Positions 1 to 64,000 of a stretch of DNA of 64,000 nt are shown here, one piece after another. Source of the stretch: Adhaeribacter radiodurans (GTDB lineage: Bacteria; Bacteroidota; Bacteroidia; Cytophagales; Hymenobacteraceae). The notes under the pieces are model-generated. The model was not told where the DNA came from. It saw only the letters and a list, made by a program, of their open reading frames with translations, and searched no databases. Both the position numbers and the translations under genes were made by a program. The DNA is taken from the NCBI RefSeq assembly GCF_014075995.1, contig NZ_CP055153.1, positions 1,984,001-2,048,000 on the forward strand, in the 5' to 3' direction. The first letter of the stretch is position 1, and each line of letters begins with the position of its first letter.

Positions 1-533
1 TCATTTATATCGCCTCCTTCCTTTTGCCATACTTCCTGCACTGCTGCCAGAATATTGGTGTAAGCGCCGCACCGGCAAATATTACCGCTCATTAAGTCTT
101 TTATTTCCTCAGTTGTTTTGGCTTTTCCTTCCGAAATTAAACCGATGGCCGAACAAATTTGACCGGGGGTACAATAGCCGCATTGGTAGGCATCGTGCTC
201 GATAAAAGCAGTTTGCATGGGGTGCAGTTCGTCGCCTTTGGCCAGGCCTTCGATGGTAACAATATCGTTACCTTCTTCCATTATGGCGAGAGTAAGGCAG
301 GAATTAATGCGGGTGCCATTTACTAAAACTGTACAAGCACCGCACTGGCCGTGGTCGCAACCTTTTTTAGTACCGGTTAAATGCAGGTATTCCCGTAAGG
401 CATCTAATAAGGATACCCAGGGAGCGAGTTGCAGCTTTTTTTCGGAACCGTTTACCCGTAAGGTAATAGTGTGGGTGGGAGGCAAACCAACAACCGGCTT
501 ATCTAAAGCTCCCTTTTCGGCAATTTTTTCCAT
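1..533 (-). CDS. (2Fe-2S)-binding subunit of a xanthine dehydrogenase/aldehyde oxidase-type molybdoenzyme, cut by the window edge
   Basis: Reading the minus strand from the ATG at 533 gives an open frame of at least 177 residues that runs off the left edge. The N-terminal half is a plant-type ferredoxin fold with the cluster motif GCDHGQCGACTV and a further Cys in NSCLTL. The C-terminal half is the second 2Fe-2S domain, with CGYCTPGQ and ICRCG. These eight cysteines are the signature of the small electron-transfer subunit (PaoA/YagT, XdhC type), which passes electrons from a molybdenum cofactor subunit to an FAD subunit. The usual length is about 170-220 aa, so only a few residues should be missing. 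An ATG in the overlapping frame at the very edge (bases 4-2) suggests a translationally coupled next gene, expected to be the FAD subunit. No clear Tat signal is visible. Confidence 0.9.
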   Translation of the reverse strand, partial: MEKIAEKGALDKPVVGLPPTHTITLRVNGSEKKLQLAPWVSLLDALREYLHLTGTKKGCDHGQCGACTVLVNGTRINSCLTLAIMEEGNDIVTIEGLAKGDELHPMQTAFIEHDAYQCGYCTPGQICSAIGLISEGKAKTTEEIKDLMSGNICRCGAYTNILAAVQEVWQKEGGDIN

Positions 534-606
534 TTTAAGTTTTATTTTACAGATTACGGCAGACTGTTCTGGTGAATAAATATTTACTGCGGGGCGGATA
601 AAGAAT

Positions 607-1602
607 TTAGCCTTCGAAAAGCGGCACTTTAAAAATGTTAAATTCCAGTTCGGAAATATCTCCCTCCATCTGGTGAATGCGGGAGGTAGTTACATAAAAA
701 TTATCCTGCTCATCAATGGTAAAGGTGTCAGGCCATTTTAACTCGGTATCCTGCACCAAAGTTTTTAATTCTCCTTCCGGAGTCCGGTACAGCACCGCGT
801 TTTTTTCTAAATCGCCCAAATACAAATTGCCCAGGTGGTCGAACATCATACCGTCGGGAGCGGAGGTTTTGCCCAGATTTTCTACTTTTCCCGCTAATTC
901 TTCTTCGCTTAAACTTTCATCATTTAGGGCCTGAGTAGGTACGCGGTACAAGGTATAACCGGTTAAGGCATGATAGTACAAGTATTGTTTATCCGGCGAA
1001 AGCGCAATACCATCGGCGTGCATTTGCGGTTTCTCACCTTCTTTTACCCATTTTTCGCCTTCCACGGTTAACCACACATCTTCGGATTTGGTAGAAGAAT
1101 GGTTATCTAATAAACGGCGGGGGATATTAGTTTTTAAATCTAAAACCACAATGGCTCCAATGCCCGACTCGGTAATGTAGATTTTGCCGGCTTCGCGGTC
1201 GATGCGTAAATCATTTAGGTAAGATTTTTCCGGGGCAATAGTTTTATCGAACGTCCATTTATTAATTAATTCGTTGGTGGTTAAATCGAACTCATACAAC
1301 ATGGCGTTGCCTACTACACCTTTCATCATGGGACTGGCTGGGTCCAGCACAAACAAAGAATTTTCGTGCGCTACTACGGACTGCACGCAGGTAAATTTAT
1401 TTTCCTCGGGTTTGCCGTTCCAGGTATTCCATTCGGCATTGGGGTAGGGGTGGTACTCTCCATTCAGGTTAACTTCCACTACCGAAAAAGGCAGGTTTTC
1501 GTGCCACCGCGGAAAATTGGCGAATAAGCGTCCGTGGGTGCTGATGGTAACGCCAGTTACCTGAATTCCTTTAAAGGAAGCTACTTTGGTTATTTCTTTC
1601 AT
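607..1602 (-). CDS. Major royal jelly/Yellow-type (L-dopachrome tautomerase-related) beta-propeller protein
   Basis: 331 residues. The middle of the protein carries the MRJP/Yellow pattern: VLDPASPMMKG, then KSYLNDLRIDREAGKIYITE, a run of propeller strands, HADGIALSPDKQYLYYHAL and APDGMMFDHLGNLYLGDL. Bacterial members are usually labelled L-dopachrome tautomerase-related or SMP-30-like; their substrates are mostly unknown. There is no signal peptide, so it should be cytoplasmic, unlike the secreted insect relatives. It lies on the same strand as the ThDP enzyme upstream (44-base gap) and the molybdoenzyme subunit downstream (73-base gap), so the three may be co-transcribed in an oxidative metabolite pathway; that grouping is inference. 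Confidence 0.8.
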   Translation of the reverse strand: MKEITKVASFKGIQVTGVTISTHGRLFANFPRWHENLPFSVVEVNLNGEYHPYPNAEWNTWNGKPEENKFTCVQSVVAHENSLFVLDPASPMMKGVVGNAMLYEFDLTTNELINKWTFDKTIAPEKSYLNDLRIDREAGKIYITESGIGAIVVLDLKTNIPRRLLDNHSSTKSEDVWLTVEGEKWVKEGEKPQMHADGIALSPDKQYLYYHALTGYTLYRVPTQALNDESLSEEELAGKVENLGKTSAPDGMMFDHLGNLYLGDLEKNAVLYRTPEGELKTLVQDTELKWPDTFTIDEQDNFYVTTSRIHQMEGDISELEFNIFKVPLFEG

Positions 1603-1645
1603 AGAGGTAGTTATAGCTTTTAGAACTGGGCCAATTATTTAAATT

Positions 1646-3436
1646 TTATTCTTTTTCTTTTTTGATTTCTTCCTGAACAGCATGTCGTAAAGGTTCTTCC
1701 AGGTGCTGCTGAGCAGCGGTGTCTCCTTTGTTTATGGCCTCTGCAAGTTCAGAAGCAAATTTGGTGGCTACCTGCGGGGTAAAAACCAGTATTTCCGGGT
1801 CAGTGAGGGCATCAATTACTACGGGACGATCGGCTTGTAAGGCTTTTTCCAGCGCCGGAATTACCTGATCAGGTTGTTCTACCCGAATACCTATTAAACC
1901 AATATTTTCAGCGTACTGCGCGTAATTAAAATCAGGTAATACCTGCGAGTCGTCGAACTTAGGCTCACCCTGCATCAGGCGTTGTTCCCAGGTTACAAAG
2001 TTTAAATCGCGGTTATTTAATACCAGTACAATCAATTGCGGGTTTTGCCAGTGTCGCCAGTATTTTTGAATAGTTAATAGCTCGTCGTTACCGCCCATTT
2101 GCATGGCACCATCCCCCACAAAGGCAAATACTGCCCGATTAGGATGCGCAAATTTAGCCGCTATGGCGTACGGAACGGCGCAACCCATGGTAGCCAAAGT
2201 ACCCGAAACCGAAAATTGCATGCCTTCCCGGATTCGAATGTGCTGGGCCGTCCAGCTGGAAGACGAACCGGAATCGGAAGCTAAAATGCAATTATCGGGT
2301 AAGCGGGGCGATAACTCCTGAAACAACAACCTAGGGTTTACCGGATTGGCTGGGTGCGAGGCGTATTCCTGCACCAGGTTCCACCAGTCTTTTACTTGCT
2401 GTTCTATTTGCTGTTGCCAGGTACGGTCGGTTTTTTTATTTAATAAGGGGAGTAAGGCTTGTAAGGTTTCGGCACTGTCGCCGGTAAGGTTTACTTCCAT
2501 GGGGTAGCGAATACTTTGCATGCGGCCATCCAATTCAATCTGAATTCCACGGGCTTTGCCTTCTTCGGGTAAAAATTCGGCGTACGGAAAACTGGAGCCA
2601 ATCATAAGCAGGGTATCGCAGTTTTGCATCATGTAATGCGAGGCATTGGAGCCAAACAAACCAATAGCACCGGTAACATAAGGCAAATCGTCTGGTAAGG
2701 CGGCTTTTCCTAAAAATGCTTTGGCTACGCCGGCACCTAGTAGATCGGCAACCTGTTTTACCTCTTCGGCAGCATGAATGGCACCGGAACCCACCAAAAT
2801 TGCTACCCTTTTACCATCGTTTATAATTTCCGCGGCACGTAGTAAATCATTTTTTTGCGGAATAACTCTAGGTGCCGAGAAACCTACGCCTGAATGAATA
2901 GTTTGATGTTCGTGCGGCGGATTTTCGTATTCTTTGGTTTGTAAATCATTCGGGATGATAATACAGGTAACGGTTCTTTGGGATAAAGCAATCCGGAAAG
3001 CCCGGTCAATTAAGTGTCGGATTTGAGCCGGATCTACGGCCATTTGGATATACTCGGACGCCACATCCTTAAACAAAGACATTAAATCTATTTCCTGCTG
3101 GCTGTTGCCGCCCAAAGATTTTAAAGCTTTTTGCCCCACAATGGCCACCACCGGCTGGTGGTCTAATTTGGCATCGTACAAACCATTCAATAAGTGAATG
3201 GCACCCGGTCCGGAAGTAGCCAGGCAAACCCCTACTTGTTTCGTAAATTTAGCGTGCGCGCAAGCCATTAAAGAAGCCATTTCTTCGTGGCGTACCTGCA
3301 CAAAATCAATGGTTTCGGAAGCCCGGTTTAAAGCGCCCATAATGCCATTTATGCCATCCCCCGGATAACCAAATATCCGTTTTACTCCCCAGGCTTGCAG
3401 ACGCTTCACCAAAAAATCACTTACATTTTCTTTCAT
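1646..3436 (-). CDS. Thiamine-diphosphate-dependent enzyme, pyruvate oxidase/YdaP-like
   Basis: 596 residues with the three domains of the POX/acetolactate synthase superfamily. The N-terminal PYR domain (about 1-170) has GYPGDGINGIMGAL, the conserved Glu in RHEEMASLMAC and the ATSGPGAIHLLNGLYDAKLD stretch. The central domain lies around 200-330. The C-terminal PP domain has the ThDP motif starting GDGAMQMGG and ending in LNNRDLNFVTWEQR. The glycine-rich start and LYDAKLDHQPVVAIVGQ are typical of YdaP/PoxB-like proteins, which decarboxylate pyruvate with a flavin. The C-terminal tail is rich in Glu/Lys/Gln. Whether it is an oxidase, a decarboxylase or a synthase cannot be decided from the motifs. 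It opens a probable operon with the two downstream minus-strand genes. Confidence 0.85.
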   Translation of the reverse strand: MKENVSDFLVKRLQAWGVKRIFGYPGDGINGIMGALNRASETIDFVQVRHEEMASLMACAHAKFTKQVGVCLATSGPGAIHLLNGLYDAKLDHQPVVAIVGQKALKSLGGNSQQEIDLMSLFKDVASEYIQMAVDPAQIRHLIDRAFRIALSQRTVTCIIIPNDLQTKEYENPPHEHQTIHSGVGFSAPRVIPQKNDLLRAAEIINDGKRVAILVGSGAIHAAEEVKQVADLLGAGVAKAFLGKAALPDDLPYVTGAIGLFGSNASHYMMQNCDTLLMIGSSFPYAEFLPEEGKARGIQIELDGRMQSIRYPMEVNLTGDSAETLQALLPLLNKKTDRTWQQQIEQQVKDWWNLVQEYASHPANPVNPRLLFQELSPRLPDNCILASDSGSSSSWTAQHIRIREGMQFSVSGTLATMGCAVPYAIAAKFAHPNRAVFAFVGDGAMQMGGNDELLTIQKYWRHWQNPQLIVLVLNNRDLNFVTWEQRLMQGEPKFDDSQVLPDFNYAQYAENIGLIGIRVEQPDQVIPALEKALQADRPVVIDALTDPEILVFTPQVATKFASELAEAINKGDTAAQQHLEEPLRHAVQEEIKKEKE

Positions 3437-4137
3437 CGCTTATTTCCGGTTTTAAGGGTAACAAACGTAAATGATTGACTTACTGCCGAAAAAAAGGTAA
3501 GTATTTACAGAAGTTTATAAAAACTAACCTAACAACTTAAATTTTAAAAAGGAAGTAGGTTAACCTGGTACCAGTGAGAACGATGACTTGAATTATTGTT
3601 TTAAACAAAATAAGTATAGTAGTAATTTCTGTATCAATAGTATGGGTTTATACACAAATGCTGTTGCCAGCAATGCTACAAAATTTAAGGAAGTTTTCAT
3701 GTAAAAATTTTAATAAAGAATTTGTTTTTACTAATAAAATTTTATTAACTTTAAACTAATAGTAATTATCTGGCTATTACTTTTTATTAATTCATTTATC
3801 CCATTCTATTTCCATTCACTCAACTAAGTTTGCAATTATATAGTTGAGGTTGCATAAAAGGCGCTTCCGTGAGATACCTCTTGCAGGATCTTCATTTAAT
3901 CTCTTAATCTGATATAAGGTAGATTCTGCCGTTTTGCTTCTTTACAAATTCTAATATTCGCCCTACTGCTTCTTAAAAAACATTGTTAAGCATAAGCGAG
4001 AAGCACAGATCAAAGCCAAGCGTAGCTACTGTTTTTAATAAATTTTTCTGTTTGAGATGTTAAACAGGTCTGGTACTTATTGGGATGCGGTACCAGATTC
4101 TTTCGTGGCAGCCCTTCACCTAAACCCATTCACCATT
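3437..4137. other. A/T-rich intergenic stretch between divergent genes
   Basis: About 700 bases without a convincing gene. It separates the minus-strand ThDP enzyme from the plus-strand SnoaL-like gene, so it must hold both promoters. I saw no strong hairpin, repeat-family member or RNA gene. The open frame that enters the SnoaL gene from 4057 is probably leader rather than protein, because family homology starts at the ATG at 4138. Confidence 0.5.
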
Positions 4138-4560
4138 ATGAATATTCAGGAAAACACCCAATTGGTACAACAAGGTTATGCTCTATTTTTGAAAGGCGAC
4201 ATTCCTAACCTTTTGAACACTTATTCTGATGAAATTGAATTTGTCTTTTCGGGCAACCCGGAGGTTAATCCCATTTCCGGTACGTTTCGGGGTAAGGAAC
4301 AAGTCCGGAACATCTTTGCTATTATTAATGATAACATAAAATTTGAAACTTTTGAACCACGTGAATTTATTGCCCAAGGTGATAAGGTGGTAGTTTTAGG
4401 CCATGACCGCGGTACTACCAAAGTCGCTGGAGAATCCTTTGAACAAGACTGGGTACATGTATTAACAGTTCAAAACGGAAAAATAACGCGCTTGCAAGGC
4501 TTCCTGGATCATTCGCATGATGTCCGGCTATATAAAGGTGTAATGCAAGAAGCTCATTAA
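4138..4560 (+). CDS. SnoaL-like/NTF2-fold protein
   Basis: 140 residues from the chosen start. The sequence MNIQENTQLVQQGYALFLKG opens the typical SnoaL_2 pattern: an N-terminal helix pair, then DEIEFVFSGNPE, SGTFRGKEQVRNIF and a C-terminal sheet with GHDRGTTKVAGESFEQDWVHVLTVQNGKITRLQGF. Members form small cone-shaped alpha+beta barrels and act as isomerases, hydrolases or binding proteins; function cannot be read from sequence alone. An in-frame ATG at 4057 would add 27 residues without family similarity, so the start at 4138 is preferred. It appears monocistronic, with no neighbour closer than 200 bases on its strand. Confidence 0.75.
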   Translation: MNIQENTQLVQQGYALFLKGDIPNLLNTYSDEIEFVFSGNPEVNPISGTFRGKEQVRNIFAIINDNIKFETFEPREFIAQGDKVVVLGHDRGTTKVAGESFEQDWVHVLTVQNGKITRLQGFLDHSHDVRLYKGVMQEAH

Positions 4561-4777
4561 GTTAATAACGCTTTTATGATTTTTCTATAATCCAGAATGC
4601 TGACTGGTTATTATTTTAAGCATACCTGTTTTTAATCTACCTGGTCAGCATTCACGAATTACTTTTTTATTTAGTTAAATCTTTTCTATAAAGGTGGTTT
4701 TTTATTTATGCTCCAGGAAACTTCTAAAATCACCTCTTTAAATTTTTCATGGTTTTTAATTATTAATCCTTACTGGT

Positions 4778-5572
4778 ATGAAAACAAAACTCTATTTTCT
4801 AGTTATATTTTTAATTTGCGCGTGGCAGTCATTCGCCCAAAATCCCTTGGTAGGAACCTGGCAAATGCAAACAGACACAGATACTTTAAGATCCATTAAA
4901 ATTATTACGCCCACCCATTGGATGTTATATACCGAATCTGTAAAGGAAGATTCAAGTAAATTTATCCGGTCTTCAGGTGGAACCTATACTTTAAACGGAG
5001 ATAAATACGTTGAAAACATTCAGGTAGGCTCCTGGGAAGATTATGGTAAAGTAAAAACGGATTTTACTTATAAAGTTAGTGGCGACAAGTTTTATCAGAA
5101 AGGAACTTTAATATTAGGCGATGGTACCAGGATCCCTATAGATGAAGTATGGCAAAAGGTAAAATCAGAAAAATCTTTTGCTGCCAACCCTTCTATTGGC
5201 ACCTGGAACCAGCTATCCTCCTCGTATACCATGGCAGATGGAACAAAAGACTCGCATACCAACGCTACGGCCACCCGGTTCCAGGTAATTACTCCTACCC
5301 ACTGGATTCGGATAAGCCATCGGGATAAAAAATTTGAAAATGCCATGATGGGCACTTATACCATGCAAGGAAACAAAATGTATCCTAAATTCGAATATGC
5401 TTCTTTCCCCATTAATAAAATCGATAAGGCAGAAATTATCCAACGGGTAGAAAATAATAAGCTATATTGGGAGGGCACCATAAAGGATGCTACCGGAAAA
5501 ACAATTTCAACGTTTTCAGATGTATTTGAAAAGGTAACTGGAAAAACGAATAAAGCAGTTGCTACTAAATAA
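4778..5572 (+). CDS. Secreted protein made of two tandem lipocalin-like (DUF4488-type) domains
   Basis: 264 residues. It begins with a clean signal peptide (MKTKLYFLVIFLICAWQSFAQ). The mature part is an internal duplication: residues about 22-125 start NPLVGTWQMQTDTD, contain the block ITPTHWMLY and end IDEVWQKV; residues about 135-255 start NPSIGTWNQLSSSY, contain ITPTHWIRI and end FSDVFEKV. This GTW...TPTHW...Y pattern is that of small Bacteroidota beta-barrel domains (DUF4488/lipocalin_5-like) of unknown ligand. The likely location is the periplasm or outside the cell. It stands alone and converges on the minus-strand gene at 5676. The assignment to DUF4488 is from memory and should be treated as approximate. 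Confidence 0.7.
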   Translation: MKTKLYFLVIFLICAWQSFAQNPLVGTWQMQTDTDTLRSIKIITPTHWMLYTESVKEDSSKFIRSSGGTYTLNGDKYVENIQVGSWEDYGKVKTDFTYKVSGDKFYQKGTLILGDGTRIPIDEVWQKVKSEKSFAANPSIGTWNQLSSSYTMADGTKDSHTNATATRFQVITPTHWIRISHRDKKFENAMMGTYTMQGNKMYPKFEYASFPINKIDKAEIIQRVENNKLYWEGTIKDATGKTISTFSDVFEKVTGKTNKAVATK

Positions 5573-5675
5573 TAGTATTTCATTGTTCTTTATAGCTTGG
5601 CAATGCGAAACCCAACTACCTACAGTTGATTTATCCTTACAATCCGTTGAGCGATAAGCATTATTAAACTCTACC

Positions 5676-6227
5676 TTAATTTTGGGTATCTGCCGAATGA
5701 CGCTTAGTTCTAGCTAAGTCATCATTTTCTTCCATAATCTTAATCTCTGCCGGAGTAAGATCATAAAGTTGGTACACCAGATGCGCTACATGCTTTTCGA
5801 TCCTGGTAGCAGAAGATTTGGGGTTTGTAGCTTTAACCGTAAGTACAATTGCACGCTTGATATTCTGTATGGCAGATGCTAATTCAGGATTATCTTGTAA
5901 ACGGTTATTGCCCGAACCGTTTTTGGGAGGATTGTTTTGCGGCACGGTGAATGGATCCAGAAAATCGTTACGTAATCCGGAAGTATGAGCGTAACAAATG
6001 GGGCTGCTGTTTTCAGAATCTTCTCTATCTGTTGAAGGTAAAAATAGATTATGCAAGAGATCCAACAATTCTATTTCTTTTCTCTCCGAATTTTCTTCCA
6101 GGTTTAACGAAGCTAATAAATATTTAATATTTTCCAGAAAAGCTTCCTTGGCCACCCGGTTGGGTCTAAGAAAAGCTTCCGCTTTATAAATGTCTGATTT
6201 TAATGTGGGTGGGCAAGCAGAAAACAT
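5676..6227 (-). CDS. Hypothetical protein whose C-terminus resembles the tail of Eco57I/type IIG restriction enzymes
   Basis: 183 residues, not recognised as a whole. The last third, from LASAIQNIKRAIVLTVKATN to HLVYQLYDLTPAEIKIMEEN, matches the pattern closing many type IIG restriction-methyltransferases (a helix with spaced acidic/basic residues, then LVYxLYxLTxxEIxIxE). The N-terminal part (KEAFLENIKYLLASLNL, ICYAHTSGLRNDFLDPF) does not look like the methyltransferase or target-recognition domains, which would need several hundred more residues. It could be a relic of a restriction gene fused to other sequence, or a small protein that uses the same module. No methylase motif lies nearby. 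Codon use resembles its neighbours. The start at 6227 is the only reasonable ATG. Confidence 0.5.
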   Translation of the reverse strand: MFSACPPTLKSDIYKAEAFLRPNRVAKEAFLENIKYLLASLNLEENSERKEIELLDLLHNLFLPSTDREDSENSSPICYAHTSGLRNDFLDPFTVPQNNPPKNGSGNNRLQDNPELASAIQNIKRAIVLTVKATNPKSSATRIEKHVAHLVYQLYDLTPAEIKIMEENDDLARTKRHSADTQN

Positions 6228-6753
6228 ACGAATATTTTATCCAGGTAGTCTTAAGATTATACCCTGTTTTTTAATATTGGTTAACTGTCAGGATCGGTAT
6301 TTGTTTTTGCAAAATAATGGTTGTAGGTATTATAGATTTGAGTTATCGCCCAAGTACTTTAAAATTCAGTTTTTCTCCAGTCCCAAATACTTAACCACTG
6401 CTAAGGTTAATAGTTAATTTAATGTATTTTTCAGTTCCAATTTAGGGTTACCGGCAAAATGATGTAATTTAGGTAATAATTTGATTTTGAGGAAAAAGTG
6501 AGGTGTTTTCTATCGTGCATTTGAACCTTTAGTTGCTTTTAAAAAGTTGTTATACTACCATCTGTTCCGTTATACTAAGAAACGCGAATTAAGCGTTACC
6601 GAAATGATGATAGATTACTTATTCCGGTTTTAAATTTAAATAAACCGACTGCCTGGTATATAGTTTAATGATGAATCCAATAAGGGGAATAGCTTGGCAG
6701 GAGCAATATTGGAAAATAAAGAGATTACTGAATAAAATTTAAATAATTAAATC
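6228..6753. other. Intergenic region upstream of tatA
   Basis: About 525 bases between the divergent minus-strand gene starting at 6227 and tatA. It is A/T-rich, lacks a supported coding frame (the frame open at 6190-6417 is low-complexity and overlaps the start of the minus-strand gene), and no hairpin, tRNA or repeat-family copy was found in it. It must contain the tatA promoter. Confidence 0.4.
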
Positions 6754-6963
6754 ATGGCAACAGTATTTTTGTTTTTAGGAGACGTTGGTGGCTCTGAACT
6801 AATGGTTATTCTCCTGGTGGTATTAGTGTTTTTTGGAGCCAAACGTATTCCGGAACTCGCCCGGGGATTGGGTAAAGGTATTCGGGAGTTTAAAGATGCC
6901 ACGAACGGAATTAAAAATGAAATAGAAAATACAGTCGAAAAAGATAGAAAGGAACAGCTTTAA
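6754..6963 (+). CDS. tatA: Sec-independent protein translocase subunit TatA/E
   Basis: 69 residues, the normal size for TatA. A short N-terminal membrane helix ([20 protein letters not shown]) is followed by the hallmark hinge [20 protein letters not shown], an amphipathic helix, and a charged cytoplasmic tail ([14 protein letters not shown]). TatA oligomers form the pore of the twin-arginine pathway, which exports folded proteins. tatC and tatB are not in the window. Likely clients nearby are the gluconate-dehydrogenase-type subunit (RREAL) and the SDR with a SRRKAIS leader. The gene is monocistronic and followed by a long hairpin at 7033-7091. Confidence 0.93.
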
Positions 6964-7447
6964 AAGCTGAATTTCTGGCACTTTGCTGTATTAAAAGTAG
7001 CAAATAAGCTATCCGGACAAAATTATAATTATAGGCAGCCTTCAAATAAATTAATCCTGGCCATTGCTTCAGGTTATTTTTGAGGCTGCCTAAAATTTTA
7101 TTTACCTATAAACATACCTTTTTAACCTCTTCTTTATTACCTGCTGCAACTCAAGTAGTAGACAGTTAAAAATAATAATACCATTCATTCGGGATAAGAA
7201 ATCCCCCCTGTGGAAAGGAGCTATTCTATTCCAATTCGTGAGCTACTTAGCCAACAAATTTCCTTCTCAAGGACTGAAATAAACGGTGAAAACAGTAGAA
7301 AGATATTATTGAATGTTGTTACCTATACAGCTAATGCCTGTTTGTATAAGTAAGTGCTTATGTAAACCTATAAGCCTGCTAATTAAATTATTTTAATTTA
7401 ACATTATGGAGCAAGAAAATTGGTTGATACTTGTTTAGTATTACTTA
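6964..7447. other. Convergent intergenic region after tatA
   Basis: About 480 bases between convergent genes. Apart from the hairpin at 7033-7091 nothing was recognised: no coding frame longer than a few dozen residues with a plausible start, and no repeat-family element. Confidence 0.4.
7033..7091 (+). terminator. Long hairpin downstream of tatA, probable terminator
   Basis: AGGCAGCCT at 7033-7041 pairs with AGGCTGCCT at 7083-7091. Inside it a second, A/T-rich pairing (CAAATAA with TTATTTTTG) extends the stem around a loop of about 25 bases. An A/T-rich run (AAAATTTTATTT) follows. It sits 70 bases after the tatA stop codon. Confidence 0.55.
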
Positions 7448-8038
7448 CTAAAAAGCATAACCCACCGAAAGCCAAACTTGCATATCTAAGTAGCCCTTAG
7501 CGTAGGTGTTAGGATTGGCTTGGTTAAGGTGAATGTACCGGCCATAACCTAAACTGGTTTGCCCGTCCAATACTATTTTACTTTTAGAAAAATAAGCTAA
7601 GCCGAATGAGCCGCCTCCCCGAATAGAATTAGAAGAAAAATTTCTAGTTGAAAAACCAAACCAACCAGCATTATTCGATTGCCCTTCCGTTTGAATGGTG
7701 CGCTTCAAGGTTCCTGTGTAAACGGCCATGTACGGATTTAATTTACTAAATTCCATATCCCCCAAATACTTTTTTGTTCTTATTAAAAAGCCTTGGTATT
7801 GATAATGGTCCGTGAAAAAGAAAAAATTGAATTCGCCTTGGACAAAAGAAATTTCGGCACTATATCCTCGCTTAAAGATTTTTTCTAACGAAAAGGTAGG
7901 TTTTTGAGCAATTAAACTGAACAAATTAGTTTTTACTAACACTCTTTTTTCTAAAGAACGGGTTAGTTTCTGCGAGTAGCCCAGTAATGAATAAAATAAA
8001 AACAAAAGCCAGATACTAGATAGTACAAGTTTTTGCAT
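7448..8038 (-). CDS. Secreted/outer-membrane protein, DUF3575-like small beta-barrel
   Basis: 196 residues with a signal peptide (MQKLVLSSIWLLFLFYSLLGYSQ). The mature part alternates hydrophobic and polar residues in strand-like blocks (VLVKTNLFSLIAQKPTFSLE, RGYSAEISFVQGEFNFFFF, GGGSFGLAYFSKSKIVLDG) and ends LDMQVWLSVGYAF. The terminal aromatic after an alternating strand is typical of outer-membrane barrels. The VKTNLFSLI...PTFSLEKIF opening is the pattern of DUF3575-like Bacteroidota proteins. No enzymatic motif is visible. It is flanked by long intergenic regions and is probably monocistronic. Confidence 0.6.
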   Translation of the reverse strand: MQKLVLSSIWLLFLFYSLLGYSQKLTRSLEKRVLVKTNLFSLIAQKPTFSLEKIFKRGYSAEISFVQGEFNFFFFTDHYQYQGFLIRTKKYLGDMEFSKLNPYMAVYTGTLKRTIQTEGQSNNAGWFGFSTRNFSSNSIRGGGSFGLAYFSKSKIVLDGQTSLGYGRYIHLNQANPNTYAKGYLDMQVWLSVGYAF

Positions 8039-8233
8039 AAAATACTAGTCTAAGGAATTTAGGGCGCTTTAAAAAGTACAATTTATATTACAAATGAATA
8101 AGAATAAAAGAAAAGCAACTGAACCTAAATTAATAATACGATCGTAAGTAAAGAACTGCACAAAATAGATTTAGAGATATTCTGTTGAAAGGCTATTTGC
8201 TAAATAAATTTTTACTTAAAAATACGTTTTTTT

Positions 8234-8329
8234 ATGGATCCAATGAAAATAATATCGGCTTTAGCTTTGCCCGCCGCAGTAGTGGTTTTGAGTATACGGA
8301 TGTTCCGTTTAGTAAAAAATAAAGCTTAA
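8234..8329 (+). CDS. Possible 31-residue membrane peptide
   Basis: A very short frame, ATG at 8234 to TAA at 8327-8329, encodes MDPMKIISALALPAAVVVLS followed by IRMFRLVKNKA. It has a single hydrophobic helix (about residues 6-20) and a basic C-terminal tail, the positive-inside arrangement of a single-span membrane peptide. A strong symmetric hairpin starts 16 bases after its stop, as expected for a real transcript end. No clear ribosome-binding site is visible, although those are often weak in Bacteroidota. It could be chance or a small membrane protein; similar peptides are missed by length cut-offs. Confidence 0.4.
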   Translation: MDPMKIISALALPAAVVVLSIRMFRLVKNKA

Positions 8330-8344
8330 GAAAAATTGATTTTC

Positions 8345-8379
8345 CTGGTGTAAAAGGGTTAGAACACCTTTTACACCAG
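8345..8379. terminator. Perfect 13-bp hairpin, bidirectional terminator
   Basis: CTGGTGTAAAAGG (8345-8357) and CCTTTTACACCAG (8367-8379) pair perfectly around a 9-base loop. It lies between the plus-strand micro-ORF (stop 8329) and the end of the convergent cold-shock gene (stop at 8389), so it can end both transcripts. Confidence 0.7.
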
Positions 8380-8388
8380 CATCATCGT

Positions 8389-8844
8389 TTATTTAACGGC
8401 CTTTTTAACGTTCACTGCCGTTAATCCTTTCGGAGTAGATTCCACTTCAAAGGTTACCATATTATTTTCTTTGATGGCATCAACTAAACCGTTCTGGTGC
8501 ACAAAAATACTTTCCTGCGTCTGCTGATCTTTAATAAAGCCGTATCCTTTAGATTCGTTAAAGAATGATACAACTCCTTGGCGGGTAGTTTCAACAGGTA
8601 TGTCTTCCTGTTTGGGTACGCCAATCCGAATATCTTCGAGGGCAATATCTTTTTTTGATTTCGGATCAGGGGGAGTAGAGGAGAAGTTGCCAAATTCATC
8701 TACGTAAGCGATCATCGAATCTAAACTTTGACCTTTACTGGCATTTGCTTTACGCTCTTCTCTTTTTTCTTCTTTATCCTGCCGTTTTTTTTGCTTTTTC
8801 TTTTCGTTTTCTTTTTTATTAAAGGTTTCCTGTGATCTGCCCAT
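8389..8844 (-). CDS. Cold-shock domain protein with a lysine-rich N-terminal tail
   Basis: 151 residues from the chosen start. The first ~40 residues (MGRSQETFNKKENEKKKQKK onward) are almost pure Lys/Arg/Glu and probably a disordered RNA-binding tail. After a linker, a C-terminal cold-shock domain (about 85-151) holds RNP1-like KGYGFIKD and RNP2-like SIFVHQNGL, followed by VTFEVESTPKGLTAVNV. Cold-shock domains bind single-stranded RNA/DNA and act as RNA chaperones. The frame continues upstream to an ATG at 8889, but the family start MGRSQETFNKKE begins at 8844, so that is used. It is a common Bacteroidota architecture; the gene is monocistronic and ends in a shared hairpin terminator. Confidence 0.88.
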   Translation of the reverse strand: MGRSQETFNKKENEKKKQKKRQDKEEKREERKANASKGQSLDSMIAYVDEFGNFSSTPPDPKSKKDIALEDIRIGVPKQEDIPVETTRQGVVSFFNESKGYGFIKDQQTQESIFVHQNGLVDAIKENNMVTFEVESTPKGLTAVNVKKAVK

Positions 8845-9114
8845 GCTTTGTTTTTTAGGGTTTGTGCGCTTAGACCGTATGTGCGTCATACGGCCGGCTA
8901 TGGATTCTTAATAAAGATAAGAAATAAACTTTTCTTTTACCGTATTTCTTAAAGATATCTATTACAACTGGCGATAATTGATCATAATTCCATTAAACAA
9001 GAATTTATTACTTTGTTTTTGAGCCAGATTTTAAAAAAGGATAGAGCGGAGTAATGTTCTATAAATATTTATATATTGGAGTTTAGAATTGTTAATTTTT
9101 TACTTAAATAAGTA

Positions 9115-9714
9115 TTAAGTAGCCCAGGCACCTTGCCCTTTTTGGTAGGGTACGTTCCCATCATAACGTCCGGGGGCTTCAACATACCGTAAAGCTTTGG
9201 TGGCCCCAATCTCCGATGTGCAAAATCCTAATATGGTAAGCTGCCGCATCATGGTAAAAAAGTGAACCGGCGGGCCATCTACCGTTAGATACTCTCTTCG
9301 GCCAGGCTTTGTTTCCAAGGTATTTGCCCTCTGCTCCGCGTCCAGTTTTTTTAGATATTCGAGCTGAGATTTTGTATCTCCCTCCAGAAAATTTTTGCCA
9401 TAGGCTGTTTTAAAATCAATTTTAATTCGATGGAGTCCGGCGGTAAATACTTTTTGCTGGTCCTCCCTATAGCAATCCGAAACCATCATAGCCATAAACG
9501 GTCCAATGTTGGCGTCATTTGCGCCGGGCTTACCATTAATAGCAGGTAAAATAATACCCCCGATTTCGTGTAGTATTTTCTCGTCTTCCGGGGTAAATAA
9601 CGAGCTCGGGTGGGCATTCTGGTTTAGGTGTAAACCCGCCGCAAAAGCCTCGCCGCCAATTACGGTGCCACCTACTATTAAGGCTACTTTAGATAAGGCT
9701 TCTCTTCTGTTCAT
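9115..9714 (-). CDS. Gluconate 2-dehydrogenase subunit 3 family protein
   Basis: 199 residues. It begins with a twin-arginine leader (MNRREALSKVALIVGGTVIG, ending near EAFA), so it should be exported folded through Tat. The mature part has the subunit-3 pattern: LFTPEDEKILHEIGGIILPA, then IGPFMAMMVSDCY, LDAEQRAN and PPVHFFTMMRQLTILGFCTS, with RYVEAPGRYDGNVPY near the end. The subunit associates with an FAD-containing GMC dehydrogenase, which lies directly upstream with a 30-base gap. Together they would oxidise a sugar or polyol in the periplasm; the small subunit is thought to carry the pair across the membrane. A dedicated cytochrome c subunit is not adjacent. Confidence 0.88.
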   Translation of the reverse strand: MNRREALSKVALIVGGTVIGGEAFAAGLHLNQNAHPSSLFTPEDEKILHEIGGIILPAINGKPGANDANIGPFMAMMVSDCYREDQQKVFTAGLHRIKIDFKTAYGKNFLEGDTKSQLEYLKKLDAEQRANTLETKPGRREYLTVDGPPVHFFTMMRQLTILGFCTSEIGATKALRYVEAPGRYDGNVPYQKGQGAWAT

Positions 9715-9744
9715 GTTCAGTTATAAATTACGGTTAAGGATTTC

Positions 9745-11424
9745 TTAAATATTTTGTTTTTTTAATTCACTCACCGCAAAGTCGGCGGCCCGGGCCGTAA
9801 TGGCCATAAAAGTAAGGGAAGGATTTTGGCAGGCCGAGGAAGTAAAACAAGAACCATCCGTTACAAATACATTTTTAGCATCCCAAATCTGGTTAAATTT
9901 ATTTAATACTGATGTTTTGGGATCGTGACCCATGCGGGCAGTGCCTACCTCGTGAATAGCGCCACCTGGTTTGTAGCCCGGGTCATTGCCGTTTACATTT
10001 TTTAGACCCGCGGCTTCCAGTATTTCTTTGCCGGCTTCCAGCATGTCCAGGCGCATTTTTCTTTCGTTTTCTTTTAACTCGCAATCAATGGTTAAAGTAG
10101 GCAGCCCCCATTTATCGACATCTTTTATATTTAGCGTAACTTTATTTTCGCGGTAGGGTAGCATTTCCCCAAAAGCTCCCATGCCAAAAGTCCAGTTGCC
10201 TGGCTCAGTAATTGCCTCCATTAAATCTGCGCCAATGCTATATTCGGCTACATTACGAGTCCAATTGCCCCTACTAGCCGAGCCTTGGTAACCGTACCCT
10301 CGTAAAAATTCACTTTTTTCGCCGTTTATATTCCGGAAGCGCGGCACGTATATACCCGATGGATTGCGGCCATAAACATATTTATCCTCAAAGCCCTCCG
10401 CTTCACCACTTACCCGAACGCCTAAATGGTGATCCATTAAATTATAACCTAATTGGTCGCTGCTGCTGCCTAAGCCACCGGGCCAGACCTCGGTAGCCGA
10501 GTTCATGAGCAACCAGGTGGAATTTAAGGTAGAGGCGCAAACAAAAACAATTTTAGATTTAAACTGGTAAGTTTGGTTACTTTCGGCATCTATAATTTCT
10601 ACCCCGGTTGCTTTCTTTTTGTCCCGGTCATATAAAATGCGGGTTACTATGGATAAAGGTCGTAAGGTTAACCGACCGGTTTTCATAGCGGCAGGCAGGG
10701 TAGAGGATTGGGTGCTAAAATAACCGCCGTAAGGGCAACCTAAGGCACATTTACTCCGGCTTAAACAGTTGCGGTCGCCTAGGGGTTGGGTTAAGTTGGC
10801 GGTACGGCCGCTAATCATGGTGCGCTTACCTTTAAAATGAGCCGTTATTTTAGTAGATATATCCTGCTCCACGCAGTTTAATTTAATAGGCGGCATAAAT
10901 TCCCCGTCGGGTAGTTGGGGTAAATTATCTTTGTTACCGCTGATGCCGGCAAACTTTTCGACGTAACTGTACCAGGGGGCCAAATCTTTATAGCGGATGG
11001 GCCAGTCAATGGCAATACCTTCTTTCGCATTTCCTTCAAAATCCATTTCGCTGAAACGGTAACTTTGCCGCCCCCACATTAATGATCTGCCGCCCACGTT
11101 ATAGCTCCGGTACCAGTTAAATGGCTTGGTTTGAGTATAAGGCGCTCCTTCTACCTCGGTAGAAACACTAAACTTACCCGGCGAGTAAACCGATTTATCT
11201 TTGGCGGCAATAGCTGCCTCCATAATAGCTTGTTGCGGCATATAGCCCCGGTACTTGTTATCCCAGGGCGTTCTGGTAGCGTTAACGTAATCTTTTACGT
11301 GCACTACATTGTGGCCCCGTTCCAACATTAATACTTTTAAACCTTTTTCGGTCAGCTCTTTTGCTGCCCAGCCACCGCTCACCCCGGAGCCAATTACAAT
11401 TGCATCATAAGTTTGTGTAGCCAT
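9745..11424 (-). CDS. GMC-family FAD-dependent oxidoreductase (gluconate/sugar dehydrogenase large subunit type)
   Basis: 559 residues from MATQTYDAIVIGSGVSGG, the N-terminal FAD-binding Rossmann motif GSGVSGGWAAKEL. Further landmarks are NVGGRSLMWGRQSYR (the GMC signature), NRSKCALGCPYGGY, the GxGxx-type FVCASTLNSTWLL, and the C-terminal block HEVGTARMGHDPKTSVLN with VFVTDGSCFTSSACQNPSLTF, which contains the active-site His/Asn region. The open frame extends to 11481 but the extra 19 residues do not fit the family. It lacks its own export signal, consistent with piggy-back export by the Tat-signal subunit 3 encoded next. The exact substrate is unknown. Confidence 0.9.
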   Translation of the reverse strand: MATQTYDAIVIGSGVSGGWAAKELTEKGLKVLMLERGHNVVHVKDYVNATRTPWDNKYRGYMPQQAIMEAAIAAKDKSVYSPGKFSVSTEVEGAPYTQTKPFNWYRSYNVGGRSLMWGRQSYRFSEMDFEGNAKEGIAIDWPIRYKDLAPWYSYVEKFAGISGNKDNLPQLPDGEFMPPIKLNCVEQDISTKITAHFKGKRTMISGRTANLTQPLGDRNCLSRSKCALGCPYGGYFSTQSSTLPAAMKTGRLTLRPLSIVTRILYDRDKKKATGVEIIDAESNQTYQFKSKIVFVCASTLNSTWLLMNSATEVWPGGLGSSSDQLGYNLMDHHLGVRVSGEAEGFEDKYVYGRNPSGIYVPRFRNINGEKSEFLRGYGYQGSASRGNWTRNVAEYSIGADLMEAITEPGNWTFGMGAFGEMLPYRENKVTLNIKDVDKWGLPTLTIDCELKENERKMRLDMLEAGKEILEAAGLKNVNGNDPGYKPGGAIHEVGTARMGHDPKTSVLNKFNQIWDAKNVFVTDGSCFTSSACQNPSLTFMAITARAADFAVSELKKQNI

Positions 11425-11734
11425 AATTAAATTTTTACCTGAATTGATTGTTAATTGATTTAAAAGTAATGGTAGATACATGCTGAAGCAGGGAAAAAGC
11501 TAAACTTGAATCAGTTTTAAGCCATTGGGAATCTACAGCTTAGAAATATATTTATTTGTGGTAATATATTCTAACTATTTACTTAAAAACTTTTTTTAAT
11601 TTTTTTAGGTGGCATTCCTTTGTTAAGATTGAATGTTGCGTGTAAGGAGGCGAGTGCGGGAATCCGGGCGAAAAGCTATTTCTTAAAAATAAAATACTTT
11701 ATGCGTAACTTTCTGACCAGATCGTTAAGGAATA

Positions 11735-14700
11735 ATGCGGGAGAAAGAACAAATAGTAAAAAACCAGGAAAAAAATAAGACGCCAACAACCGATTATATC
11801 CTGGAAGGTACCAGCATAACCACCATTACTTATAAAGATATAGTAAAACACAGTGCCCCGGAAGTACTCGCCACCATTGGTTCCTCCTACGAAGTTTATC
11901 CCACGTTTCTAACTTTAAACCATGGGGCTTTTACTTTTTCGGGCAGAACCGAGGCAATTCCGGAGGTAAAAGTAGTACAGTACCCGGAAACTATTTGGCT
12001 GTCCTGCCCTTGTGCAGCACCTAAGATTAGTTTATGCGCCCACCAGGCCCAGGTGCTGCAAGCCTTAACTATCCGGCCGGAGTTGCGGGCGTTTTTTGAT
12101 GTTCAACTGCGGCGCGAGAAAATAAAACCGACGGCACGCGATTACGGTTTGGCCGATGCCGAAAACTTAGATGAATATTTCGAACTGGAGTACTCCAATA
12201 AAACCCTTACGGTAACACCCCGGCAAAAAGAATTACTACCCGTAAATGCCGAAACAAAGGCTTATTTAGCAGAAGCATTATTGCCAGCCCCTAAATTGCT
12301 TGTACCCACTCAAGTAGCCATTAAAGAAACGGCGCGCCTGATTGTTATTTTAACCGAGCATAAATATTACAAGCATCTTTACCTAGAATTATACCAGGCA
12401 ACTACCACCCAGGAAGGTAAAATTAAAAACCCTTTACATGCTATTTCTCCTTCTGATTTAATTTGGCTCACGGAAAGTCCAGAAGAAGTAAAGTTTTATT
12501 CGGCTATAACTAAGTTTCAAAAGAATTACCACACCGACCCGGCTGAGTCGGATTGGGAAGCCTTGAAAGCTTTGGTTAGAAACCCGTTGGGCTTAAGCTT
12601 TTACCTGCATCAACCCAAAAAAACTGCGGGCGGAATAGAAGCCTCTACTTTAGTGCCGGTGCAACTGCAAAATGCACCCGTAAACCTGGAATTGGATGTA
12701 GAAGTAAAAGATCAATTTTACCAGATTACCGGCCACCTTACCATTCAGGAACAAAAAATCAATTTACTCAAGCTATTCGTTAAACACGAGTATTTTATTC
12801 AATTAAAAAATAACCTGTACTTGGTTCAGAGTCATGATTTTATTCGGATTATTCAGTTCTTTAAAAAACGGCATCATAAAATCCTAATTCACGAGTCTAA
12901 ATTTGCGGAGTTCCGGGAAACCATTCTGGCTAACCTGGAAAGTAAAATCCGGATAAATTATTCGTACGTGAAACCGGCCACCGAAAAACAAGTAGTAGAC
13001 TACGGTTTCGATGAAACGCGCGAATGGCTGATTTACCTGAGCGAGTCGGAGGATTTTATTCTGATTACCCCCGTAATGCGCTACGGCCCTTTGGAAATTC
13101 CCATCCATTCTAAAAAGCAGATTTATGCTACGGATGCCCGGGGAAATGCTTTTACTTTGGCGCGCGACGAAGAAGCTGAAAGTAAGCTGATGGCCGCCGT
13201 TTTGCAAGAACATCCCTTCTTTTACGAGCAATTACACCTGGATTGTTTTTACCTGCACCGGACGCGCTTTCTGGAGAATGGCTGGTTTTTGGATGCTTTT
13301 GATAACTGGCAGCAACAGGGAATTACTATTTTGGGTTTTAAAGAACTTAAAAATAACAACTTAAACCCAAACAAGGCTAAAATAACGATTCTGGTTACGA
13401 GTGGAATAAATTGGTTCGATACGGCAGTTGATATCCGGTTTGGGAAACAGAAAGTGCCATTAAAGTACCTGCACCAATCTATCCGGAACAAAAGTAAATT
13501 CGTTAAACTCGACGATGGCAGCCAAGGCATTATTCCCGAAGAATGGATTACCCGGATTGCCTCGTATTTTGAAGCCGGCGAATTTGTGGGTGAACAAATA
13601 CGTACGCCTAAAATCAACTTTTCAGGCCTTACCGAGTTGTACGAAACCGAAGTGCTAAGCCAGGAAGTACGCACCGAAATAGCGTATTTCCACGAGCAGT
13701 TAGCTCATTTTGAAGCCATCCCGGAGGTGGACGTACCTTTTGGTTTACAAGCCACTTTGCGCGATTACCAAAAAGAAGGCTTAAAATGGTTGAATTTCCT
13801 GGATCAATTTAACTTTGGGGGTTGCCTGGCCGATGATATGGGTTTAGGTAAAACCATTCAGGTATTGGCTTTTATTCTGTTGCAACGCGAAAAAAGTAAA
13901 TTTAATACCAATATGGTGGTGGTACCTACGTCTTTATTGTTTAACTGGCAGGAAGAAGTAAATAAGTTTGCCCCTTCTTTAAAAATTTTAATTGTTCATG
14001 GCTCCAATCGGGTAATAAACCTAAAAGAACTGGATCAATACGAAATAGTACTTACTTCTTACGGTACCTTGTTGTCGGATGTCCGGTTGTTAAAAGAGTA
14101 CAATTTTAATTACATTTTTCTCGACGAATCGCAGAATATTAAAAATCCCGAATCGCAACGTTATAAGGCAGTACGATTGCTGCAATCACGGAACAAAGTA
14201 GTACTCACGGGTACGCCCATCGAAAACAATACTTTCGATTTGTACGGCCAGCTTTCGTTTGCTTGCCCCGGTTTATTGGGAAATAAACGATATTTCCGGG
14301 ATCATTATTCTACCCCGATTGATAAGTTTAAAAATAGCCGTCGGGCAGCTGAATTGCAGCGAAAGGTAAGTCCGTTTATTTTAAGGCGCACTAAAGAGCA
14401 GGTCGCCCAGGAACTGCCCGATAAAACTGAAATGATTATTTATTGCCAAATGGGTCTGGAGCAACGCCGCGTGTACGAAGCAGCCGAGAGGGAAATCCGG
14501 GATTATATTTCGGCGCAGGACGAGGGTGAAATTAAGAAGAACAGCATGCACGTGTTGCGCGGGCTTACTAAACTGCGTCAGATTTGCAATTCGCCGGCCT
14601 TGCTCTCTACAGGTGATTATAACGTTAATGCTTCCGCTAAAATTGAAACCTTATTAGAGCAAATCGAAGGCAAAGCCCCTCATCATAAAATTTTGGTATT

Positions 14701-15136
14701 TTCTCAATTTGTTTCCATGCTGGAATTAATTCAAAAAGAATTAATAACCCGCAATATACCTTTTACTATACTTACCGGCCAAACTAGGGATCGGTCGGGA
14801 GTAGTAAATTCGTTCCAGCACAATGATAACATCCGGGTATTTTTAATCAGTTTAAAAGCGGGTGGCACCGGCCTTAACTTAACCCGCGCCGATTACGTGT
14901 ACCTGGTAGATCCGTGGTGGAACCCCGCCGTAGAAAACCAAGCAATCGACCGTACTTACCGCATCGGGCAAAACAAAAACGTAGTAGCCGTACGCTTAAT
15001 TTGCCCCGACACCGTGGAGGGAAAAATCAGAACCCTACAAGAAACCAAAAAAGAATTGGTACAAGAAGTAATTAAAACCGATAATACCCTGCTAAAATCT
15101 TTGACTAAACAGGATTTGCTTGGATTGTTTGGTTGA
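11735..15136 (+). CDS. SNF2-family helicase/ATPase with N-terminal SWIM zinc finger
   Basis: 1133 residues. Near residue 90 a SWIM-type zinc finger is visible (CPCAAPKISLCAHQ, CxC...CxH). A long middle region (about 120-660) matches the N-terminal extension of bacterial SNF2 proteins. The ATPase core occupies about 680-1130: motif I DDMGLGKTIQVLAF (~700), motif II LDESQNIKNPESQ (~796, DESQ in place of DEAH/DEGH), motif III VVLTGTPIENN, motif V KAGGTGLNLTRADYV and motif VI DRTYRIGQNKNV (~1070). Bacterial SNF2 proteins remodel protein-DNA complexes, for example recycling RNA polymerase (RapA type) or acting in defence systems. No nuclease or methylase gene adjoins it, so a housekeeping role is more likely. 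Confidence 0.92.
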   Translation: MREKEQIVKNQEKNKTPTTDYILEGTSITTITYKDIVKHSAPEVLATIGSSYEVYPTFLTLNHGAFTFSGRTEAIPEVKVVQYPETIWLSCPCAAPKISLCAHQAQVLQALTIRPELRAFFDVQLRREKIKPTARDYGLADAENLDEYFELEYSNKTLTVTPRQKELLPVNAETKAYLAEALLPAPKLLVPTQVAIKETARLIVILTEHKYYKHLYLELYQATTTQEGKIKNPLHAISPSDLIWLTESPEEVKFYSAITKFQKNYHTDPAESDWEALKALVRNPLGLSFYLHQPKKTAGGIEASTLVPVQLQNAPVNLELDVEVKDQFYQITGHLTIQEQKINLLKLFVKHEYFIQLKNNLYLVQSHDFIRIIQFFKKRHHKILIHESKFAEFRETILANLESKIRINYSYVKPATEKQVVDYGFDETREWLIYLSESEDFILITPVMRYGPLEIPIHSKKQIYATDARGNAFTLARDEEAESKLMAAVLQEHPFFYEQLHLDCFYLHRTRFLENGWFLDAFDNWQQQGITILGFKELKNNNLNPNKAKITILVTSGINWFDTAVDIRFGKQKVPLKYLHQSIRNKSKFVKLDDGSQGIIPEEWITRIASYFEAGEFVGEQIRTPKINFSGLTELYETEVLSQEVRTEIAYFHEQLAHFEAIPEVDVPFGLQATLRDYQKEGLKWLNFLDQFNFGGCLADDMGLGKTIQVLAFILLQREKSKFNTNMVVVPTSLLFNWQEEVNKFAPSLKILIVHGSNRVINLKELDQYEIVLTSYGTLLSDVRLLKEYNFNYIFLDESQNIKNPESQRYKAVRLLQSRNKVVLTGTPIENNTFDLYGQLSFACPGLLGNKRYFRDHYSTPIDKFKNSRRAAELQRKVSPFILRRTKEQVAQELPDKTEMIIYCQMGLEQRRVYEAAEREIRDYISAQDEGEIKKNSMHVLRGLTKLRQICNSPALLSTGDYNVNASAKIETLLEQIEGKAPHHKILVFSQFVSMLELIQKELITRNIPFTILTGQTRDRSGVVNSFQHNDNIRVFLISLKAGGTGLNLTRADYVYLVDPWWNPAVENQAIDRTYRIGQNKNVVAVRLICPDTVEGKIRTLQETKKELVQEVIKTDNTLLKSLTKQDLLGLFG

Positions 15137-15160
15137 TGGATACCAAATTATCGTGCTGTT

Positions 15161-15311
15161 ATGCGTAGTGTTCGCGAAAGGGATCACTACGCATATAGGG
15201 TCAGCCAATCTCCTGATTGGCGTTTAACCAGTAAACAGATGCTATTCTACGCCAATCAGGAGATTGGCTGTCCGGAAAGTGCTTAGAGCGCTTAGCGCTA
15301 ACTCTAAGCAC
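15161..15311. repeat. Cluster of nested palindromes, BIME-like intergenic element
   Basis: Three inverted repeats lie head to tail between convergent genes. ATGCGTAGTG (15161-15170) pairs with CACTACGCAT (15185-15194). A perfect 21-bp inverted repeat follows, with arms 15202-15222 and 15250-15270 and a 27-base spacer; each arm is itself a hairpin (GCCAATC, loop TCCT or AGGA, GATTGGC). Last, GTGCTTAGAG (15279-15288) pairs with CTCTAAGCAC (15302-15311), with GCGC-TTA-GCGC inside. The set could terminate transcription from both sides, but its complexity goes beyond a terminator and matches the other paired-hairpin elements in the window. Confidence 0.75.
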
Positions 15312-15412
15312 AACAGAACCAACTCAAATATTATCAATTTCTAGGTGATTATATAAATAAGAAAGTGAATTCGAGCAATAAAATTTACTTTTTATCCTGA
15401 GTCTTCGTTTAT

Positions 15413-17587
15413 CTACTCGCCGGGGTGATACGTTTTCTCGGCGTGTTTTTCTACGTCTTCTTTGTAAAACAGCACATCTTTAAATTGACCTTTAGTGTAC
15501 ATGAGTGCCTGATCGTTGAAATGCTTGGAAGCAGGATCGCCGCTGTTACCGCCCGCTAGTAAAGATTTAGCTTTTATTTTTTTGCCAAATTCTACGGCGC
15601 ATACAAAGCTGTTGCCGTTGTAACCGTAGCGTTTATTAGTGCCCGGATAAGTGCGGCTAACGAATGAAGGCAAACATCCCCAGGTAGAAGGTGCAAAACC
15701 ACTGGGCAGGCTAGGCTGGGTATCATCAAATTTTTGATCTATATCACCTGAAAGGCGTTGGTAACGGTTTATGTCCCCCCAGGCAATCTGCCACTTCCCG
15801 AACTTACTTTGTAGTTCCAGTTTTACTTCCAGCAACGGGGCTAATAACTGATCGGCGGTAGCGGTTTCTGCAAATTTCTCCGTTTTTTGTACCTGGTCAG
15901 CGTCGCCTTGATCAATGTAAACTTGCCGGATGGCCGGACTTAGTTTCTGCGCCCATTCAATAGCCAGAGTAGTAGCCACGGATGTTTCAGAAGAATTGCG
16001 GTCCCATTCGGTTAGTATTTTAATAGGTCCGGCCAGAGGTTGGTACGTGGCAGTGGCTTTATTGGCATTGTAGGCTTTTAGTAAGGCGGGCAGCAGCACA
16101 TCGAAAGCCGCCAGGTGGGTGTTGTAGGCATCAGCAATTACTTTTTCTAAAGTATATTTACCACTGTTATTAAAAATTTTCACCGCATTAATTCCCCTGA
16201 AATTTTCCCCATCGGGTGCCATGTAAGCCGGGTATTTTTCTTTTTTCGGGCTGCTGGTCCCTGAAGCGGTAAAAGGAGTGGAGTTGCAATTCTGAATCCA
16301 GCCGCTAGCTGGGTTATACAGGTGCACTGATTCGTCTACTTTGTGTAGCCCCTTCCATTCGGTAGCGGCTAAGCTGCCATCTACGGGTTTCGACCAATCG
16401 AGCTTAGTGTCTCTTACCGGAATAAAATTACCGTGCCAGTAAGCAATGTTGCCTTTATCATCGGCGTAAACGGTATTGTTAGAGGTGTTGGCCTTTAAAT
16501 CCATTGCTTTTTTGTACTCCTCAAAACTTTGCACTTTAGTACGTTGCCAGCTTTGGACTAAACTAACCATAGACCGGTTATATGATTTTAAGCTAATCCA
16601 TTTGCCATTCCGTTGCGTCATTATTGGGCCATGATGGGTGTAATAAGTATTAATTGTTTTAGTTTTTAAGGCAGCACCATCTAAGTAACGGATACTTATC
16701 TTTTTTTGGGTAACTGGCTTTAAGTCGTTGTTAAATTGGTAAAATAAGGCTTTGTTTTTCTTTACTATTTTTTCTTCGTACAGGTCGGCTACGTCGGTGT
16801 TGCCGGAAGTATGCATCCAGCCGCAGTGTTCGTTAAATCCCTGGTATACAAAAAACTGACCCCAGGTAACCGCTCCGTATGCATTTAAGCCTTCTTTACT
16901 TTGTACCTGTACTTCGGGCCTGAAATAAAACGTAACGTGGGGGTTGATGTACAGAATAGCATTACCCGATTCGGTTTTGGCCGGTGCAAAAGCAAATCCG
17001 TTGGAGCCGCTCGGTAACTCTGCTTTTTTTGGAATAGCACTCGAAAAATTCGGAAAGCCGGTATAAAAATTCTTTAACTCGGTAACCGTAACATCAGCGG
17101 TATTAATAGCCCCAATGCTGCCGTCGGTCCAGAGTAAGGGGTACCAAGGTTTAAAGCGGTACAGCAAAGCCGGTTTTACCTTCGGATTTTTGTACAAGTA
17201 ATAATTAATGCCATCGGCGTAAGCGTTTAATAATTTTTTGAGCCAGGGCTCGGCTTTGTTGTAATCAGCAATAGCATCCGTAGAATCAATAAGCAAGCGA
17301 ATGAGCAAATCTTTATACAGTTCCGGCTCCCCTTTTACTTCGGCCATTCGACCCAGTTTTTCTATGTAGTTCATCTCCACCCGCTTAAAATCGTCTTCGC
17401 ACTGCGCGTATAGTAACCCGAAAACGGCATCGGCATCGGTGTTGCCGTAAATATGCGGAACACCGTAATTGTCGCGGATAATGGTTGCTTGTTTGGCCTG
17501 TTGCTGCCAACGATTAATCTCTGTGGGAGTAAACTTTTGGGCCAATAAGGGAAGCGGGAGGAATAAAAGAAAAAGTAAATTTTTCAT
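15413..17587 (-). CDS. Penicillin acylase family protein (N-terminal nucleophile hydrolase)
   Basis: 724 residues from MKNLLFLLFLPLPLLAQ, a clear signal peptide; the ATG at 17629 would only add a non-homologous leader. The chain follows the Ntn-acylase order: alpha-chain start ATIIRDNYGVPHIYG, FGLLYAQCEDDFKRVEM, spacer, then the autocleavage site at LPSGSNGFAFAP (nucleophile Ser near residue 190), followed by the beta chain with NPHVTFYFRP and GWMHTSGNTDVADLYEE. The conserved beta-chain Asn/Arg region is in the expected place. Bacteroidota homologues are periplasmic amidases; acyl-homoserine lactones, penicillins and other N-acyl compounds are possible substrates. The C-terminus ends in a charged stretch. 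It is monocistronic. Confidence 0.9.
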   Translation of the reverse strand: MKNLLFLLFLPLPLLAQKFTPTEINRWQQQAKQATIIRDNYGVPHIYGNTDADAVFGLLYAQCEDDFKRVEMNYIEKLGRMAEVKGEPELYKDLLIRLLIDSTDAIADYNKAEPWLKKLLNAYADGINYYLYKNPKVKPALLYRFKPWYPLLWTDGSIGAINTADVTVTELKNFYTGFPNFSSAIPKKAELPSGSNGFAFAPAKTESGNAILYINPHVTFYFRPEVQVQSKEGLNAYGAVTWGQFFVYQGFNEHCGWMHTSGNTDVADLYEEKIVKKNKALFYQFNNDLKPVTQKKISIRYLDGAALKTKTINTYYTHHGPIMTQRNGKWISLKSYNRSMVSLVQSWQRTKVQSFEEYKKAMDLKANTSNNTVYADDKGNIAYWHGNFIPVRDTKLDWSKPVDGSLAATEWKGLHKVDESVHLYNPASGWIQNCNSTPFTASGTSSPKKEKYPAYMAPDGENFRGINAVKIFNNSGKYTLEKVIADAYNTHLAAFDVLLPALLKAYNANKATATYQPLAGPIKILTEWDRNSSETSVATTLAIEWAQKLSPAIRQVYIDQGDADQVQKTEKFAETATADQLLAPLLEVKLELQSKFGKWQIAWGDINRYQRLSGDIDQKFDDTQPSLPSGFAPSTWGCLPSFVSRTYPGTNKRYGYNGNSFVCAVEFGKKIKAKSLLAGGNSGDPASKHFNDQALMYTKGQFKDVLFYKEDVEKHAEKTYHPGE

Positions 17588-17878
17588 AGGGAAACACAAA
17601 TTCTGGTACAAATAAGAGCAACCAACCAAAGCAGTTGCCTAAGCACATATTTATAAATTCGACCTCAGGAAACCTATTTATTTATATAACTCTTTAAAAA
17701 TTTACTTTATTTTCAGAATAGCTAACCAGTTAATTTTATAACAAGATAATTTCTAAAGATTGGTAAGAACAGAAGAAAACTTGGGGGAATGTTTTAGTAA
17801 ATTTTTTACAAGGGAAAGACTTAAGCAAATCACCTCTTTTGGTAAATAGTAGAATCTGTACTGCTAATTGTTATTCAG

Positions 17879-17983
17879 AAGGAAACTTGTTAGATTTCTA
17901 GTCTCAGTCGGCTATTTTCCGATTCTAATTTATAACAGCTATTCAATAATAAATTTATAACCGACTTATTAGCAAGTTTCCTT
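17879..17983. repeat. Small palindromic element beside the insertion sequence
   Basis: AAGGAAACTTG (17879-17889) is repeated inverted as CAAGTTTCCTT (17973-17983), a perfect 11-bp match that continues with one mismatch. Between them are GTCGG/CCGAC and two copies of AATTTATAA. At about 105 bp with inverted ends, it looks like a miniature element or a structured leftover; it sits just outside the left end of the IS at 17999. The rest of the 17588-17998 gap holds nothing recognisable. Confidence 0.5.
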
Positions 17984-17998
17984 TTAAACATAGAACTT

Positions 17999-18906
17999 GT
18001 TTAGAGTTTTGGTTTATTAGGGATTTTACGAATAAATAAGACGGAGAAAGCAATTAAAATAAGCACGAACCAGTGTAGTGCTTTGGTTTCGAATCGAATG
18101 AGCAAAGCTTTGAAGCTGTCCATCCAGGCGTTAGCTCTTTCAATGGCATTTCTCTGCTTAAAGAGTTGTTCATCAAAATAAATATATTCATCCGTGATTT
18201 GGCCATTCCTGGGATTAGTGGCAATATTAGCTTCTATTTTCATTTCTGAACATATACTTCTAAAAGCTTGGGAATCAAATCCGGCATCGGCATTTAAGAA
18301 TAAACCTTTAGTTTCAATACCTGCTTCTTTCAATAAATTACATAATTCTTTAAATACTACTTCAATCTCATACAAGTCATGGTGGGCTCCTGATACTGGT
18401 AAACTACAAGCCAGCATCTGCCCTTTGTTATCAGCTAAAAACAGGCTATTGCAACTATTGGCCGCTTTCCTGTTTTGATAACCAATGCATTCCCCTCCCT
18501 GCTTACAGATAGTCTGACTACCATCTAACTGAACACCTGATAAATCTAGTAAGCAACGCTGGCTTTTTAGTAGGCCAAGCCATACATTCTTAAAACTCCC
18601 ATCATTTACCCACTTTCGAAAATGATGATACACGCCTTGCCAGCTAATGGTTGGGCCAGTAAATATTTCTTTTAGGGGTAACTCTCGCCATTGACAGCCT
18701 GTTTTCAACCGATATAAAATACCTGAAATAATGGCTGCTGGTGCTACTTGTAATTTACTGCCTCTCTTTCCTTGGCTCAAATATGGAACTATCCACCGAT
18801 TTATTTTATCTTCGCTTAATACTGCCATTGAAATAGGAACTTGTGTAAAGTGTCTTTGCAAACTCTTTTACACTCCTATTTCTTTGGTAGTTTTAAAACT
18901 CTAAAC
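17999..18906. mobile_element. Complete IS5-family insertion sequence
   Basis: The element is bounded by a perfect 12-bp terminal inverted repeat, GTTTAGAGTTTT at 17999-18010 and AAAACTCTAAAC at 18895-18906, and contains one intact transposase on the minus strand. AACTT lies directly outside each end (17994-17998 and 18907-18911), which could be the target duplication or could partly belong to the ends. At about 908 bp and with one transposase frame it fits the smaller IS5-group elements. It landed 39 bases downstream of the RES toxin gene stop. Confidence 0.85.
18001..18861 (-). CDS. IS5-family DDE transposase
   Basis: 286 residues. An N-terminal DUF4096-like region (KINRWIVPYLSQGKRGSKLQ, ILYRLKTGCQWRELP, WQGVYHHFRKWVNDG) is followed by a DDE catalytic core: D113 in VQLDGSQT, D192 in FLNADAGFDS and E241 in QRNAIERANAWMDSFKALL, with the family RFE motif. 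Cut-and-paste transposition of the flanking 12-bp inverted repeats is the expected role. The frame is intact with no programmed frameshift visible, so the element may still be active. The true start may be the internal Met at residue 12 (MAVLSEDKINRWIV). The C-terminus is a hydrophobic helix. Confidence 0.92.
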   Translation of the reverse strand: MQRHFTQVPISMAVLSEDKINRWIVPYLSQGKRGSKLQVAPAAIISGILYRLKTGCQWRELPLKEIFTGPTISWQGVYHHFRKWVNDGSFKNVWLGLLKSQRCLLDLSGVQLDGSQTICKQGGECIGYQNRKAANSCNSLFLADNKGQMLACSLPVSGAHHDLYEIEVVFKELCNLLKEAGIETKGLFLNADAGFDSQAFRSICSEMKIEANIATNPRNGQITDEYIYFDEQLFKQRNAIERANAWMDSFKALLIRFETKALHWFVLILIAFSVLFIRKIPNKPKL

Positions 18907-18944
18907 AACTTCAAACTAAGCTGACACTATCCTGTAAAATAAAT

Positions 18945-19409
18945 TCACTTTTTTTGAAACAATCGGTTATCGAAAGGGAATGGCGTTGGTTCTCCCACTA
19001 TGCTTACCTGGTTCATGGATGGATGCTGCGGATTTATCAGGTAATTAAAGTCGCCGGGAACAACTGCCGAGGGAACTTTCAGGATTAAGGATTTGCCAGT
19101 TTTTACAAAATTATCGCCAAATTGTTGGGTAGAAATGGGGTGCGGAAATACGTTCCAATCAGGAGGAAGGCTGTTTCTATCTACTTCGCTAATAAAATCA
19201 TCCGGGATGGCAATACTCACCAGAAAATAATCTTTTGGTAGCATTCCCACCGGAATATGAACGGCTACTTCGGCCATGCTCAATGCCCGCGAATCGGCGG
19301 TATAAACCAGGGCAGTACCTTTACTATTCCAACGACCGCCTGCTTTAAATGCTCCGGTTCCCGACAAGTCGGTGCAGTATAGTTGCTTGCTCAACCGGAA
19401 AACGATCAT
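18945..19409 (-). CDS. RES-domain toxin of an Xre/RES toxin-antitoxin system
   Basis: 154 residues covering a single RES domain: MIVFRLSKQLYCTDLSGTGA, then GGRWNSKGTALVYTADSRAL with the conserved Arg/Glu region (ALSMAEVAVHI), FLVSIAIPDD, LPPDWNVFPHP and a C-terminal GDFNYLINPQHP. The Arg, Tyr and Glu of an ADP-ribosyltransferase-like pocket are present. Known RES toxins degrade NAD+ and arrest growth. Its ATG overlaps the antitoxin stop by 4 bases (ATGA type), the normal antitoxin-first order. The insertion sequence lies immediately downstream. Confidence 0.92.
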   Translation of the reverse strand: MIVFRLSKQLYCTDLSGTGAFKAGGRWNSKGTALVYTADSRALSMAEVAVHIPVGMLPKDYFLVSIAIPDDFISEVDRNSLPPDWNVFPHPISTQQFGDNFVKTGKSLILKVPSAVVPGDFNYLINPQHPSMNQVSIVGEPTPFPFDNRLFQKK

Positions 19410-19912
19410 GCAAATACGCCGAATTCGATTCGGATTAACTCATCTTGCAATAAATGAATGCCAAAGCTGCTATCTAATAAATCTTTAGGCTTTATATTGC
19501 CTAAAGCAACATTACTAGTTGTTAACCAGGTATTAAAATTTTCTTTGTCGCCGAAAACGGTTATTCCTTTTTTAAATAAATGAATTATTTCTAAAATCCG
19601 TTCGGATTGTAGCGGATCGAAGGTGCTTTCTTCCTTTTTATAGCGTTGTAAGGTTTTCTCGGACAAGTGCAGAAACTGCGACCACTCGGCTTGCGAGAAA
19701 GGTACATCGGCCGCAAATTCTTGAAATAAGTTAAAATGCACGCCGGCTCGCACTGCCTGAATCAGGGAAAATATATTTTGCTCTTCTTTTTCCTCTTCGG
19801 AGTGGAATAAACCAGAAACAGGTTCTTCTTTTAATAGAGTAGTAACGTTCGTGGTTCGTTTCTTCCTGCTAACCTGATCAGAAGCTAACTTTTTCTCCCC
19901 GGTAGTTTTCAT
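19406..19912 (-). CDS. Xre/MbcA/ParS-type antitoxin (DUF2384)
   Basis: 168 residues from MKTTGEKKLASDQVSRKKR. After a basic, probably disordered N-terminus there is a helical HTH-like part (FSQAEWSQFLHLSEKTLQRY) and a C-terminal DUF2384 part (ILEIIHLFKKGITVFGDKEN, FNTWLTTSNVALGNIKPKDL, LDSSFGIHLLQDELIRIEFG). That last block is the hallmark of antitoxins that neutralise RES toxins. The frame opens earlier at 20008, but residues before the internal Met are hydrophobic and unlike the family. The protein should also autorepress the operon. It is translationally coupled to the toxin. Confidence 0.9.
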   Translation of the reverse strand: MKTTGEKKLASDQVSRKKRTTNVTTLLKEEPVSGLFHSEEEKEEQNIFSLIQAVRAGVHFNLFQEFAADVPFSQAEWSQFLHLSEKTLQRYKKEESTFDPLQSERILEIIHLFKKGITVFGDKENFNTWLTTSNVALGNIKPKDLLDSSFGIHLLQDELIRIEFGVFA

Positions 19913-20246
19913 TATTATTTTGCTTTTTGTAAATATAAAGAATATTGTCTTTATAGTAACGACAAATGTCTGAATAAAGTTTATGCAGGAAAATTCTGCT
20001 TCTGACAAATGGGTTTTATTTAAATTTAAAAGCTGAATTACTTATATTAATAATATTGCTTATATAACTGAGCAATTACTTTTTGCTAGAAGTAAGGAAT
20101 AGTTGTTTTCGCTTGCAATCCTTCAGGGCTTATAGAAATTTACTATTTAACTATTATACCGGAGCGAAATGCCGTTTTAAGAGTAGGTTTTTCAGCTTTA
20201 TCTTATATAAATTCGTTAAGGATTTTATCAATAAATTTTAACTTAC

Positions 20247-20594
20247 ATGCAATTACAAGGCACCTGGACGAAGGATAGTGAAGGATACATGGACTTTAGT
20301 TCCTCTCAACTGCAACGCTTATACGAAAGTATTACGGATGCTTACCACGACGTATATAACCGGTACCTGGAGGAGTTGGATGACGAGGAAGATGCCCACT
20401 ACCAGGCTGTAGCCGAAGGATACGAAATGGTGAACGATTATAAAGCTATTAACGATCAGGAAGAATTTGCTACTACTTATTATACTCCTGCCTATGTGCT
20501 CGATATTTGGTATGAGATAGATCCAGATACGCAGAAAAGAATGTATGATCAGGGCTTTATCCGGGTAAGCAGTAAAACTAGCGAAACAGCTTAA
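20247..20594 (+). CDS. Acidic hypothetical protein
   Basis: 115 residues, not recognised. It is strongly acidic and rich in Tyr, Asp and Glu (YLEELDDEEDAHYQAVAEGY, YTPAYVLDIWYEIDPDTQKR), with no signal peptide or membrane segment, and is probably a small helical cytoplasmic protein. A perfect rho-independent terminator follows 10 bases after the stop, and codon use fits the genome, so it is very likely a real gene. It is divergently oriented from the toxin-antitoxin operon. A link to the toxin-antitoxin pair cannot be shown. Confidence 0.7.
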   Translation: MQLQGTWTKDSEGYMDFSSSQLQRLYESITDAYHDVYNRYLEELDDEEDAHYQAVAEGYEMVNDYKAINDQEEFATTYYTPAYVLDIWYEIDPDTQKRMYDQGFIRVSSKTSETA

Positions 20595-20604
20595 AATAAA
20601 ACAA

Positions 20605-20633
20605 AAAAGGAGCAGCCTTACGCTGCTCCTTTT
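20605..20633. terminator. Strong rho-independent terminator, usable in both directions
   Basis: AAAAGGAGCAGC (20605-20616) pairs perfectly with GCTGCTCCTTTT (20622-20633) around the loop CTTAC. The T-run serves the plus-strand acidic gene; read on the other strand a T-rich run also follows, so it can end the convergent SDR transcript. Confidence 0.9.
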
Positions 20634-20763
20634 ATTACAATTAAAATTAAATATAAGGAATAATTACTCTGGCGAAAGTGGTTTTAATTATAACTGACAG
20701 TTAATTTCTGGATACCAATAATGGATAGGTCAAGAAACGAGCAACTTATTAAGAACAATCACA

Positions 20764-21771
20764 TTAAGGTTGTCCGCCGCCACCGGTGGCACCGTAAATT
20801 TGCCCAGTGGCGTAACTAGCATCGCTGGCAGCTAATTGCACGTAAATAGAAGCCAATTCCACCGGCTGACCAGGTCGGCCCATAGGTGTGTCACCACCGA
20901 ATTTTTTTAATTTTTCCTGCGTCGCACCGCCGCTTACCTGCAATGGTGTCCAGATGGGGCCGGGGGCTACTCCGTTTACCCGAATACCTTTGGGGGCGAG
21001 TTGTTTGGCCAGCGACCGCACGTAATTAGTGGTAGCAGCTTTAGTTTGCGCGTAGTCGTATAATTCCGGCGAAGGATCGGTGGCTTGCTCGGAGGTGGTT
21101 CCAATTATAACGGAACCGGGCTGTAAGTGCGGCAGAGCAGCTTTAATAATCCAAAAAGGAGCGTATATATTGGTCTTCATGGTAGCATCAAAATCTTCCG
21201 AAGAAACCTCCAGAATGGATGCCCGGGTTTGTTGCCGTGCCGCGTTGCTTACTAAAATATCCAGTCCGCCTAATCCTTTTACGGCTTCAGTTACCATTTT
21301 CTGGCAGAAAGCCTCGTCACGCAAATCGCCCGGAATGGCAATGGCTTTCCGGCCTTCAGCTTTAATTAATTCAATTACTTCCTTGGCATCTGGTTCTTCG
21401 GAGGGATAATAGTTAATGGCCACATCGGCACCTTCGCGGGCATAGGCAATAGCAGCGGCCCGGCCTATACCCGAGTCGCCGCCGGTAATTAATGCTTTCC
21501 GGCCTTTTAAGCGACCGGAGCCTTTATAACTTTTCTCCCCGTGATCTGGCTTGGGATCCATTTTGCTGGCTAATCCCGGCCAGGGTTGTGACTGTCCATT
21601 AAATGGTGGTTTGGGATATTTACTATTAGGATTTTCGAGGGGTTCGGCGGTAGAATTTACGGGATTTGGTTCCCCGCTAACGGATAATACCGGACTTATA
21701 GCGGCGGTAGCAAACCCCGCTCCTAAACCGCTAATGGCTTTTCGCCGGCTCATTTTAACTGCTTCTTTCAT
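20764..21771 (-). CDS. Short-chain dehydrogenase/reductase with twin-arginine leader (YghA-like)
   Basis: 335 residues. The N-terminus has a Tat signal (MSRRKAISGLGAGFATAAIS) followed by a proline-rich linker with NSKYPKPPFNGQSQPWPGLA. The rest is a classical SDR: the NAD(P) motif TGGDSGIGRAAA (~100), DILVSNAA, and a catalytic Tyr/Lys pair in YDYAQTKAAT, ending ASDASYATGQIYGATGGGGQ. This long-linker SDR type corresponds to YghA/general stress protein 39-like oxidoreductases. Export of a folded NAD(P)-dependent enzyme is unusual, because the cofactor is cytoplasmic, although Tat could carry it preloaded. The gene is monocistronic. Confidence 0.88.
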   Translation of the reverse strand: MKEAVKMSRRKAISGLGAGFATAAISPVLSVSGEPNPVNSTAEPLENPNSKYPKPPFNGQSQPWPGLASKMDPKPDHGEKSYKGSGRLKGRKALITGGDSGIGRAAAIAYAREGADVAINYYPSEEPDAKEVIELIKAEGRKAIAIPGDLRDEAFCQKMVTEAVKGLGGLDILVSNAARQQTRASILEVSSEDFDATMKTNIYAPFWIIKAALPHLQPGSVIIGTTSEQATDPSPELYDYAQTKAATTNYVRSLAKQLAPKGIRVNGVAPGPIWTPLQVSGGATQEKLKKFGGDTPMGRPGQPVELASIYVQLAASDASYATGQIYGATGGGGQP

Positions 21772-22125
21772 AGTTTAGTAAATTTTCGGATATTTTAAGG
21801 TTAAACTAATGAGCAAGCAGAATGTTTCTGAAAAATAGGAATTTACCTGGCTTTGCCTAAGAAAGTATTTTGGAATTACTAAACTAAAAATTTCTTTTAA
21901 CCGCCGTTATATATAGCAAAAACGCCTATCTCCAATTTATTCGGAATAGGATTGTTTCTATTAAATTCTTAAAAAGAAAAGTGTTATAAAGTAAGCCAGG
22001 TTTTAAAGTTTTACTTCTTTTTTGATAAAAAAAATTACTATTTAAATGTTAATATAAGCTTAGTATATTATTTTTAATCAGGTGTTTAACTTACAAAAGT
22101 CTACTATCTTGATACTTGTATCTCT
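21772..22125. other. Intergenic region between two minus-strand genes
   Basis: About 350 bases. It holds the promoter of the SDR gene and the tail of the rluF gene. At 22098-22130 it contains one copy of the TCTTGATACTTGT repeat described separately. Nothing else was recognised. Confidence 0.4.
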
Positions 22126-22130
22126 TTATT
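22098..22130. repeat. Copy 1 of the TCTTGATACTTGT intergenic motif
   Basis: A short stretch containing ATCTTGATACTTGTATCTCT is shared with 47331-47370 and, in more diverged form, with 58770-58810. Each copy follows a GTCTA-like start. All three lie between genes; no function is known to me. Confidence 0.5.
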
Positions 22131-22827
22131 TAGTTTGATTTAAATCCTGGATTTCCGGCGGACTCAAAAAGCGCCATTCTCCGGGTTTTAGTTGGCCCAA
22201 ATGAATATTTATCATTCGTACCCGGACGAGTTGCTGTACCTCGTAATGAAGTTTGTAACACATCCGCCGGATTTGGCGGTTAAGGCCTTGGGTAAGGATA
22301 ATAGAAAAAGTATTATCATCTATGGGTTGTACTCGGGCAGGACGGGTCTTTTTACCCATAATAGTTATTCCTGCCGTTAATTGTTCGAGAGCCGCGGAGG
22401 TTAGCGGTTTGTTAACAGTTACCCGATATTCTTTTTCCTGGTGGCTCTCGGCATGAATAATTCTGTCGTAAATCTTTCCGTTGTTGGTCAACAGCATTAA
22501 TCCTTCCGACTCTTTATCTAAGCGCCCTACGGGAAACACCCGTTGCTCGAATGGTAAAGCGGCCCCTAAATTATTCTGAATAGCTGGGTTCAACGTAGAT
22601 TCAATGCCCCGGGGTTTGTAATAGGCCAGGTAGAGGTAGGCTGTGGGTTGTTTTAATACTTGCTCTTCAAAGGTAACTTCATCTTCGGGCAGCAAAGCTT
22701 GTTGCAACGCGCCTTTTTTCCCGTTCACCTGCACCCGACCCGACAGAATGTAGTCTAATGCTTGCTGGTTAGAAATTCTTAGTTTCTGAACGATAAAATG
22801 TTTGAGCGAAGCCGTAAGATTTTTCAT
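22126..22827 (-). CDS. rluF: rRNA pseudouridine synthase of the RluF type
   Basis: 233 residues. The N-terminal S4 RNA-binding domain (about 1-60: ISNQQALDYILSGRVQVNGK) is followed by the RsuA-family catalytic domain, with the catalytic motif VGRLDKESEGLMLLTNNG (the Asp is the nucleophile), EKEYRVTV, and LTQGLNRQIRRMCYKL. RluF modifies uridines 2604/2605 of 23S rRNA in E. coli; the length and the RQIRRMC motif fit RluF rather than RsuA or RluB. It is cytoplasmic and monocistronic. Upstream on the same strand lies a palindromic repeat element. Confidence 0.9.
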   Translation of the reverse strand: MKNLTASLKHFIVQKLRISNQQALDYILSGRVQVNGKKGALQQALLPEDEVTFEEQVLKQPTAYLYLAYYKPRGIESTLNPAIQNNLGAALPFEQRVFPVGRLDKESEGLMLLTNNGKIYDRIIHAESHQEKEYRVTVNKPLTSAALEQLTAGITIMGKKTRPARVQPIDDNTFSIILTQGLNRQIRRMCYKLHYEVQQLVRVRMINIHLGQLKPGEWRFLSPPEIQDLNQTK

Positions 22828-22918
22828 TCTTAAAATAGAAAATGATTATGGAAAAAGTTATATCATTTTCTCTCGCCAAAGTTACTTCTAATAACTTAAT
22901 AAGTAGCATTGGTTATAT

Positions 22919-23059
22919 CGCGAGCACGCCTCGCTCGTGATGACTATCGTCCGGCCTCTGGCCGGTAGGAATTTGTTGCAGATTCTCTTTAATTGCTGTT
23001 TATCGGTTTGCCCGGCCAGAGGCCTACCAAATAGTTAAACACGAGGGTGGACGCTCGCG
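22919..23059. repeat. Family A palindromic element, full copy 1 (141 bp)
   Basis: The left arm starts CGCGAGCACGCCTCGCTCGT and contains the hairpin CCGGCC-TCT-GGCCGG. The right arm carries CCGGCCAGAGGCC and ends GACGCTCGCG, so the two arms are inverted copies of each other. It has the same length and layout as 41631-41771 and is inverted relative to 53465-53606. It occupies most of the gap between rluF and the response regulator. Confidence 0.85.
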
Positions 23060-23123
23060 CCAACTTTTCGACTAGGAGAGGGGGGCTTTACCCCGGATAG
23101 GTACCCTCATTACCCAATCTGTT

Positions 23124-23765
23124 TTATGCAAAATGTTCTAAGGCGAAGCGGAGCAGGGAATTTTTACCTGTTAAATTTAATTTTTTAGAAATATTCATGC
23201 GGTGGTTAAAAACAGTTTTTTCGCTGATAAATAACTCGTCGGCAATTTCTTTACTGGTTTTATATTGGGCGATTAATTGGGTAATTTGTCTTTCGGCAGG
23301 AGTGAGCAATTCCATGGCCTCCTGAGTTTTTTGCTTCTGAACGTTTTGTGGTTTCCGGAGCAAAAAAGCCGACATTTCCGGGCTAATGTACGGATTGCCC
23401 TCTGCCACAATCCGGATGGCGTGCATAATATCCGTTACGGCATTTTCTTTTAGCACGTAGCCGCAAATACCTAATTCTAAAGCTTTCAGCAACGGCGCTT
23501 TTTCTTTGTGCATGGTGAGCAGGATGATGGGTAATTTAGGGTTTTGTTCGAGCATTTTCTCGGCGGCTTCTAAACCATTCATCCGGGGCATGTCAATGTC
23601 CAGCACTACCACGTCGGGCCGGTTTGTTTGCACGGCGTGCAGTGCTTCCAGACCATTATGTGCTTGCGCTACTACATTAAAATCATCTTCCATTTCCAAA
23701 CCTTCCCGCAATCCTTTCAAAAAAATGGGATGATCATCGGCAATAATTAAGTTAAGCTTTTTCAT
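23124..23765 (-). CDS. NarL/LuxR-type response regulator
   Basis: 213 residues. The receiver domain (1-~120) has the acidic pocket IIADDHP, phospho-acceptor D56 in VVLDIDMPRMNG, the switch Thr in LLTMHKEK and the conserved Lys in GYVLKENAV. A LuxR-type HTH fills 145-213 (LTPAERQITQLIAQYKTSKE, then LFISEKTVFNHRMNISKKL). Phosphorylation should drive dimerisation and binding to a palindromic site. It overlaps the sensor kinase gene upstream by 4 bases. The pair's own promoter carries the GGTAGTACTACC module also found before three other units in this window, making this protein the best local candidate to bind it (inference). Confidence 0.93.
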   Translation of the reverse strand: MKKLNLIIADDHPIFLKGLREGLEMEDDFNVVAQAHNGLEALHAVQTNRPDVVVLDIDMPRMNGLEAAEKMLEQNPKLPIILLTMHKEKAPLLKALELGICGYVLKENAVTDIMHAIRIVAEGNPYISPEMSAFLLRKPQNVQKQKTQEAMELLTPAERQITQLIAQYKTSKEIADELFISEKTVFNHRMNISKKLNLTGKNSLLRFALEHFA

Positions 23766-24769
23766 GGGTGTTTGGCAATTGGTTGGATAGGTATCGTTAA
23801 ATGAATAGTAGTAACTTCCGGGGCAGAAAAAGTAAATGAAATGCTTCCGCTTACAATTTTAAGCTGTTCTTGCAGGCGTAAAAGATTAAAATCGGTATTG
23901 CTGTTAGTTTTCAAAAACGAGCAAAAAGAAGCATGGCCGGTTACCTGAATATGCCACTCAATTGTATCCGGATTAGGTTGTACTACAAAATTTACCACTG
24001 TAGCGGCAGCTTGTTTTTGTACTACCTCCAGGCATTGCTGAAGCACCCGGTAAACATAAATTTCGTGGTCTTTTAAAAACAAGTTTTCTATTTTGGGTAA
24101 CTCTAAAGTTAAATGCCAGGAAGCCGCCTCCGCTATGTCCTCCGTTAAACTCCGAATAGCATGCGTCAGGCCAAACAAGTTTAATTCATAAGGCCTTAAA
24201 CCATACGATATTTCCCTTATTTTTTGAAGCGTGTCGGTTACCATTTCAGCTAAGGTATTTATTTGCTCAATGGTTTCGGTAGATTCGGGTAAATTATTTT
24301 TTAATCTTAAAATATGATTCTTCATCAGAATCACACTTTGCCCTAAAGTATCGTGCAGTTCATTGGCCAGATTATGGCGTTCCTGCTCCTGGGCTTGTAA
24401 AAGGTCCTGCGAAAAAGTGTTTTCAGGTAATTCATTACTCGAACCAAGTGTTTTTTCAGCGCTGAAACTACAGGAAATACATAATTCACCTTTATCTGTT
24501 AAGGATTCTACGGGTGAAACAGACCGTACTCGCCCAAATTGTTTAAACAAAGAATCGGGCTTGCTTACCCAGGTATAACCAGAATAATACTGTACCGGAA
24601 GACTATGTTTACTACTTATTAGTAAATTCTGGAGGACAGGTTGAGCGTTCGAACTTGACTCTCCCGTTTGGAAAGAGGTGTTTGGTACTGATTTGGTCTG
24701 GACACGGCTTTCCCGAACCGGAGTTACCGGTAACCAATAAGTAGAAGATTTTTTTGCGGGCGCGGCCAT
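23762..24769 (-). CDS. Soluble HPK7-type sensor histidine kinase with degenerate ATP-binding domain
   Basis: 335 residues. The N-terminal ~120 residues are low-complexity with no transmembrane helix or recognisable sensor. The HisKA_3 dimerisation helix is intact, with QEQERHNLANELHDTLGQS (phospho-acceptor His near residue 139), and the second helix ends ISYGLRPYELNLFGL. The catalytic domain looks broken: where the family has an Asn-containing N-box it has YRVLQQCLEVVQKQA, and instead of DxGxG and GxGL there are VTGHASF and FNLLRL. It may have lost autokinase activity and act as a phosphatase, an adaptor or a partner of another kinase. It is the first gene of the two-gene operon under regulon site 1. 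Confidence 0.85.
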   Translation of the reverse strand: MAAPAKKSSTYWLPVTPVRESRVQTKSVPNTSFQTGESSSNAQPVLQNLLISSKHSLPVQYYSGYTWVSKPDSLFKQFGRVRSVSPVESLTDKGELCISCSFSAEKTLGSSNELPENTFSQDLLQAQEQERHNLANELHDTLGQSVILMKNHILRLKNNLPESTETIEQINTLAEMVTDTLQKIREISYGLRPYELNLFGLTHAIRSLTEDIAEAASWHLTLELPKIENLFLKDHEIYVYRVLQQCLEVVQKQAAATVVNFVVQPNPDTIEWHIQVTGHASFCSFLKTNSNTDFNLLRLQEQLKIVSGSISFTFSAPEVTTIHLTIPIQPIAKHP

Positions 24770-24869
24770 TTTATATAATCAAAGCTCCTTGCTTCCTTTT
24801 TAAAGGGCCAAGGAGGGTTTTGTAAGAGTTTTATTTACGTAATTTTATTCTTCCGGTATTCGGGTTTAA

Positions 24870-24940
24870 CAAATCTACCCAGGCTAACGCAGGAAGAAAA
24901 TAGGTATTGGCACTCATATTTATAGGTAGTACTACCTATA
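24870..24940 (-). promoter_or_regulatory. Regulon site 1: palindrome plus promoter of the two-component operon
   Basis: On the minus strand a 20-base perfect palindrome, TATAGGTAGTACTACCTATA (24921-24940), is followed by the conserved ATGAG and CCTAT blocks and then TAGATTTG (24870-24877), matching the Bacteroidota -7 box TAnnTTTG. The palindrome centre is 53.5 bases from the box. The box lies about 100 bases upstream of the kinase ATG at 24769. The rest of this 337-base gap holds nothing else. Confidence 0.75.
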
Positions 24941-25106
24941 TCAGCACTGCTGTTATTAGATTAAATGTTGTCTAAATGCCACTAAGCTTTTGGCAGTAGT
25001 TGGCTTTTGAAAGGTGCTTGTCTTCTGCGACAAGACGAAAAGAGAAAAAAAAATCTTATTCGAATACTGGCTCCTGCTATTCCAAATAGCAACTGTTGCC
25101 ATTTAT

Positions 25107-25556
25107 TCACAGCATTCTCTTTTCAATTTCGTTTTTTAAGAGCAATGGGTTTCTTGTACCTATTCTAATTATTTGGTCGGAATCGTTAAATTTCAATTCC
25201 ACTCCGTCCGTGCCGCTCATATTATACAAAGTTCCATTCGGAATAAGTCGAATGCCCCAACCGTAGTACCAAGGTGATTGAACTATATCTACAGCCATTA
25301 TTCTCTTTAATTTTATTTTCTTTTTAATAAGACCAATGCCAAATGAGACTACAATTAAGTCCGAAGTTATTGTGGTTGTCAGGCCGAAAAAGAGCAAACA
25401 TACCAGAACAAGTATCAAGGTAATTATTGTGTAACTATTTATATCCATTGGTCTGTCTCCCATATTATTTAGGTACAAATAAGTTAGCAGAAGTTGAATA
25501 GGCACCACAAAAACAAAAATTAACCAGCCGATTGTAAATTCTTTATAATCTTTCAT
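25107..25556 (-). CDS. Two-helix membrane protein with a PH-like cytoplasmic part
   Basis: 149 residues. Two transmembrane helices occupy about 10-32 (WLIFVFVVPIQLLLTYLYL) and 42-64 (TIITLILVLVCLLFFGL). The remaining soluble part (SFGIGLIKKKIKLKRIMAVD, WYYGWGIRLIPNGTLYNMSG, VELKFNDSDQIIRIGTRNP) has the strand pattern of bacterial PH-like (bPH2) domains, often found in small envelope proteins. It has no known catalytic role. It is 302 bases downstream of the CsgG-like gene on the same strand, with a hairpin in between, so it probably has its own promoter. The family assignment is tentative. Confidence 0.6.
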   Translation of the reverse strand: MKDYKEFTIGWLIFVFVVPIQLLLTYLYLNNMGDRPMDINSYTIITLILVLVCLLFFGLTTTITSDLIVVSFGIGLIKKKIKLKRIMAVDIVQSPWYYGWGIRLIPNGTLYNMSGTDGVELKFNDSDQIIRIGTRNPLLLKNEIEKRML

Positions 25557-25721
25557 TTGTCTGTTTGTTGAATCCTTGCTAATTAATAAATCTACACAAC
25601 GGTGCGATTTCGATGATTACTCTTTTGCGATTAGTTTCCGGATGAAGGTTGAGGTTAACACTTTTTAGTAAATTTATTTACTGGAATTTCATTAACCAGT
25701 TATTGATTCAACTATAGACCA

Positions 25722-25752
25722 AAACTCACCAAGCCTGCTGGCCGGTGAGTTT
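25722..25752 (-). terminator. Hairpin downstream of the CsgG-like gene
   Basis: AAACTCACC (25722-25730) pairs perfectly with GGTGAGTTT (25744-25752), and GCC/GGC pairs extend inside the loop. On the minus strand TTTTGG follows. It lies about 107 bases after the stop at 25859 and is the likely end of that transcript. Otherwise the 25557-25858 gap shows nothing. Confidence 0.55.
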
Positions 25753-25858
25753 GCGGTTGGGTTTATTGGATTGGATTAATTGGTAAACGTACAGAAAAGT
25801 TGGTATAAAAAAGTAAATACGAAGCTTATGTTTCTCAGGTATTTACTTGCATTCAGAG

Positions 25859-26515
25859 TTAAAGGGCATACGGGAAATTACGGGAGACTTTGCGCATCAT
25901 GCGCTCAACCATGTCGTCGGTAGAAGAAGTAAAGTCATCGTCCATGGTCTTAAAAAAGCGCCACAGCAGCTCCCCATCCTGCCCGTTGTTGATGGTCATG
26001 GTCAGCGAACCCGAACCCGTCTTGCCGGCATAGCCGCCGAACACCACCGCCGTGGCCAAAGCCGCGCCATCCGAGCGCGTCTGCTCCATATCGAACTTAC
26101 CGCTGATTACCGCATCTACGCCCAAGGCTTTGGCAATCTCATCTCTAGTAAACTCCTTTAACTTGCCGTACATGCCCGCTTTCTGGAGTAAGATGTTGGT
26201 TTTCTCCACGTCCTGGAAAGTAACCGAGTAGGATTTGGCTTTGCGTAACAGGTAAGTGTACATGCTGCTTTGAATGTTCTGGGCTAATGTGGCTTCTTGC
26301 TCCTGGTGGGCTTCGGCACTAAAGTTCTTGGGTTGTTTGCGGTAGGTGATCTTGGCTTCAAAAGGCAGAATAGCTACGGTTTGGTGTTGCTTGATAGCGG
26401 TGGCTAACTGAGGACTAGCAAAGATCTGCTTGGATCCTTCGCCCAGCAGCACCTGCGCCGAGCAAAACAAAGTAGTAGCTAAGAAGAAGCATAAGAAAGT
26501 ACAAAAGGTTTTCAT
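25859..26515 (-). CDS. CsgG/HfaB-like secreted protein
   Basis: 218 residues with a signal peptide (MKTFCTFLCFFLATTLFCSA). The mature chain follows the CsgG/GNA1162-like fold: VAILPFEAKITYR, a helix (EATLAQNIQSSMYTYLLRK), then VTFQDVEKTNILLQKAG, DEIAKALGVDAVISGKFDM and a C-terminal MTINNGQDGELLWRF block. Such domains form periplasmic or outer-membrane oligomers, best known in curli export, but CsgE/F/A-like genes are absent here. It lacks a lipobox Cys. It lies 134 bases downstream of a lipoprotein on the same strand and may belong to the transcript started at regulon site 2. Confidence 0.75.
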   Translation of the reverse strand: MKTFCTFLCFFLATTLFCSAQVLLGEGSKQIFASPQLATAIKQHQTVAILPFEAKITYRKQPKNFSAEAHQEQEATLAQNIQSSMYTYLLRKAKSYSVTFQDVEKTNILLQKAGMYGKLKEFTRDEIAKALGVDAVISGKFDMEQTRSDGAALATAVVFGGYAGKTGSGSLTMTINNGQDGELLWRFFKTMDDDFTSSTDDMVERMMRKVSRNFPYAL

Positions 26516-26649
26516 AGAGTTAGTTTAGAAGTAGGTTTAGGAGAGTTTAACTGAGTTAGGGTTTAGGAAGAAAGAACAAGGAAGCAGCAGGTACTTAAAA
26601 GAGAGCGGACTTACGGCTCCGTTCTAGTAGGTTCAGAAAACCCAAAGGC

Positions 26650-26991
26650 TTAGTTGCTGGCTTTCGTGTTCGTCTCCTCCTTGGTGCTGGTGGTAGCTTT
26701 AGTGCTGGAGTTGGTGTTTGAGTTCGAGCTAGAGTTAGAGTTCAAGTTGGTACTGGTTTTCTCCTGGGGTTTGTAAATAGCACCGGTGGCAAAATCGACG
26801 GCTAAGCTGGGCCAGAATAAGAGCACATCGGCTACAAGGGCACCGATCCGGATCTCGCGTTGCGGTTCACCGGCGGCAGGACGGGTTTTCTGGTAAGCGG
26901 TTACTTTGCCCCCGAACAAGGTAGCACAGCTCGACATGGAAACGGTAAGTAAAACAACAGCGGCTACTTGAGTAATCTTTTTCATTTTCAT
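26650..26991 (-). CDS. Small lipoprotein with a Ser/Thr/Asn-rich tail
   Basis: 113 residues. The lipobox is in VVLLTVSMSSCATLFGG (Cys near residue 23), so it should be lipid-anchored. The core (VTAYQKTRPAAGEPQREIRI, GALVADVLLFWPSLAVDFAT) resembles small lipoproteins found beside CsgG-like genes, with a short hydrophobic helix. The last 38 residues are a low-complexity run of Ser, Asn, Thr and Lys (NLNSNSSSNSNTNSSTKATT), probably flexible and surface-exposed. It is the first gene under regulon site 2. Function unknown. Confidence 0.72.
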   Translation of the reverse strand: MKMKKITQVAAVVLLTVSMSSCATLFGGKVTAYQKTRPAAGEPQREIRIGALVADVLLFWPSLAVDFATGAIYKPQEKTSTNLNSNSSSNSNTNSSTKATTSTKEETNTKASN

Positions 26992-27077
26992 TTTAGGGTT
27001 AAGGATGGATGATTAATCGTTCTGTTTTTATAGTTAAGTATTTAGTTTCTCTTGAATGATGCACTGGAAGAACAAGA

Positions 27078-27145
27078 CAAAGGTACTACCACCCACTACC
27101 CGCAGGAAATAAGCTCCATTGCTCATTTTTATAGGTAGTACTGCT
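27078..27145 (-). promoter_or_regulatory. Regulon site 2: half-conserved palindrome plus promoter of the lipoprotein/CsgG pair
   Basis: On the plus strand CTCATTTTTATAGGTAGTAC continues into TGCT (27134-27145), so one half of the GGTAGTACTACC palindrome is intact and the other has drifted. On the minus strand it is followed by TACCTTTG (27078-27085), a TAnnTTTG box; the spacing is 54.5 bases, one more than at the other three sites. The box is 87 bases from the ATG at 26991. Confidence 0.65.
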
Positions 27146-27501
27146 TAATTGCTAGTCGTACAGGAGATTGTGTCAGGTTAATTTAGAGGGAGTATGGATG
27201 GATTTACTTTTTTTTACGAGCATCTTCAATTTTTGAAGGTCAGCATCCAGAATTTTCCAATAAGACACTAGAACTGATTGCTTTTCCGAAAATTACTGGT
27301 TGCACCTAAAAAGAGTTCAATCAAATAAATAGCAACTAGCGAGGCCATTGAATTATTAGCTTTCAGCAGACAAAGAACCAAGAAAATTGAAGAGGTTTTT
27401 ACTAAATTTTAATTAGAAAGATAACAGAAGAAAATTCAGGTTTATCTATTTAAAGCCGATTGCGAAGGAATTTAAGAGAAAGGCACTTTTCAGGGTAAAA
27501 C

Positions 27502-27535
27502 AAGAGAAGCCGGCGTTTACCGGCCGGCTTCTCTT
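27502..27535 (-). terminator. Rho-independent terminator of the cytochrome operon
   Basis: AAGAGAAGCCGGC (27502-27514) pairs perfectly with GCCGGCTTCTCTT (27523-27535) around an 8-base loop. On the minus strand TTGTTTTACC follows. It lies 26 bases after the stop at 27561. Apart from this and regulon site 2, the 26992-27560 gap holds no other feature. Confidence 0.85.
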
Positions 27536-27560
27536 ATTAATTGTTAGTGTTAGAATTTTT

Positions 27561-30500
27561 TTATTGCCCCATAACCAACCTGGTTTGCGCAGGAGAATTT
27601 TTAGCATCCTGTAAGTGTACACTCAAAGGGCCTTTCTGGCGTACACCCCTATCAATAGCCAATGTAATATGGTGAACTCCTTGAGGAAGGTCAACCACCA
27701 CACCCTGGTCGGCCAGTTTAATTGGTTTTTGGTCAACCCAAGCGGTGATACCGGTAGTGGAGTTAATAGCCAAGTCCACATTTCCTTTGCTCAGCACTTC
27801 TACCCCAAACTTAACAAAACTATATTGTTGGTTAGATTTTCCTTTAATTACCGGAAGCTCCTCAATAGGCAGGTGACCAGACACGGTGCTATAAGCGGGT
27901 TTAAAAGGCGTTTTTGCATTTGCTTTTAAAATACCACCTACCCCTGCATCACTAATCTTTTGGGCCAGGTCTGCATTGCCCGGCACAGTTTCCCATCGCC
28001 GCACGTACCTGTCGGTAGGCACCCGAAATTTACCTGATTCGCCTAGCTTTGATAGAAAACCCACCAGGTTCATAAATTCTTCTTTTTCCAGACCAGCAGT
28101 CAGGCCGGCTGGCATAAGCGATCCGGGTATCTTCTCTATTTTGTCGATTTGGCTTTTGGCTACGGGCACACTCATGCCGGTAACATCCCGCATCACTACT
28201 TCCGATGCCCCGTTACTTACCAGGTAGCCCATCATCTCACTGCCATCTTTTTTTACTACCCGTTGCAGTTCGTAGCCTTCTTTAATTGATTTGGTGGGGT
28301 AGAGAATGGAATTAATTATAGTTTCGACCGGTGAACTGGTTCCTAGGCTGCTCAAGTCAGGACCGATCAAACCTCCGGCTCCGCCAATGGCATGGCAGGT
28401 CACGCAATTGCTTTTACGGAATATGGCTTCTCCTTTAATGGGATCAGCGCCCCGGTTAATCTGGATAGCCAGACCCTGGATTTCCTGACTGTTAAGCTGT
28501 TGGGGCATTCGTTCCACAGGAAGCACCCCACCCCAGGCTTCGAGGGCTTGTTGCAACAATACAATGTCTTCGCTTTTTTGCCGGTGCCAGGGCACCTGTC
28601 GTTGTACAGCCAACCGGGCAGCCTTTGCCATATTTACCGGAATCTTTTTAGCCTTCAGAGTCCCGGCAAGCACCTGAGCGCCTTGCTTATTGGCAATAAA
28701 GGCCTGGAAAAGCTCAGAAACATCGGTCTGCTCTGGCATAATCCGCAGCAAGTCTACTGCCAGGCGGGCTGCTTCCGTTACATTCACCTGAGCCAATTGG
28801 GCAGTAGCTAACAGCCGTAATTCCATGGGGTTTTTACCACTAGCCAAGTCCATTAATAACTTTTCAGCTTTAGTATCGCCCCAGGTAGCAATAGCGCCCA
28901 AGGCGGCTCTTTTAATGTCTTTATCTCCCTTCTGGATTAAACTGGTCAACCGACTGGTCATTTCCTGCAGGCGCCAGTAACCTACCAGTTGCAGAGCATT
29001 AATGGCGGTAGGTTCATCTTTACTACTAATAAAACTGGCTATACGGTTCAGGTTTTTGTCTGGCTTTACTCCCCGCTGGCGGGCCGCATCCACTAAAGTC
29101 GCGAGTTGGGCTGCAACTCCTTTCTCTTGCTTGGCCTGGCCTTCTACTGCCATATTAAAAAGTACATTCAGGTCGGCAGCTTGTCCCCGCTTGGCAATGG
29201 AATTAAGCACATCTTTGGAGTACTCTTCGGGTACCTGGTTTTTTTGGTAAAGCTGAACCAGCTGTGTAACAGCCTCCTGATTGTTTACTGATTTAAGGGC
29301 AAAGGACGTTTTGCGGGCATCGCCGAAGAAATCTGGTTCCGTCTTTAATCGTTTCACCCAAACAGGTTCAAGCTCGCGGGTGGTCTGCCACAAAGCATAA
29401 TCCAGGAACTCGTCCATAGGTTTGTCTAAAACCGATAAAGCTGTTTTTGCGGCTTCTGCCGTTTGGGTTTTCCGTAAAGCAATAACAGCTTCCAAGCGTA
29501 CCAGCGGATGATTATCAGCAACTGATTTAGCCAGCAGGGCGGGTACATTGGCCACTTTATTATGCCAGAGTTGAAGGGCTCTGAGGCCGGCTGCCCGGGC
29601 CTGGTGGCTTTCTGCGTTTATTAAACGCAGCAGCAATGGCTCGTTTACTACATCCAGCGATTGGTAAACCCATAAAGCTTCGAGCAACTGGTGTTCGTAA
29701 TCAGTATTATTTTTGTCCAGGCCATCCACCCATTTTTTTAATTCCAGAATTACATTTTCTGCTCCGCGGTCCTTTAGTACCTGCTTGGCTTGGGCGCGGG
29801 TCCAATCCTCGGGTAACTTCAAAGCTTCTAATAGTTCCTGCACTGAGGCTTTGGTTAATTGTGGTTTCTTGACCAGAGGTCGGTTTTTAGCCACAATGCG
29901 CCAGATACGGCCATGCTGCTGATCCCGGCGCGGATCATGGAAATCTACTTCTCCGTGCTGAATGATGGGATTGTACCAGTCGGCTACATAAATAGCGCCA
30001 TCCGGACCTACCGAGATATCTACCGGCCGGAAAGCCACATGATCAGTCCATAACAAATCCTCTACCTGCTTGGAAGCATAGCCGCTGCCTTGTTCTTCTA
30101 ACCGAAAGCGGTTGATCCGGTTAGCCCGAAAATCATTGGTAATGACACTTCCTAGCCAGGATTCGGGTAAGTGTCGTCCGGAGATAACATCCAACCCGCA
30201 ATGTTTGGGTTGGCCCGGGTTCAGGCCGCGGATAATTCGTTCGGCACCCGGACTGGTTACAAAAGTTGCTCCGGGAAAAGCATAATTAATACCTTCATTA
30301 CCGGCACCATCCGTCAGGAAAGTCTGCCCCCAGCGGTCAAACTGAAGCCCCCAAGGATTGATCAAACCTTTGGCATATATATCCAGATTCAAGTCTTTCG
30401 GTCGCAGTTGCCACACACCACCGCCTTCGAGCCGTTTAATTCCCGCTGGAGTTTCTACGTGGCTGTAGATATAAATGGACTGGTTGAAATAAAGTGTTCC

Positions 30501-31118
30501 TTCCGGTCCCCAGCGGAAGGTATGGATCAGGTGGTGGGCATCGGCCGTTCCAAAACCGGTTAAAACCTTGCGTTTTTTGTCGGCTTTACCATCCCCGTTC
30601 GTATCGGCAAAATGCAGCAACTCGGTGGAATTAGCTACGTAGCAGCCGCCATCGCCCGGTAGAATGCCGGTGGGAGTAAATAAGCCTTCGGCAAAAATAG
30701 TAGATTTATCAGCCTTGCCATCACCATCCGTATCTTCCAGCACATATATTTTATCGTTAGCTTCTTCCCCGGTTTTCAGGTGCGGATAGGCTTTGCTACT
30801 TACCACCCACAATCTGCCATCGGCATCCCAGTTCATCTGAATAGGCTTGGCAACCATGGGCTCGGCGGCAAACAGGCTTACCTCAAAACCATCGGCCAAT
30901 TGAAACGACTCCAGTTCTTCCTTCGGATCCGGATAATCTTTGTCTTTTTCCTCGGTTGCCATAGCCGTTACCAGAACTATGGCCGGGATGGTTAAAAGCC
31001 CACCCAAAATTTTTAAAGGCCAACCTGCTAATAAGAAACGTTTGCTGCCCATTGATTTTTTTAGGAAACCAGAGAATCCGGAAATGGTGATATCTTTATT
31101 TACATTTATCTTTTTCAT
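27561..31118 (-). CDS. PVC-type heme-binding protein (beta-propeller dehydrogenase + HEAT repeats + cytochrome c domain)
   Basis: 1185 residues. After a membrane segment (about 28-52, KRFLLAGWPLKILGGLLTIP), residues ~75-430 form a propeller of the sorbosone-dehydrogenase/membrane-bound dehydrogenase type (LADGFEVSLFAAEPMVAKPI, two calcium-like DTDGDGKADKS/DTNGDGKADKK loops, VAFRPVDISVGPDGAIYVADWY). Residues ~430-860 are HEAT-like helical repeats. A cytochrome c domain follows with the heme motif CVTCH near residue 905 and LIGPDLSSLG, then a C-terminal carbohydrate-binding-like domain. The class was named from Planctomycetes and is widespread in Cytophagales; substrates are probably sugars or polyols. 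It lies 1 base downstream of an SGNH hydrolase in one operon. Confidence 0.88.
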   Translation of the reverse strand: MKKINVNKDITISGFSGFLKKSMGSKRFLLAGWPLKILGGLLTIPAIVLVTAMATEEKDKDYPDPKEELESFQLADGFEVSLFAAEPMVAKPIQMNWDADGRLWVVSSKAYPHLKTGEEANDKIYVLEDTDGDGKADKSTIFAEGLFTPTGILPGDGGCYVANSTELLHFADTNGDGKADKKRKVLTGFGTADAHHLIHTFRWGPEGTLYFNQSIYIYSHVETPAGIKRLEGGGVWQLRPKDLNLDIYAKGLINPWGLQFDRWGQTFLTDGAGNEGINYAFPGATFVTSPGAERIIRGLNPGQPKHCGLDVISGRHLPESWLGSVITNDFRANRINRFRLEEQGSGYASKQVEDLLWTDHVAFRPVDISVGPDGAIYVADWYNPIIQHGEVDFHDPRRDQQHGRIWRIVAKNRPLVKKPQLTKASVQELLEALKLPEDWTRAQAKQVLKDRGAENVILELKKWVDGLDKNNTDYEHQLLEALWVYQSLDVVNEPLLLRLINAESHQARAAGLRALQLWHNKVANVPALLAKSVADNHPLVRLEAVIALRKTQTAEAAKTALSVLDKPMDEFLDYALWQTTRELEPVWVKRLKTEPDFFGDARKTSFALKSVNNQEAVTQLVQLYQKNQVPEEYSKDVLNSIAKRGQAADLNVLFNMAVEGQAKQEKGVAAQLATLVDAARQRGVKPDKNLNRIASFISSKDEPTAINALQLVGYWRLQEMTSRLTSLIQKGDKDIKRAALGAIATWGDTKAEKLLMDLASGKNPMELRLLATAQLAQVNVTEAARLAVDLLRIMPEQTDVSELFQAFIANKQGAQVLAGTLKAKKIPVNMAKAARLAVQRQVPWHRQKSEDIVLLQQALEAWGGVLPVERMPQQLNSQEIQGLAIQINRGADPIKGEAIFRKSNCVTCHAIGGAGGLIGPDLSSLGTSSPVETIINSILYPTKSIKEGYELQRVVKKDGSEMMGYLVSNGASEVVMRDVTGMSVPVAKSQIDKIEKIPGSLMPAGLTAGLEKEEFMNLVGFLSKLGESGKFRVPTDRYVRRWETVPGNADLAQKISDAGVGGILKANAKTPFKPAYSTVSGHLPIEELPVIKGKSNQQYSFVKFGVEVLSKGNVDLAINSTTGITAWVDQKPIKLADQGVVVDLPQGVHHITLAIDRGVRQKGPLSVHLQDAKNSPAQTRLVMGQ

Positions 31119-31119
31119 G

Positions 31120-32370
31120 CTACTTTACCAAGGTAAGTTGATACACCTTTGACTTGGGCGCGCGGTTTAAGGCAATTTGTCCTTCCAGCCAGGTAATAAT
31201 ATAACTTAAATCATCTAAGGTTTTTACATGGCGGCCTTGCTCATAAGAGCGGAAACCCAGAATATAGGTCTTGTTCAGGGGCCGGTACTGTTGAAAAAAC
31301 AAATCATTTTTCTTAATGATCTTTTCGCGTAATTCTTCCGCCTGACTGAAGGAAGCCCCTTGCCGGATAACCACCCCCTCTTTCCACTTATTGGCCGAGG
31401 CGGTGATTACCTGGGAGTCGTCGGCAGTTAAGGTGTAAATGCCTTTTTTCAGACCGGTTATCTTTACTACTCGTGCTTCTTCTGCTACTTTCTCTGACTG
31501 GTGGGGCAACGGAAGCGGTAGTATTCTTTCCTCCACGGTAAATTTCAATGCCTCCTTATTACCCGAATCCAGAATTTTAGCCGCACTCGTGGCTGTAGCA
31601 GTGTGTTTGGCAGCATCAATAGTAATCGATTCCTGGCGGGAGGTTAAACCCAATCCATTTTCGACTTCAGCCGCCAGATAGTAATAGCCGCTTTCATTCA
31701 GATGAATGCCGTTGTCGGATAAGGCAACTTCCTTGTTCCGGGCTAGCAGCGGTTTAAAAACATCGATATACCGCTTGTTTCGCTCGGCAGCCGTTTTAGC
31801 AATGGCAGATCCATATTTTTCCAGCATGGCATTGCGACTTGCCAATTCCTCCGGAGCTAAGGCCGATAGTACCGGAATAGGCGATAGAAGAATAGCCTTT
31901 GCTCCAAGCTGCTCAATTTTGTCTAGTAGTTTGTTTAAACCCTCCTGAAAGTGAGAAAGGCCGGCTTCGCCTTCCTGGGCCTCAATTCCCCCATAGGCAA
32001 TAAACACCACCGTAGGCTGGGCTTTAGTCAGTTGATCCATCATCAGATCATAGGGTGTCGGTGGGTTGGTGATATAGCTGCGAGCCTCGCCCCAAACCGT
32101 ATCGCCGGTCCATCCGATGTTGCGATAAGTAACATTGCGGTTGAGCCACCGGGTGGTAAGGGCCAACTCCAAGTAGCCGTACTGCAAGTCATTCTCAAAC
32201 AAGGAGTTTCCTATAAAGACTACCCGGTCTCCATCTTTGAGCTCAAAGGCTGAATTGGGGGCTTCTACATTGGTTTGGGGTTTATTTTGCGCCAAAACGG
32301 TAGGAGAGGGTAAGGTAAGGCACGCAAACAGGATACAACTAAGGGTGGAAGATAACTTTAGTCTTCTCAT
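31120..32370 (-). CDS. SGNH/GDSL hydrolase
   Basis: 416 residues with a signal peptide (residues 1-27, ending TVLAQ). Block I is VVFIGNSLFENDLQ with the catalytic Ser in GNS; the Gly of block II lies in RNIGWTGDTVWGEAR; block III is VFIAYGGIEAQEG, with Gly where many relatives have Asn; block V is LSDNGIHLNESGYYYLA, supplying Asp and His. These are periplasmic esterases or carbohydrate de-esterases. The residue in block III is worth noting, since the oxyanion-hole Asn appears replaced. It is the first gene of the pair with the PVC-type cytochrome, only 1 base apart. Fused SGNH-PVC proteins are known, so the two probably act on the same polysaccharide-derived substrate. Confidence 0.85.
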   Translation of the reverse strand: MRRLKLSSTLSCILFACLTLPSPTVLAQNKPQTNVEAPNSAFELKDGDRVVFIGNSLFENDLQYGYLELALTTRWLNRNVTYRNIGWTGDTVWGEARSYITNPPTPYDLMMDQLTKAQPTVVFIAYGGIEAQEGEAGLSHFQEGLNKLLDKIEQLGAKAILLSPIPVLSALAPEELASRNAMLEKYGSAIAKTAAERNKRYIDVFKPLLARNKEVALSDNGIHLNESGYYYLAAEVENGLGLTSRQESITIDAAKHTATATSAAKILDSGNKEALKFTVEERILPLPLPHQSEKVAEEARVVKITGLKKGIYTLTADDSQVITASANKWKEGVVIRQGASFSQAEELREKIIKKNDLFFQQYRPLNKTYILGFRSYEQGRHVKTLDDLSYIITWLEGQIALNRAPKSKVYQLTLVK

Positions 32371-32730
32371 TTATTTGGTTGATAGGTAATTTTCATGAAT
32401 TTATATTATGGCTGATTCACCTGGTAAAATACTATACAGGTGCACCGATTTAAAAGAGCATATTAATTAGAAAAGTAAAATTATCAATCCTGTTGTATCC
32501 TGTATAAAGCAACTATCAGCGAGTTTTTAAATTTAAATTCGATGGATAAAGTTAAAGATAAGTAATTGGCTTTTAATAAATATATAGTTATAATATCAGC
32601 ATGAATAATTTCTTCTTATTCTATTGAAAGATAGAGGTAATTAAAAAATGTTGCTGAATTGGAGCTGTTTTAAGAGTTAAGAATTTAGTGAAAACGAGTT
32701 AAATAATTCTTTTAATCAGGAGGAATATAT

Positions 32731-32796
32731 TGAGTTACGTAGCAGAATAGTTTTCTCCAGAAGATATATTATAGGAGATGGGGATTTACTTTAAAT
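32731..32796. repeat. ACGTAGC repeat, copy 1
   Basis: GAGTTACGTAGCAGAATAG leads into TTTTCTCCAGAA and, further on, GGGGATTTACTTTAAATT. The same order of blocks recurs at 59731-59801, and the first half at 35528-35565. All copies are intergenic. Confidence 0.55.
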
Positions 32797-32927
32797 TGAT
32801 GTTGCTCAAGTAATTATTTAAAAGGCAATTAAGTAAAACTAATTTACTTTATAAGCTATTGATATTTTAGTATTACAAATCGTATCAAAAAGTTACTATA
32901 GATTTGCTTGCTAGTAAGCGTTTTCTG

Positions 32928-33106
32928 TGGAGCCTTTTCAAGTCTCCAGGCGGCGGTGCTAACTTGTTTGAACCGGTTAAGTTTGCCTCGTGGCCGGCGT
33001 GCCTCGTTTGGCTCTCTCGGGCAGTTTAGCGAACCTTGGCTCGTTGCACGGCGCCATGCTGCTTTGCAGCACCAGAACGCTAAAAGGCCCTCCATAGCCA
33101 AACTGG
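32928..33106 (+). repeat. Family B repeat, copy 1 (forward)
   Basis: Starts CCTTTTCAAGTCTCC, includes GCGGTGCTAACTTGTTTGAA, AAGTTTGCCTC and CTCGTTTGGCTCTCTCGGGC, and ends ATAGCCAAACTGG. It matches 39121-39298 in the same orientation and 33316-33488 and 41813-41925 in the opposite one. It is G/C-richer than surrounding DNA and has no credible coding frame. Confidence 0.85.
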
Positions 33107-33315
33107 TGTCTGTTGCTCTTAGCTACTGCTTTTCTTCCCCATCTGGTATAATGAAGGAGGAGGAAAATGGTTTTTATAGGCTGCTACTAATTTTAAGAAT
33201 TAACGGAAAGAAACTCCCTGGTTCTACTTCACCGCTCAGAAAATGTTGATAAATTCGGTTTAATACAATCTCATACTATTAAAAAAGTAAAAACAGTAGC
33301 TAAGAATAATGACAG

Positions 33316-33488
33316 CAGTTTGGCTGTGGAGCACCTGCTAGGCTTCCGATGCGAAGCATTCCTCAGACGGAGTCGAGGAAAGGAAGTCTAGCTAGTGCGG
33401 AAGAGCCAAACGAGGCCCGCCGGCCATGAGGCAAACTTGAAGCGTCAAACAAGTTAGCACCGCCGACTGGAGACGGGAACCGGCTCCA
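33316..33488 (-). repeat. Family B repeat, copy 2 (reverse)
   Basis: Starts CAGTTTGGCTGTGGAG, includes AGAGCCAAACGAGGC, CATGAGGCAAACTTG and CAAGTTAGCACCGCCGACTG, and ends in GGCTCCA. It is the reverse complement layout of copy 1, with which it forms an inverted pair across 33107-33315. Confidence 0.85.
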
Positions 33489-33855
33489 AAGAACAACATC
33501 AATGTTTGCTATAGCAAAACTGCTTACTATGGGTATAAAAAGGTATTAACCTTCCATTACTTAGAAGATATTTTAGCCTTTTATAAGTTTATTCATTATC
33601 GGTTAATTTCCGCAACCATTAGTTCGTTGGCAGCTCCTATAAGGGGATCACGACGCCACCTTAACCCAAATTATTTACTTTTTTTATAAATACGAAACAG
33701 GTTCTTATACTACATCTAATAGCTTGATATTGGTATAGCTTTACTTAGTTAAAGAAAAGGGTTCGGCTTACTTGTAACAAGTTGCGTGCATAAAACTCCA
33801 TGAACCAGGTACAAAAGCCAGTTCTGAAATAACTTCTCTGAAAGAATTAGATTTA

Positions 33856-34728
33856 CTAATTAGCTTTTATTTGCCGGGAAAAGAATTGCCAGGATTCAGT
33901 AAAACCGTCTATGTCTTCCGGAAAATTATGTTCGCCGCCTTTTACTTCTAAAAGCATTACTTCAGGCTTATTTTTTTCTTTGTAGGTGTAGCGGGTAATG
34001 GTTTGTTTATTACTGGGAATTTTGTCGGGTACATTTTCTATTTTGGGTTTACCCTGATAACCAGCTAAATCGGCAAAATAATGAAAAGAGTTGTTACTAG
34101 ACCGCACGCTGCCAAAGGAACTGCCGTTTACGACCATTGGGCCACCCAGGTAAGGATTAATAGGGTCTTGGGTGCCGTTGCTAATCATCACGGCAACTGG
34201 TTTTTTAGTTTCTATACAATCTAAATTAGGTGGGTCGGGTAAATTCGCCACAAAAGCACTAATACCTTTACATTTATCCGGCATGGTCAGGGCCAGTTTA
34301 TAAGCCATGTGTCCGCCTCCCGACAAACCAATTGCAAAAAAACGATCTTTGTTTACGCCGTATTTTTGCGTGAAATACCGGAGCATGGCCTTAAAAAAGG
34401 CTTGCTCGTTAATATCTTCCTTGTTGGCGGCGCTAGTCGCGGCTTTGCGACACTCGTTCCAGTATTTTTTATAACCATCCGGATATACCAGGAAAATAGG
34501 TTGCTTGCCGGATTGATTTTCTAAACTCTGCGCCGCTTTAATCATGCCTTTTCCATCCCCACCGGAGCCGTGCAAGACAAATATCAAATTGTAATTTTTG
34601 GTATGTGTTTTAGGTTGGTTGAAATGAAATGTCCGATAATGGTTTTCAACTAAAACCGAATCAGTTATTACCTGACACTTTGCTTCTAAAAAGCTTATAA
34701 GAGTTATTAGGAGACAAATACTTTTCAT
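33856..34728 (-). CDS. Secreted PHB-depolymerase-like alpha/beta hydrolase (LpqC type)
   Basis: 290 residues with a signal peptide (MKSICLLITLISFLEAKCQ). The esterase fold shows the oxyanion-hole block LIFVLHGSGGDGKGM, the nucleophile elbow IGLSGGGHMAYKLA (Ser in GLSGGG), a likely acid in SNGTQDPINPY, and the His in GGEHNFPED near the C-terminus. The family includes extracellular polyhydroxybutyrate depolymerases and feruloyl/acetylxylan esterases, so it probably acts outside the cytoplasm on polyesters or plant-wall esters. It is monocistronic, flanked by long gene-free DNA. Confidence 0.88.
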   Translation of the reverse strand: MKSICLLITLISFLEAKCQVITDSVLVENHYRTFHFNQPKTHTKNYNLIFVLHGSGGDGKGMIKAAQSLENQSGKQPIFLVYPDGYKKYWNECRKAATSAANKEDINEQAFFKAMLRYFTQKYGVNKDRFFAIGLSGGGHMAYKLALTMPDKCKGISAFVANLPDPPNLDCIETKKPVAVMISNGTQDPINPYLGGPMVVNGSSFGSVRSSNNSFHYFADLAGYQGKPKIENVPDKIPSNKQTITRYTYKEKNKPEVMLLEVKGGEHNFPEDIDGFTESWQFFSRQIKAN

Positions 34729-34902
34729 ATTCCTGTTTTGAGTTGCGCACCTTTCTTAGAAAGGTAATAATACAATTCTATTTATTAGAATGTATGAAAA
34801 GTTGAAAAATAAATAAGCGTGTCTAGTAGCCTAAAATATTAGCCGAATCAGCTATTAAAAAAATTAATACTCATGTGCCTACTTGATATTAATCAAGCCG
34901 GA

Positions 34903-35388
34903 TCAAACTTTTAATTTAATAGGTATATAAATTTCTTCTTCCGAATCAGGGTCTTCGTTTTTGTATTTTTCTCCTAAAATTTCGAAATGCGGTCTATTAT
35001 CCAATAAGTAGTCAGAGGCCGGTAGCCAATTTTTGAAAATATAACGGAAGAATTTTTCGCCGTTGCTGGCGGCTCCTTTATACGTAAAAACGGCGTATTG
35101 GGCGCCTGGTAAAAGAAAAGATTCCATGCCCTCGGGTATTTCCGACCAGCCGGAAACTTCTACGGCAGCCCACTTCTCAAATTCTGTTTGTGGATTACTA
35201 AAATCGACTTTTAAGGACGAATCGTAAACCTGCATGGAAATCAAGTCTGAATTTACTTTATTTTTTATGGTGTACCGTTGCGGCATAAAAGATCGCCATA
35301 GTTCGGCAGTTCGGTTGTGGGCAAAGCTCATATGCAGGTGCTTACCAATTAGCTTCTTTTCGGCTATAAACTCAATGCGTGGTTCCAT
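34903..35388 (-). CDS. GyrI-like/AraC effector-binding-domain protein
   Basis: 161 residues forming one GyrI-like domain: PRIEFIAEKKLIGKHLHMSF, WRSFMPQR, then the two-fold SHS2 pattern ending FLLPGAQYAVFTYKGAASNG, YIFKNWLPASDYLLDNRPHF and EEEIYIPIKLKV. Such stand-alone domains bind small amphipathic molecules or act as hydrolases of cyclopropanoid compounds; many are orphan. There is no DNA-binding domain, so it is not itself a regulator. It is monocistronic. Confidence 0.85.
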   Translation of the reverse strand: MEPRIEFIAEKKLIGKHLHMSFAHNRTAELWRSFMPQRYTIKNKVNSDLISMQVYDSSLKVDFSNPQTEFEKWAAVEVSGWSEIPEGMESFLLPGAQYAVFTYKGAASNGEKFFRYIFKNWLPASDYLLDNRPHFEILGEKYKNEDPDSEEEIYIPIKLKV

Positions 35389-35557
35389 TCTCTGGATTTA
35401 AATATAAATTATAACAGGTAGAATTTGCTAATTACCTAAGCTGATATTAAAAAAGCCAACCCGGTATATTTAAGCCGTAGCCTGAAGTATTGAAATGTTA
35501 TTTATCGGTTTATTCACGCGGAAACTTTTTGGATACGTAGCTTAATAGCTTCCTCCT

Positions 35558-35603
35558 GAACACCTAGGCAAAGGAGTTAAATAACTCCTTTGCCTAGGTG
35601 TTC
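35558..35603. repeat. Perfect 46-base palindrome
   Basis: Arms of 22 bases (35558-35579 and 35582-35603) are exact reverse complements with only AA between them. The arm begins GAACACCTAGGCAAAGGAG. It starts inside a copy of the ACGTAGC repeat. T-rich sequence follows on the plus strand only, so it is not an obvious terminator for either minus-strand neighbour. Confidence 0.85.
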
Positions 35604-35651
35604 TTTTCTCATCTCGAACGCACGATAATAACTTTGCTCATTTAGTAAAAA

Positions 35652-35697
35652 AGCCCTAGCTGCGGATTTTAGTAAAATTTAATCCGCAGCCAGGGCT
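35652..35697 (-). terminator. Terminator of the C10 protease/lipoprotein operon
   Basis: A 17-bp stem, AGCCCTAGCTGCGGATT (35652-35668) with AATCCGCAGCCAGGGCT (35681-35697), has one mismatch and a 12-base loop. On the minus strand a run of T follows directly. It is 80 bases after the lipoprotein stop at 35778. Confidence 0.8.
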
Positions 35698-35777
35698 ATA
35701 AAAGAATAAGAAAATAATTTCAGCAATGCTAAACTTATTATTTTGTATTATTTAACGGAATAAAAGTAAAGTTGTAT

Positions 35778-36290
35778 TTAATTCAGGGTTTTACAAGGGG
35801 CTAATTTTTGCGCAATAAAACTGTTTAGGGTAGTTTCTAGGGAAGTAAACTGATTGCGGTTACCGCAGTGGCACATATACTGCAATGGCTCTTTATCAAT
35901 TATCCGGGTTTTTAGTTCTTCCAGGCTGGGAGCTTGCGGTAAAGCTGCGTATTGCTCAAAGGTATAGCTGGTAAAAGCCACATTTTGATTAATGCCCTGG
36001 TTATCGAGTAAATACCCATCAGCTAGCATTAATGGCTTTACCTTATTGCCCCGCTTCGCAATATCTTGCGGGTGCGGGTAAGAGGCTATCCCGGTTTTGT
36101 CCAGAGTTAAAATAACGGCTACTTTGTCGGTATAATCTTGTTTGGTTTTGTACACAATAGTTGGCGGTCCGGCCGAGAAATCCAGTTGGTTACCGGTAGT
36201 AGCAGCGGCAGAGTTTTTCATGCTTTCTTTCGGGCTTTGGCAGGCTGCCGCCAGAAAAGTAGTGGCAGCCAGATAATACGTTATTTTCAT
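35778..36290 (-). CDS. Lipoprotein overlapping the C10 protease gene
   Basis: 170 residues, not recognised by family. The lipobox FLAAACQSP puts a lipid-anchored Cys at residue 17. After a Ser/Ala/Thr-rich linker the body (PPTIVYKTKQDYTDKVAVIL, MLADGYLLDNQGINQNVAFT, SYTFEQYAALPQAPSLEELK) looks like a compact alpha/beta domain, with two close cysteines in QYMCHCGNRNQF and another near the C-terminus. Its start overlaps the protease stop by 4 bases (ATGA), so the two are translationally coupled. C10 proteases of streptococci and Bacteroides are often encoded with a dedicated inhibitor, so an inhibitor, immunity or maturation role is plausible but unproven. Confidence 0.7.
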   Translation of the reverse strand: MKITYYLAATTFLAAACQSPKESMKNSAAATTGNQLDFSAGPPTIVYKTKQDYTDKVAVILTLDKTGIASYPHPQDIAKRGNKVKPLMLADGYLLDNQGINQNVAFTSYTFEQYAALPQAPSLEELKTRIIDKEPLQYMCHCGNRNQFTSLETTLNSFIAQKLAPCKTLN

Positions 36291-38884
36291 TGCTTTACGA
36301 TTTTTTGTACCTGGTAACCGGTTTTAGAAAGCGTACGGAGCAAGTAAACACCGTTCGGTAACGTAGATATATCTACCTGGGCTGTGCCTTTCGGAACAGT
36401 CATTATTACTTTGCCGGTTAAGTTGGTGAGCTCGTAGCGGGTATATTCTTTCTTTTCGTGCAGGTGCAGCACGCCGGATGTAGGGTTCGGGTACGCCTGA
36501 ACGGCCAGTTCTTCATAGTCATCTTTGGTACCAGTAACTTGTGATTGTTTTAAGGTTATTTCCAGGGCGTATGTACCTGTTTCACCCTGAAAGTACGGCG
36601 ATACCGAAGCATAAATAGTTTTACCGCCTTCTACTTCCACAGTTTCCATTTCCTGGTCGTAAGCATCGGTCCAGTTTTCTCCGTCATCCGATAACGAAAA
36701 CAGCACATCGTTGGTGTAGGTTTTACCATCTTTAGACTCGTACGAGTCGTTTACCCGGGCGCTGATTTCGTATTTACGGCCGGCCGGTAAGGTTATTTTG
36801 TAATAATCGTAATCCGTACCCACGTGTATATTGGCCTGGGGAGTAGTTACCTTGGCCGTGTTGCCGGTAAAATTCAAGGCTAGTGGAGCCGCATCTTCTA
36901 CGGTGTTGTTTTCTTCGTATTTATCCCCGCCAATGGGAGCGGCTTGTACTACCACCCGAATTGGGTTAACGTAATCTTCGGAACCAGTAATACGCCATTT
37001 ATCGGTATCTGTATAATGAAGCACGGCCATTAAATAGGTGCCGGGCTCTACGTCCAGTTTGTCATTAGTAAAAACTACCTCACCGGTTTTACAATTTTTA
37101 CATAATTGATCTACTTGTTTTTGCCCGATTTCAAAAGCAAAATTCCCTTCCAGATCGTATAAATTTAGGGCTACTATTCCGTTAAAGGAAGCTTTGCCTA
37201 CATTTTGAATAAAGGTACTCACGGCTATTTTTTTGCCCTGGTACACTTCCTTGGGTTTCTGCACCGCTACTTCTTCGTATAAATTTAAATTATTCTGGTT
37301 AATTACTTCCAGGGTAACGTGGTCGGAGTAGAAATTACCACCTTTTAGTTGTACCCATTGGCCTTCGGCTTTATGGAAAATATACAAGTCGTACACTCCA
37401 GGCAACAGTGACACCATACCTTCGGTTTTAAAAGTAAGTCCATCTGTATAATGATAATCGGGTGCTAATCCGTCTTCCGCAATGGTTTGTATAAAATCAA
37501 TAAAATTACCATTCTCATCGAAGGCAGCTGCGCCGTACTCTCCTTTAAAAGTGCCTTTACCATTGTTGTGAATATCGGTATGTACTGTAAAAGGATGGCC
37601 AAAACTTATTACCGGAGTGCTAATGGTGACATCATCGTATAATTCCAGTTCGGCAATTTCTTCATTTGGGTTTTGATTCGGGGCTTTAATGCCAATTAAG
37701 GCTTGCTGGTTGCTGTTATAACTACCCGTTCCTCCGCCGGTTCCCTGACCATCGGGGTTTAAGGCAGACAGAGCAAAGAAACCATCGTAGTAACCACTCC
37801 AACCCCAGTTCATGTGAAACAAATCGTTCTGGTCGTACCCGTCGCACACAAAGGCATGCCCCCCGCCATTGCCAAAACCCGCGTACAAAATAGGTTGGCC
37901 GTTATCTAATTCGGTTTTCATTAAATTTATCCATTCTGAATCAGAATAATCCCGGCGTTGTACACCTTTAACGTCTTCGTAACCAAAATACGTTTTTAAA
38001 GCATACTCAGAATTATGATCGCCCTGACTGGCTGCCGAAATAACGTAAGCACTGCTACCACCGGTAGAACCTACCCCGTAACTCATATCCACGCTGATCC
38101 CCACGTCGCGCATTAGTGTTGCAATAGCAGTGTTGGAACCGTTTATACTATTGGGCATATTATCCCAATCATAAGTAGTGTTACTGAAGTTCGCCGAAAG
38201 GGTACCGTATTTTTCGTGGTTGTAGGAGTGGAAGCCGCTGCCCCGGGCAGGATATTTCCAGTAACGCATAATTTGCGCCATGGCCGTAGCCACGCAACCC
38301 GTAACGGCGCGGTCGTTCGCATCGTTATCGTACGGGCAAAGTTCGTTGTAATAAGGCGATTGATCCCAGGTAGTTGAAACTAACGGATCTACTGATGCGG
38401 CTAAGGTAGAGTGGGTGCGCGCATATGGAGCCGTTCCTTCCTGTAAAGCTTTCCAGGCGCGTTTGGTTTTTTCGTTGCTGTTATTTTGCTTAGCGGCAAA
38501 CCGGATTTCGTTTTTATACCCTTCCAGCCATTTAGCTAAGTTGGTGGGCATTTTGGCTGTATTAAACGTACCCGTACGGGTATAACCTAACACCGGCTTT
38601 ACATTGTCGTCGGCGGAAATGAAAACCAGGCCGCCCGTAGGCTGGGAAGCAAATACATAATAAAAGGTAAAGGGCGTTTGGCGGGAATTAGAATTGATTT
38701 GTTTAGATACTTCCTGGTGTACCAGATTTAAAGTTTGCTGGCTTTTACCGTTTATAGCAGTGGGAGCTACCTGTGAGAAAAAGTTAGCGGCTACCCGTTG
38801 TGCATCTTCGGCGGGTACGTGTTTGGCCGCGCCGCTGAACCAACTGAAGCAGCTAATCAGGGCGAGAAAGTAAATTTTTTTCAT
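36287..38884 (-). CDS. C10-family (streptopain-like) cysteine protease with T9SS sorting domain
   Basis: 865 residues. A signal peptide (MKKIYFLALISCFSWFSGAA) and an inhibitory Spi-like propeptide (~20-165, AQRVAANFFSQVAP, GLVFISADDNVKPVLGYTRT) precede the peptidase. The catalytic Cys is in RAVTGCVATAMAQIMRYW (~195) and the His in GGGHAFVCDGYDQNDLFHMN (~342), with WGWSGYYDGFF after it. Beyond the peptidase come two Ig-like or CARDB-type domains and a PPC domain (~670-790), then a type A T9SS sorting domain (YPNPTSGVLHLHEKKEYTRY, GVYLLRTLS). It should be secreted to the surface and self-activate by removing the propeptide. Its promoter carries regulon site 3; the next gene overlaps it by 4 bases. 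Confidence 0.92.
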   Translation of the reverse strand: MKKIYFLALISCFSWFSGAAKHVPAEDAQRVAANFFSQVAPTAINGKSQQTLNLVHQEVSKQINSNSRQTPFTFYYVFASQPTGGLVFISADDNVKPVLGYTRTGTFNTAKMPTNLAKWLEGYKNEIRFAAKQNNSNEKTKRAWKALQEGTAPYARTHSTLAASVDPLVSTTWDQSPYYNELCPYDNDANDRAVTGCVATAMAQIMRYWKYPARGSGFHSYNHEKYGTLSANFSNTTYDWDNMPNSINGSNTAIATLMRDVGISVDMSYGVGSTGGSSAYVISAASQGDHNSEYALKTYFGYEDVKGVQRRDYSDSEWINLMKTELDNGQPILYAGFGNGGGHAFVCDGYDQNDLFHMNWGWSGYYDGFFALSALNPDGQGTGGGTGSYNSNQQALIGIKAPNQNPNEEIAELELYDDVTISTPVISFGHPFTVHTDIHNNGKGTFKGEYGAAAFDENGNFIDFIQTIAEDGLAPDYHYTDGLTFKTEGMVSLLPGVYDLYIFHKAEGQWVQLKGGNFYSDHVTLEVINQNNLNLYEEVAVQKPKEVYQGKKIAVSTFIQNVGKASFNGIVALNLYDLEGNFAFEIGQKQVDQLCKNCKTGEVVFTNDKLDVEPGTYLMAVLHYTDTDKWRITGSEDYVNPIRVVVQAAPIGGDKYEENNTVEDAAPLALNFTGNTAKVTTPQANIHVGTDYDYYKITLPAGRKYEISARVNDSYESKDGKTYTNDVLFSLSDDGENWTDAYDQEMETVEVEGGKTIYASVSPYFQGETGTYALEITLKQSQVTGTKDDYEELAVQAYPNPTSGVLHLHEKKEYTRYELTNLTGKVIMTVPKGTAQVDISTLPNGVYLLRTLSKTGYQVQKIVKQ

Positions 38885-39039
38885 GTTTGGATGGAGATTA
38901 AGTGCTTAGGTATGTTTAAAAAATACTAAGAATAGTTCAATGTTTCAAAAGTAGAAAAATGACTTTATTCAGTCAAGTGTATTTCAGGTTATGGTTAAAA
39001 TATTCATTCTGTTGCTTTTACCTTTTTAGACTACTGTTG

Positions 39040-39106
39040 CAAAAGTAATTTAGGGCCAGGCAGAAGGGAATAGGTTTTGTTGCTCATTTATCTGGGTAGT
39101 ACTACC
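39040..39106 (-). promoter_or_regulatory. Regulon site 3: palindrome plus promoter of the C10 protease operon
   Basis: GGTAGTACTACC (39095-39106) is followed on the minus strand by the ATGAG block (39083-39087 region), CAAAACCTAT and, 22 bases on, TACTTTTG (39040-39047). The palindrome centre is 53.5 bases from this TAnnTTTG box, exactly as at sites 1 and 4. The box is about 156 bases from the protease ATG at 38884. Confidence 0.75.
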
Positions 39107-39120
39107 TAGGTATTCTTACC

Positions 39121-39298
39121 TGGAACCTTTTCAAGTCTCCAAGCTGCGGTGTTAACTTGTTTGAAACGGCTAAGTTTGCCTCATGGCAGGCAGACCTCGT
39201 TTGGCTCTCTCGGGCGGGTCTAAGCTTCCTTTCCTCCTAACGTCGGAATTCTGCTGCGCAGAACCAGAACCTAAGAAGGCCCTCAATAGCCAAACTGG
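39121..39298 (+). repeat. Family B repeat, copy 3 (forward)
   Basis: Starts TGGAACCTTTTCAAGTCTCC, includes GTTAACTTGTTTGAAACGGC and CTCGTTTGGCTCTCTCGGGC, and ends CAATAGCCAAACTGG. It is about 178 bp and similar to copy 1 along its whole length, with scattered differences. It begins 15 bases beyond regulon site 3. Confidence 0.85.
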
Positions 39299-39537
39299 AA
39301 ATGGTTGGTAGTAGCTGCTGTTGTTCCTTTCAACTATTGCTGTTTCATTTTGATTAGTACTGTTTTAAATTTACTAAATCTAGGCAATTTGAAATTTGAC
39401 AGAAGCGGATATCCCTTCCTTAAAGCCTGTTTTAAATTAAAGTATCAGGAGAAAAGTCCCCCTTCGGAAGGTGTTAGGGGAGGAAAAAGGACCTGAAAAC
39501 TAATTGAGCAGTAAATTAGCTTTATTGGCTTCTTGGA

Positions 39538-39602
39538 GGCGCGAGCGTCTTCTCGTTCGTGTTAATTATGTGGCAGACCTCTGGCCGAGCGAACCGATAG
39601 AC
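39538..39602. repeat. Family A element, half copy
   Basis: Contains GCGCGAGCGTCTTCTCGTTC, then GACCTCTGGCC and CGAACCGATAGAC, matching only one arm of the 141-bp family A element (the right arm of copy 1, reversed). The other arm is missing. It lies between family B copy 3 and the gene ending at 39672. Confidence 0.75.
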
Positions 39603-39671
39603 GTTTTAAAAAAGTAAATAAATTAGATTTTAATTGGCTAGACCTAAAGCAATTGGCATTTAATTAGGAAA

Positions 39672-40274
39672 TTATAAAAATACGATCAGCACAACGGCTA
39701 CTACTAAGGCAGCACTGGCTAAAATACCCGTTCCGGTACCGGCGGCGGCTTTGCCTACTTTCCGCCAATGGGCTTGCTTGCGGTAGCCATTCATGTAATC
39801 GCGGTTTTGCGCTAATCGCTGATCGGGTACCCGCAACGCAACCCGACTAGGAGGGGTTACCGCCATGGCTACCGGAATGGCAAGGGTAGTACCGCCCGTA
39901 AACAGAGATGTAGCTCCGGCCGCCGCCGATCCCCAGAACACTCCTTTGCCTTTGTAGGTAAGACGCGCATCGCGGCGGCCCTGCGCGTAAAGTTCTTCCG
40001 CCGATTTTACGGGTAAGCCTAAGGTATCCAGAGGTACTTCTATTTTAATCAGTTCGGTGGTGCCATTGGCGTACTGAATCATAAATACTTCGGTTTTGGG
40101 CAAAGACAAAGTAAGGCTTTGCAGAGAATCAGAAGTAGTGTAAAAAATATCAGATTCATTAACTTGGGTAACTTTCGCGTGGAGCTGATCGCCGGAAGTT
40201 TTAAAAATAATGTCTTGGGCCTGAGTAGTGAACAGACCGAAGAAGCATACCAAAAAAAAGACTGCCTTTTTCAT
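39672..40274 (-). CDS. Secreted/membrane protein of unknown function
   Basis: 200 residues with a signal peptide (MKKAVFFLVCFFGLFTTQAQ). The N-terminal part is beta-rich (DIIFKTSGDQLHAKVTQVNE, SDIFYTTSDSL, EVFMIQYANGTTELIKIEV). The middle has an invariant-looking ELYAQGRRDARLTYKGKG and a glycine-rich hydrophobic segment (GVFWGSAAAGATSLFTGGTT), and the C-terminus is a second hydrophobic helix (GILASAALVVAVVLIVFL). Two membrane segments are likely, flanking a basic loop (NRDYMNGYRKQAHWRKVGKA). No enzyme motif is visible; similar proteins occur in Bacteroidota near secreted products. It is under regulon site 4. Confidence 0.65.
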   Translation of the reverse strand: MKKAVFFLVCFFGLFTTQAQDIIFKTSGDQLHAKVTQVNESDIFYTTSDSLQSLTLSLPKTEVFMIQYANGTTELIKIEVPLDTLGLPVKSAEELYAQGRRDARLTYKGKGVFWGSAAAGATSLFTGGTTLAIPVAMAVTPPSRVALRVPDQRLAQNRDYMNGYRKQAHWRKVGKAAAGTGTGILASAALVVAVVLIVFL

Positions 40275-40358
40275 AATTTTAAGCGCCGTTGTAGCCCTGC
40301 TAGCCGCGGCTTTTATTTACTTTAGGTTGGATAGAATTCGTATTTGAATTTTATCCAA

Positions 40359-40425
40359 CAAAAATAGACGGTTTAAACCCGGAGCGGTATAGGTTTTGCT
40401 GCTCATTTATATGAGTACTACTAGC
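40359..40425 (-). promoter_or_regulatory. Regulon site 4: diverged palindrome plus promoter
   Basis: The plus strand reads GCTCATTTATATGAGTACTA CTAGC with the palindrome position at 40414-40425 (AGTACTACTAGC in place of GGTAGTACTACC). On the minus strand ATGAGCAGCAAAACCTAT follows, then 22 bases, then TATTTTTG (40359-40366). The spacing from palindrome centre to box is again 53.5. The box is 85 bases from the ATG at 40274. Nothing else was seen in the 40275-40633 gap. Confidence 0.65.
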
Positions 40426-40633
40426 CAGGTAAGGGTTGCATGCGCGCTTAAAAAATGAATATTTAACACCTAAAAAAGCATTTAGTAAATAAGAGGGGAA
40501 ATCAGGTGGGAATGAGGCCATTAACTGCCTAAATCATCTTAAAATATAACTCAGAATTTACAAGTATAATTAAGGTAAGGACATTGTGATTAGTAAATTT
40601 TGTTCTGGTTTACTTATTAAAAACGTCAGAATT

Positions 40634-41443
40634 TTAGGCTTGTACCGGCCTCGAACGAATTTGACTATTCCGATAAATTTGATAAAGAACGGCCAAGGTT
40701 ATCAACCCCAATCCAAGCCAAGAAGCTAAAATTATTTCGGGACTTACCGCTAATTTTAATTCCTGATGCTTTAAATTAATGCCGTAAAAGGCCCAAATAC
40801 TTACTAATCCTACAAACGGATTACGCCGCTTTAAAACCAGAAACAGCGTTAACACAGTAGCTACTCCCAGCATAAAAATAGTCCAGAAACCGGCTGCTAA
40901 ACCAAAGCCGTTCCAGCCAGAAGCCGCCAGAACGGAACTGGCATTAGCTACAGTAGCAATACAAATCCAGCCGAAATAAATGCTCAACGGAAATTGCGTA
41001 AACCACCGGGAAGCCGTAGACCGGGCCGGATTGTAAATCTGTAACCGGATGTGCATGGCGATTAGCGTAATTAATTGAATAAAGATTAAAACTACCGATA
41101 AGGTTAACTGTTCGTAAACCCAGGCAAAAGTCCAGGCGCCGGTTGCCAGATTATTTAAAATAAACCAGTAACCTAAACGGCTCACATCCTGGTTAGCTTC
41201 GTGCGTAGCATCAGCTTTAAAAGCCTTTACTATGTGGTAAATACAAAAAGCAGTTAAAGCCAGGTAAATCAAGCCCCAAATAGAAAAAGTAATACCCGCC
41301 GGCGTAAACAGGGCCGGGTATTTATTTGATACATCGCCAATGGTTTGGTTATTCAGCAACTTAAATTGGGTGAGCTGCGTGGGTAGTAAGTGTACCAGAA
41401 AAAATATAAAATTCAGAATAGCTAAAGTTTTTATGTTTTTCAT
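40634..41443 (-). CDS. TspO-like (tryptophan-rich sensory protein) membrane protein
   Basis: 269 residues with about eight hydrophobic segments. The diagnostic block is LFTPAGITFSIWGLIYLAL, the TspO/MBR-type FTPAGxxFxIWxxIY pattern, followed by WFILNNLATGAWTFAWVYEQ and SIYFGWICIATVANASSVLA. TspO proteins bind porphyrins and small hydrophobic ligands and are linked to stress or light responses; typical TspO has five helices and about 160 residues, so this longer form is an extended relative. It sits between two sets of family A and B repeats. Confidence 0.75.
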   Translation of the reverse strand: MKNIKTLAILNFIFFLVHLLPTQLTQFKLLNNQTIGDVSNKYPALFTPAGITFSIWGLIYLALTAFCIYHIVKAFKADATHEANQDVSRLGYWFILNNLATGAWTFAWVYEQLTLSVVLIFIQLITLIAMHIRLQIYNPARSTASRWFTQFPLSIYFGWICIATVANASSVLAASGWNGFGLAAGFWTIFMLGVATVLTLFLVLKRRNPFVGLVSIWAFYGINLKHQELKLAVSPEIILASWLGLGLITLAVLYQIYRNSQIRSRPVQA

Positions 41444-41550
41444 AGTTAAGGTGGTTAGAGCATTTATTTAATTTCTGATGAATAGAGTTTTAGTCAAACT
41501 GAATTGTGCAAATATGCCGATGCAAGACACAGTTTTCTATCTATTCAGAA

Positions 41551-41577
41551 AGTCACGGAAGTAACCTCCGCGCCATA
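41551..41577. repeat. CACGGAAGTAAC repeat, short copy
   Basis: AGTCACGGAAGTAACCTCCG followed by CGCCATA matches the right half of the palindrome at 49818-49866 with two changes. It lies about 110 bases upstream of the TspO-like gene start and next to family A copy 3. Confidence 0.5.
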
Positions 41578-41630
41578 TTTGTACTAGTTTTTCATTTTAT
41601 AAAGCATTATTAAAGTTTAATATTTAATAT

Positions 41631-41771
41631 CGCGAGCGTCCTCGCTCGTGATGCTTATCGTCCGGCCTCTGGCCGGGAGGAACTTACTCTCATTACTAAT
41701 AATAGTCAAAGCTTATTTGTTTGCCCCGCCAGAGGCCTACCACATAGTAGACACGAGCGAAGACGCTCGCG
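41631..41771. repeat. Family A palindromic element, full copy 2 (141 bp)
   Basis: Left arm: CGAGCG-TCCT-CGCTCG (41633-41648) and CCGGCC-TCT-GGCCGG (41662-41676). Right arm: GCCAGAGGCC and CACGAGCGAAGACGCTCGCG at the end. It has exactly the same length as the copy at 22919-23059 and the same orientation. Confidence 0.88.
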
Positions 41772-41812
41772 CCAGTTTGGTGTTTAGTTATAATATATTA
41801 ATATTACTGATA

Positions 41813-41925
41813 CCAGTTTGGCTGTTGAGGACCTTTTAGCGTTCCGATACCAACGCAGGTGGCATACTGAATACTTTTCAAGCAAGTTAGCACCGTAGTC
41901 TGGAAACGGGGACTGGCTTCAAGTA
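41813..41925 (-). repeat. Family B repeat, copy 4 (reverse, internally deleted)
   Basis: Begins CCAGTTTGGCTGTTGAGG and ends CAAGTTAGCACCGTAGTCTG followed by GAAACGGGGACTGGCTTC, but only about 113 bp remain: the central part with the AGCCAAACGAGG block is missing. It is inverted relative to copy 3, about 2.5 kb away on the other side of two genes. Confidence 0.75.
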
Positions 41926-41945
41926 GGAAAAGTCAACCAACCCTG

Positions 41946-41967
41946 CCCCTCCTAATCTTAGGAGGGG
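41946..41967. terminator. Perfect 22-base palindrome, possible terminator of the TonB receptor gene
   Basis: CCCCTCCTAA (41946-41955) and TTAGGAGGGG (41958-41967) pair around TC. It lies 118 bases beyond the receptor stop at 42086 on its downstream side. CTTTCTCTTTT follows on the plus strand; on the minus strand no T-run follows, so it may instead belong to the CCCCTCC-type repeats also seen near 39454 and 53632. Confidence 0.45.
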
Positions 41968-42085
41968 AGCTTTCTCTTTTTATATTCTAAAAACATCAAC
42001 AATAAAAGTACTCCCTACTTAAATCCTCAACTTAAATCTTAATATCAACTTCTTATTACTTTATACCTGCTACTTGCTACCCCAA

Positions 42086-44518
42086 TCAAAACTCTACAAT
42101 AAAGCCCAGTGTCGGTACTAAATTACCATCATCGTTATTCAAAATTAGTGGTATAGCGTTGCTGCCATCGTCGCTTAGTAAGTTGCCGTTGGTGGTGGCG
42201 AAGCCGGTATTATCGGCGTTGCGCTGGAACGTGTAGCGATCGTAGCCTGGCGTTTTGCTACCCAGTACATTGGCAATATCCAGGAACAGGTCGAATGTAA
42301 ATTTATTGAAGTTCCACTTTTTATCTACCCGGATGTCAAACTGACTAAAGGGCCGCAAACGATCGGAATTTAAGCGGGAATAATCCAGGATGCCTACGCC
42401 CAAAGAACCGTAATTGCGCTGCGAAGCTTCCAAATCAAAAGGAGTGGTAGGAGCGCCACCCGCAAAGCGGTATTTGGCACCGAGTTCCCAATTACGGGGT
42501 AGTTTCTTACCCAGCAATCCCGAAATTAAATGGCGGTAATCCCAGGAACTGGAAACGTACTGGCCGTTGGTACCGGCAAATTCACTCACCACGTAGGTAT
42601 ACGAAAGCACCGAAAATAAACTACCGGTAAGTTTTTTCTGGAGGTAAAACTCCAACCCGTAGGCTCGGCCTTTGCCGTTGGTAACTATGGGTTCGTTGCC
42701 AATGGAGCCAAAATCACCGCCTTGGTTGGCCAGTGAAATGCCGTCGCGGATAGAGACCGGGTAGTTGCTGTATCTTTTATAAAATCCTTCTAAAGTAAAC
42801 CGCAAATCTAGGCGGGGTAAAAACTCAGTTCCTACAACGTAGTGCGTAGATTTAATGTAATCGGCGGCTTTATTCAGATATTGCCCGTCTTGCTGGTAAC
42901 CCAAAACTGTGTAGGTGGGCAGTTTGTAATAAATCCCTGACGAAGCGTTAATCGTCCATTTATCGGATACGGCAAACGAAATAGCGCCGCGTGGCGATAA
43001 TGTTTTTATGGGATTCTGGCCGTCCTGGGTAAAAGAATTTAAATCGGAGCGAACACCGAAGGACAAACCTAGTTTATTATTAAAAAAAGATTTAGAAACT
43101 TGCCCAAATGCACCGTACCGGAAAAAGTCGAGATTAGTGTTGTAGTTCACGGTTAAGCCGGGTTGCACCACCGTACCTTCTTCGTTTATTAATTCCGGCC
43201 GTATTACGTTAAACACGTCGTTGGTGAACTGCACGTATTGCCCAGACACGCCGTAGGCATATTTAAATCCGTTGCGAAATTTATTTACGTCCAGGCGCAG
43301 TTTGTTTTCGGTTTCGCGGGAGTTTGATTTTAAAGTACGCAGCGCCGGGTTGTCATTTTGAGCGTCAGTAAACTTTTCCAGGTCAATGTTAAAAGCATTC
43401 CGGCTCAACGCCAAATTAATGTAGCCGTCGTTTACTAATCTTTTTAATGCCACCCCAGTGGTGTAATTCCATTGATTGTTTAAAGGGATAGACCGTAAAA
43501 TGTATTCGTTTTCGGGAGTGCTGTTGCGGGGGATGCCAAACGAAAATTCATCAATGGCGCCCACACCTATAAAAGAAAGCGAGGTTTTATCATTAATCTT
43601 ATGATCTACTTTGTACTGAAAATCCCAGTAATTCGGTCGGATGGGTAAATCAAGGAGCTTAAACAAAAATTGCAGGTAGGAGCGTCGGGCCGAAACCAGA
43701 TAAGTAGTGCGAGATGATATGGGCCCTTCGAAAGTTGTTGAGAATTCAGAACCGCTCAAGCGGATGTTACCCGAAAAGCGGTCGGGGTTGCCGTAGCGTT
43801 GCCGGAACTGAAACACCGACGATAGCGCATTATCGTAGCGGGCATCAAAAGCCGACGAACTAACTTTTAAGTCTTCGATAAACGATACATTTAAAATACC
43901 GGTGGCCCCGCCCGCGCTTCCCTGCGTGGTAAAATGGTTAATTAACGGAATTTCGATGCCATCGAGGTAATACACGTTTTCGCTGGGAGCCCCACCCCGG
44001 ATAATAATATCGTTGCGACTGCCGCCACCCGCGCCGTTGCTGGCTACCCCGGGTAAAACCTGCACTACTTTAGATATATCAAAATTGCCGCCCGGGTTAC
44101 TTCTAATTTCTTCCAGGCTTAAACTTTGCACCGACAGCGGGGTGATTAAATCGGCCACGGCGGCACTTTGCCTACGGTTGGTGGTAATTTCTACTTCCTG
44201 CAAATTGTTGGCCGCTGGCGCTAATTCAAAATTTACAATCTGGCTATTGCCCGAGGTAACATTAATGTTAAACTTGCTTTGCGGCTGGTAACCAACATAA
44301 GAGGTTTGCACCGTGTAGCTACCCAACGGAATGTTTTCGAGGCGGTACGTGCCGTTTTCGTTGGTAACTGTGCCCAGTTGGGAGTTGGGCAGTTGCACGG
44401 TAACCCCAATTAATGCTTCCTGGGTGTTTACATCGCGCACTGTTCCGGTTATAATGCCGGTTTGAGCAAAAGAAACTACCGGTAACAACCAGGTAAGTAA
44501 AAGTAAAAAGCGCTTCAT
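42086..44518 (-). CDS. TonB-dependent outer-membrane receptor with carboxypeptidase-like N-terminal domain
   Basis: 810 residues. A signal peptide (MKRFLLLLTWLLPVVSFAQ) leads into a CarboxypepD_reg-like domain (TGIITGTVRDVNTQEALIGV). A plug domain follows (PLSVQSLSLEEIRSNPGGNF, DIIIRGGAPSENVYYLDGIE), then a 22-strand type barrel ending with an aromatic (PTLGFIVEF). It imports a large ligand through the outer membrane using TonB energy. No SusD-like partner adjoins it, so a polysaccharide locus is unlikely; vitamin, metal or peptide uptake is possible. A 10-bp inverted repeat lies just before its start. Confidence 0.9.
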   Translation of the reverse strand: MKRFLLLLTWLLPVVSFAQTGIITGTVRDVNTQEALIGVTVQLPNSQLGTVTNENGTYRLENIPLGSYTVQTSYVGYQPQSKFNINVTSGNSQIVNFELAPAANNLQEVEITTNRRQSAAVADLITPLSVQSLSLEEIRSNPGGNFDISKVVQVLPGVASNGAGGGSRNDIIIRGGAPSENVYYLDGIEIPLINHFTTQGSAGGATGILNVSFIEDLKVSSSAFDARYDNALSSVFQFRQRYGNPDRFSGNIRLSGSEFSTTFEGPISSRTTYLVSARRSYLQFLFKLLDLPIRPNYWDFQYKVDHKINDKTSLSFIGVGAIDEFSFGIPRNSTPENEYILRSIPLNNQWNYTTGVALKRLVNDGYINLALSRNAFNIDLEKFTDAQNDNPALRTLKSNSRETENKLRLDVNKFRNGFKYAYGVSGQYVQFTNDVFNVIRPELINEEGTVVQPGLTVNYNTNLDFFRYGAFGQVSKSFFNNKLGLSFGVRSDLNSFTQDGQNPIKTLSPRGAISFAVSDKWTINASSGIYYKLPTYTVLGYQQDGQYLNKAADYIKSTHYVVGTEFLPRLDLRFTLEGFYKRYSNYPVSIRDGISLANQGGDFGSIGNEPIVTNGKGRAYGLEFYLQKKLTGSLFSVLSYTYVVSEFAGTNGQYVSSSWDYRHLISGLLGKKLPRNWELGAKYRFAGGAPTTPFDLEASQRNYGSLGVGILDYSRLNSDRLRPFSQFDIRVDKKWNFNKFTFDLFLDIANVLGSKTPGYDRYTFQRNADNTGFATTNGNLLSDDGSNAIPLILNNDDGNLVPTLGFIVEF

Positions 44519-44521
44519 TTT

Positions 44522-44552
44522 ATGTTATAATAGTAAAACATTATTATAACAT
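44522..44552 (-). promoter_or_regulatory. Inverted repeat at the start of the TonB receptor gene
   Basis: ATGTTATAAT (44522-44531) and ATTATAACAT (44543-44552) are perfect inverted copies 11 bases apart, ending 4 bases from the receptor ATG at 44518. The position in the leader suggests a repressor operator or a 5'-UTR hairpin. Confidence 0.5.
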
Positions 44553-44709
44553 AATACTCCCGAACTTGTTTTTAAGCTGAAGATTAAAGCAAAAAATTTA
44601 AATTAAGTATTAGAAATTGGGGCTGTTTTGTTACTGGTTGTTTATTTAACTAACAATAAGTAATTCGGATTTAAATAGTAGTAAAAGCATTCCCAACGGA
44701 GCTTACTTA

Positions 44710-44843
44710 AAAGTAGTCAGTGAAGACACTGACCACGGCTGCTGCCATGTGTTATGTCTAAATAGTCAAATTTAAAGACCTGCTGCCGTAGGTTGTGTCT
44801 TCACAACCTTCCTTTTGCATAAGTCTTAGTGAAAACTACTTTA
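44710..44843. repeat. Paired-hairpin element (AAGA/TCTT loops)
   Basis: AAAGTAGT at 44710 and ACTACTTT at 44843 are inverted ends. Inside are two short hairpins, TCAGTG-AAGA-CACTGA (44717-44732) and GGTTGTG-TCTT-CACAACC (44791-44808), with CCACGGCTGCTG and CTGCTGCCGTAGG placed as inverted copies next to them. It fills the gap between the receptor and the MarR-like gene. Confidence 0.75.
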
Positions 44844-44883
44844 TTATAGTTTAATTTTTTAAAATTTTACCAAGCCTATCTAT

Positions 44884-45513
44884 ATGTCGGCTACCAATTA
44901 CCAGTTACTACAAGAGCTTTTACCCTGGCTGGCTCGTTACGAGCAGGAGCAAGGTCCGGGGCAAGTGAATTTACCTGAATTTCAAAAGTGGCTGGGTGAG
45001 CGGTTGATCCAGGAAAAAGAAACCATGCCCGCCAGCACCCCAGCCGAAGCATTGGATGGGGAAATCGCCCGTTACTTGACATCCCTGAACCGGTACGCCA
45101 AGTATTACACCAAAAAAGCATTGCAGCACACCGAGTTTGTATCATTGGACGATTTTGGCTACCTCATGCACTTACTCGACGGCGGCAGCATGATTAAATC
45201 TACCTTAATTCATAAAAACATTCAGGATATTCCATCGGGTACCGAAATTATTAAACGCCTGATCAGGCAAGACTGGGTAAACGAAACCCGCCACGAAGCC
45301 GATAAAAGAAAAGTGTACCTCACCATTAACGACCGCGGAAAAGCGGCATTGTTCGCTTCCCTGGGTCAACTCCGCAAAGTTTCGCGCATTGTGAGCGGCA
45401 ATCTGGACTTATTGGAAAAACAGCAGTTGCTCCGAATTTTAAAAAAACTCGAAAACTTCCATCAACACCAGTTTGTACCGAATAAAGATAAATCCATAGA
45501 TGAGTTTTTATAA
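44884..45513 (+). CDS. MarR-type winged-helix regulator
   Basis: 209 residues. After a variable N-terminus (ELLPWLARYEQEQGPG, EIARYLTSLNRYAKYYTKKA) the winged helix spans about 100-165: FVSLDDFGYLMHLLDGGSM, KSTLIHKNIQDIPSGTEIIK (recognition helix) and the wing RLIRQDWVNETRHEADKRKV followed by YLTINDRGKAALFASLGQLR. The C-terminal helix (SGNLDLLEKQQLLRILKKLE) should form the dimer. MarR proteins repress genes until a phenolic or oxidant ligand releases them. Two decayed copies of the 3' part lie at 47009-47184 and 49872-50068. Its targets are not evident; catalase is the next gene, 405 bases on. Confidence 0.82.
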   Translation: MSATNYQLLQELLPWLARYEQEQGPGQVNLPEFQKWLGERLIQEKETMPASTPAEALDGEIARYLTSLNRYAKYYTKKALQHTEFVSLDDFGYLMHLLDGGSMIKSTLIHKNIQDIPSGTEIIKRLIRQDWVNETRHEADKRKVYLTINDRGKAALFASLGQLRKVSRIVSGNLDLLEKQQLLRILKKLENFHQHQFVPNKDKSIDEFL

Positions 45514-45918
45514 TTGTAGTTTTTTAAAAATAGATGGCGATGGATTGATCTAAGCCATTTTTTCCTAATCCAATAAATCTTTTCAGAAGCGTGTAGGCGC
45601 AGGTAACGGAACTATAATTGTAGTGGTGTTGGAGGATGGTTAACATGAGTTCGATAGAAGCACTAAACAATAAAAAAATACTTGTCCTGTATTAGCAAAA
45701 AATAAAACTGTCGAATTTTCTGCCTAATTCTTCCAAAAGGACAGATATAAAGAAGGTGAGCTTACTTTTTAGGATTGTTTTCTTATCCCGAACTCACGTG
45801 CTGTTATTAAATCCGGTCTTTAATATTTATTTAGTTGAGTGTAAGGTGGTAACCAAAATTACCGAACCATTTATGTAAGTGCCCGTTTGCGCATAACAGA
45901 AATCTAAACGAATAAGCT
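45514..45918. other. Intergenic region between the MarR-like gene and catalase
   Basis: About 400 bases without a coding frame. It contains a short CCCGAACTCACGTGCTG stretch (45788 region) that resembles CGCGAACTCACGTTC at 53698 and CTCGAACGCACG at 35612, possibly a weak repeat. It must carry the catalase promoter; no TAnnTTTG box stood out. Confidence 0.4.
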
Positions 45919-46863
45919 ATGTTTCATCACGTAAAAGACTTACAATTTAATGCCCGTGTATCTAAGCCAGACCCTCGGTTTGCAACATTATTGCTGGAAC
46001 AATTCGGCGGTGAAAACGGCGAGCTGGCAGCAGCCATGCAATATTTTACCCAGGCTTTTGCAGCTAAAATGCCTTATCCGGATAAATATGATATGCTGAT
46101 GGATATTGCAACGGAAGAATTTAGCCATTTGGAAATTGTAGGGGCAACTATCCAGATGCTGCTGAAAGGCGTAAACGGCGAGTTAAAAGATGCCGCCGAC
46201 CAATCTGAAATTATGGAAGTAATGAACGGGAAAGCAGCCAAAGAAAATATCATTCATCAGGCTTTGACTAACCCGCAATTTGGCACTCTTAGCGCCGGTG
46301 GACCCCGCCTCACCAACAGCCAGGGCATTCCGTGGTGCGCTTCCTATATTCATTCTAACGGCGACTTAACCGTTGATTTGCGCTCTAATATTGCTTCCGA
46401 ATCGAGGGCCAAGCTGGTGTATGAGTATTTAATGCAATTTACCGATGACCCTTACGTAAAAGAAACCCTTTCTTTTTTAATGACCCGGGAAGTAGCCCAT
46501 TTTGAAATGTTTCAGGCGGCTTTAGGAACCATTAAACCAAACTACCCGCCCGGCGTATTACAAGCGGATCCGCGTTTTACCAACCAGTACTTTAACTTGT
46601 CGCAAGGCGAAAGTGCCCGCGGCCCCTGGAACGAAGGTGAAATGCCGAAAACCGGTAAACCCTGGGATTATATAGCAGACCCGCTGGCGCACGTGAAAGA
46701 AACAACAGGATTGCAGAATCGGGAGAAAGGCATTGAAAAAGAAATGAAGTTAACGGAAAAACTAAACAAAGAATTAAGCAAAACCAAAAGCGCCGAAATT
46801 ACCAGTGCCGAACCAAAAGGGGTAGCGCAATGGAGTAATTACGACGGAGAAGATTCTAAATAA
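45919..46863 (+). CDS. Manganese catalase
   Basis: 314 residues of the non-heme di-manganese catalase family. Metal ligands are expected in FGGENGELAAAMQYFTQ (Glu), MDIATEEFSHLEIVG (Glu and His), and MTREVAHFEMFQAAL (Glu and His), the four-helix ferritin-like core. The C-terminal ~70 residues (GPWNEGEMPKTGKPWDYIAD onward) are hydrophilic and charged, as in other Bacteroidota members. It dismutates hydrogen peroxide to water and oxygen in the cytoplasm. A hairpin at 46948-46976 ends its transcript. The MarR-type regulator upstream may control it, which is inference. Confidence 0.93.
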   Translation: MFHHVKDLQFNARVSKPDPRFATLLLEQFGGENGELAAAMQYFTQAFAAKMPYPDKYDMLMDIATEEFSHLEIVGATIQMLLKGVNGELKDAADQSEIMEVMNGKAAKENIIHQALTNPQFGTLSAGGPRLTNSQGIPWCASYIHSNGDLTVDLRSNIASESRAKLVYEYLMQFTDDPYVKETLSFLMTREVAHFEMFQAALGTIKPNYPPGVLQADPRFTNQYFNLSQGESARGPWNEGEMPKTGKPWDYIADPLAHVKETTGLQNREKGIEKEMKLTEKLNKELSKTKSAEITSAEPKGVAQWSNYDGEDSK

Positions 46864-46947
46864 TGTTCCGGGATATTTTGGATTACTAAATGGAATAATA
46901 GATTTTCTTAAAATTTAAAAATTTCTATCATCACTGGACTAATGCAG

Positions 46948-46976
46948 AAGCTTGTTAGGTTTAACCTGGCAAGCTT
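46948..46976 (+). terminator. Rho-independent terminator after catalase
   Basis: AAGCTTG (46948-46954) pairs with CAAGCTT (46970-46976), and AGGTT pairs with AACCT inside around a single T, with a small internal bulge. TTGTTTTTTAATT follows directly. It lies 85 bases after the stop at 46863. Confidence 0.8.
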
Positions 46977-47008
46977 TTGTTTTTTAATTATTTAGCGGAA
47001 AACTTTCT

Positions 47009-47184
47009 ATTAACAACCGCAGCAAAGCAGCCTGGTTAACCTCTATACCCTTACTCCGCATTGTGAGCGGTAACCTGGACCTACTCGAAAAACAGCAACT
47101 GCTCCCTATTTTAAAAAATTGAAAAACTATCTTCATCAGAAGTTTTTACCAAATAAAAATAAGGCTTTGGATGAGTTAGTTTAA
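47009..47184 (+). pseudogene. Decayed 3' fragment of the MarR-like gene, copy 1
   Basis: The fragment corresponds to the region from ATTAACGACCGC of the intact gene to its stop. It keeps CGCATTGTGAGCGG and CGAAAAACAGCAACTGCTCC but has an in-frame 12-base loss after CTCCGC, further substitutions, and a TGA stop in the middle (AAAAAATTGAAAAAC). It encodes nothing usable. It lies between catalase and the aldo/keto reductase gene. Confidence 0.85.
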
Positions 47185-47330
47185 TAGTTCGGGTTTTACA
47201 TTTTGGTAAAACACGTTTTTATTTATCTGATACACACACTTTAAACTAACTGAACAAAATTAATTTAATATACTGAATGACTGGATTGTTGTAATAAGCT
47301 ACTGATATTAAAATTAGTAAATTAAGAAAA

Positions 47331-47370
47331 GTCTAACATCCAACATCTTGATACTTGTGTCTCTTTACAT
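47331..47370. repeat. Copy 2 of the TCTTGATACTTGT intergenic motif
   Basis: GTCTAACATCCAACATCTTG continues into ATACTTGTGTCTCTTTACAT, close to copy 1 (22098-22130) and copy 3 (58770-58810). It lies upstream of the aldo/keto reductase gene. Confidence 0.5.
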
Positions 47371-47539
47371 AGGAAGGATATTCAGGTTGATGGATATTAG
47401 CTTTTTTACATTGACCAGAAAATCTTTTAAGCACAATAGGCTATCTATTCGTCAATCCCCGATTTGAACACAAGTTACCGGGTTTTGCATACAGGCAGCT
47501 TTACCAGGTTAAGTAATTTTGAATTATAAAATTACTACT

Positions 47540-48544
47540 ATGGAAATAAAGAAAATAAAATTAGGAAGTCAGGGTTTGTCGGTTCCGGTTATTGGTTTAG
47601 GTTGTATGGGTATGACCGGCTTTGAAGAAGCTAACACGTATGGCGAAGCAGATGAGCAGGAAGCCATTGCCACTATTCACCGATCTTTGGAATTAGGCGG
47701 CAACTTTCTGGACACCGCCGACCTGTATGGTCCATTAAAAAACGAGCAGCTTATTGCCAAAGCAATTAAAGGCAACCGGAACAAATACCTTATTGCTACC
47801 AAATTTGGTTGGGAGATAGATGATAACAATAGAATAACCTGGGCTATAAACGGTAAAAAAAGCTATGTAAAAAAAGCTTTGGAGCGTTCTCTCAAAAACC
47901 TCAACACCGATTATATTGACTTATATTACATGCATCGCCTCGATAAAACTACACCCATTGAGGAAACGGTTCAAGCCATGAGCGATTTGGTAAAAGAAGG
48001 AAAAGTAGGTTATATCGGCTTATCAGAGGTATCTTCCGAAACGGTAAAAAGAGCCCATGCGGTGCACCCGGTTACGGCAGTGCAAAGCGAATATTCTTTA
48101 TTTGAGCGCACCGTAGAAGAACGCGGTGTTTTGCAAACCCTACAGGACCTGGGTATAGGCTTTGTGGCTTACTCGCCACTGGGTCGCGGGTTTTTATCGG
48201 GGCAAATCCGGAGCATCAATGATTTACCGGATAACGATTTCCGCCGGTCAATTCCCCGCTTTCAGGAAGAGCACTTCTACAAAAATCTGGAGTTGGTTAA
48301 AGCCATAGAGGCCATGGCGGCCGAAAAAAATGTTACCTCCTCGCAGTTGGCTTTGGCTTGGGTAATAAGCAAAGGCATTGTTCCCATTCCGGGCACCAAA
48401 CGCCGGAAATATGTAGCGGAAAACATAGCGGCTACCACTATCCAACTTACCGAAGCCGATTTAACTAAATTAGAAAGTATTGTGCCGCTAGGTACCGATA
48501 CCGGTAAACCCTACGATGAATTCAGCATGGGGCTGATTGACTAA
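47540..48544 (+). CDS. Aldo/keto reductase (YajO/AKR13-like)
   Basis: 334 residues from MEIKKIKLGSQGLSVPVIGL; an upstream in-frame ATG at 47519 adds only seven residues, MNYKITT. The catalytic tetrad is visible: Asp and Tyr in FLDTADLYGP, Lys in LIATKFGWEI, and His in LYYMHRLDKT. Cofactor contacts are in GIVPIPGTKRRKYVAENIAA near the C-terminus. These NADPH-dependent enzymes reduce aldehydes and ketones; the substrate cannot be inferred. An AraC-type regulator follows 65 bases downstream on the same strand. Confidence 0.92.
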   Translation: MEIKKIKLGSQGLSVPVIGLGCMGMTGFEEANTYGEADEQEAIATIHRSLELGGNFLDTADLYGPLKNEQLIAKAIKGNRNKYLIATKFGWEIDDNNRITWAINGKKSYVKKALERSLKNLNTDYIDLYYMHRLDKTTPIEETVQAMSDLVKEGKVGYIGLSEVSSETVKRAHAVHPVTAVQSEYSLFERTVEERGVLQTLQDLGIGFVAYSPLGRGFLSGQIRSINDLPDNDFRRSIPRFQEEHFYKNLELVKAIEAMAAEKNVTSSQLALAWVISKGIVPIPGTKRRKYVAENIAATTIQLTEADLTKLESIVPLGTDTGKPYDEFSMGLID

Positions 48545-48609
48545 TATATTATAACGGCTGCATTTTTATAGTGTAGCCGTTTTACGTTACTTATTGTTTA
48601 ATTTGTTTT

Positions 48610-49506
48610 ATGAACGCCATTAAATCTGTATCGGAATTCCACCGGTTATTGTCTTTGCCGGCACCCCGGCACCCGCTGGTAAGTGTAATTAATCTGAATG
48701 AAAGCATTTTCCTGGAAGATGAGGTGTGGCAAGGCTTTGTAAACCGGTTTTACTGCGTGGCACTTAAACGGGAAGCAAAAGGAAAGATAAAATACGGGCA
48801 GCAACACTATGATTACGATAAAGGCGTATTAAGCTTTACGGCGCCTAACCAGGTACAATCTTTGGATTTGCAGAATATGGAATGCGGATCGGGCTACCTG
48901 CTTATTTTTCATCCAGATTTTTTGCTGAAACATACTTTGGCCAGCACCATTCATCAATATGGCTTTTTCTCTTACGCCGTAAACGAGGCCCTGCACCTTT
49001 CCGAGGAAGAAGAGGACGACCTGATTACCATCTTAAATAAGATTAACAAAGAATGTGCACACATCGACCGGCACACCCAAGAAATTATTTTATCGCAGAT
49101 TGATTTGTTGCTCAACTATTCTAACCGTTTTTACGAGCGCCAGTTTATTACCCGTAAAAACAACAACCACCAGCTCCTTACCAAATTTGAGCAATTAATT
49201 AACCAGTACTTTACTGCCAACGACACCGCCGAACAAGGTCTGTTAACCGTGCAGTATATAGCCGAACGCATGAATCTTTCGCCCAATTACCTGAGCGATA
49301 TGCTGCGGGTACATACCGGGCAAAATACCCAACAACACATTCACGAGAAACTGATTCAGAAAGCAAAAGAAAGGCTATCCACTACCAACTTATCGGTCAG
49401 CGAAATAGCTTATGCCCTGGGCTTTGAACATGCCCAATCGTTCAGTACGCTTTTTAAGAAAAAAACCAACATGTCGCCCTTGGAATTTCGGCAGACATTT
49501 AACTGA
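48610..49506 (+). CDS. AraC-family transcriptional regulator
   Basis: 298 residues. The N-terminal ~190 residues are a cupin-like ligand domain (VSVINLNESIFLEDEVWQGF, GKIKYGQQHYDYDKGVLSFT, GYLLIFHPDFLLKHTL). The C-terminal ~100 residues carry the two AraC helix-turn-helix motifs: LTVQYIAERMNLSPNYLSDM and NLSVSEIAYALGFEHAQSFS followed by TLFKKKTNMSPLEFRQTF. It probably controls the aldo/keto reductase directly upstream, an arrangement common in Bacteroidota, in response to a small aldehyde or alcohol. Confidence 0.9.
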   Translation: MNAIKSVSEFHRLLSLPAPRHPLVSVINLNESIFLEDEVWQGFVNRFYCVALKREAKGKIKYGQQHYDYDKGVLSFTAPNQVQSLDLQNMECGSGYLLIFHPDFLLKHTLASTIHQYGFFSYAVNEALHLSEEEEDDLITILNKINKECAHIDRHTQEIILSQIDLLLNYSNRFYERQFITRKNNNHQLLTKFEQLINQYFTANDTAEQGLLTVQYIAERMNLSPNYLSDMLRVHTGQNTQQHIHEKLIQKAKERLSTTNLSVSEIAYALGFEHAQSFSTLFKKKTNMSPLEFRQTFN

Positions 49507-49566
49507 GTACCTTCGGGTACGGGTTTTATTCATATATAAAATCTTTAAGCCAAACTATATTTTATG

Positions 49567-49803
49567 CTAAAGGAATAAGGATAATTTAAACCAGCTATTA
49601 AATTTTTTCAGCGAAATTAAGGCGAAGATTTCGGAGTCAGATTTGTCGTAGTGCTGGATTATGATTTGGACAAGTATGGTCAAGTTGATGAGGGTGAGCG
49701 GGATATTGGTACGCTCGGCTTGGTAGCGGGCTTCTGTGGAGAAGCCACCCACAGATAGGTACAAACCTTTAACGCCGGAGCGGAGATTGCCGCTTATATG
49801 GCC
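49567..49803 (-). pseudogene. C-terminal remnant of an Mrr-type restriction endonuclease
   Basis: A 78-codon stretch on the minus strand has no start codon of its own and a stop just before it (TAA in GCACCATATAAGGCC). Its sequence, GHISGNLRSGVKGLYLSVGG then FSTEARYQAERTNIPLTLIN and QIIIQHYDKSDSEIFALISL, follows the end of the Mrr catalytic domain: a Thr/Ser-rich strand, the GGFxxEARxxAER helix and the closing helix. Everything upstream is lost, including the catalytic D...ExK residues. It ends in a palindrome at 49818-49858 and lies just before the GHKL-nuclease gene. Confidence 0.7.
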
Positions 49804-49817
49804 TTATATGGTGCGTG

Positions 49818-49866
49818 AGTTACTTCCGTGCCTTTTTTAAGTAGTCACGGAAGTAACTTCCGTGCC
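49818..49866. repeat. CACGGAAGTAAC palindrome
   Basis: AGTTACTTCCGTG (49818-49830) and CACGGAAGTAACT (49846-49858) are perfect inverted copies, and the right arm folds further with ACTTCCGTG around one base. A related half lies at 41551-41577. It sits exactly between the Mrr remnant and the MarR-like fragment. Confidence 0.7.
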
Positions 49867-49871
49867 ATAGT

Positions 49872-50068
49872 GTGTACTTAACCATTAACAATCGAGCCAA
49901 AGCAGCTTTGTTTGCTTCACTAGGGCAACTCCGCAAAGTACCCCGTATTGTAAGCGGCAACCTGAACCTTCTGGAAAAACAGCAACTGCTCGGAATTTTT
50001 AAAAAGCTGAAAGCTTTCATCATCAGCAGTTCTTACAGTATAAGTATAAGACTTTGGATGAGTTATGA
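49872..50068 (+). pseudogene. Decayed 3' fragment of the MarR-like gene, copy 2
   Basis: GTGTACTTAACCATTAACAA matches the codons of VYLTIND in the intact gene at 44884-45513, and the similarity runs through GCAACTCCGCAAAGTACCCC to the GATGAGTTAT end. After the codons for FKKLKAF the frame is lost by a deletion. Upstream sequence is absent. Along with 47009-47184 it shows that only the last third of this gene was copied to other sites. Confidence 0.85.
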
Positions 50069-50207
50069 TTTTGAATATATTTAAGTAGTTTTTAGAATAT
50101 AATTTTTCAACTTATTTGAAGGTATAGCGGATATTAGAGCTTAAAAATGTTTCAATTATATTGAATTTTTAAATTAAGTTGAGTAACCAAATTGATTAAA
50201 AAAACTT

Positions 50208-52268
50208 ATGGCCAAAATGAATGCTGATGTTGTTGGAAAAGTTAACAACACAAAGCTTGCGGAAAAGAATGGGATTATGGCATTATTTGAAGCAATAAAC
50301 AATTCATTACAGAGTATAGAGGAGGCAAACCAAAAGGAAGGTGAGATAATAATTGAATTGCATAGAGCTAAAGATTTATTTGAAGATGGGAGAGAGACTT
50401 TTTTACCATTTGAAGATATTATTATAACTGATAATGGAGCTGGGTTTAACGAATTAAATTACAACTCATTTTTAAGTGCAGATTCAACCTATAAGCTAAA
50501 TCGTGGTGGTAAAGGTGTTGGTAGATTTACTTGGCTTAAAGTTTTTAATTATGCTTCAATATATAGTGTATATAAAAAGGATAATTTAATTTATAATAGA
50601 CAATTTGATTTCGTAAATAATAAAGAAGCTATAGTGAATGAAAACAATATTCCAAATGATAGCGCCTCTATTTTAACTGTTGTAAAGCTTACTAAGTTAA
50701 GGAAAGAATATATAAATAGTTTTCCTAGGACCATTGAAAATGTTTGTGATAGGATAATTGAACATTTGGTAATGAAGTTGATATCACCACTATGCCCAAA
50801 GATTATAGTTATAGATACAAGAAACAACAATACAACGAAAATCAACATTAATGATAGGTTCCAAAATGAGTTTTTAATTGATAAAGATGCAGATTCTTTT
50901 ACCTTAGGAAAAGCTAATTTTACCATTGCATTATTAAAGGTTAAGAATAATGATGGTAAATTTAATCATGCTATTTGGTTGAGTGCAGACGAAAGAGTTG
51001 TAACTGTTACTAATCTAAATGAATATATTCCAAATTTGCTAGGGTCCCTTATAGAGAATAAAAGTGGTGAAAAATTTGTTATTATAGCTTTAGTGTCAAG
51101 TGATTATCTTAATAGTTATTCTAATGCTGAACGTACAAAATTTAACCTGCCTTCTAATGTAAAACGTAAGGATTCCATTCATGATATTAGTATTGAAGAA
51201 ATAGAAAGCACTGCTTCTGAACAAGTTGAAAAATACTATGAAGATTATTTACTAAATCTTCGAGAAAAGAAAAAGAATGATATGTTAGGGAGTATCAAAA
51301 TTAACTTTCCGCACTTTGCGCCTTTGTTGCAATACGTGGATGTTATTGATAAAATCCCTCCTGAAATTGTAAATGATAAAAATAAATTGAATCTCGCCTT
51401 GTCCAAAGCAAAGTATGATATTCTGTTAGATGCCAAAAAGGAGGTTACATCTATAGAGAGAACTATGGATTTAATTTCTAATCAAAATGCAACAGGAGAA
51501 ACAATCAAGTTATACCAAGAGAAGTTTGAAAAAGTTGTAAATACATTAACTGATATAACAAAAACAGAATTATCAGAATATGTTGTTCATCGACGAATTT
51601 TGTTGGAAATTTTTGAAAAGCTACTTTCGCGAAGAGATGATGGTACTTATTTTTGGGAAGAAGAAATACATAATTTGATTTTTCCAAAAGGATATTCCGA
51701 TTCTGACTTATTAGAAATTAACCAAAACTTATGGTTAGTTGATGAAAGATTATCTTATCATAGTTTTATTGCATCTGATATTCCGTATGGAAAGAAAAAA
51801 GATTCTGGAAGGCCAGATATATTAATTGGTAAAAGTATTTCGGATTTTGATATACCATTAGCTTACTCTGAAAAAACTAGACAATCAGCTTACGATTCTA
51901 TGGTAATCATTGAATTCAAAAGGCCAATGAGACAAGGCTATTCCGAAAGTCAAGATCCAATTGATCAAGTAAAGAATTACATTAGAACAATTAGGAATGG
52001 TACGGCATTAGATCCTAAAGGAAGGCCTATTATAGTTTCAGCTAATTGTAGATTTTTTGCTTACCTTATTTGCGATTTAACTCCTAAGTTAAAAAACGAA
52101 ATAATTGAAATGCATGAATTTACTCCTATGATGGAAGGCGAAGGTTTATTTGCTCCATTGAAAAATATCAATACATACATGGAAGTTGTTTCATATAATA
52201 AAATAATTTCAGATTCAACACAAAGAAATCAGATATTATTTGAGAAATTAGGTATTGATTATCATTAA
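50208..52268 (+). CDS. GHKL (Hsp90/MORC-type) ATPase fused to a PD-(D/E)xK nuclease domain
   Basis: 686 residues. The N-terminal GHKL ATPase has the N-box LFEAINNSLQSI (E28, N32), the DxGxG motif TDNGAGF (75-80) and the lid NRGGKGVGRFTWLKVF (98-113). A transducer-like region and a coiled-coil-prone segment (about 330-470) follow. The C-terminal domain has WLVDERLSYHSFIASDIPYG, then GRPDILIG (~537) and MVIIEFKRPM (~564-573), the D...ExK of a nuclease fold, and DQVKNYI. The order matches an uncharacterised family of bacterial ATP-binding proteins. DNA gating by ATP-driven dimerisation coupled to cleavage is likely, as in anti-phage MORC-like or Shedu-type systems. Codon use is clearly richer in A/T than its neighbours, pointing to recent transfer. 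Confidence 0.82.
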   Translation: MAKMNADVVGKVNNTKLAEKNGIMALFEAINNSLQSIEEANQKEGEIIIELHRAKDLFEDGRETFLPFEDIIITDNGAGFNELNYNSFLSADSTYKLNRGGKGVGRFTWLKVFNYASIYSVYKKDNLIYNRQFDFVNNKEAIVNENNIPNDSASILTVVKLTKLRKEYINSFPRTIENVCDRIIEHLVMKLISPLCPKIIVIDTRNNNTTKININDRFQNEFLIDKDADSFTLGKANFTIALLKVKNNDGKFNHAIWLSADERVVTVTNLNEYIPNLLGSLIENKSGEKFVIIALVSSDYLNSYSNAERTKFNLPSNVKRKDSIHDISIEEIESTASEQVEKYYEDYLLNLREKKKNDMLGSIKINFPHFAPLLQYVDVIDKIPPEIVNDKNKLNLALSKAKYDILLDAKKEVTSIERTMDLISNQNATGETIKLYQEKFEKVVNTLTDITKTELSEYVVHRRILLEIFEKLLSRRDDGTYFWEEEIHNLIFPKGYSDSDLLEINQNLWLVDERLSYHSFIASDIPYGKKKDSGRPDILIGKSISDFDIPLAYSEKTRQSAYDSMVIIEFKRPMRQGYSESQDPIDQVKNYIRTIRNGTALDPKGRPIIVSANCRFFAYLICDLTPKLKNEIIEMHEFTPMMEGEGLFAPLKNINTYMEVVSYNKIISDSTQRNQILFEKLGIDYH

Positions 52269-52413
52269 AAATCATTGTGTTTAGCTCTACTTTCATCATT
52301 CATATTCATTATATTAAGACTAGTATTTAGTTTTAATATTTATATTATACCAAAGTATTTAACCTCCTCCTGCTAAATCCGGTATAACCCCCAAAGACTT
52401 ATAACGAAATACC

Positions 52414-53364
52414 ATGGAAAAACAGATGAAAGCGGCCGTTTACGAAGAGTTTGGCGGGGTAGATAAAATTCAAATTCGCAGCATTGCTATTCCGGAATTA
52501 AAAGAAGGCGAGGTGTTGGTCCGGTTAAAGGCAGCGGGCGTAAACCCAGTGGATGCCGGTGTGCGGGAAGGTTATTTAAAAGATTATTTGCCTTATACTT
52601 TCCCCATTATTCCTGGTTGGGACATGGCCGGCACGGTAGAAGACCGGGGTTTTAGTGCCCGCCGGTTTGCGGTCGGCGACGAGGTGTACGCCTATGCCCG
52701 GCGACCAATGGTGCAGTACGGTACTTTTGCCGAGTATATTGTTATTCCGGAGAGTTACCTGGCGCATAAACCCGAAACACTTTCTTTTGAAGAAGCTGCC
52801 GGCATTCCGCTGGTCGGGCTTACGGCTTACCAGTCAATGTTCGATGCGGGCAAGCTGCAAGCGGGCCAAACCGTGTTGATATTGGGAGCTTCCGGTGGAG
52901 TGGGTAGTTTGGGTATTCAGTTAGCTAAAGCTAAAGGCGCCCAAGTAATAGGAGTAGCCAGCGCGAAAAACCACGACTTCATGAAACAACTCGGCGCTGA
53001 TTTTACCATAGATTACAGGCAAGGCGATATTGGTGCTGCCGCAAAAGCGTTAGTACCCGACGGCGTAGATTTAGTTTTTGACTGCGCGAGCGGCGAAACT
53101 TTGCAGCAAAGTTTATCGGCTCTGAAGCCGGGAGGCAAGTTGGTTTCCATTTTGCACCACGGCGACGGCTTGGACCCAGCCATTGATTTTCAATACGTAT
53201 TCGTGGAACCCAATAGTACCCAGCTCGATCACTTGCGCGAATTAGCGGATAATGGTCAGCTAAAAGTACACGTGAGCCAAACGTATTCCCTGGACCAAAC
53301 CGTAGATGCTTTTAATCAGATTCAAACCAAACATACAACCGGAAAAATTGTAATTGTGCCGTAA
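52414..53364 (+). CDS. NADP-dependent oxidoreductase of the quinone reductase (zinc-independent MDR) type
   Basis: 316 residues. The N-terminal GroES-like domain (about 1-125: VLVRLKAAGVNPVDAGVREG, PIIPGWDMAGTVEDRG) lacks the Cys/His zinc ligands. The cofactor domain has LILGASGGVGSLGIQLAKAK, then GADFTIDYR and VFDCASGETLQQSL. The end is KHTTGKIVIVP. Such proteins reduce quinones, alkenals or enones with NADPH. The gene is normal in base composition, unlike its GHKL neighbour. It stands alone on its strand. Confidence 0.9.
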   Translation: MEKQMKAAVYEEFGGVDKIQIRSIAIPELKEGEVLVRLKAAGVNPVDAGVREGYLKDYLPYTFPIIPGWDMAGTVEDRGFSARRFAVGDEVYAYARRPMVQYGTFAEYIVIPESYLAHKPETLSFEEAAGIPLVGLTAYQSMFDAGKLQAGQTVLILGASGGVGSLGIQLAKAKGAQVIGVASAKNHDFMKQLGADFTIDYRQGDIGAAAKALVPDGVDLVFDCASGETLQQSLSALKPGGKLVSILHHGDGLDPAIDFQYVFVEPNSTQLDHLRELADNGQLKVHVSQTYSLDQTVDAFNQIQTKHTTGKIVIVP

Positions 53365-53464
53365 ACGTAAAGTTGTCAAAACTAATTTTATTCAAATTTT
53401 TAAAAATTAGTAAAAAGTACCCGTTAGAAGGCAGGGCTGTTAAGTTCTCTGGTCGAAAAGCTGG

Positions 53465-53606
53465 TGCGAGTACCCAACGCTCGTGTTTGGCCAAGTGGTA
53501 GGCCTCTGGCTGGGCAAACTGATAAACTTGGATTTAGAGTTAATCAGCAATAAATTCCTGCCAGCCAGAGGCCGGACGATAATCATCACGAGCTAGGACG
53601 CTCGCG
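53465..53606. repeat. Family A palindromic element, full copy 3 (142 bp, inverted)
   Basis: It starts TGCGAGTACCCAACGCTCGT with GGTAGGCCTCTGGCTGGGCA and ends GCCGGACGATAATCATCACG then AGCTAGGACGCTCGCG. The arm order is opposite to the copies at 22919 and 41631, and the middle contains GATAAACTTGGATTTAGAG. It fills most of the gap between convergent genes. A CCCCCTTTGGAGGGGGTTGG stretch (53633-53652) lies next to it. Confidence 0.82.
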
Positions 53607-53734
53607 ATATGGGATAGGTTGAGAACCCTTTGTCCCCCTTTGGAGGGGGTTGGGGGAGGAGAAAAGGTAGTTTATCCTTTTAGCTATTCGATCCTTATCG
53701 CGAACTCACGTTCAAACTTAAACTAGTTGAATCT

Positions 53735-54598
53735 CTATAGCAGTCCGGAGCGGCGCACCAGGATATCGGCAATATCGTCGCCGTCTTGGCGGTGTTTGTC
53801 CATTTCCAGAATGCGGGTGCGGCAACCTACTCCTTTTAGAATAGTTTGCATGCGCAAAGCGCCTTCGCGGCCGGTTTGGTGCATATCCGGAATAATCATC
53901 ACTTTGCGGCCTTGCAGTACAACGGCGCGTTCTTTTTTTAAGCTAACCGCCCCGCCGGTAGCCACCCAAATAAAATCCGGAAAATGCACGTGCCCGATTA
54001 TGGCTGATTTCTCGCTTTCGACCATTACTATTTTTGCCGTTGCGGGGTATGTACCTAATTGAAACTCCCCGAACAAACAATACTCGTAACCTTGCTGGTT
54101 GGTGAACATCAATGGGCTGGGCTTGCTTTTGGTTTCGTCTTCGCTTGCTTTTACCCGGTGGCCGTCAGGTTTGTAGTAAATGCGTTTGGGTTTTCTATAG
54201 TTTCCCGCTTTATCCTGGTACCAGAACAAGGTGCCGCCTGCTTTGGTAGTGCCAATCGAAAAGTAATTTAATAAATAATCGGCGGTAGTCGGGTATTTGT
54301 TCTGTAACCAAAGCGCAAAATTGTTGAGATTATAACTTTTAAGCGTTTTTTGAACCAGATCGGCGGCAATGATACGGGCCGGCGTTTTAGGCAGGAGAGT
54401 AATTACGGGGCTTAAAGAAACTTCTTTTGATGTTGCATTCGGAAAAAAGCTTTGACCGCAGCTATGGCAGTGACCGAAAGCCGGGTTAGGTACCCCATCC
54501 AGAATAATTGGAGAGAACTTGCCGTCCCGGTTATTTTTGCCGCAAGGGCAGGTAGGAGCTACCTTAAACCGGTTCGACTGGACAAATGGATAGTTCAT
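53735..54598 (-). CDS. DUF6371/toprim-like protein with CHC2-type zinc finger
   Basis: 287 residues. The N-terminal finger is PTCPCGKNNRDGKF...FGHCHSCGQ (four Cys/His pairs). The middle part is LWLQNKYPTTADYLLNYF and GTLFWYQDKAGNYRKPKRIY. A toprim-type core follows: IVMVESEKSAIIGHV (catalytic Glu), WVATGGAVSL, then VMIIPDMHQTGREGA with the acidic pair, and the C-terminal DDIADILVRRSG. These proteins are primase-like and occur on plasmids and integrative elements of Bacteroidota. Here it has no mobilisation, integrase or tra genes beside it, so it is probably a leftover of an element or a domesticated copy. Confidence 0.78.
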   Translation of the reverse strand: MNYPFVQSNRFKVAPTCPCGKNNRDGKFSPIILDGVPNPAFGHCHSCGQSFFPNATSKEVSLSPVITLLPKTPARIIAADLVQKTLKSYNLNNFALWLQNKYPTTADYLLNYFSIGTTKAGGTLFWYQDKAGNYRKPKRIYYKPDGHRVKASEDETKSKPSPLMFTNQQGYEYCLFGEFQLGTYPATAKIVMVESEKSAIIGHVHFPDFIWVATGGAVSLKKERAVVLQGRKVMIIPDMHQTGREGALRMQTILKGVGCRTRILEMDKHRQDGDDIADILVRRSGLL

Positions 54599-55255
54599 GG
54601 AAGAAAAGATAATCAGGTAATTTTAATCATTTTTCACCTATTTGGCACTACCTCTATGTAAAGATTACACGGTAAAATTTAGCATCTGTTTCGTAATTTA
54701 AAGTTTACTAATTAAAAGCGCTGGTTGGGTGTTTTCACCGGTAAGAATATAAGTAAATAGACCCAAAGGTTAAGATAGAAAAGGTTAGAATTTAGCCAAA
54801 GTAAGTGGCAGAACAAGGAAGGTGTTCGCGATAATGGCCCACTTTAGGAAAAGCCTCAGGTTTTATTTCTCTCAGTTAAACTTACTTCAGATCCAATGCT
54901 GAAATGAGTGAGCCCACTACATTTCAGCAATGGTTCTTTTATTTTTAGGAACTTCCGGAAAATATATTCAACCAAATGTATTTAATACAAGTAAGTAAAA
55001 TTAGAAAGTCTTTTTTAAAATAAGCCTTACTTAATACTTCAGCTACTGACTAGGTATTAATATATGTATCCTGAACTACGGCCGGGGTTGCTTACAGTAA
55101 AGATATAATCAAAGAATTCTACCCGTACTTGCGTAAATTTTGTGGCAACTGCTTTCACTTTTTTGCAGTAATAGTAAGTAATTAAAAAAGTGCTCCTACC
55201 CGTTTTTATTCATTATAAACCTGAAGCTTATATTTAAAACTTTACTTATTGTGTT
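54599..55255. other. Divergent intergenic region
   Basis: About 650 bases between the divergent DUF6371 gene and the Kelch-protein gene. A/T-rich, no supported frame, no repeat family or strong hairpin seen. It must contain both promoters. Confidence 0.4.
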
Positions 55256-57811
55256 ATGGTTACGGTTCCTTTTTATTCTAGATTCCTGCTGGTTCTTCTA
55301 TTCGGACTTGGTATTTTTATTAGTTTAACTTCCCGGGCAGCTTTCCCTGAAAACACTTCTAAAAAAGTAATTCCGAATCGCTCTACCTTACCAGCGGCCG
55401 CTGAAACATTTATTCGTTCGGCTGCACTTACTTTTTCTTCAGCGCCGGTATTCGAAAAAGAACAGTATACTATTACTCTTCCGGAGGGTACAACCCCAGG
55501 TAGTACTATTGGAACCGTAAAAGCTACCGATGCTGATGGTGAGGTTTTAACCTATACAATTATTACCGGCAATACCAACCAGGCCTTTGTCCTGGATTCT
55601 GTCACGGGTGCTTTAAGCGTTGCTAAAAATTTAAACCGGCATACCCAAAGTAGTTACCAGTTAAACATACAGGCACTGGATCCTAGCGGTCTGGCGGATA
55701 GTGCCATGGTGGCTATTACACTTACTCCCCCAACCGAAGAACCTGCCGTGGCTAAAATAACCTGGAGTTCCGTAGCCAATCAGCCTTATATATTTTACGA
55801 AGGGCAGGGCAAGGTCGTAAACGGAAAATGGTATACCTTCAGCGGTTTCGATAGCCAGAAATCGGGTTTTACTCCTACGAGCCGCGCTCATTATTTTGAT
55901 CCGGCCATTAATACCTGGGAGCCAATTGCTCCTATGCCGCCCATGAACGGCACTAATTACGGCGGGGTAACGCACGCTGGTTTTACCACAGATAATAACG
56001 ATATTTATTTTGCCGGCGGGTATACCTCCAATGCCAACGGTAAAGGCCAGATTTTAGGCACCAAAGAAGTTTGGAAGTACGTGGTAAACAAAGACCAATA
56101 CGAGCGTTTACCAGATTTGCCGCAAATAAGCGCCACCGGCCAGTTAGAGTACCTGCAGGGAAAACTGCACTACATTGCCGGCACCGACCGGGTGGCTAAA
56201 ATTGATTTAGGGGATCATTACGTGCTAGATTTAGATAACCTGGCTGCGGGTTGGGATACTTTAGCTCCCTTACCGAGTCCGCGGCAACACGCTGGTTCGG
56301 CCGTATACGAAGGGAAAATTTACTTTATTGGAGGCCAAACCGGCCACGACGAAGGTTCCGTTGCCTTCCGCCTGGTGCATGCTTACGATCCGCAAACAGA
56401 TACCTGGACACAATTAGCCGACATTCCGGTGCAGGAAGGAACCCGCGGTATAGCCCATATTTCATCCTCGGTAGTGGTAAAAGGAAACCAGATAATTGTA
56501 ATTGGGGGCGAATACCAATTTCAAAAAGGAACCCGGCTGGTGTCGGCTTATACCCCGGCTACGAACACCTGGACGAATCTGACGCAATTACCTATTATTA
56601 TGCGTGGTGGGGTGGCGGGAGTAATCGGGGGAAAATTGTATTATACCGGCGGTAAAAACGTGCAGCGCACCTACGTGGGTGATCCCTTAACAAATCAAAA
56701 AATAATTCGGGTAGCTTTAGTAAATGCCGCGAACGGCGAAGAGATCCGGTTAATCGGCAAAGGTGCCACCGTTAATCTGGCCAATTTACCTACCCGCGAT
56801 ATTAGTATCCGGGCCTCTACCAGCCCGGATACGGTAGGTAGCGTGGTATTTCAATTGAATGGTCCGCAAACCATCACGCAAACCGAATCTAAGATGCCTT
56901 ACGCTTTACTGGGCGACCGACCTGATTCTTCTTATGTTCCCTGGCGGCCAGTACCAGGCGAATATTCTTTAGATATTACGCCTTATTCGGCGGCTCAGGG
57001 GAAAGGTTTACCGGGAACTACTTTAAAAATAAATTTTACAATTACGGATACATCCCTGGTAAGCAATTTAGCCAGCAACAGCAATTTACAGTACGAATTA
57101 GATACTTTAAAGCTCGGCGTGCCTATTTACACCGACCGCCCTTACGTGACTACCTCGGTACCGGAATCTTTACTAAATTCACTTATCGTGAAAACCCCTA
57201 ACGACGATAAATACAATACCAATGCCGGTGTATTTTCGCTGCAACTAATGCGACCGGCTATGGTTTACGTGGCGTATGATCCAAGGGTAACCATTTTACC
57301 GGCCTGGTTAGAAAGCTGGCAAAAGCTCAACGAAGAAATTTTAGTAAATGATCCGAAGAATAATCGTTACCAGCTTTATAGCCAATTGTTCACCGCTGGC
57401 CCCATCACCTTTGATGGTAACCGGGCTAATCCCGCGGAAGGCTCTTTAAGTAATTATTTTATTGTTATTCAGGAACAACAAGACACAGCTAAATTAGTAA
57501 CCGGTATCGCTGATTATCCTAAAAACCTGAATGAAAATAGAACTAACCGCTCGCTGAAAATCTTTCCTAATCCTATCAAGACAACCGATCACTTATATGT
57601 GACTTTAGAAAATTTCGGCAAAGAAGAACCTGTATTTGTTACCTTACACGATGTAGCGGGGCGTACGGTTCTCTCCCAAACCCTTATTACCAATTACCAG
57701 GGAAAAGTTAATACAACTATTTCACTTCCTGGGTCACTAAAAGCGGGCGTTTACCTAATAAAAACGGTAAGCACCTCCGGCGCCCGGCAAGAGAAATTAA
57801 TAATTGAATAA
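55256..57811 (+). CDS. Secreted cadherin/Kelch-repeat protein with T9SS sorting domain
   Basis: 851 residues with a signal peptide (FYSRFLLVLLFGLGIFISL). A cadherin domain (~62-160) shows VFEKEQYTITLPEGTTPGST, the DATDADGEVLTY-type KATDADGEVLTYTI and LDPSGLADSAMVAI. A six-bladed Kelch propeller (~165-480) follows, with repeats such as YFAGGYTSNANGKGQ, IYFIGGQTGHDEGSVAF and IVIGGEYQFQKGTRLV. Further beta-rich domains and a type A sorting domain (IFPNPIKTTDHLYVTLENFG, AGVYLIKTVSTSGARQEKLI) close it. It should be exported by the type IX system and attached to the surface; carbohydrate or matrix binding is the likely role. Confidence 0.88.
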   Translation: MVTVPFYSRFLLVLLFGLGIFISLTSRAAFPENTSKKVIPNRSTLPAAAETFIRSAALTFSSAPVFEKEQYTITLPEGTTPGSTIGTVKATDADGEVLTYTIITGNTNQAFVLDSVTGALSVAKNLNRHTQSSYQLNIQALDPSGLADSAMVAITLTPPTEEPAVAKITWSSVANQPYIFYEGQGKVVNGKWYTFSGFDSQKSGFTPTSRAHYFDPAINTWEPIAPMPPMNGTNYGGVTHAGFTTDNNDIYFAGGYTSNANGKGQILGTKEVWKYVVNKDQYERLPDLPQISATGQLEYLQGKLHYIAGTDRVAKIDLGDHYVLDLDNLAAGWDTLAPLPSPRQHAGSAVYEGKIYFIGGQTGHDEGSVAFRLVHAYDPQTDTWTQLADIPVQEGTRGIAHISSSVVVKGNQIIVIGGEYQFQKGTRLVSAYTPATNTWTNLTQLPIIMRGGVAGVIGGKLYYTGGKNVQRTYVGDPLTNQKIIRVALVNAANGEEIRLIGKGATVNLANLPTRDISIRASTSPDTVGSVVFQLNGPQTITQTESKMPYALLGDRPDSSYVPWRPVPGEYSLDITPYSAAQGKGLPGTTLKINFTITDTSLVSNLASNSNLQYELDTLKLGVPIYTDRPYVTTSVPESLLNSLIVKTPNDDKYNTNAGVFSLQLMRPAMVYVAYDPRVTILPAWLESWQKLNEEILVNDPKNNRYQLYSQLFTAGPITFDGNRANPAEGSLSNYFIVIQEQQDTAKLVTGIADYPKNLNENRTNRSLKIFPNPIKTTDHLYVTLENFGKEEPVFVTLHDVAGRTVLSQTLITNYQGKVNTTISLPGSLKAGVYLIKTVSTSGARQEKLIIE

Positions 57812-58076
57812 ATAATCAACCTGCCAAAAGCCGTAAATTAGTAAAACGTAGAAGCTGTTTCGCATTTTAGAAGTTTATCCATTAAAGGTAATTTTAGTAA
57901 CCATTAATCTGTTGCAAGCTCCTGTAAGGTGGTGAGATCATAAACTAAAGAGAATTTTTTAATTTTTTAAGAGCGAAACAGTTTCCTGATTTAACTATCA
58001 TAAACCCACCCGCTTCTTATAAGTACAATGATTAAACTAGGCTAGCTGCTTAACAGCTTTTAAGTTTTCCAGGAAC

Positions 58077-58697
58077 ATGAAAAAACTTTTACTAATCTTA
58101 TTCTTTTGCGTTATTTATTTTAAAGTAGTAGCTCAAACGAATACGGAAGTAAATCCGGTTCGGCACGCGGTGCATTATGGGTTTAAATTCGGGTTGAACT
58201 ACTCCAATATGAATTTCAATAAAGGTTACCCCACTCCAACTACTCCGGTGGCATCTTCCTGGCGGCCAGGTTTTCTACTTGGCTTTTTATTGGAGGTTCC
58301 TTTGCCGTATAATTTTTCGCTTCAACAAGAATATTTGTATTCTCAAACCAATGGTGAGCACCAGAGCTTAAATACGAAATATAACCACAGTTATTTGTCT
58401 TTGCCCTTAATGCTTAAATACCGGATTTTGCCCAAAGTTGTAATAATGGTGGGGCCGCAATTCGAATTGTTAATTGCAGCGAAAGAAGAAACGAATGGGC
58501 AAACAATTAATACTACCCACGAAACAGAAGAACGGAGTATTGGCTTAAGTGGTGGATTGGGATTTCGGGTAAGTAAATTTTTAAGTTTTAATGCCCGCTT
58601 TATGCATGGTTTTAACCACATCGGTATTACTCAAAGAACAAACGCGCTGGAATACAAATATGAATCGGTGCAAATAACCACTGATTTCCGTTTTTAA
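58077..58697 (+). CDS. PorT-like outer-membrane beta-barrel protein
   Basis: 206 residues. A signal peptide (MKKLLLILFFCVIYFKVVA) is followed by eight or more alternating strands (YGFKFGLNYSNMNFNKGYPT, GFLLGFLLEVPLPYNFSLQQ, YNHSYLSLPLMLKYRILPKV, VMVGPQFELLIAA, SIGLSGGLGFRVSKFLSFNA) and a terminal aromatic, TDFRF. The pattern is that of the outer-membrane beta-barrel/PorT family, whose founding member takes part in type IX secretion. An ORF-wide role cannot be shown from sequence. It may share a transcript with the Kelch gene 266 bases upstream, although no terminator was identified either way. Confidence 0.8.
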   Translation: MKKLLLILFFCVIYFKVVAQTNTEVNPVRHAVHYGFKFGLNYSNMNFNKGYPTPTTPVASSWRPGFLLGFLLEVPLPYNFSLQQEYLYSQTNGEHQSLNTKYNHSYLSLPLMLKYRILPKVVIMVGPQFELLIAAKEETNGQTINTTHETEERSIGLSGGLGFRVSKFLSFNARFMHGFNHIGITQRTNALEYKYESVQITTDFRF

Positions 58698-58769
58698 TAA
58701 TTATTGTCCGAAACCTTCCAGAACCATAACCAAGTTATACATACTTTTTCCTTATTGTATAATCCCAAA

Positions 58770-58810
58770 TGTCTAGCAGCTAATATCTTGATACTAGTGT
58801 CCATTTAATT
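58770..58810. repeat. Copy 3 of the TCTTGATACTTGT intergenic motif (diverged)
   Basis: GTCTAGCAGCTAATATCTTG then ATACTAGTGTCCATTTAATT; the order of blocks matches copies 1 and 2 but two positions in the core differ. It lies downstream of the PorT-like gene. Confidence 0.4.
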
Positions 58811-59730
58811 AAAAACCGGGTTAATAGAGGAAAATGTAGAGTAGCCAGATTAAAGCCGGTTAAGAATTTGGTAAAAATTGGGCTTAAAAAGGAAAGAAAA
58901 CAGGGGAAAGAGTAAAAGAGGAATTATATTGTAGGTTAAGCAAATACTAAGTAAAGAGGCAGATTTAATAAACAATTTCTGAAAACAGGAAGTGAGAAGA
59001 CTGCTATAAAAAAATGAATTTATAATTTAATCTCGTTGAAAATTGAATTAAAAGCCTCTTTACCTTAGTACCGCTAAAATTAATAATCTTATTATCTAAC
59101 TCTCTTCTTATCTATATTAAATAAGCGAGAATTGCCAGAGAATGGGTGCCTCAGAAATTATCTTCTAACTGGCACTAAAGCCAATGCTGGTTGTTGAACC
59201 ACATATTTGCTTTTAACCACGGTAAAAATTCGAATAAGCGGACTTACTATATAAGCTAATACTTGCATAATTCTATTTAATTTAGACATTCAATTATTGT
59301 TAACGATGAATTTTCAAAAATAACTATAACTATCCACAAATAAATTTGCTATAGTTAAATAATACAAATTACGAATTAGCATAATTCAAAATTATACTTT
59401 TACTAAAAGGATAGCCTTTCTGATAATATTACAGAAATCTCTATTGTATAAACCTTCATACTTAGCTTCTGGTTCACTTTTTTGGCGAGTTATGGGCAAT
59501 AGAATTTAATTTAGAACAAACAAATCATTTATTTGTTTATATATGTTTTATTATATTTATCTAAATATAAGGAATTAAATTGGTTTATTTATTAATATTT
59601 GATTTTAGATAATTAATGTGCGTTCAACAGAAGCACTTACTTATACAAACAGCCAAGAGCCGTACTAATAGCAATATGAAAAATCTATTTATGCTGTTTT
59701 TACTGTCCCACTCGGTTATTTAGCAGAAAA

Positions 59731-59801
59731 CGAGTTAGCTACGTAGCTCAAAAGGTTCCTCCCGAATAACCACTATTGAGGAGGCGGATTTACTTTAAAT
59801 A
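59731..59801. repeat. ACGTAGC repeat, copy 2
   Basis: GAGTTAGCTACGTAGCTCAA followed by AAGGTTCCTCCCGAATAACC and, after an inverted GAGGAGG, CGGATTTACTTTAAATAA. The same blocks occur at 32731-32796 and, in part, at 35528-35565. CCTCC here can pair with GGAGG in the same copy. Confidence 0.55.
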
Positions 59802-60140
59802 ATTTTGCTTCTTAATTTATAGAAATTATTATCGTTAATTTCATAATCGTAAATAACAATAATAAAAGATCATATTAAGTTTAAACATAGATACATTTAG
59901 TGAGATTAATCTATACCAAATTCATACTCTTAAACGCGTCTTTAACTTTTCAGATATAAAATATAACTAACTAAAAGTAAAAGCTGATACTTTTTTATAG
60001 TAGATTAATTTTAAATATTAATCTCAATAATTATATACTAAATTCATGGGATTAGCTTTTATTTTTAGGTAAATTCCTGATAATTTTAGTTATTTACTCA
60101 TCATTGCCGTAATTTTTGATACTCGCTTTAATTAATTAAT

Positions 60141-61517
60141 ATGGCTACTAACCAACCAGAATTAAAGAAAGTTTTAAAGCCTGTTCACTTATGGGCGATG
60201 GCGGTTGGTTTAGTAATTTCGGGCGAATATTTTGGCTGGAACTACGGTTGGGGTGTAGCGGGTACTTTAGGTTTTTTAGTAGCTACCTTGGTGGTAACTC
60301 TGTTTTACGTAACGTTCGTTTTTAGTTTTACCGAACTAACTACTTCTATTCCGCACGCGGGTGGTCCTTTTGCTTATGCCTACCGCGCCATGGGTCCGGT
60401 GGGAGCTTTGGTGGCTGGCTATGCTACCTTGGTGGAATTTGTTTTTGCCGCGCCTGCTATTGCTTTTGCCTTAGGCAGCTATGTTCATTTTTTATATCCC
60501 GAAATACCTGTTCTAGTTACGGCTTTAGGTTGCTACGTTATTTTTACCGGCTTAAACGTACTGGGTGTAAAAGAATCGGCGCTGTTTTCGGTGGTGGTAA
60601 CAACCTTAGCCGTGCTGGAATTAGTCGTTTACCTGGGAATTGTAGCTCCCGCTTTTAAAACCGAAAATTTTTTACTAAATCCTTTGCCTTTTGGTTGGTG
60701 GGGCGTATTTGCAGCTCTGCCTTTTGCTATATGGTTATACGTGTGCATTGAAGGAGTAGCCATGGTGGCCGAAGAAGTAAAAGATAGTAAAAAAGCTATC
60801 GCTCAAGGTTATATATCCGGTATTTTAACTTTACTCGTGTTGGCTTTAGCCGTAATGATTGTTACCGGCGGCATTACTAACTGGCAAAACCTGGCTGCTA
60901 TTGATTATCCCTTACCCGCCGCCATTGGCTTGGTTTTAGGAAAAAACAACCCTGTTACCCAGCTTTTTGCCGGTATTGGTTTGTTTGGTTTAATAGCTTC
61001 TTTTCACGGTATTATACTTACTTATTCGCGGCAATTGTTTGCTTTGGCCCGGAGCCGGTATTTACCTGTTGCTTTGTCCCGGATTCATCCTCGTTTTAAA
61101 ACACCGCACGTGGCCTTATTAGCGGGTGCTGGTTTTGGAATGTTGGCTTTATTTTTCCTGGATACGAGTAAACTGGTAATCTTATCTACTTTTGGAGCGG
61201 TGGTAATGTATTTAGTAAGTATGGTGAGCCTGTTTATCTTACGGAAGAAAGAACCCCATTTATCCCGGCCTTTTAAAGCTCCGTTTTACCCTTACTTTCC
61301 GGCTGTGGCTTTTTTGTTGGCTGTGGTTGCGGCCCTCGCCTTTTTGTATTACTATATCTGGTTGTGTTGCCTGTTTCTGGCCGGTTTGCTGTTTACTCTT
61401 ATTATTTTCTTTTTAACCGGTAGCCATAAAAAGCTTTCGAGCCACGATGTTACGATAAAATCTATATCCGCGGCCGGATTACCCCTGATTAATCCGACCT
61501 CTAACCATTCGGAATAA
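60141..61517 (+). CDS. eat: Ethanolamine permease
   Basis: 458 residues with twelve hydrophobic segments of the APC superfamily. Conserved parts are VHLWAMAVGLVISGEYFGWN, the ASGG-like loop SIPHAGGPFAYAYRAMGPVG, IEGVAMVAEEVKDSKKAIAQ and the C-terminal FKTPHVALLAGAGFGMLALF. The GEYFGWN start and EEVKDSKKAI are typical of ethanolamine permeases. The stop and the eutB start share one base (TAATG). It would import ethanolamine or diffuse with it through the inner membrane; free diffusion of the neutral amine also occurs. It is the first gene of a three-gene operon with eutB and eutC. Confidence 0.87.
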   Translation: MATNQPELKKVLKPVHLWAMAVGLVISGEYFGWNYGWGVAGTLGFLVATLVVTLFYVTFVFSFTELTTSIPHAGGPFAYAYRAMGPVGALVAGYATLVEFVFAAPAIAFALGSYVHFLYPEIPVLVTALGCYVIFTGLNVLGVKESALFSVVVTTLAVLELVVYLGIVAPAFKTENFLLNPLPFGWWGVFAALPFAIWLYVCIEGVAMVAEEVKDSKKAIAQGYISGILTLLVLALAVMIVTGGITNWQNLAAIDYPLPAAIGLVLGKNNPVTQLFAGIGLFGLIASFHGIILTYSRQLFALARSRYLPVALSRIHPRFKTPHVALLAGAGFGMLALFFLDTSKLVILSTFGAVVMYLVSMVSLFILRKKEPHLSRPFKAPFYPYFPAVAFLLAVVAALAFLYYYIWLCCLFLAGLLFTLIIFFLTGSHKKLSSHDVTIKSISAAGLPLINPTSNHSE

Positions 61518-62893
61518 TGAATTACCGGTATACCATACGCCAGCATACTTATACTTTCCCGGATTTAAAAACATTACTGGCCAAAGCTTCGCCGTATCGT
61601 TCCGGGGACGTTTTAGCTGGGTTAGCCGCTCTTAATTATGAGGAAAGGGTAGCAGCGCAGTTAACGTTGGCCGATGTGCCGCTCCGGACTTTTTTAAACG
61701 AAGCGCTTATTCCGTACGAAGAAGATGAAGTTACCCGATTAATTATAGATACGCATTCTGCGGCGGCCTTTGCTCCGGTAAGTCATTTTACGGTGGGAGA
61801 ATTGCGCGATTGGTTATTAAGTGAAACGGCCGATACGGCTACTTTACAACAATTAGCTCCCGGGTTTACTCCCGAAATGGTGGCTGCCGTGAGTAAACTC
61901 ATGCGTAACCAGGATTTAATTTTGGTGGCTCAGAAATGTGAAGTAATTACGCGGTTCCGGAATACCATTGGGTTAAAAGGCCATTTAGCTACGCGGCTTC
62001 AACCCAATCATCCAACTGATCATCCGAAAGGTATTGCTGCCGTGGTGCTGGATGGCTTACTAAATGGTAGCGGCGATGCGGTTATTGGTATTAACCCGGC
62101 CAGCGATCATCCGGCTACTGCAGTGCTTCTGCTCGAAATGCTCGATTACCTGCGGCAGCAATACGCCATTCCTACCCAAAGTTGTATTTTATGCCATGTT
62201 ACCACTACCCTGGAACTAATAGAGCAGCAGGCTCCCGTAGATTTAGTATTTCAATCTATTAGCGGTACCGAAAAAGGTAATCAGAGTTTTGGAATTAACC
62301 TGGCTTTGTTGCAAGAAGCGTACGAAGCGGCTTTGTCTTTAAAGCGCGGCACCATCGGGAATAACGTAATGTATTTTGAAACAGGACAAGGCAGCGCTTT
62401 GTCGGCCAATGCGCACGCGAACGTCGATCAGCAAACCTGCGAAGCCCGGGCATATGCCGTAGCCCGCCACTTTAAACCGCATTTAGTAAATTCGGTAGTT
62501 GGCTTTATTGGCCCGGAATACTTGTATAATGGTAAACAAATTATCCGGGCAGCCTTGGAAGACCATTTTTGCGCCAAAGTTATGGGTTTACCCATGGGGG
62601 TAGATATTTGTTATACCAATCACGCCGATGCCGACCAGGACGACATGGATAATCTGCTGACACTTTTAGGGGTGGCCGGTTGCAATTTTATCATGGGCGT
62701 ACCCGGGGCCGATGATATTATGTTAAATTATCAGTCTACTTCTTTTCATGATGCTTTGTATGCCCGTAAGGTGCTAGGTTTACGACCTGCTCCCGAGTTT
62801 GAACAGTGGTTACTCCAGCAAGGAATCATGAACCAAGCAGGCCAGATTCTACCTGTTGGTAATAGTCATCCTTTGCTGCAGCCATTGGATTAA
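61517..62893 (+). CDS. eutB: Ethanolamine ammonia-lyase large subunit EutB
   Basis: 458 residues, the usual length. Landmarks of the alpha subunit include FPDLKTLLAKASPYRSGDVL near the N-terminus, KLMRNQDLILVAQKCEVITR, the substrate-side GLKGHLATRLQPNHPTDHPK, GDAVIGINPASDHPATAVLL, YFETGQGSALSANAHANVDQ and MGLPMGVDICYTNHADADQD. With EutC it forms the adenosylcobalamin-dependent lyase that turns ethanolamine into acetaldehyde and ammonia. Its start overlaps the permease stop. The 264-base gap before eutC is longer than normal, so eutC may have extra expression control. Confidence 0.95.
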   Translation: MNYRYTIRQHTYTFPDLKTLLAKASPYRSGDVLAGLAALNYEERVAAQLTLADVPLRTFLNEALIPYEEDEVTRLIIDTHSAAAFAPVSHFTVGELRDWLLSETADTATLQQLAPGFTPEMVAAVSKLMRNQDLILVAQKCEVITRFRNTIGLKGHLATRLQPNHPTDHPKGIAAVVLDGLLNGSGDAVIGINPASDHPATAVLLLEMLDYLRQQYAIPTQSCILCHVTTTLELIEQQAPVDLVFQSISGTEKGNQSFGINLALLQEAYEAALSLKRGTIGNNVMYFETGQGSALSANAHANVDQQTCEARAYAVARHFKPHLVNSVVGFIGPEYLYNGKQIIRAALEDHFCAKVMGLPMGVDICYTNHADADQDDMDNLLTLLGVAGCNFIMGVPGADDIMLNYQSTSFHDALYARKVLGLRPAPEFEQWLLQQGIMNQAGQILPVGNSHPLLQPLD

Positions 62894-63157
62894 AATACAT
62901 TAAATCTTTATATTATATTAGCTGGGGTTGTTTATAACTACTATTTAGAGAGGTGTTGTTAGAATTAGTAAATTCAAGTGTATCAGCACACCAGGTGGTA
63001 CAAAAATTGAAAAATCTTAACGCATACAGTTATTTAGTCAAAATTACTTTATTCTATTATATCGCTCAATATTCGGTGTAGTATTCTGCTAATCATTTGC
63101 TCAAAAAATTAAGCGTTTAATTTCTGGATAGGGATGCCTTATTAGTTAAGTAAAAAG

Positions 63158-63931
63158 ATGGAAGACGAATCATTACCTGACTCTAAACCGGATGGGGCTG
63201 ATCCCTGGGTTTCGTTACGTGCCTTTACAGATGCCCGTATTGCTTTAGGTCATGCTGGTGTATCCGAACCCTTAAAACCTTCTCTGCAATTTAAACTGGC
63301 GCATGCCCATGCCCGCGATGCGGTGTTTTCCGAATTAAATACCTCAGAATTAATTCATGCTCTTGAAACAAAATTTGCTTTACCGGTTTATTTACTAAAA
63401 AGTCAGGTAATCAACCGGCAAGAATATTTACAGCGTCCGGATTGGGGGCGTAAGTTAAATTTAGAGTCTCTGCAGCAATTAACAAAACTCGCCGCGCCTG
63501 TTGCCGATATAGCCCTTATTTTAGCGGATGGTTTATCGGCGGAGGCAATTAACGTAAATGCACTACCCCTTTTGCAAGTCTTAATTCCGGGGCTGCGAGC
63601 GGCGGGCATAAGCCTGTCGCCGGTAACGGTGGTGCAACAAGCCCGCGTAGCGATAAGCGATGAGATAGGAGCTGCCTTGAATGCCAAAGTGGCTTTAATT
63701 TTAATTGGCGAACGGCCGGGTTTAAGCTCTCCGGACAGCATGGGCGCTTATTTTACCTATCAACCCCAGCCAGGTTTAACCGACGAATCCCGTAATTGCC
63801 TATCTAACATTCGACCTGCAGGCCTTACGTACGCGGTGGCTGCTGAAAAATTATTATATTTAATAAAAGAGTCCTTACGCTTACAACTTTCCGGTTTTCG
63901 GTTAAAAGATACTGAGAACTTATTACTGTAA
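63158..63931 (+). CDS. eutC: Ethanolamine ammonia-lyase small subunit EutC
   Basis: 257 residues. The cobalamin-binding domain includes LRAFTDARIALGHAGVSEPL and KFKLAHAHARDAVFSEL-type LQFKLAHAHARDAVFSELNT. The C-terminal domain has IALILADGLSAEAINVNALP, then RVAISDEIGAALNAKVALIL and IGERPGLSSPDSMGAYFTYQ with CLSNIRPAGLTYAVAAEKLL at the end. These are the EutC hallmarks. The reactivase EutA, aldehyde dehydrogenase and microcompartment shell genes are not in the window, though they could follow the right edge. A short gene-free tail of 69 bases ends the window. Confidence 0.94.
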   Translation: MEDESLPDSKPDGADPWVSLRAFTDARIALGHAGVSEPLKPSLQFKLAHAHARDAVFSELNTSELIHALETKFALPVYLLKSQVINRQEYLQRPDWGRKLNLESLQQLTKLAAPVADIALILADGLSAEAINVNALPLLQVLIPGLRAAGISLSPVTVVQQARVAISDEIGAALNAKVALILIGERPGLSSPDSMGAYFTYQPQPGLTDESRNCLSNIRPAGLTYAVAAEKLLYLIKESLRLQLSGFRLKDTENLLL

Positions 63932-64000
63932 ATCGACCTAAGCCTATTATTTATTAAGATTTTATTATTTCTCTTGTTTATTTAAAATTGAGTCAAATAA

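What the first reader, a model, noticed from the sequence alone, without database searches (positions are those of the whole stretch)
24870..40425. Four transcription units share one upstream palindrome-promoter module with fixed geometry
Sites at 24870-24940, 27078-27145, 39040-39106 and 40359-40425 all lie on the minus strand, 85-156 bases upstream of start codons. Each has, in order, a GGTAGTACTACC-type palindrome (perfect at sites 1 and 3, half-conserved at 2, diverged at 4), an A/T block ending ATGAG, a CCTAT block 8 bases on, and a TAnnTTTG box. The palindrome centre is 53.5, 54.5, 53.5 and 53.5 bases from the box. The variants of the box (TAGATTTG, TACCTTTG, TACTTTTG, TATTTTTG) fit the known Bacteroidota -7 consensus. 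The sequences between blocks are unrelated, so the units were not simply duplicated. The genes served are a two-component pair, a lipoprotein/CsgG-like pair, a C10 protease/lipoprotein pair and an unknown membrane protein. The geometry is that of an activator bound about 60-65 bases before the start site. The LuxR-type regulator at 23124-23765 lies under site 1, so autoregulation is the simplest model. I know of no description of this regulon.
Basis: partly seen in the sequence, partly recalled or inferred. Interest (0 to 1): 0.8.

Follow-up and report, generated by a model that had tools for sequence, protein, structure and literature searches.

The report
Paired-dimer operator of an envelope regulon
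Several genes for surface and secreted proteins in this bacterium share one 40-base DNA switch, made of two copies of the same palindrome just in front of the promoter, and comparison of genomes points to the neighbouring response regulator as the protein that reads it.

Summary
The four sites are real. "Palindrome + A/T block + CCTAT" is two tandem copies of one 18-bp dyad, HTRRGYA-N4-TRCYYAT, centres 22-23 bp apart, the second ending 22-23 bp before TAnnTTTG. The genome has eight such operators, one found only by the model (E 1e-8; next hit 0.04), under the regulator's operon and genes for envelope or secreted proteins. Operators follow the window's response regulator: 7 of 7 genomes with an orthologue (57% identity or more) have one, against 3 of 383 others of the order; 10 of 10 orthologue loci from Botryobacter, Rhodocytophaga and Dyadobacter carry one. 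Half-sites are kept while spacers change. The kinase beside the regulator lacks sensor and ATP-site motifs in 4 of 4 species; an intact 7TMR-DISM kinase stands alone 0.39 Mb away beside the eighth operator. Best reading: a NarL-type regulator, served by a kinase elsewhere, binds as two dimers (predicted -65.5 and -43.5) and activates promoters without a -33 TTG, its own included. No binding or expression data were available.

The parts
24922..24939 (-). site 1, distal dyad ATAGGTAGTACTACCTAT
   Evidence: sequence
24900..24917 (-). site 1, proximal dyad ATGAGTGCCAATACCTAT
   Evidence: dyad-1 matrix ranks it first of 1181 positions
24870..24877 (-). site 1, -7 box TAGATTTG
23762..24769 (-). sensorless, degenerate HisKA_3 kinase paralogue (335 aa); first gene under site 1
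   Evidence: HisKA_3 only; N and G boxes lost, H and DxxxQ kept; model; DesK-like fold
23124..23765 (-). NarL/FixJ-type response regulator (213 aa), proposed reader of the operator
27131..27148 (-). site 2, distal dyad TTAAGCAGTACTACCTAT
27109..27126 (-). site 2, proximal dyad ATGAGCAATGGAGCTTAT
   Evidence: ranks second of 1181
27078..27085 (-). site 2, -7 box TACCTTTG (spacing 1 bp longer)
26650..26991 (-). 113-aa predicted lipoprotein (CATLFGG) under site 2
   Evidence: no Pfam or NCBIfam match
25859..26515 (-).
   Evidence: only DUF5410 below its cut-off, no NCBIfam match
39092..39109 (-). site 3, distal dyad CTAGGTAGTACTACCCAG
39070..39087 (-). site 3, proximal dyad ATGAGCAACAAAACCTAT
   Evidence: ranks first
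39040..39047 (-). site 3, -7 box TACTTTTG
36287..38884 (-). secreted C10-family peptidase with inhibitor prodomain and Por secretion tail, under site 3
35778..36290 (-). 170-aa protein following the peptidase
   Evidence: no match over a cut-off
40411..40428 (-). site 4, distal dyad CTGGCTAGTAGTACTCAT
40389..40406 (-). site 4, proximal dyad ATGAGCAGCAAAACCTAT
   Evidence: ranks second of 1181
40359..40366 (-). site 4, -7 box TATTTTTG
39672..40274 (-). 200-aa protein with signal peptide and C-terminal hydrophobic stretch (by eye), under site 4
   Evidence: (no match)

Best explanation
The module is the operator and core promoter of a regulon run by the NarL/FixJ-type response regulator at 23124-23765. 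Shown by sequence: the operator is four alternating heptamers, HTRRGYA-N4-TRCYYAT, N4 or N5, then WTRAGYR-N4-nnCYTAT, i.e. two tandem copies of one 18-bp dyad with centres 22 or 23 bp apart, the proximal one ending 22-23 bp before TAnnTTTG. Shown by comparison: operator and regulator occur together and are often linked. Inferred: the phosphorylated regulator binds as two dimers on nearly the same DNA face; with the box at -12 to -5 the centres fall at -65.5 and -43.5, so the proximal dimer takes the place of the -33 element (TTG in 1 of 27 sites) and recruits polymerase (class II activation). It activates its own operon and seven other units (six kinds, one present twice) for lipoproteins, an outer-membrane-like protein and a secreted peptidase. 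Inferred: its kinase is the intact 7TMR-DISM histidine kinase standing alone beside the eighth operator (G000:C2:1618702-1620564), while the kinase-like protein encoded with the regulator has lost sensor and ATP site and keeps H and DxxxQ, so it is most likely a phosphatase or sequestering brake in a feedback loop. The last step is the least certain.
For: Genome: 8 sites at E <= 1e-8, one outside the training set, next hit 0.0375; all 8 lie 32-154 bases upstream of ORFs. Relatives (59 genomes, R1, E <= 0.01): 8, 6, 8 and 4 sites in the four congeners with the regulator (G000, G003, G005, G006; 91-100% identity), 0 in the four without it (G001, G002, G004, G007; G007 78% complete), 0 in 29 other genomes of the family, one hit each in 2 of 22 of the order. 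Order (390 genomes): 7 of 7 with a regulator at E <= 1e-70 have an operator (E <= 1e-3), 3 of 383 others do; p = 4.7e-13 taking genomes as independent, which they are not; 3 of the 7 supplied training sites, 4 did not. Contrasts inside genera: g10, G096 has both and G040 neither; g16, G355 both and G046 neither. Linkage: 10 of 10 loci of Botryobacter, Rhodocytophaga and Dyadobacter hold an operator, E 2.4e-16 to 4.6e-9, none in training, against 0 of 10 loci with 34-44% regulators. Second dyad: a matrix of dyad 1 alone ranks dyad 2 first of 1181 positions in 21 of 24 sites and second in 3. Footprint: half-sites 69-93% identical between promoters of homologous units, dyad-box spacer 43-54%, 60 bp upstream 29-40% (21 of the 26 four-species rows then in hand; four second copies and the single s5 left out). 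The outer-membrane target is present without operator in G001, G002 and G007, which lack the regulator. Kinases.
Against: No transcription start, binding or expression was measured. G049 has a good site (34.6 bits, E 6e-8) before a uvrA-like gene and no regulator at E <= 1e-45. Six of seven genomes with a 44-49% regulator have no operator, and 26 loci around 31-45% relatives gave nothing above 15.1 bits, so the rule holds for close orthologues only. Regulon membership shifts: 34-46% homologues of the outer-membrane target in six genomes that do have the regulator or a relative (L284-L286, L288-L290) have no operator, so its absence in G001 and G002 need not be a loss. The genome holds 12 other strong NarL-like GerE proteins, whose presence pattern was not traced. 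Activation rather than repression rests on position and on the missing -33 element. The brake role of the degenerate kinase rests on motifs alone; mere decay is possible (it evolves faster: 44-76% identity among four species against 68-85% for the intact kinases over the same region).
Confidence: 0.85

Rival explanations
1. The operator belongs to another NarL-type regulator (or other factor) of the genome that happens to be kept in the same species.
For: The genome holds 17 GerE matches, 13 of them strong, this regulator included; NarL-type half-sites are shared within the family (TACYYMT, PMC4886647, passage). G049 has an operator without a close orthologue.
Against: The operator lies within 5 kb of this regulator's gene in 10 of 10 outgroup loci; 8 of those 10 genomes were searched whole and each has only one site below 1e-4. 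It heads the run of genes holding the regulator in the Dyadobacter locus read in full (L128), G355 and G373.
Confidence: 0.07
2. The regulator represses these promoters: dimers at -65 and -43 block polymerase.
For: The proximal dyad touches the -35 region, a place where bound protein can also block.
Against: 26 of 27 sites lack TTG in the 8 bases after dyad 2, where a -33 element would be, as expected of activator-dependent promoters; the distance from dyad 2 to box is fixed at 22 bp (23 at the site-2 type, 21 at G049), which repression would not need.
Confidence: 0.1
3. The dimer unit is the inner pair TACYYAT-N4-ATGAGYA, with the outer heptamers as accessory half-sites, as in NarL's tail-to-tail sites.
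For: The inner pair has the orientation of NarL 7-2-7 sites (recalled) and is the better-kept pair at sites 2 and 4.
Against: In the alignment no gap falls inside HTRRGYA-N4-TRCYYAT or inside the second dyad, while the distance between the dyads is 4 or 5 bp (5 in 6 of 24 sites).
Confidence: 0.15
4. The modules are copies of a mobile or duplicated promoter with no regulator.
For: The site-2 unit has a near-identical copy in G000 and in G005.
Against: Spacers and flanks of the other modules are unrelated; half-sites are kept over genus and family distance while spacers turn over.
Confidence: 0.02

Closest known systems
NarX/NarL and NarQ/NarP of Escherichia coli
   Same: HisKA_3-type kinase and REC-GerE regulator; half-site TACYYMT (PMC4886647, passage) fits TRCYYAT
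   Different: NarL 7-2-7 sites are tail-to-tail with 2 bp (recalled); here the rigid unit is head-to-head with 4 bp, doubled at 22-23 bp, in front of a Bacteroidota -7 box; no nitrate genes were seen among the targets. NCBIfam's NarL model matches the regulator far below its cut-off (132.6 of 250 bits)
VraR/LiaR and DesK/DesR (Bacillota)
   Same: Nearest solved relatives of the regulator by sequence are VraR, NarL and DevR; the DesK cytosolic domain is the nearest fold of the degenerate kinase, also in its phosphatase state
   Different: General family likeness only; operators and targets were not compared
DivL-type pseudo-histidine kinases (Caulobacter)
   Same: Kinase-like protein called a pseudo-histidine kinase that regulates a pathway (PMC9430884, start of abstract in a listing; DivL 4q20 among the fold hits)
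   Different: DivL acts on the kinase CckA; here the protein has no sensor, lies in the regulator's own operon and is a relative of the intact partner kinase
Bacteroidota sigma-A promoters (TAnnTTTG at -12 to -5)
   Same: Box fits (PMC9723704, passages)
   Different: No -33 TTG; operator takes its place

Membership tests
NarL/FixJ response regulators | Receiver domain plus C-terminal GerE/LuxR helix-turn-helix | tested here: met
   Response_reg 1.1e-29 and GerE 1.3e-15; phospho-acceptor stretch LDIDMP in the regulator and its closest orthologues
NarL/FixJ response regulators | Binds TACYYMT-like heptamers as inverted pairs | tested here: inconclusive
   Operator half-sites fit TRCYYAT; binding itself untested
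NarL 7-2-7 sites | Two heptamers, tail-to-tail, 2-bp spacer (recalled) | tested here: not met
   Spacers are 4 bp within dyads and 4-5 bp between them
Quorum-sensing LuxR proteins | Autoinducer-binding domain | tested here: not met
   Only Response_reg and GerE above cut-off
Orthodox two-component pair (adjacent kinase and regulator) | Adjacent kinase with HATPase N and G boxes | tested here: not met
   No HATPase match; Asn of the N box and DNGxG lost in 4 of 4 species
Orthodox two-component pair (adjacent kinase and regulator) | Intact cognate kinase in the genome | tested here: inconclusive
   A 637-aa kinase at G000:C2:1618702-1620564 is the orthologue (58%) of the kinase next to the regulator in Rhodocytophaga, and its presence pattern equals that of the regulator in 8 of 8 congeners at E <= 1e-40. 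That it serves this regulator is untested
HisKA_3 phosphatases | DxxxQ after the phospho-accepting His (PMC3510030, passages) | tested here: met
   HDTLGQ, HDTLGQ, HDKLGQ, HDNLGQ in the four degenerate kinases; activity untested
Bacteroidota sigma-A promoter | -7 box TAnnTTTG | tested here: met
   25 of 25 rows of A2 keep TA and TTTG
Bacteroidota sigma-A promoter | -33 TTG (recalled) | tested here: not met
   TTG within 8 nt after dyad 2 in 1 of 27 sites

The most novel reading that the evidence does not exclude
A split two-component system with a built-in brake: the intact kinase has been parted from its regulator and stands alone beside a target unit, while the regulator's own autoregulated operon carries a sensorless, ATP-site-dead paralogue of that kinase which survives as a dedicated phosphatase or buffer of the phosphorylated regulator, so that every rise in regulator also raises its own off-switch.
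Probability: 0.4. Interest if true: 0.68.

Novelty: new variant of a known kind. Interest (0 to 1): 0.55.

Why it matters
Few operators of response regulators are known to me in environmental Bacteroidota. Here sequence alone gives regulator, operator, promoter geometry and targets, with the operator found in three named families of Cytophagales and with congeners that lack the whole circuit as controls. It offers a directly testable case of class II activation at a TAnnTTTG promoter without a -33 TTG, and of a kinase paralogue that seems to have lost its kinase function inside a feedback operon.

Tried and rejected
A first own-genome pattern had the ATGAG-CCTAT spacing one base short and found two chance hits; its counts are not used. 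Weak hits (L007, L010, L011, L013) and (L018, L020, L021, L024, L025, L028) were looked at and dropped as lacking the second dyad or the box, or lying inside genes; L023, L026 and L027 were not looked at. Possible third dyads (22 bp downstream at L060 and L122, 29-30 bp at L054 and L113) were not pursued. A reading of the modules as one palindrome plus unrelated blocks was given up. Literature: ten searches listed no paper that by title or abstract start describes this operator or regulon; the library is open-access PMC only. I read passages of PMC4886647, PMC9723704 and PMC3510030, and listings or abstract starts of the rest.

Caveats on counts: one search used 24 four-species sites plus L109; two near-identical copies (L053, L114) were left out (the script's printed label '23 from 4 species' is wrong; L109 itself ranks its second dyad only 11th). 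A2 used 25 of 27 rows; L114 and L109 left out. The 27 rows hold duplicates and L109. Searches over 40 genomes use stricter filters that lose weak matches. One search kept the best 80 of 387 relatives.
Full report
Observation. The four sites exist at the stated coordinates on the minus strand with the stated geometry. The window is G000:C2:1984001-2048000 of a 6.94-Mb genome in two contigs.

Anatomy. Aligning the sites on ATGAG shows four heptamers at 11-bp steps, alternating in direction: HTRRGYA n4 TRCYYAT n4 ATGAGYR n4 nnCYTAT. The 'A/T block ending ATGAG' and the 'CCTAT block' are thus the two half-sites of a second dyad like the palindrome. A matrix made from first dyads only (leave-one-out) ranks the second dyad first of 1181 positions in 21 of 24 sites and second in the other 3. 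In G003 and G006 the second dyad is often itself nearly a palindrome, e.g. TTGAGTACTAGTACTTAT. No gap falls inside a dyad in the alignment of 25 sites; between dyads the distance is 4 bp, or 5 bp in 6 of 24 sites; dyad 2 to TAnnTTTG is 22 bp, or 23 bp in the site-2 type. I infer that the 18-bp dyad is the dimer site and that two dimers sit 22-23 bp apart. With the box at -12 to -5 (Flavobacterium psychrophilum; PMC9723704, passages) the centres are -65.5 and -43.5 (-66.5 and -44.5 at site 2). TTG at the place of a -33 element is seen in 1 of 27 sites.

Genome-wide. A sequence model of 7 sites (R1) finds in the genome those 7, an eighth at C2:1618237-1618309 (E 9.7e-9) and then noise (E 0.0375). 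All eight lie 32-154 bases (box end to start codon) before an ORF on the same strand. Units: degenerate kinase + regulator; lipoprotein + 218-aa protein (two copies); C10 peptidase; 200-aa protein; a lipoprotein with a look of carboxypeptidase-regulatory domain (by eye, not scanned); 195-aa lipoprotein; 177-aa outer-membrane-like protein + 210-aa lipoprotein (no Pfam match for the last two). All first genes except that of the regulatory unit have signal or lipoprotein leaders by eye.

Relatives. The regulator has 91-96% orthologues in congeners G003, G005, G006; the best relatives in G001, G002, G004, G007 are 37% or less (G007 is 78% complete). R1 finds 8, 6, 8 and 4 sites (E <= 0.01) in G000, G003, G005, G006 and none in the other four congeners; none in 29 other genomes of the family; one each in G049 and G055 among 22 of the order. 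With the wider model R2 (A2, 25 sites) G003 has 7 and G006 6, one of these partial. The same genes stand under the sites even where gene order changed: in G003 and G006 the 200-aa gene and the peptidase follow one site. The outer-membrane target occurs in G001, G002, G007 at 55-63% identity with no operator in front; but its 34-46% homologues in six genomes that carry the regulator or a relative lack an operator too, so membership varies between lineages. Between promoters of homologous units half-sites are 69-93% identical, the dyad-box spacer 43-54%, the 60 bp upstream 29-40% (21 of 26 rows).

Further out. Orthologues of 65-70% exist in Botryobacter ruber (Hymenobacteraceae), Rhodocytophaga aerolata (Rhodocytophagaceae) and eight Dyadobacter records (Spirosomataceae). 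All 10 loci hold an operator (E 2.4e-16 to 4.6e-9 in a 424-kb search that also held the window and 10 loci with 34-44% regulators, none of which scored). Eight of these ten genomes were searched whole; each has one site below 1e-4. In the Dyadobacter locus read in full (L128) the order is operator, remnant of a lipoprotein gene, glycosyltransferase, kinase, regulator; a 413-431-aa lipoprotein gene is first in 4 of 8 Dyadobacter loci, a 72-aa remnant in 3, none clear in 1 (kinase seen in 7 of 8). In G373 and G355 the operator precedes a lipoprotein gene followed by kinase and regulator; G355 has a second, weaker site right behind the regulator; in G055 a match to the second dyad and box lies just before the kinase. 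In Botryobacter the divergent operator precedes a 67% homologue of the outer-membrane target and a lipoprotein like that of operator 8 (the latter by eye); in Rhodocytophaga a cupin and another lipoprotein.

Table over 390 genomes of the order. Regulator at E <= 1e-70: G000, G003, G006, G096, G275, G355, G373, all 7 with an operator. Regulator at 5e-54 to 6e-46 (44-49% identity): 1 of 7 (G157, partial match). No regulator at 1e-45: 2 of 376, G055 (whose 44% regulator at E 3.4e-38 lies 1.8 kb from one of its two weak sites) and G049 (a true exception, before a uvrA-like gene). Fisher 7/7 against 3/383: p = 4.7e-13; genomes are related and three of the seven gave training sites, so the figure overstates, but G096 against G040 in genus g10 and G355 against G046 in g16 repeat the contrast of genus g1. 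G096 and G275 show the same coordinates as the Rhodocytophaga and Dyadobacter CY323 genomes, so they are not additional. Among 26 loci around 31-45% relatives the best match was 15.1 bits; these loci reach only about 1.5 kb to either side.

Regulator helix. The nine orthologues of 57% or more that I aligned carry NHRMN in the recognition region; the 44-49% group carries HRTN, HRAN or HRSN. G157 (HRAN) and G055 (HRNN), which have partial sites, do not fit a simple rule, so this is only a lead.

The kinases. The three outgroup kinases scanned (Botryobacter, Rhodocytophaga, Dyadobacter) are 7TMR-DISM proteins with HisKA_3 and HATPase_c. The protein beside the regulator in the window has HisKA_3 only; in 4 of 4 species the N-box Asn and the DNGxG box are gone while HDxLGQ stays. 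AlphaFold gives mean pLDDT 59, with residues 1-123 below 50 and blocks of 68-88 over 201-330; the nearest solved fold is the DesK cytosolic domain, phosphatase-state complexes included (E 2e-9 and up; TM-score normalised to the query about 0.3-0.37). The intact orthologue of the outgroup kinases is at C2:1618702-1620564, divergent from operator 8, with no regulator beside it in the stretch read; the same in G003, G005, G006, and no match at 1e-40 in the four congeners without the regulator. So kinase, regulator and operators share one presence pattern in 8 of 8 congeners. DxxxQ is the phosphatase motif of HisKA_3 kinases (NarX work as told in PMC3510030, passages); a phosphatase or buffering role is my inference. 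7TMR-DISMED2 domains have been proposed to bind carbohydrate-like ligands (recalled), so the signal may be periplasmic.

Verdict. A real regulon of NarL type with a doubled head-to-head operator, not described in anything listed. It works like class II activation by LuxR/NarL proteins; its regulator is a member of the NarL/FixJ family; it is not an orthodox adjacent two-component pair.

Noticed in passing
L299:3947-4019 (G049:C10:177946-178018): Operator-like site with perfect CTGAGTAATATTACTCAG and TACCTTTG before a uvrA-like ORF in a genome with no close regulator orthologue; perhaps a related regulator with the same half-site.
   Followed up: partly
G000:C2:1694757 and window 25859-27150: Near-identical second copy of the whole site-2 unit with its operator; G005 too has two near-identical copies, G003 and G006 two diverged ones.
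   Followed up: partly
upstream of G000:C2:83031, L126:5649-6371, L127:7185-7772: Cupin-like genes recur next to or under operators of this regulon (only the Rhodocytophaga one was scanned).
   Followed up: no
L060, L122 (+22), L054 (+30), L113 (+29): Partial third dyad between operator and -7 box at a few promoters.
   Followed up: no
G061:C35:431447, G062:C30:128700, G063:C7:61275, G064:C1:56260, G066:C4:496577: Five Dyadobacter genomes share one weak match (E about 0.04) to the second dyad and spacer only; perhaps one conserved locus.
   Followed up: no
window 27561-32370: Adjacent genes for a DUF7133-HEAT-cytochrome c protein and a GDSL esterase.
   Followed up: no
window 42086-44518: Receptor-like protein with carboxypeptidase-regulatory and TonB-receptor plug domains just upstream of the regulon cluster.
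   Followed up: no
G006:C1:1639214-1639268: Proximal-dyad-and-box-only match (E 7e-5) with R2; its downstream gene was not looked at.
   Followed up: no
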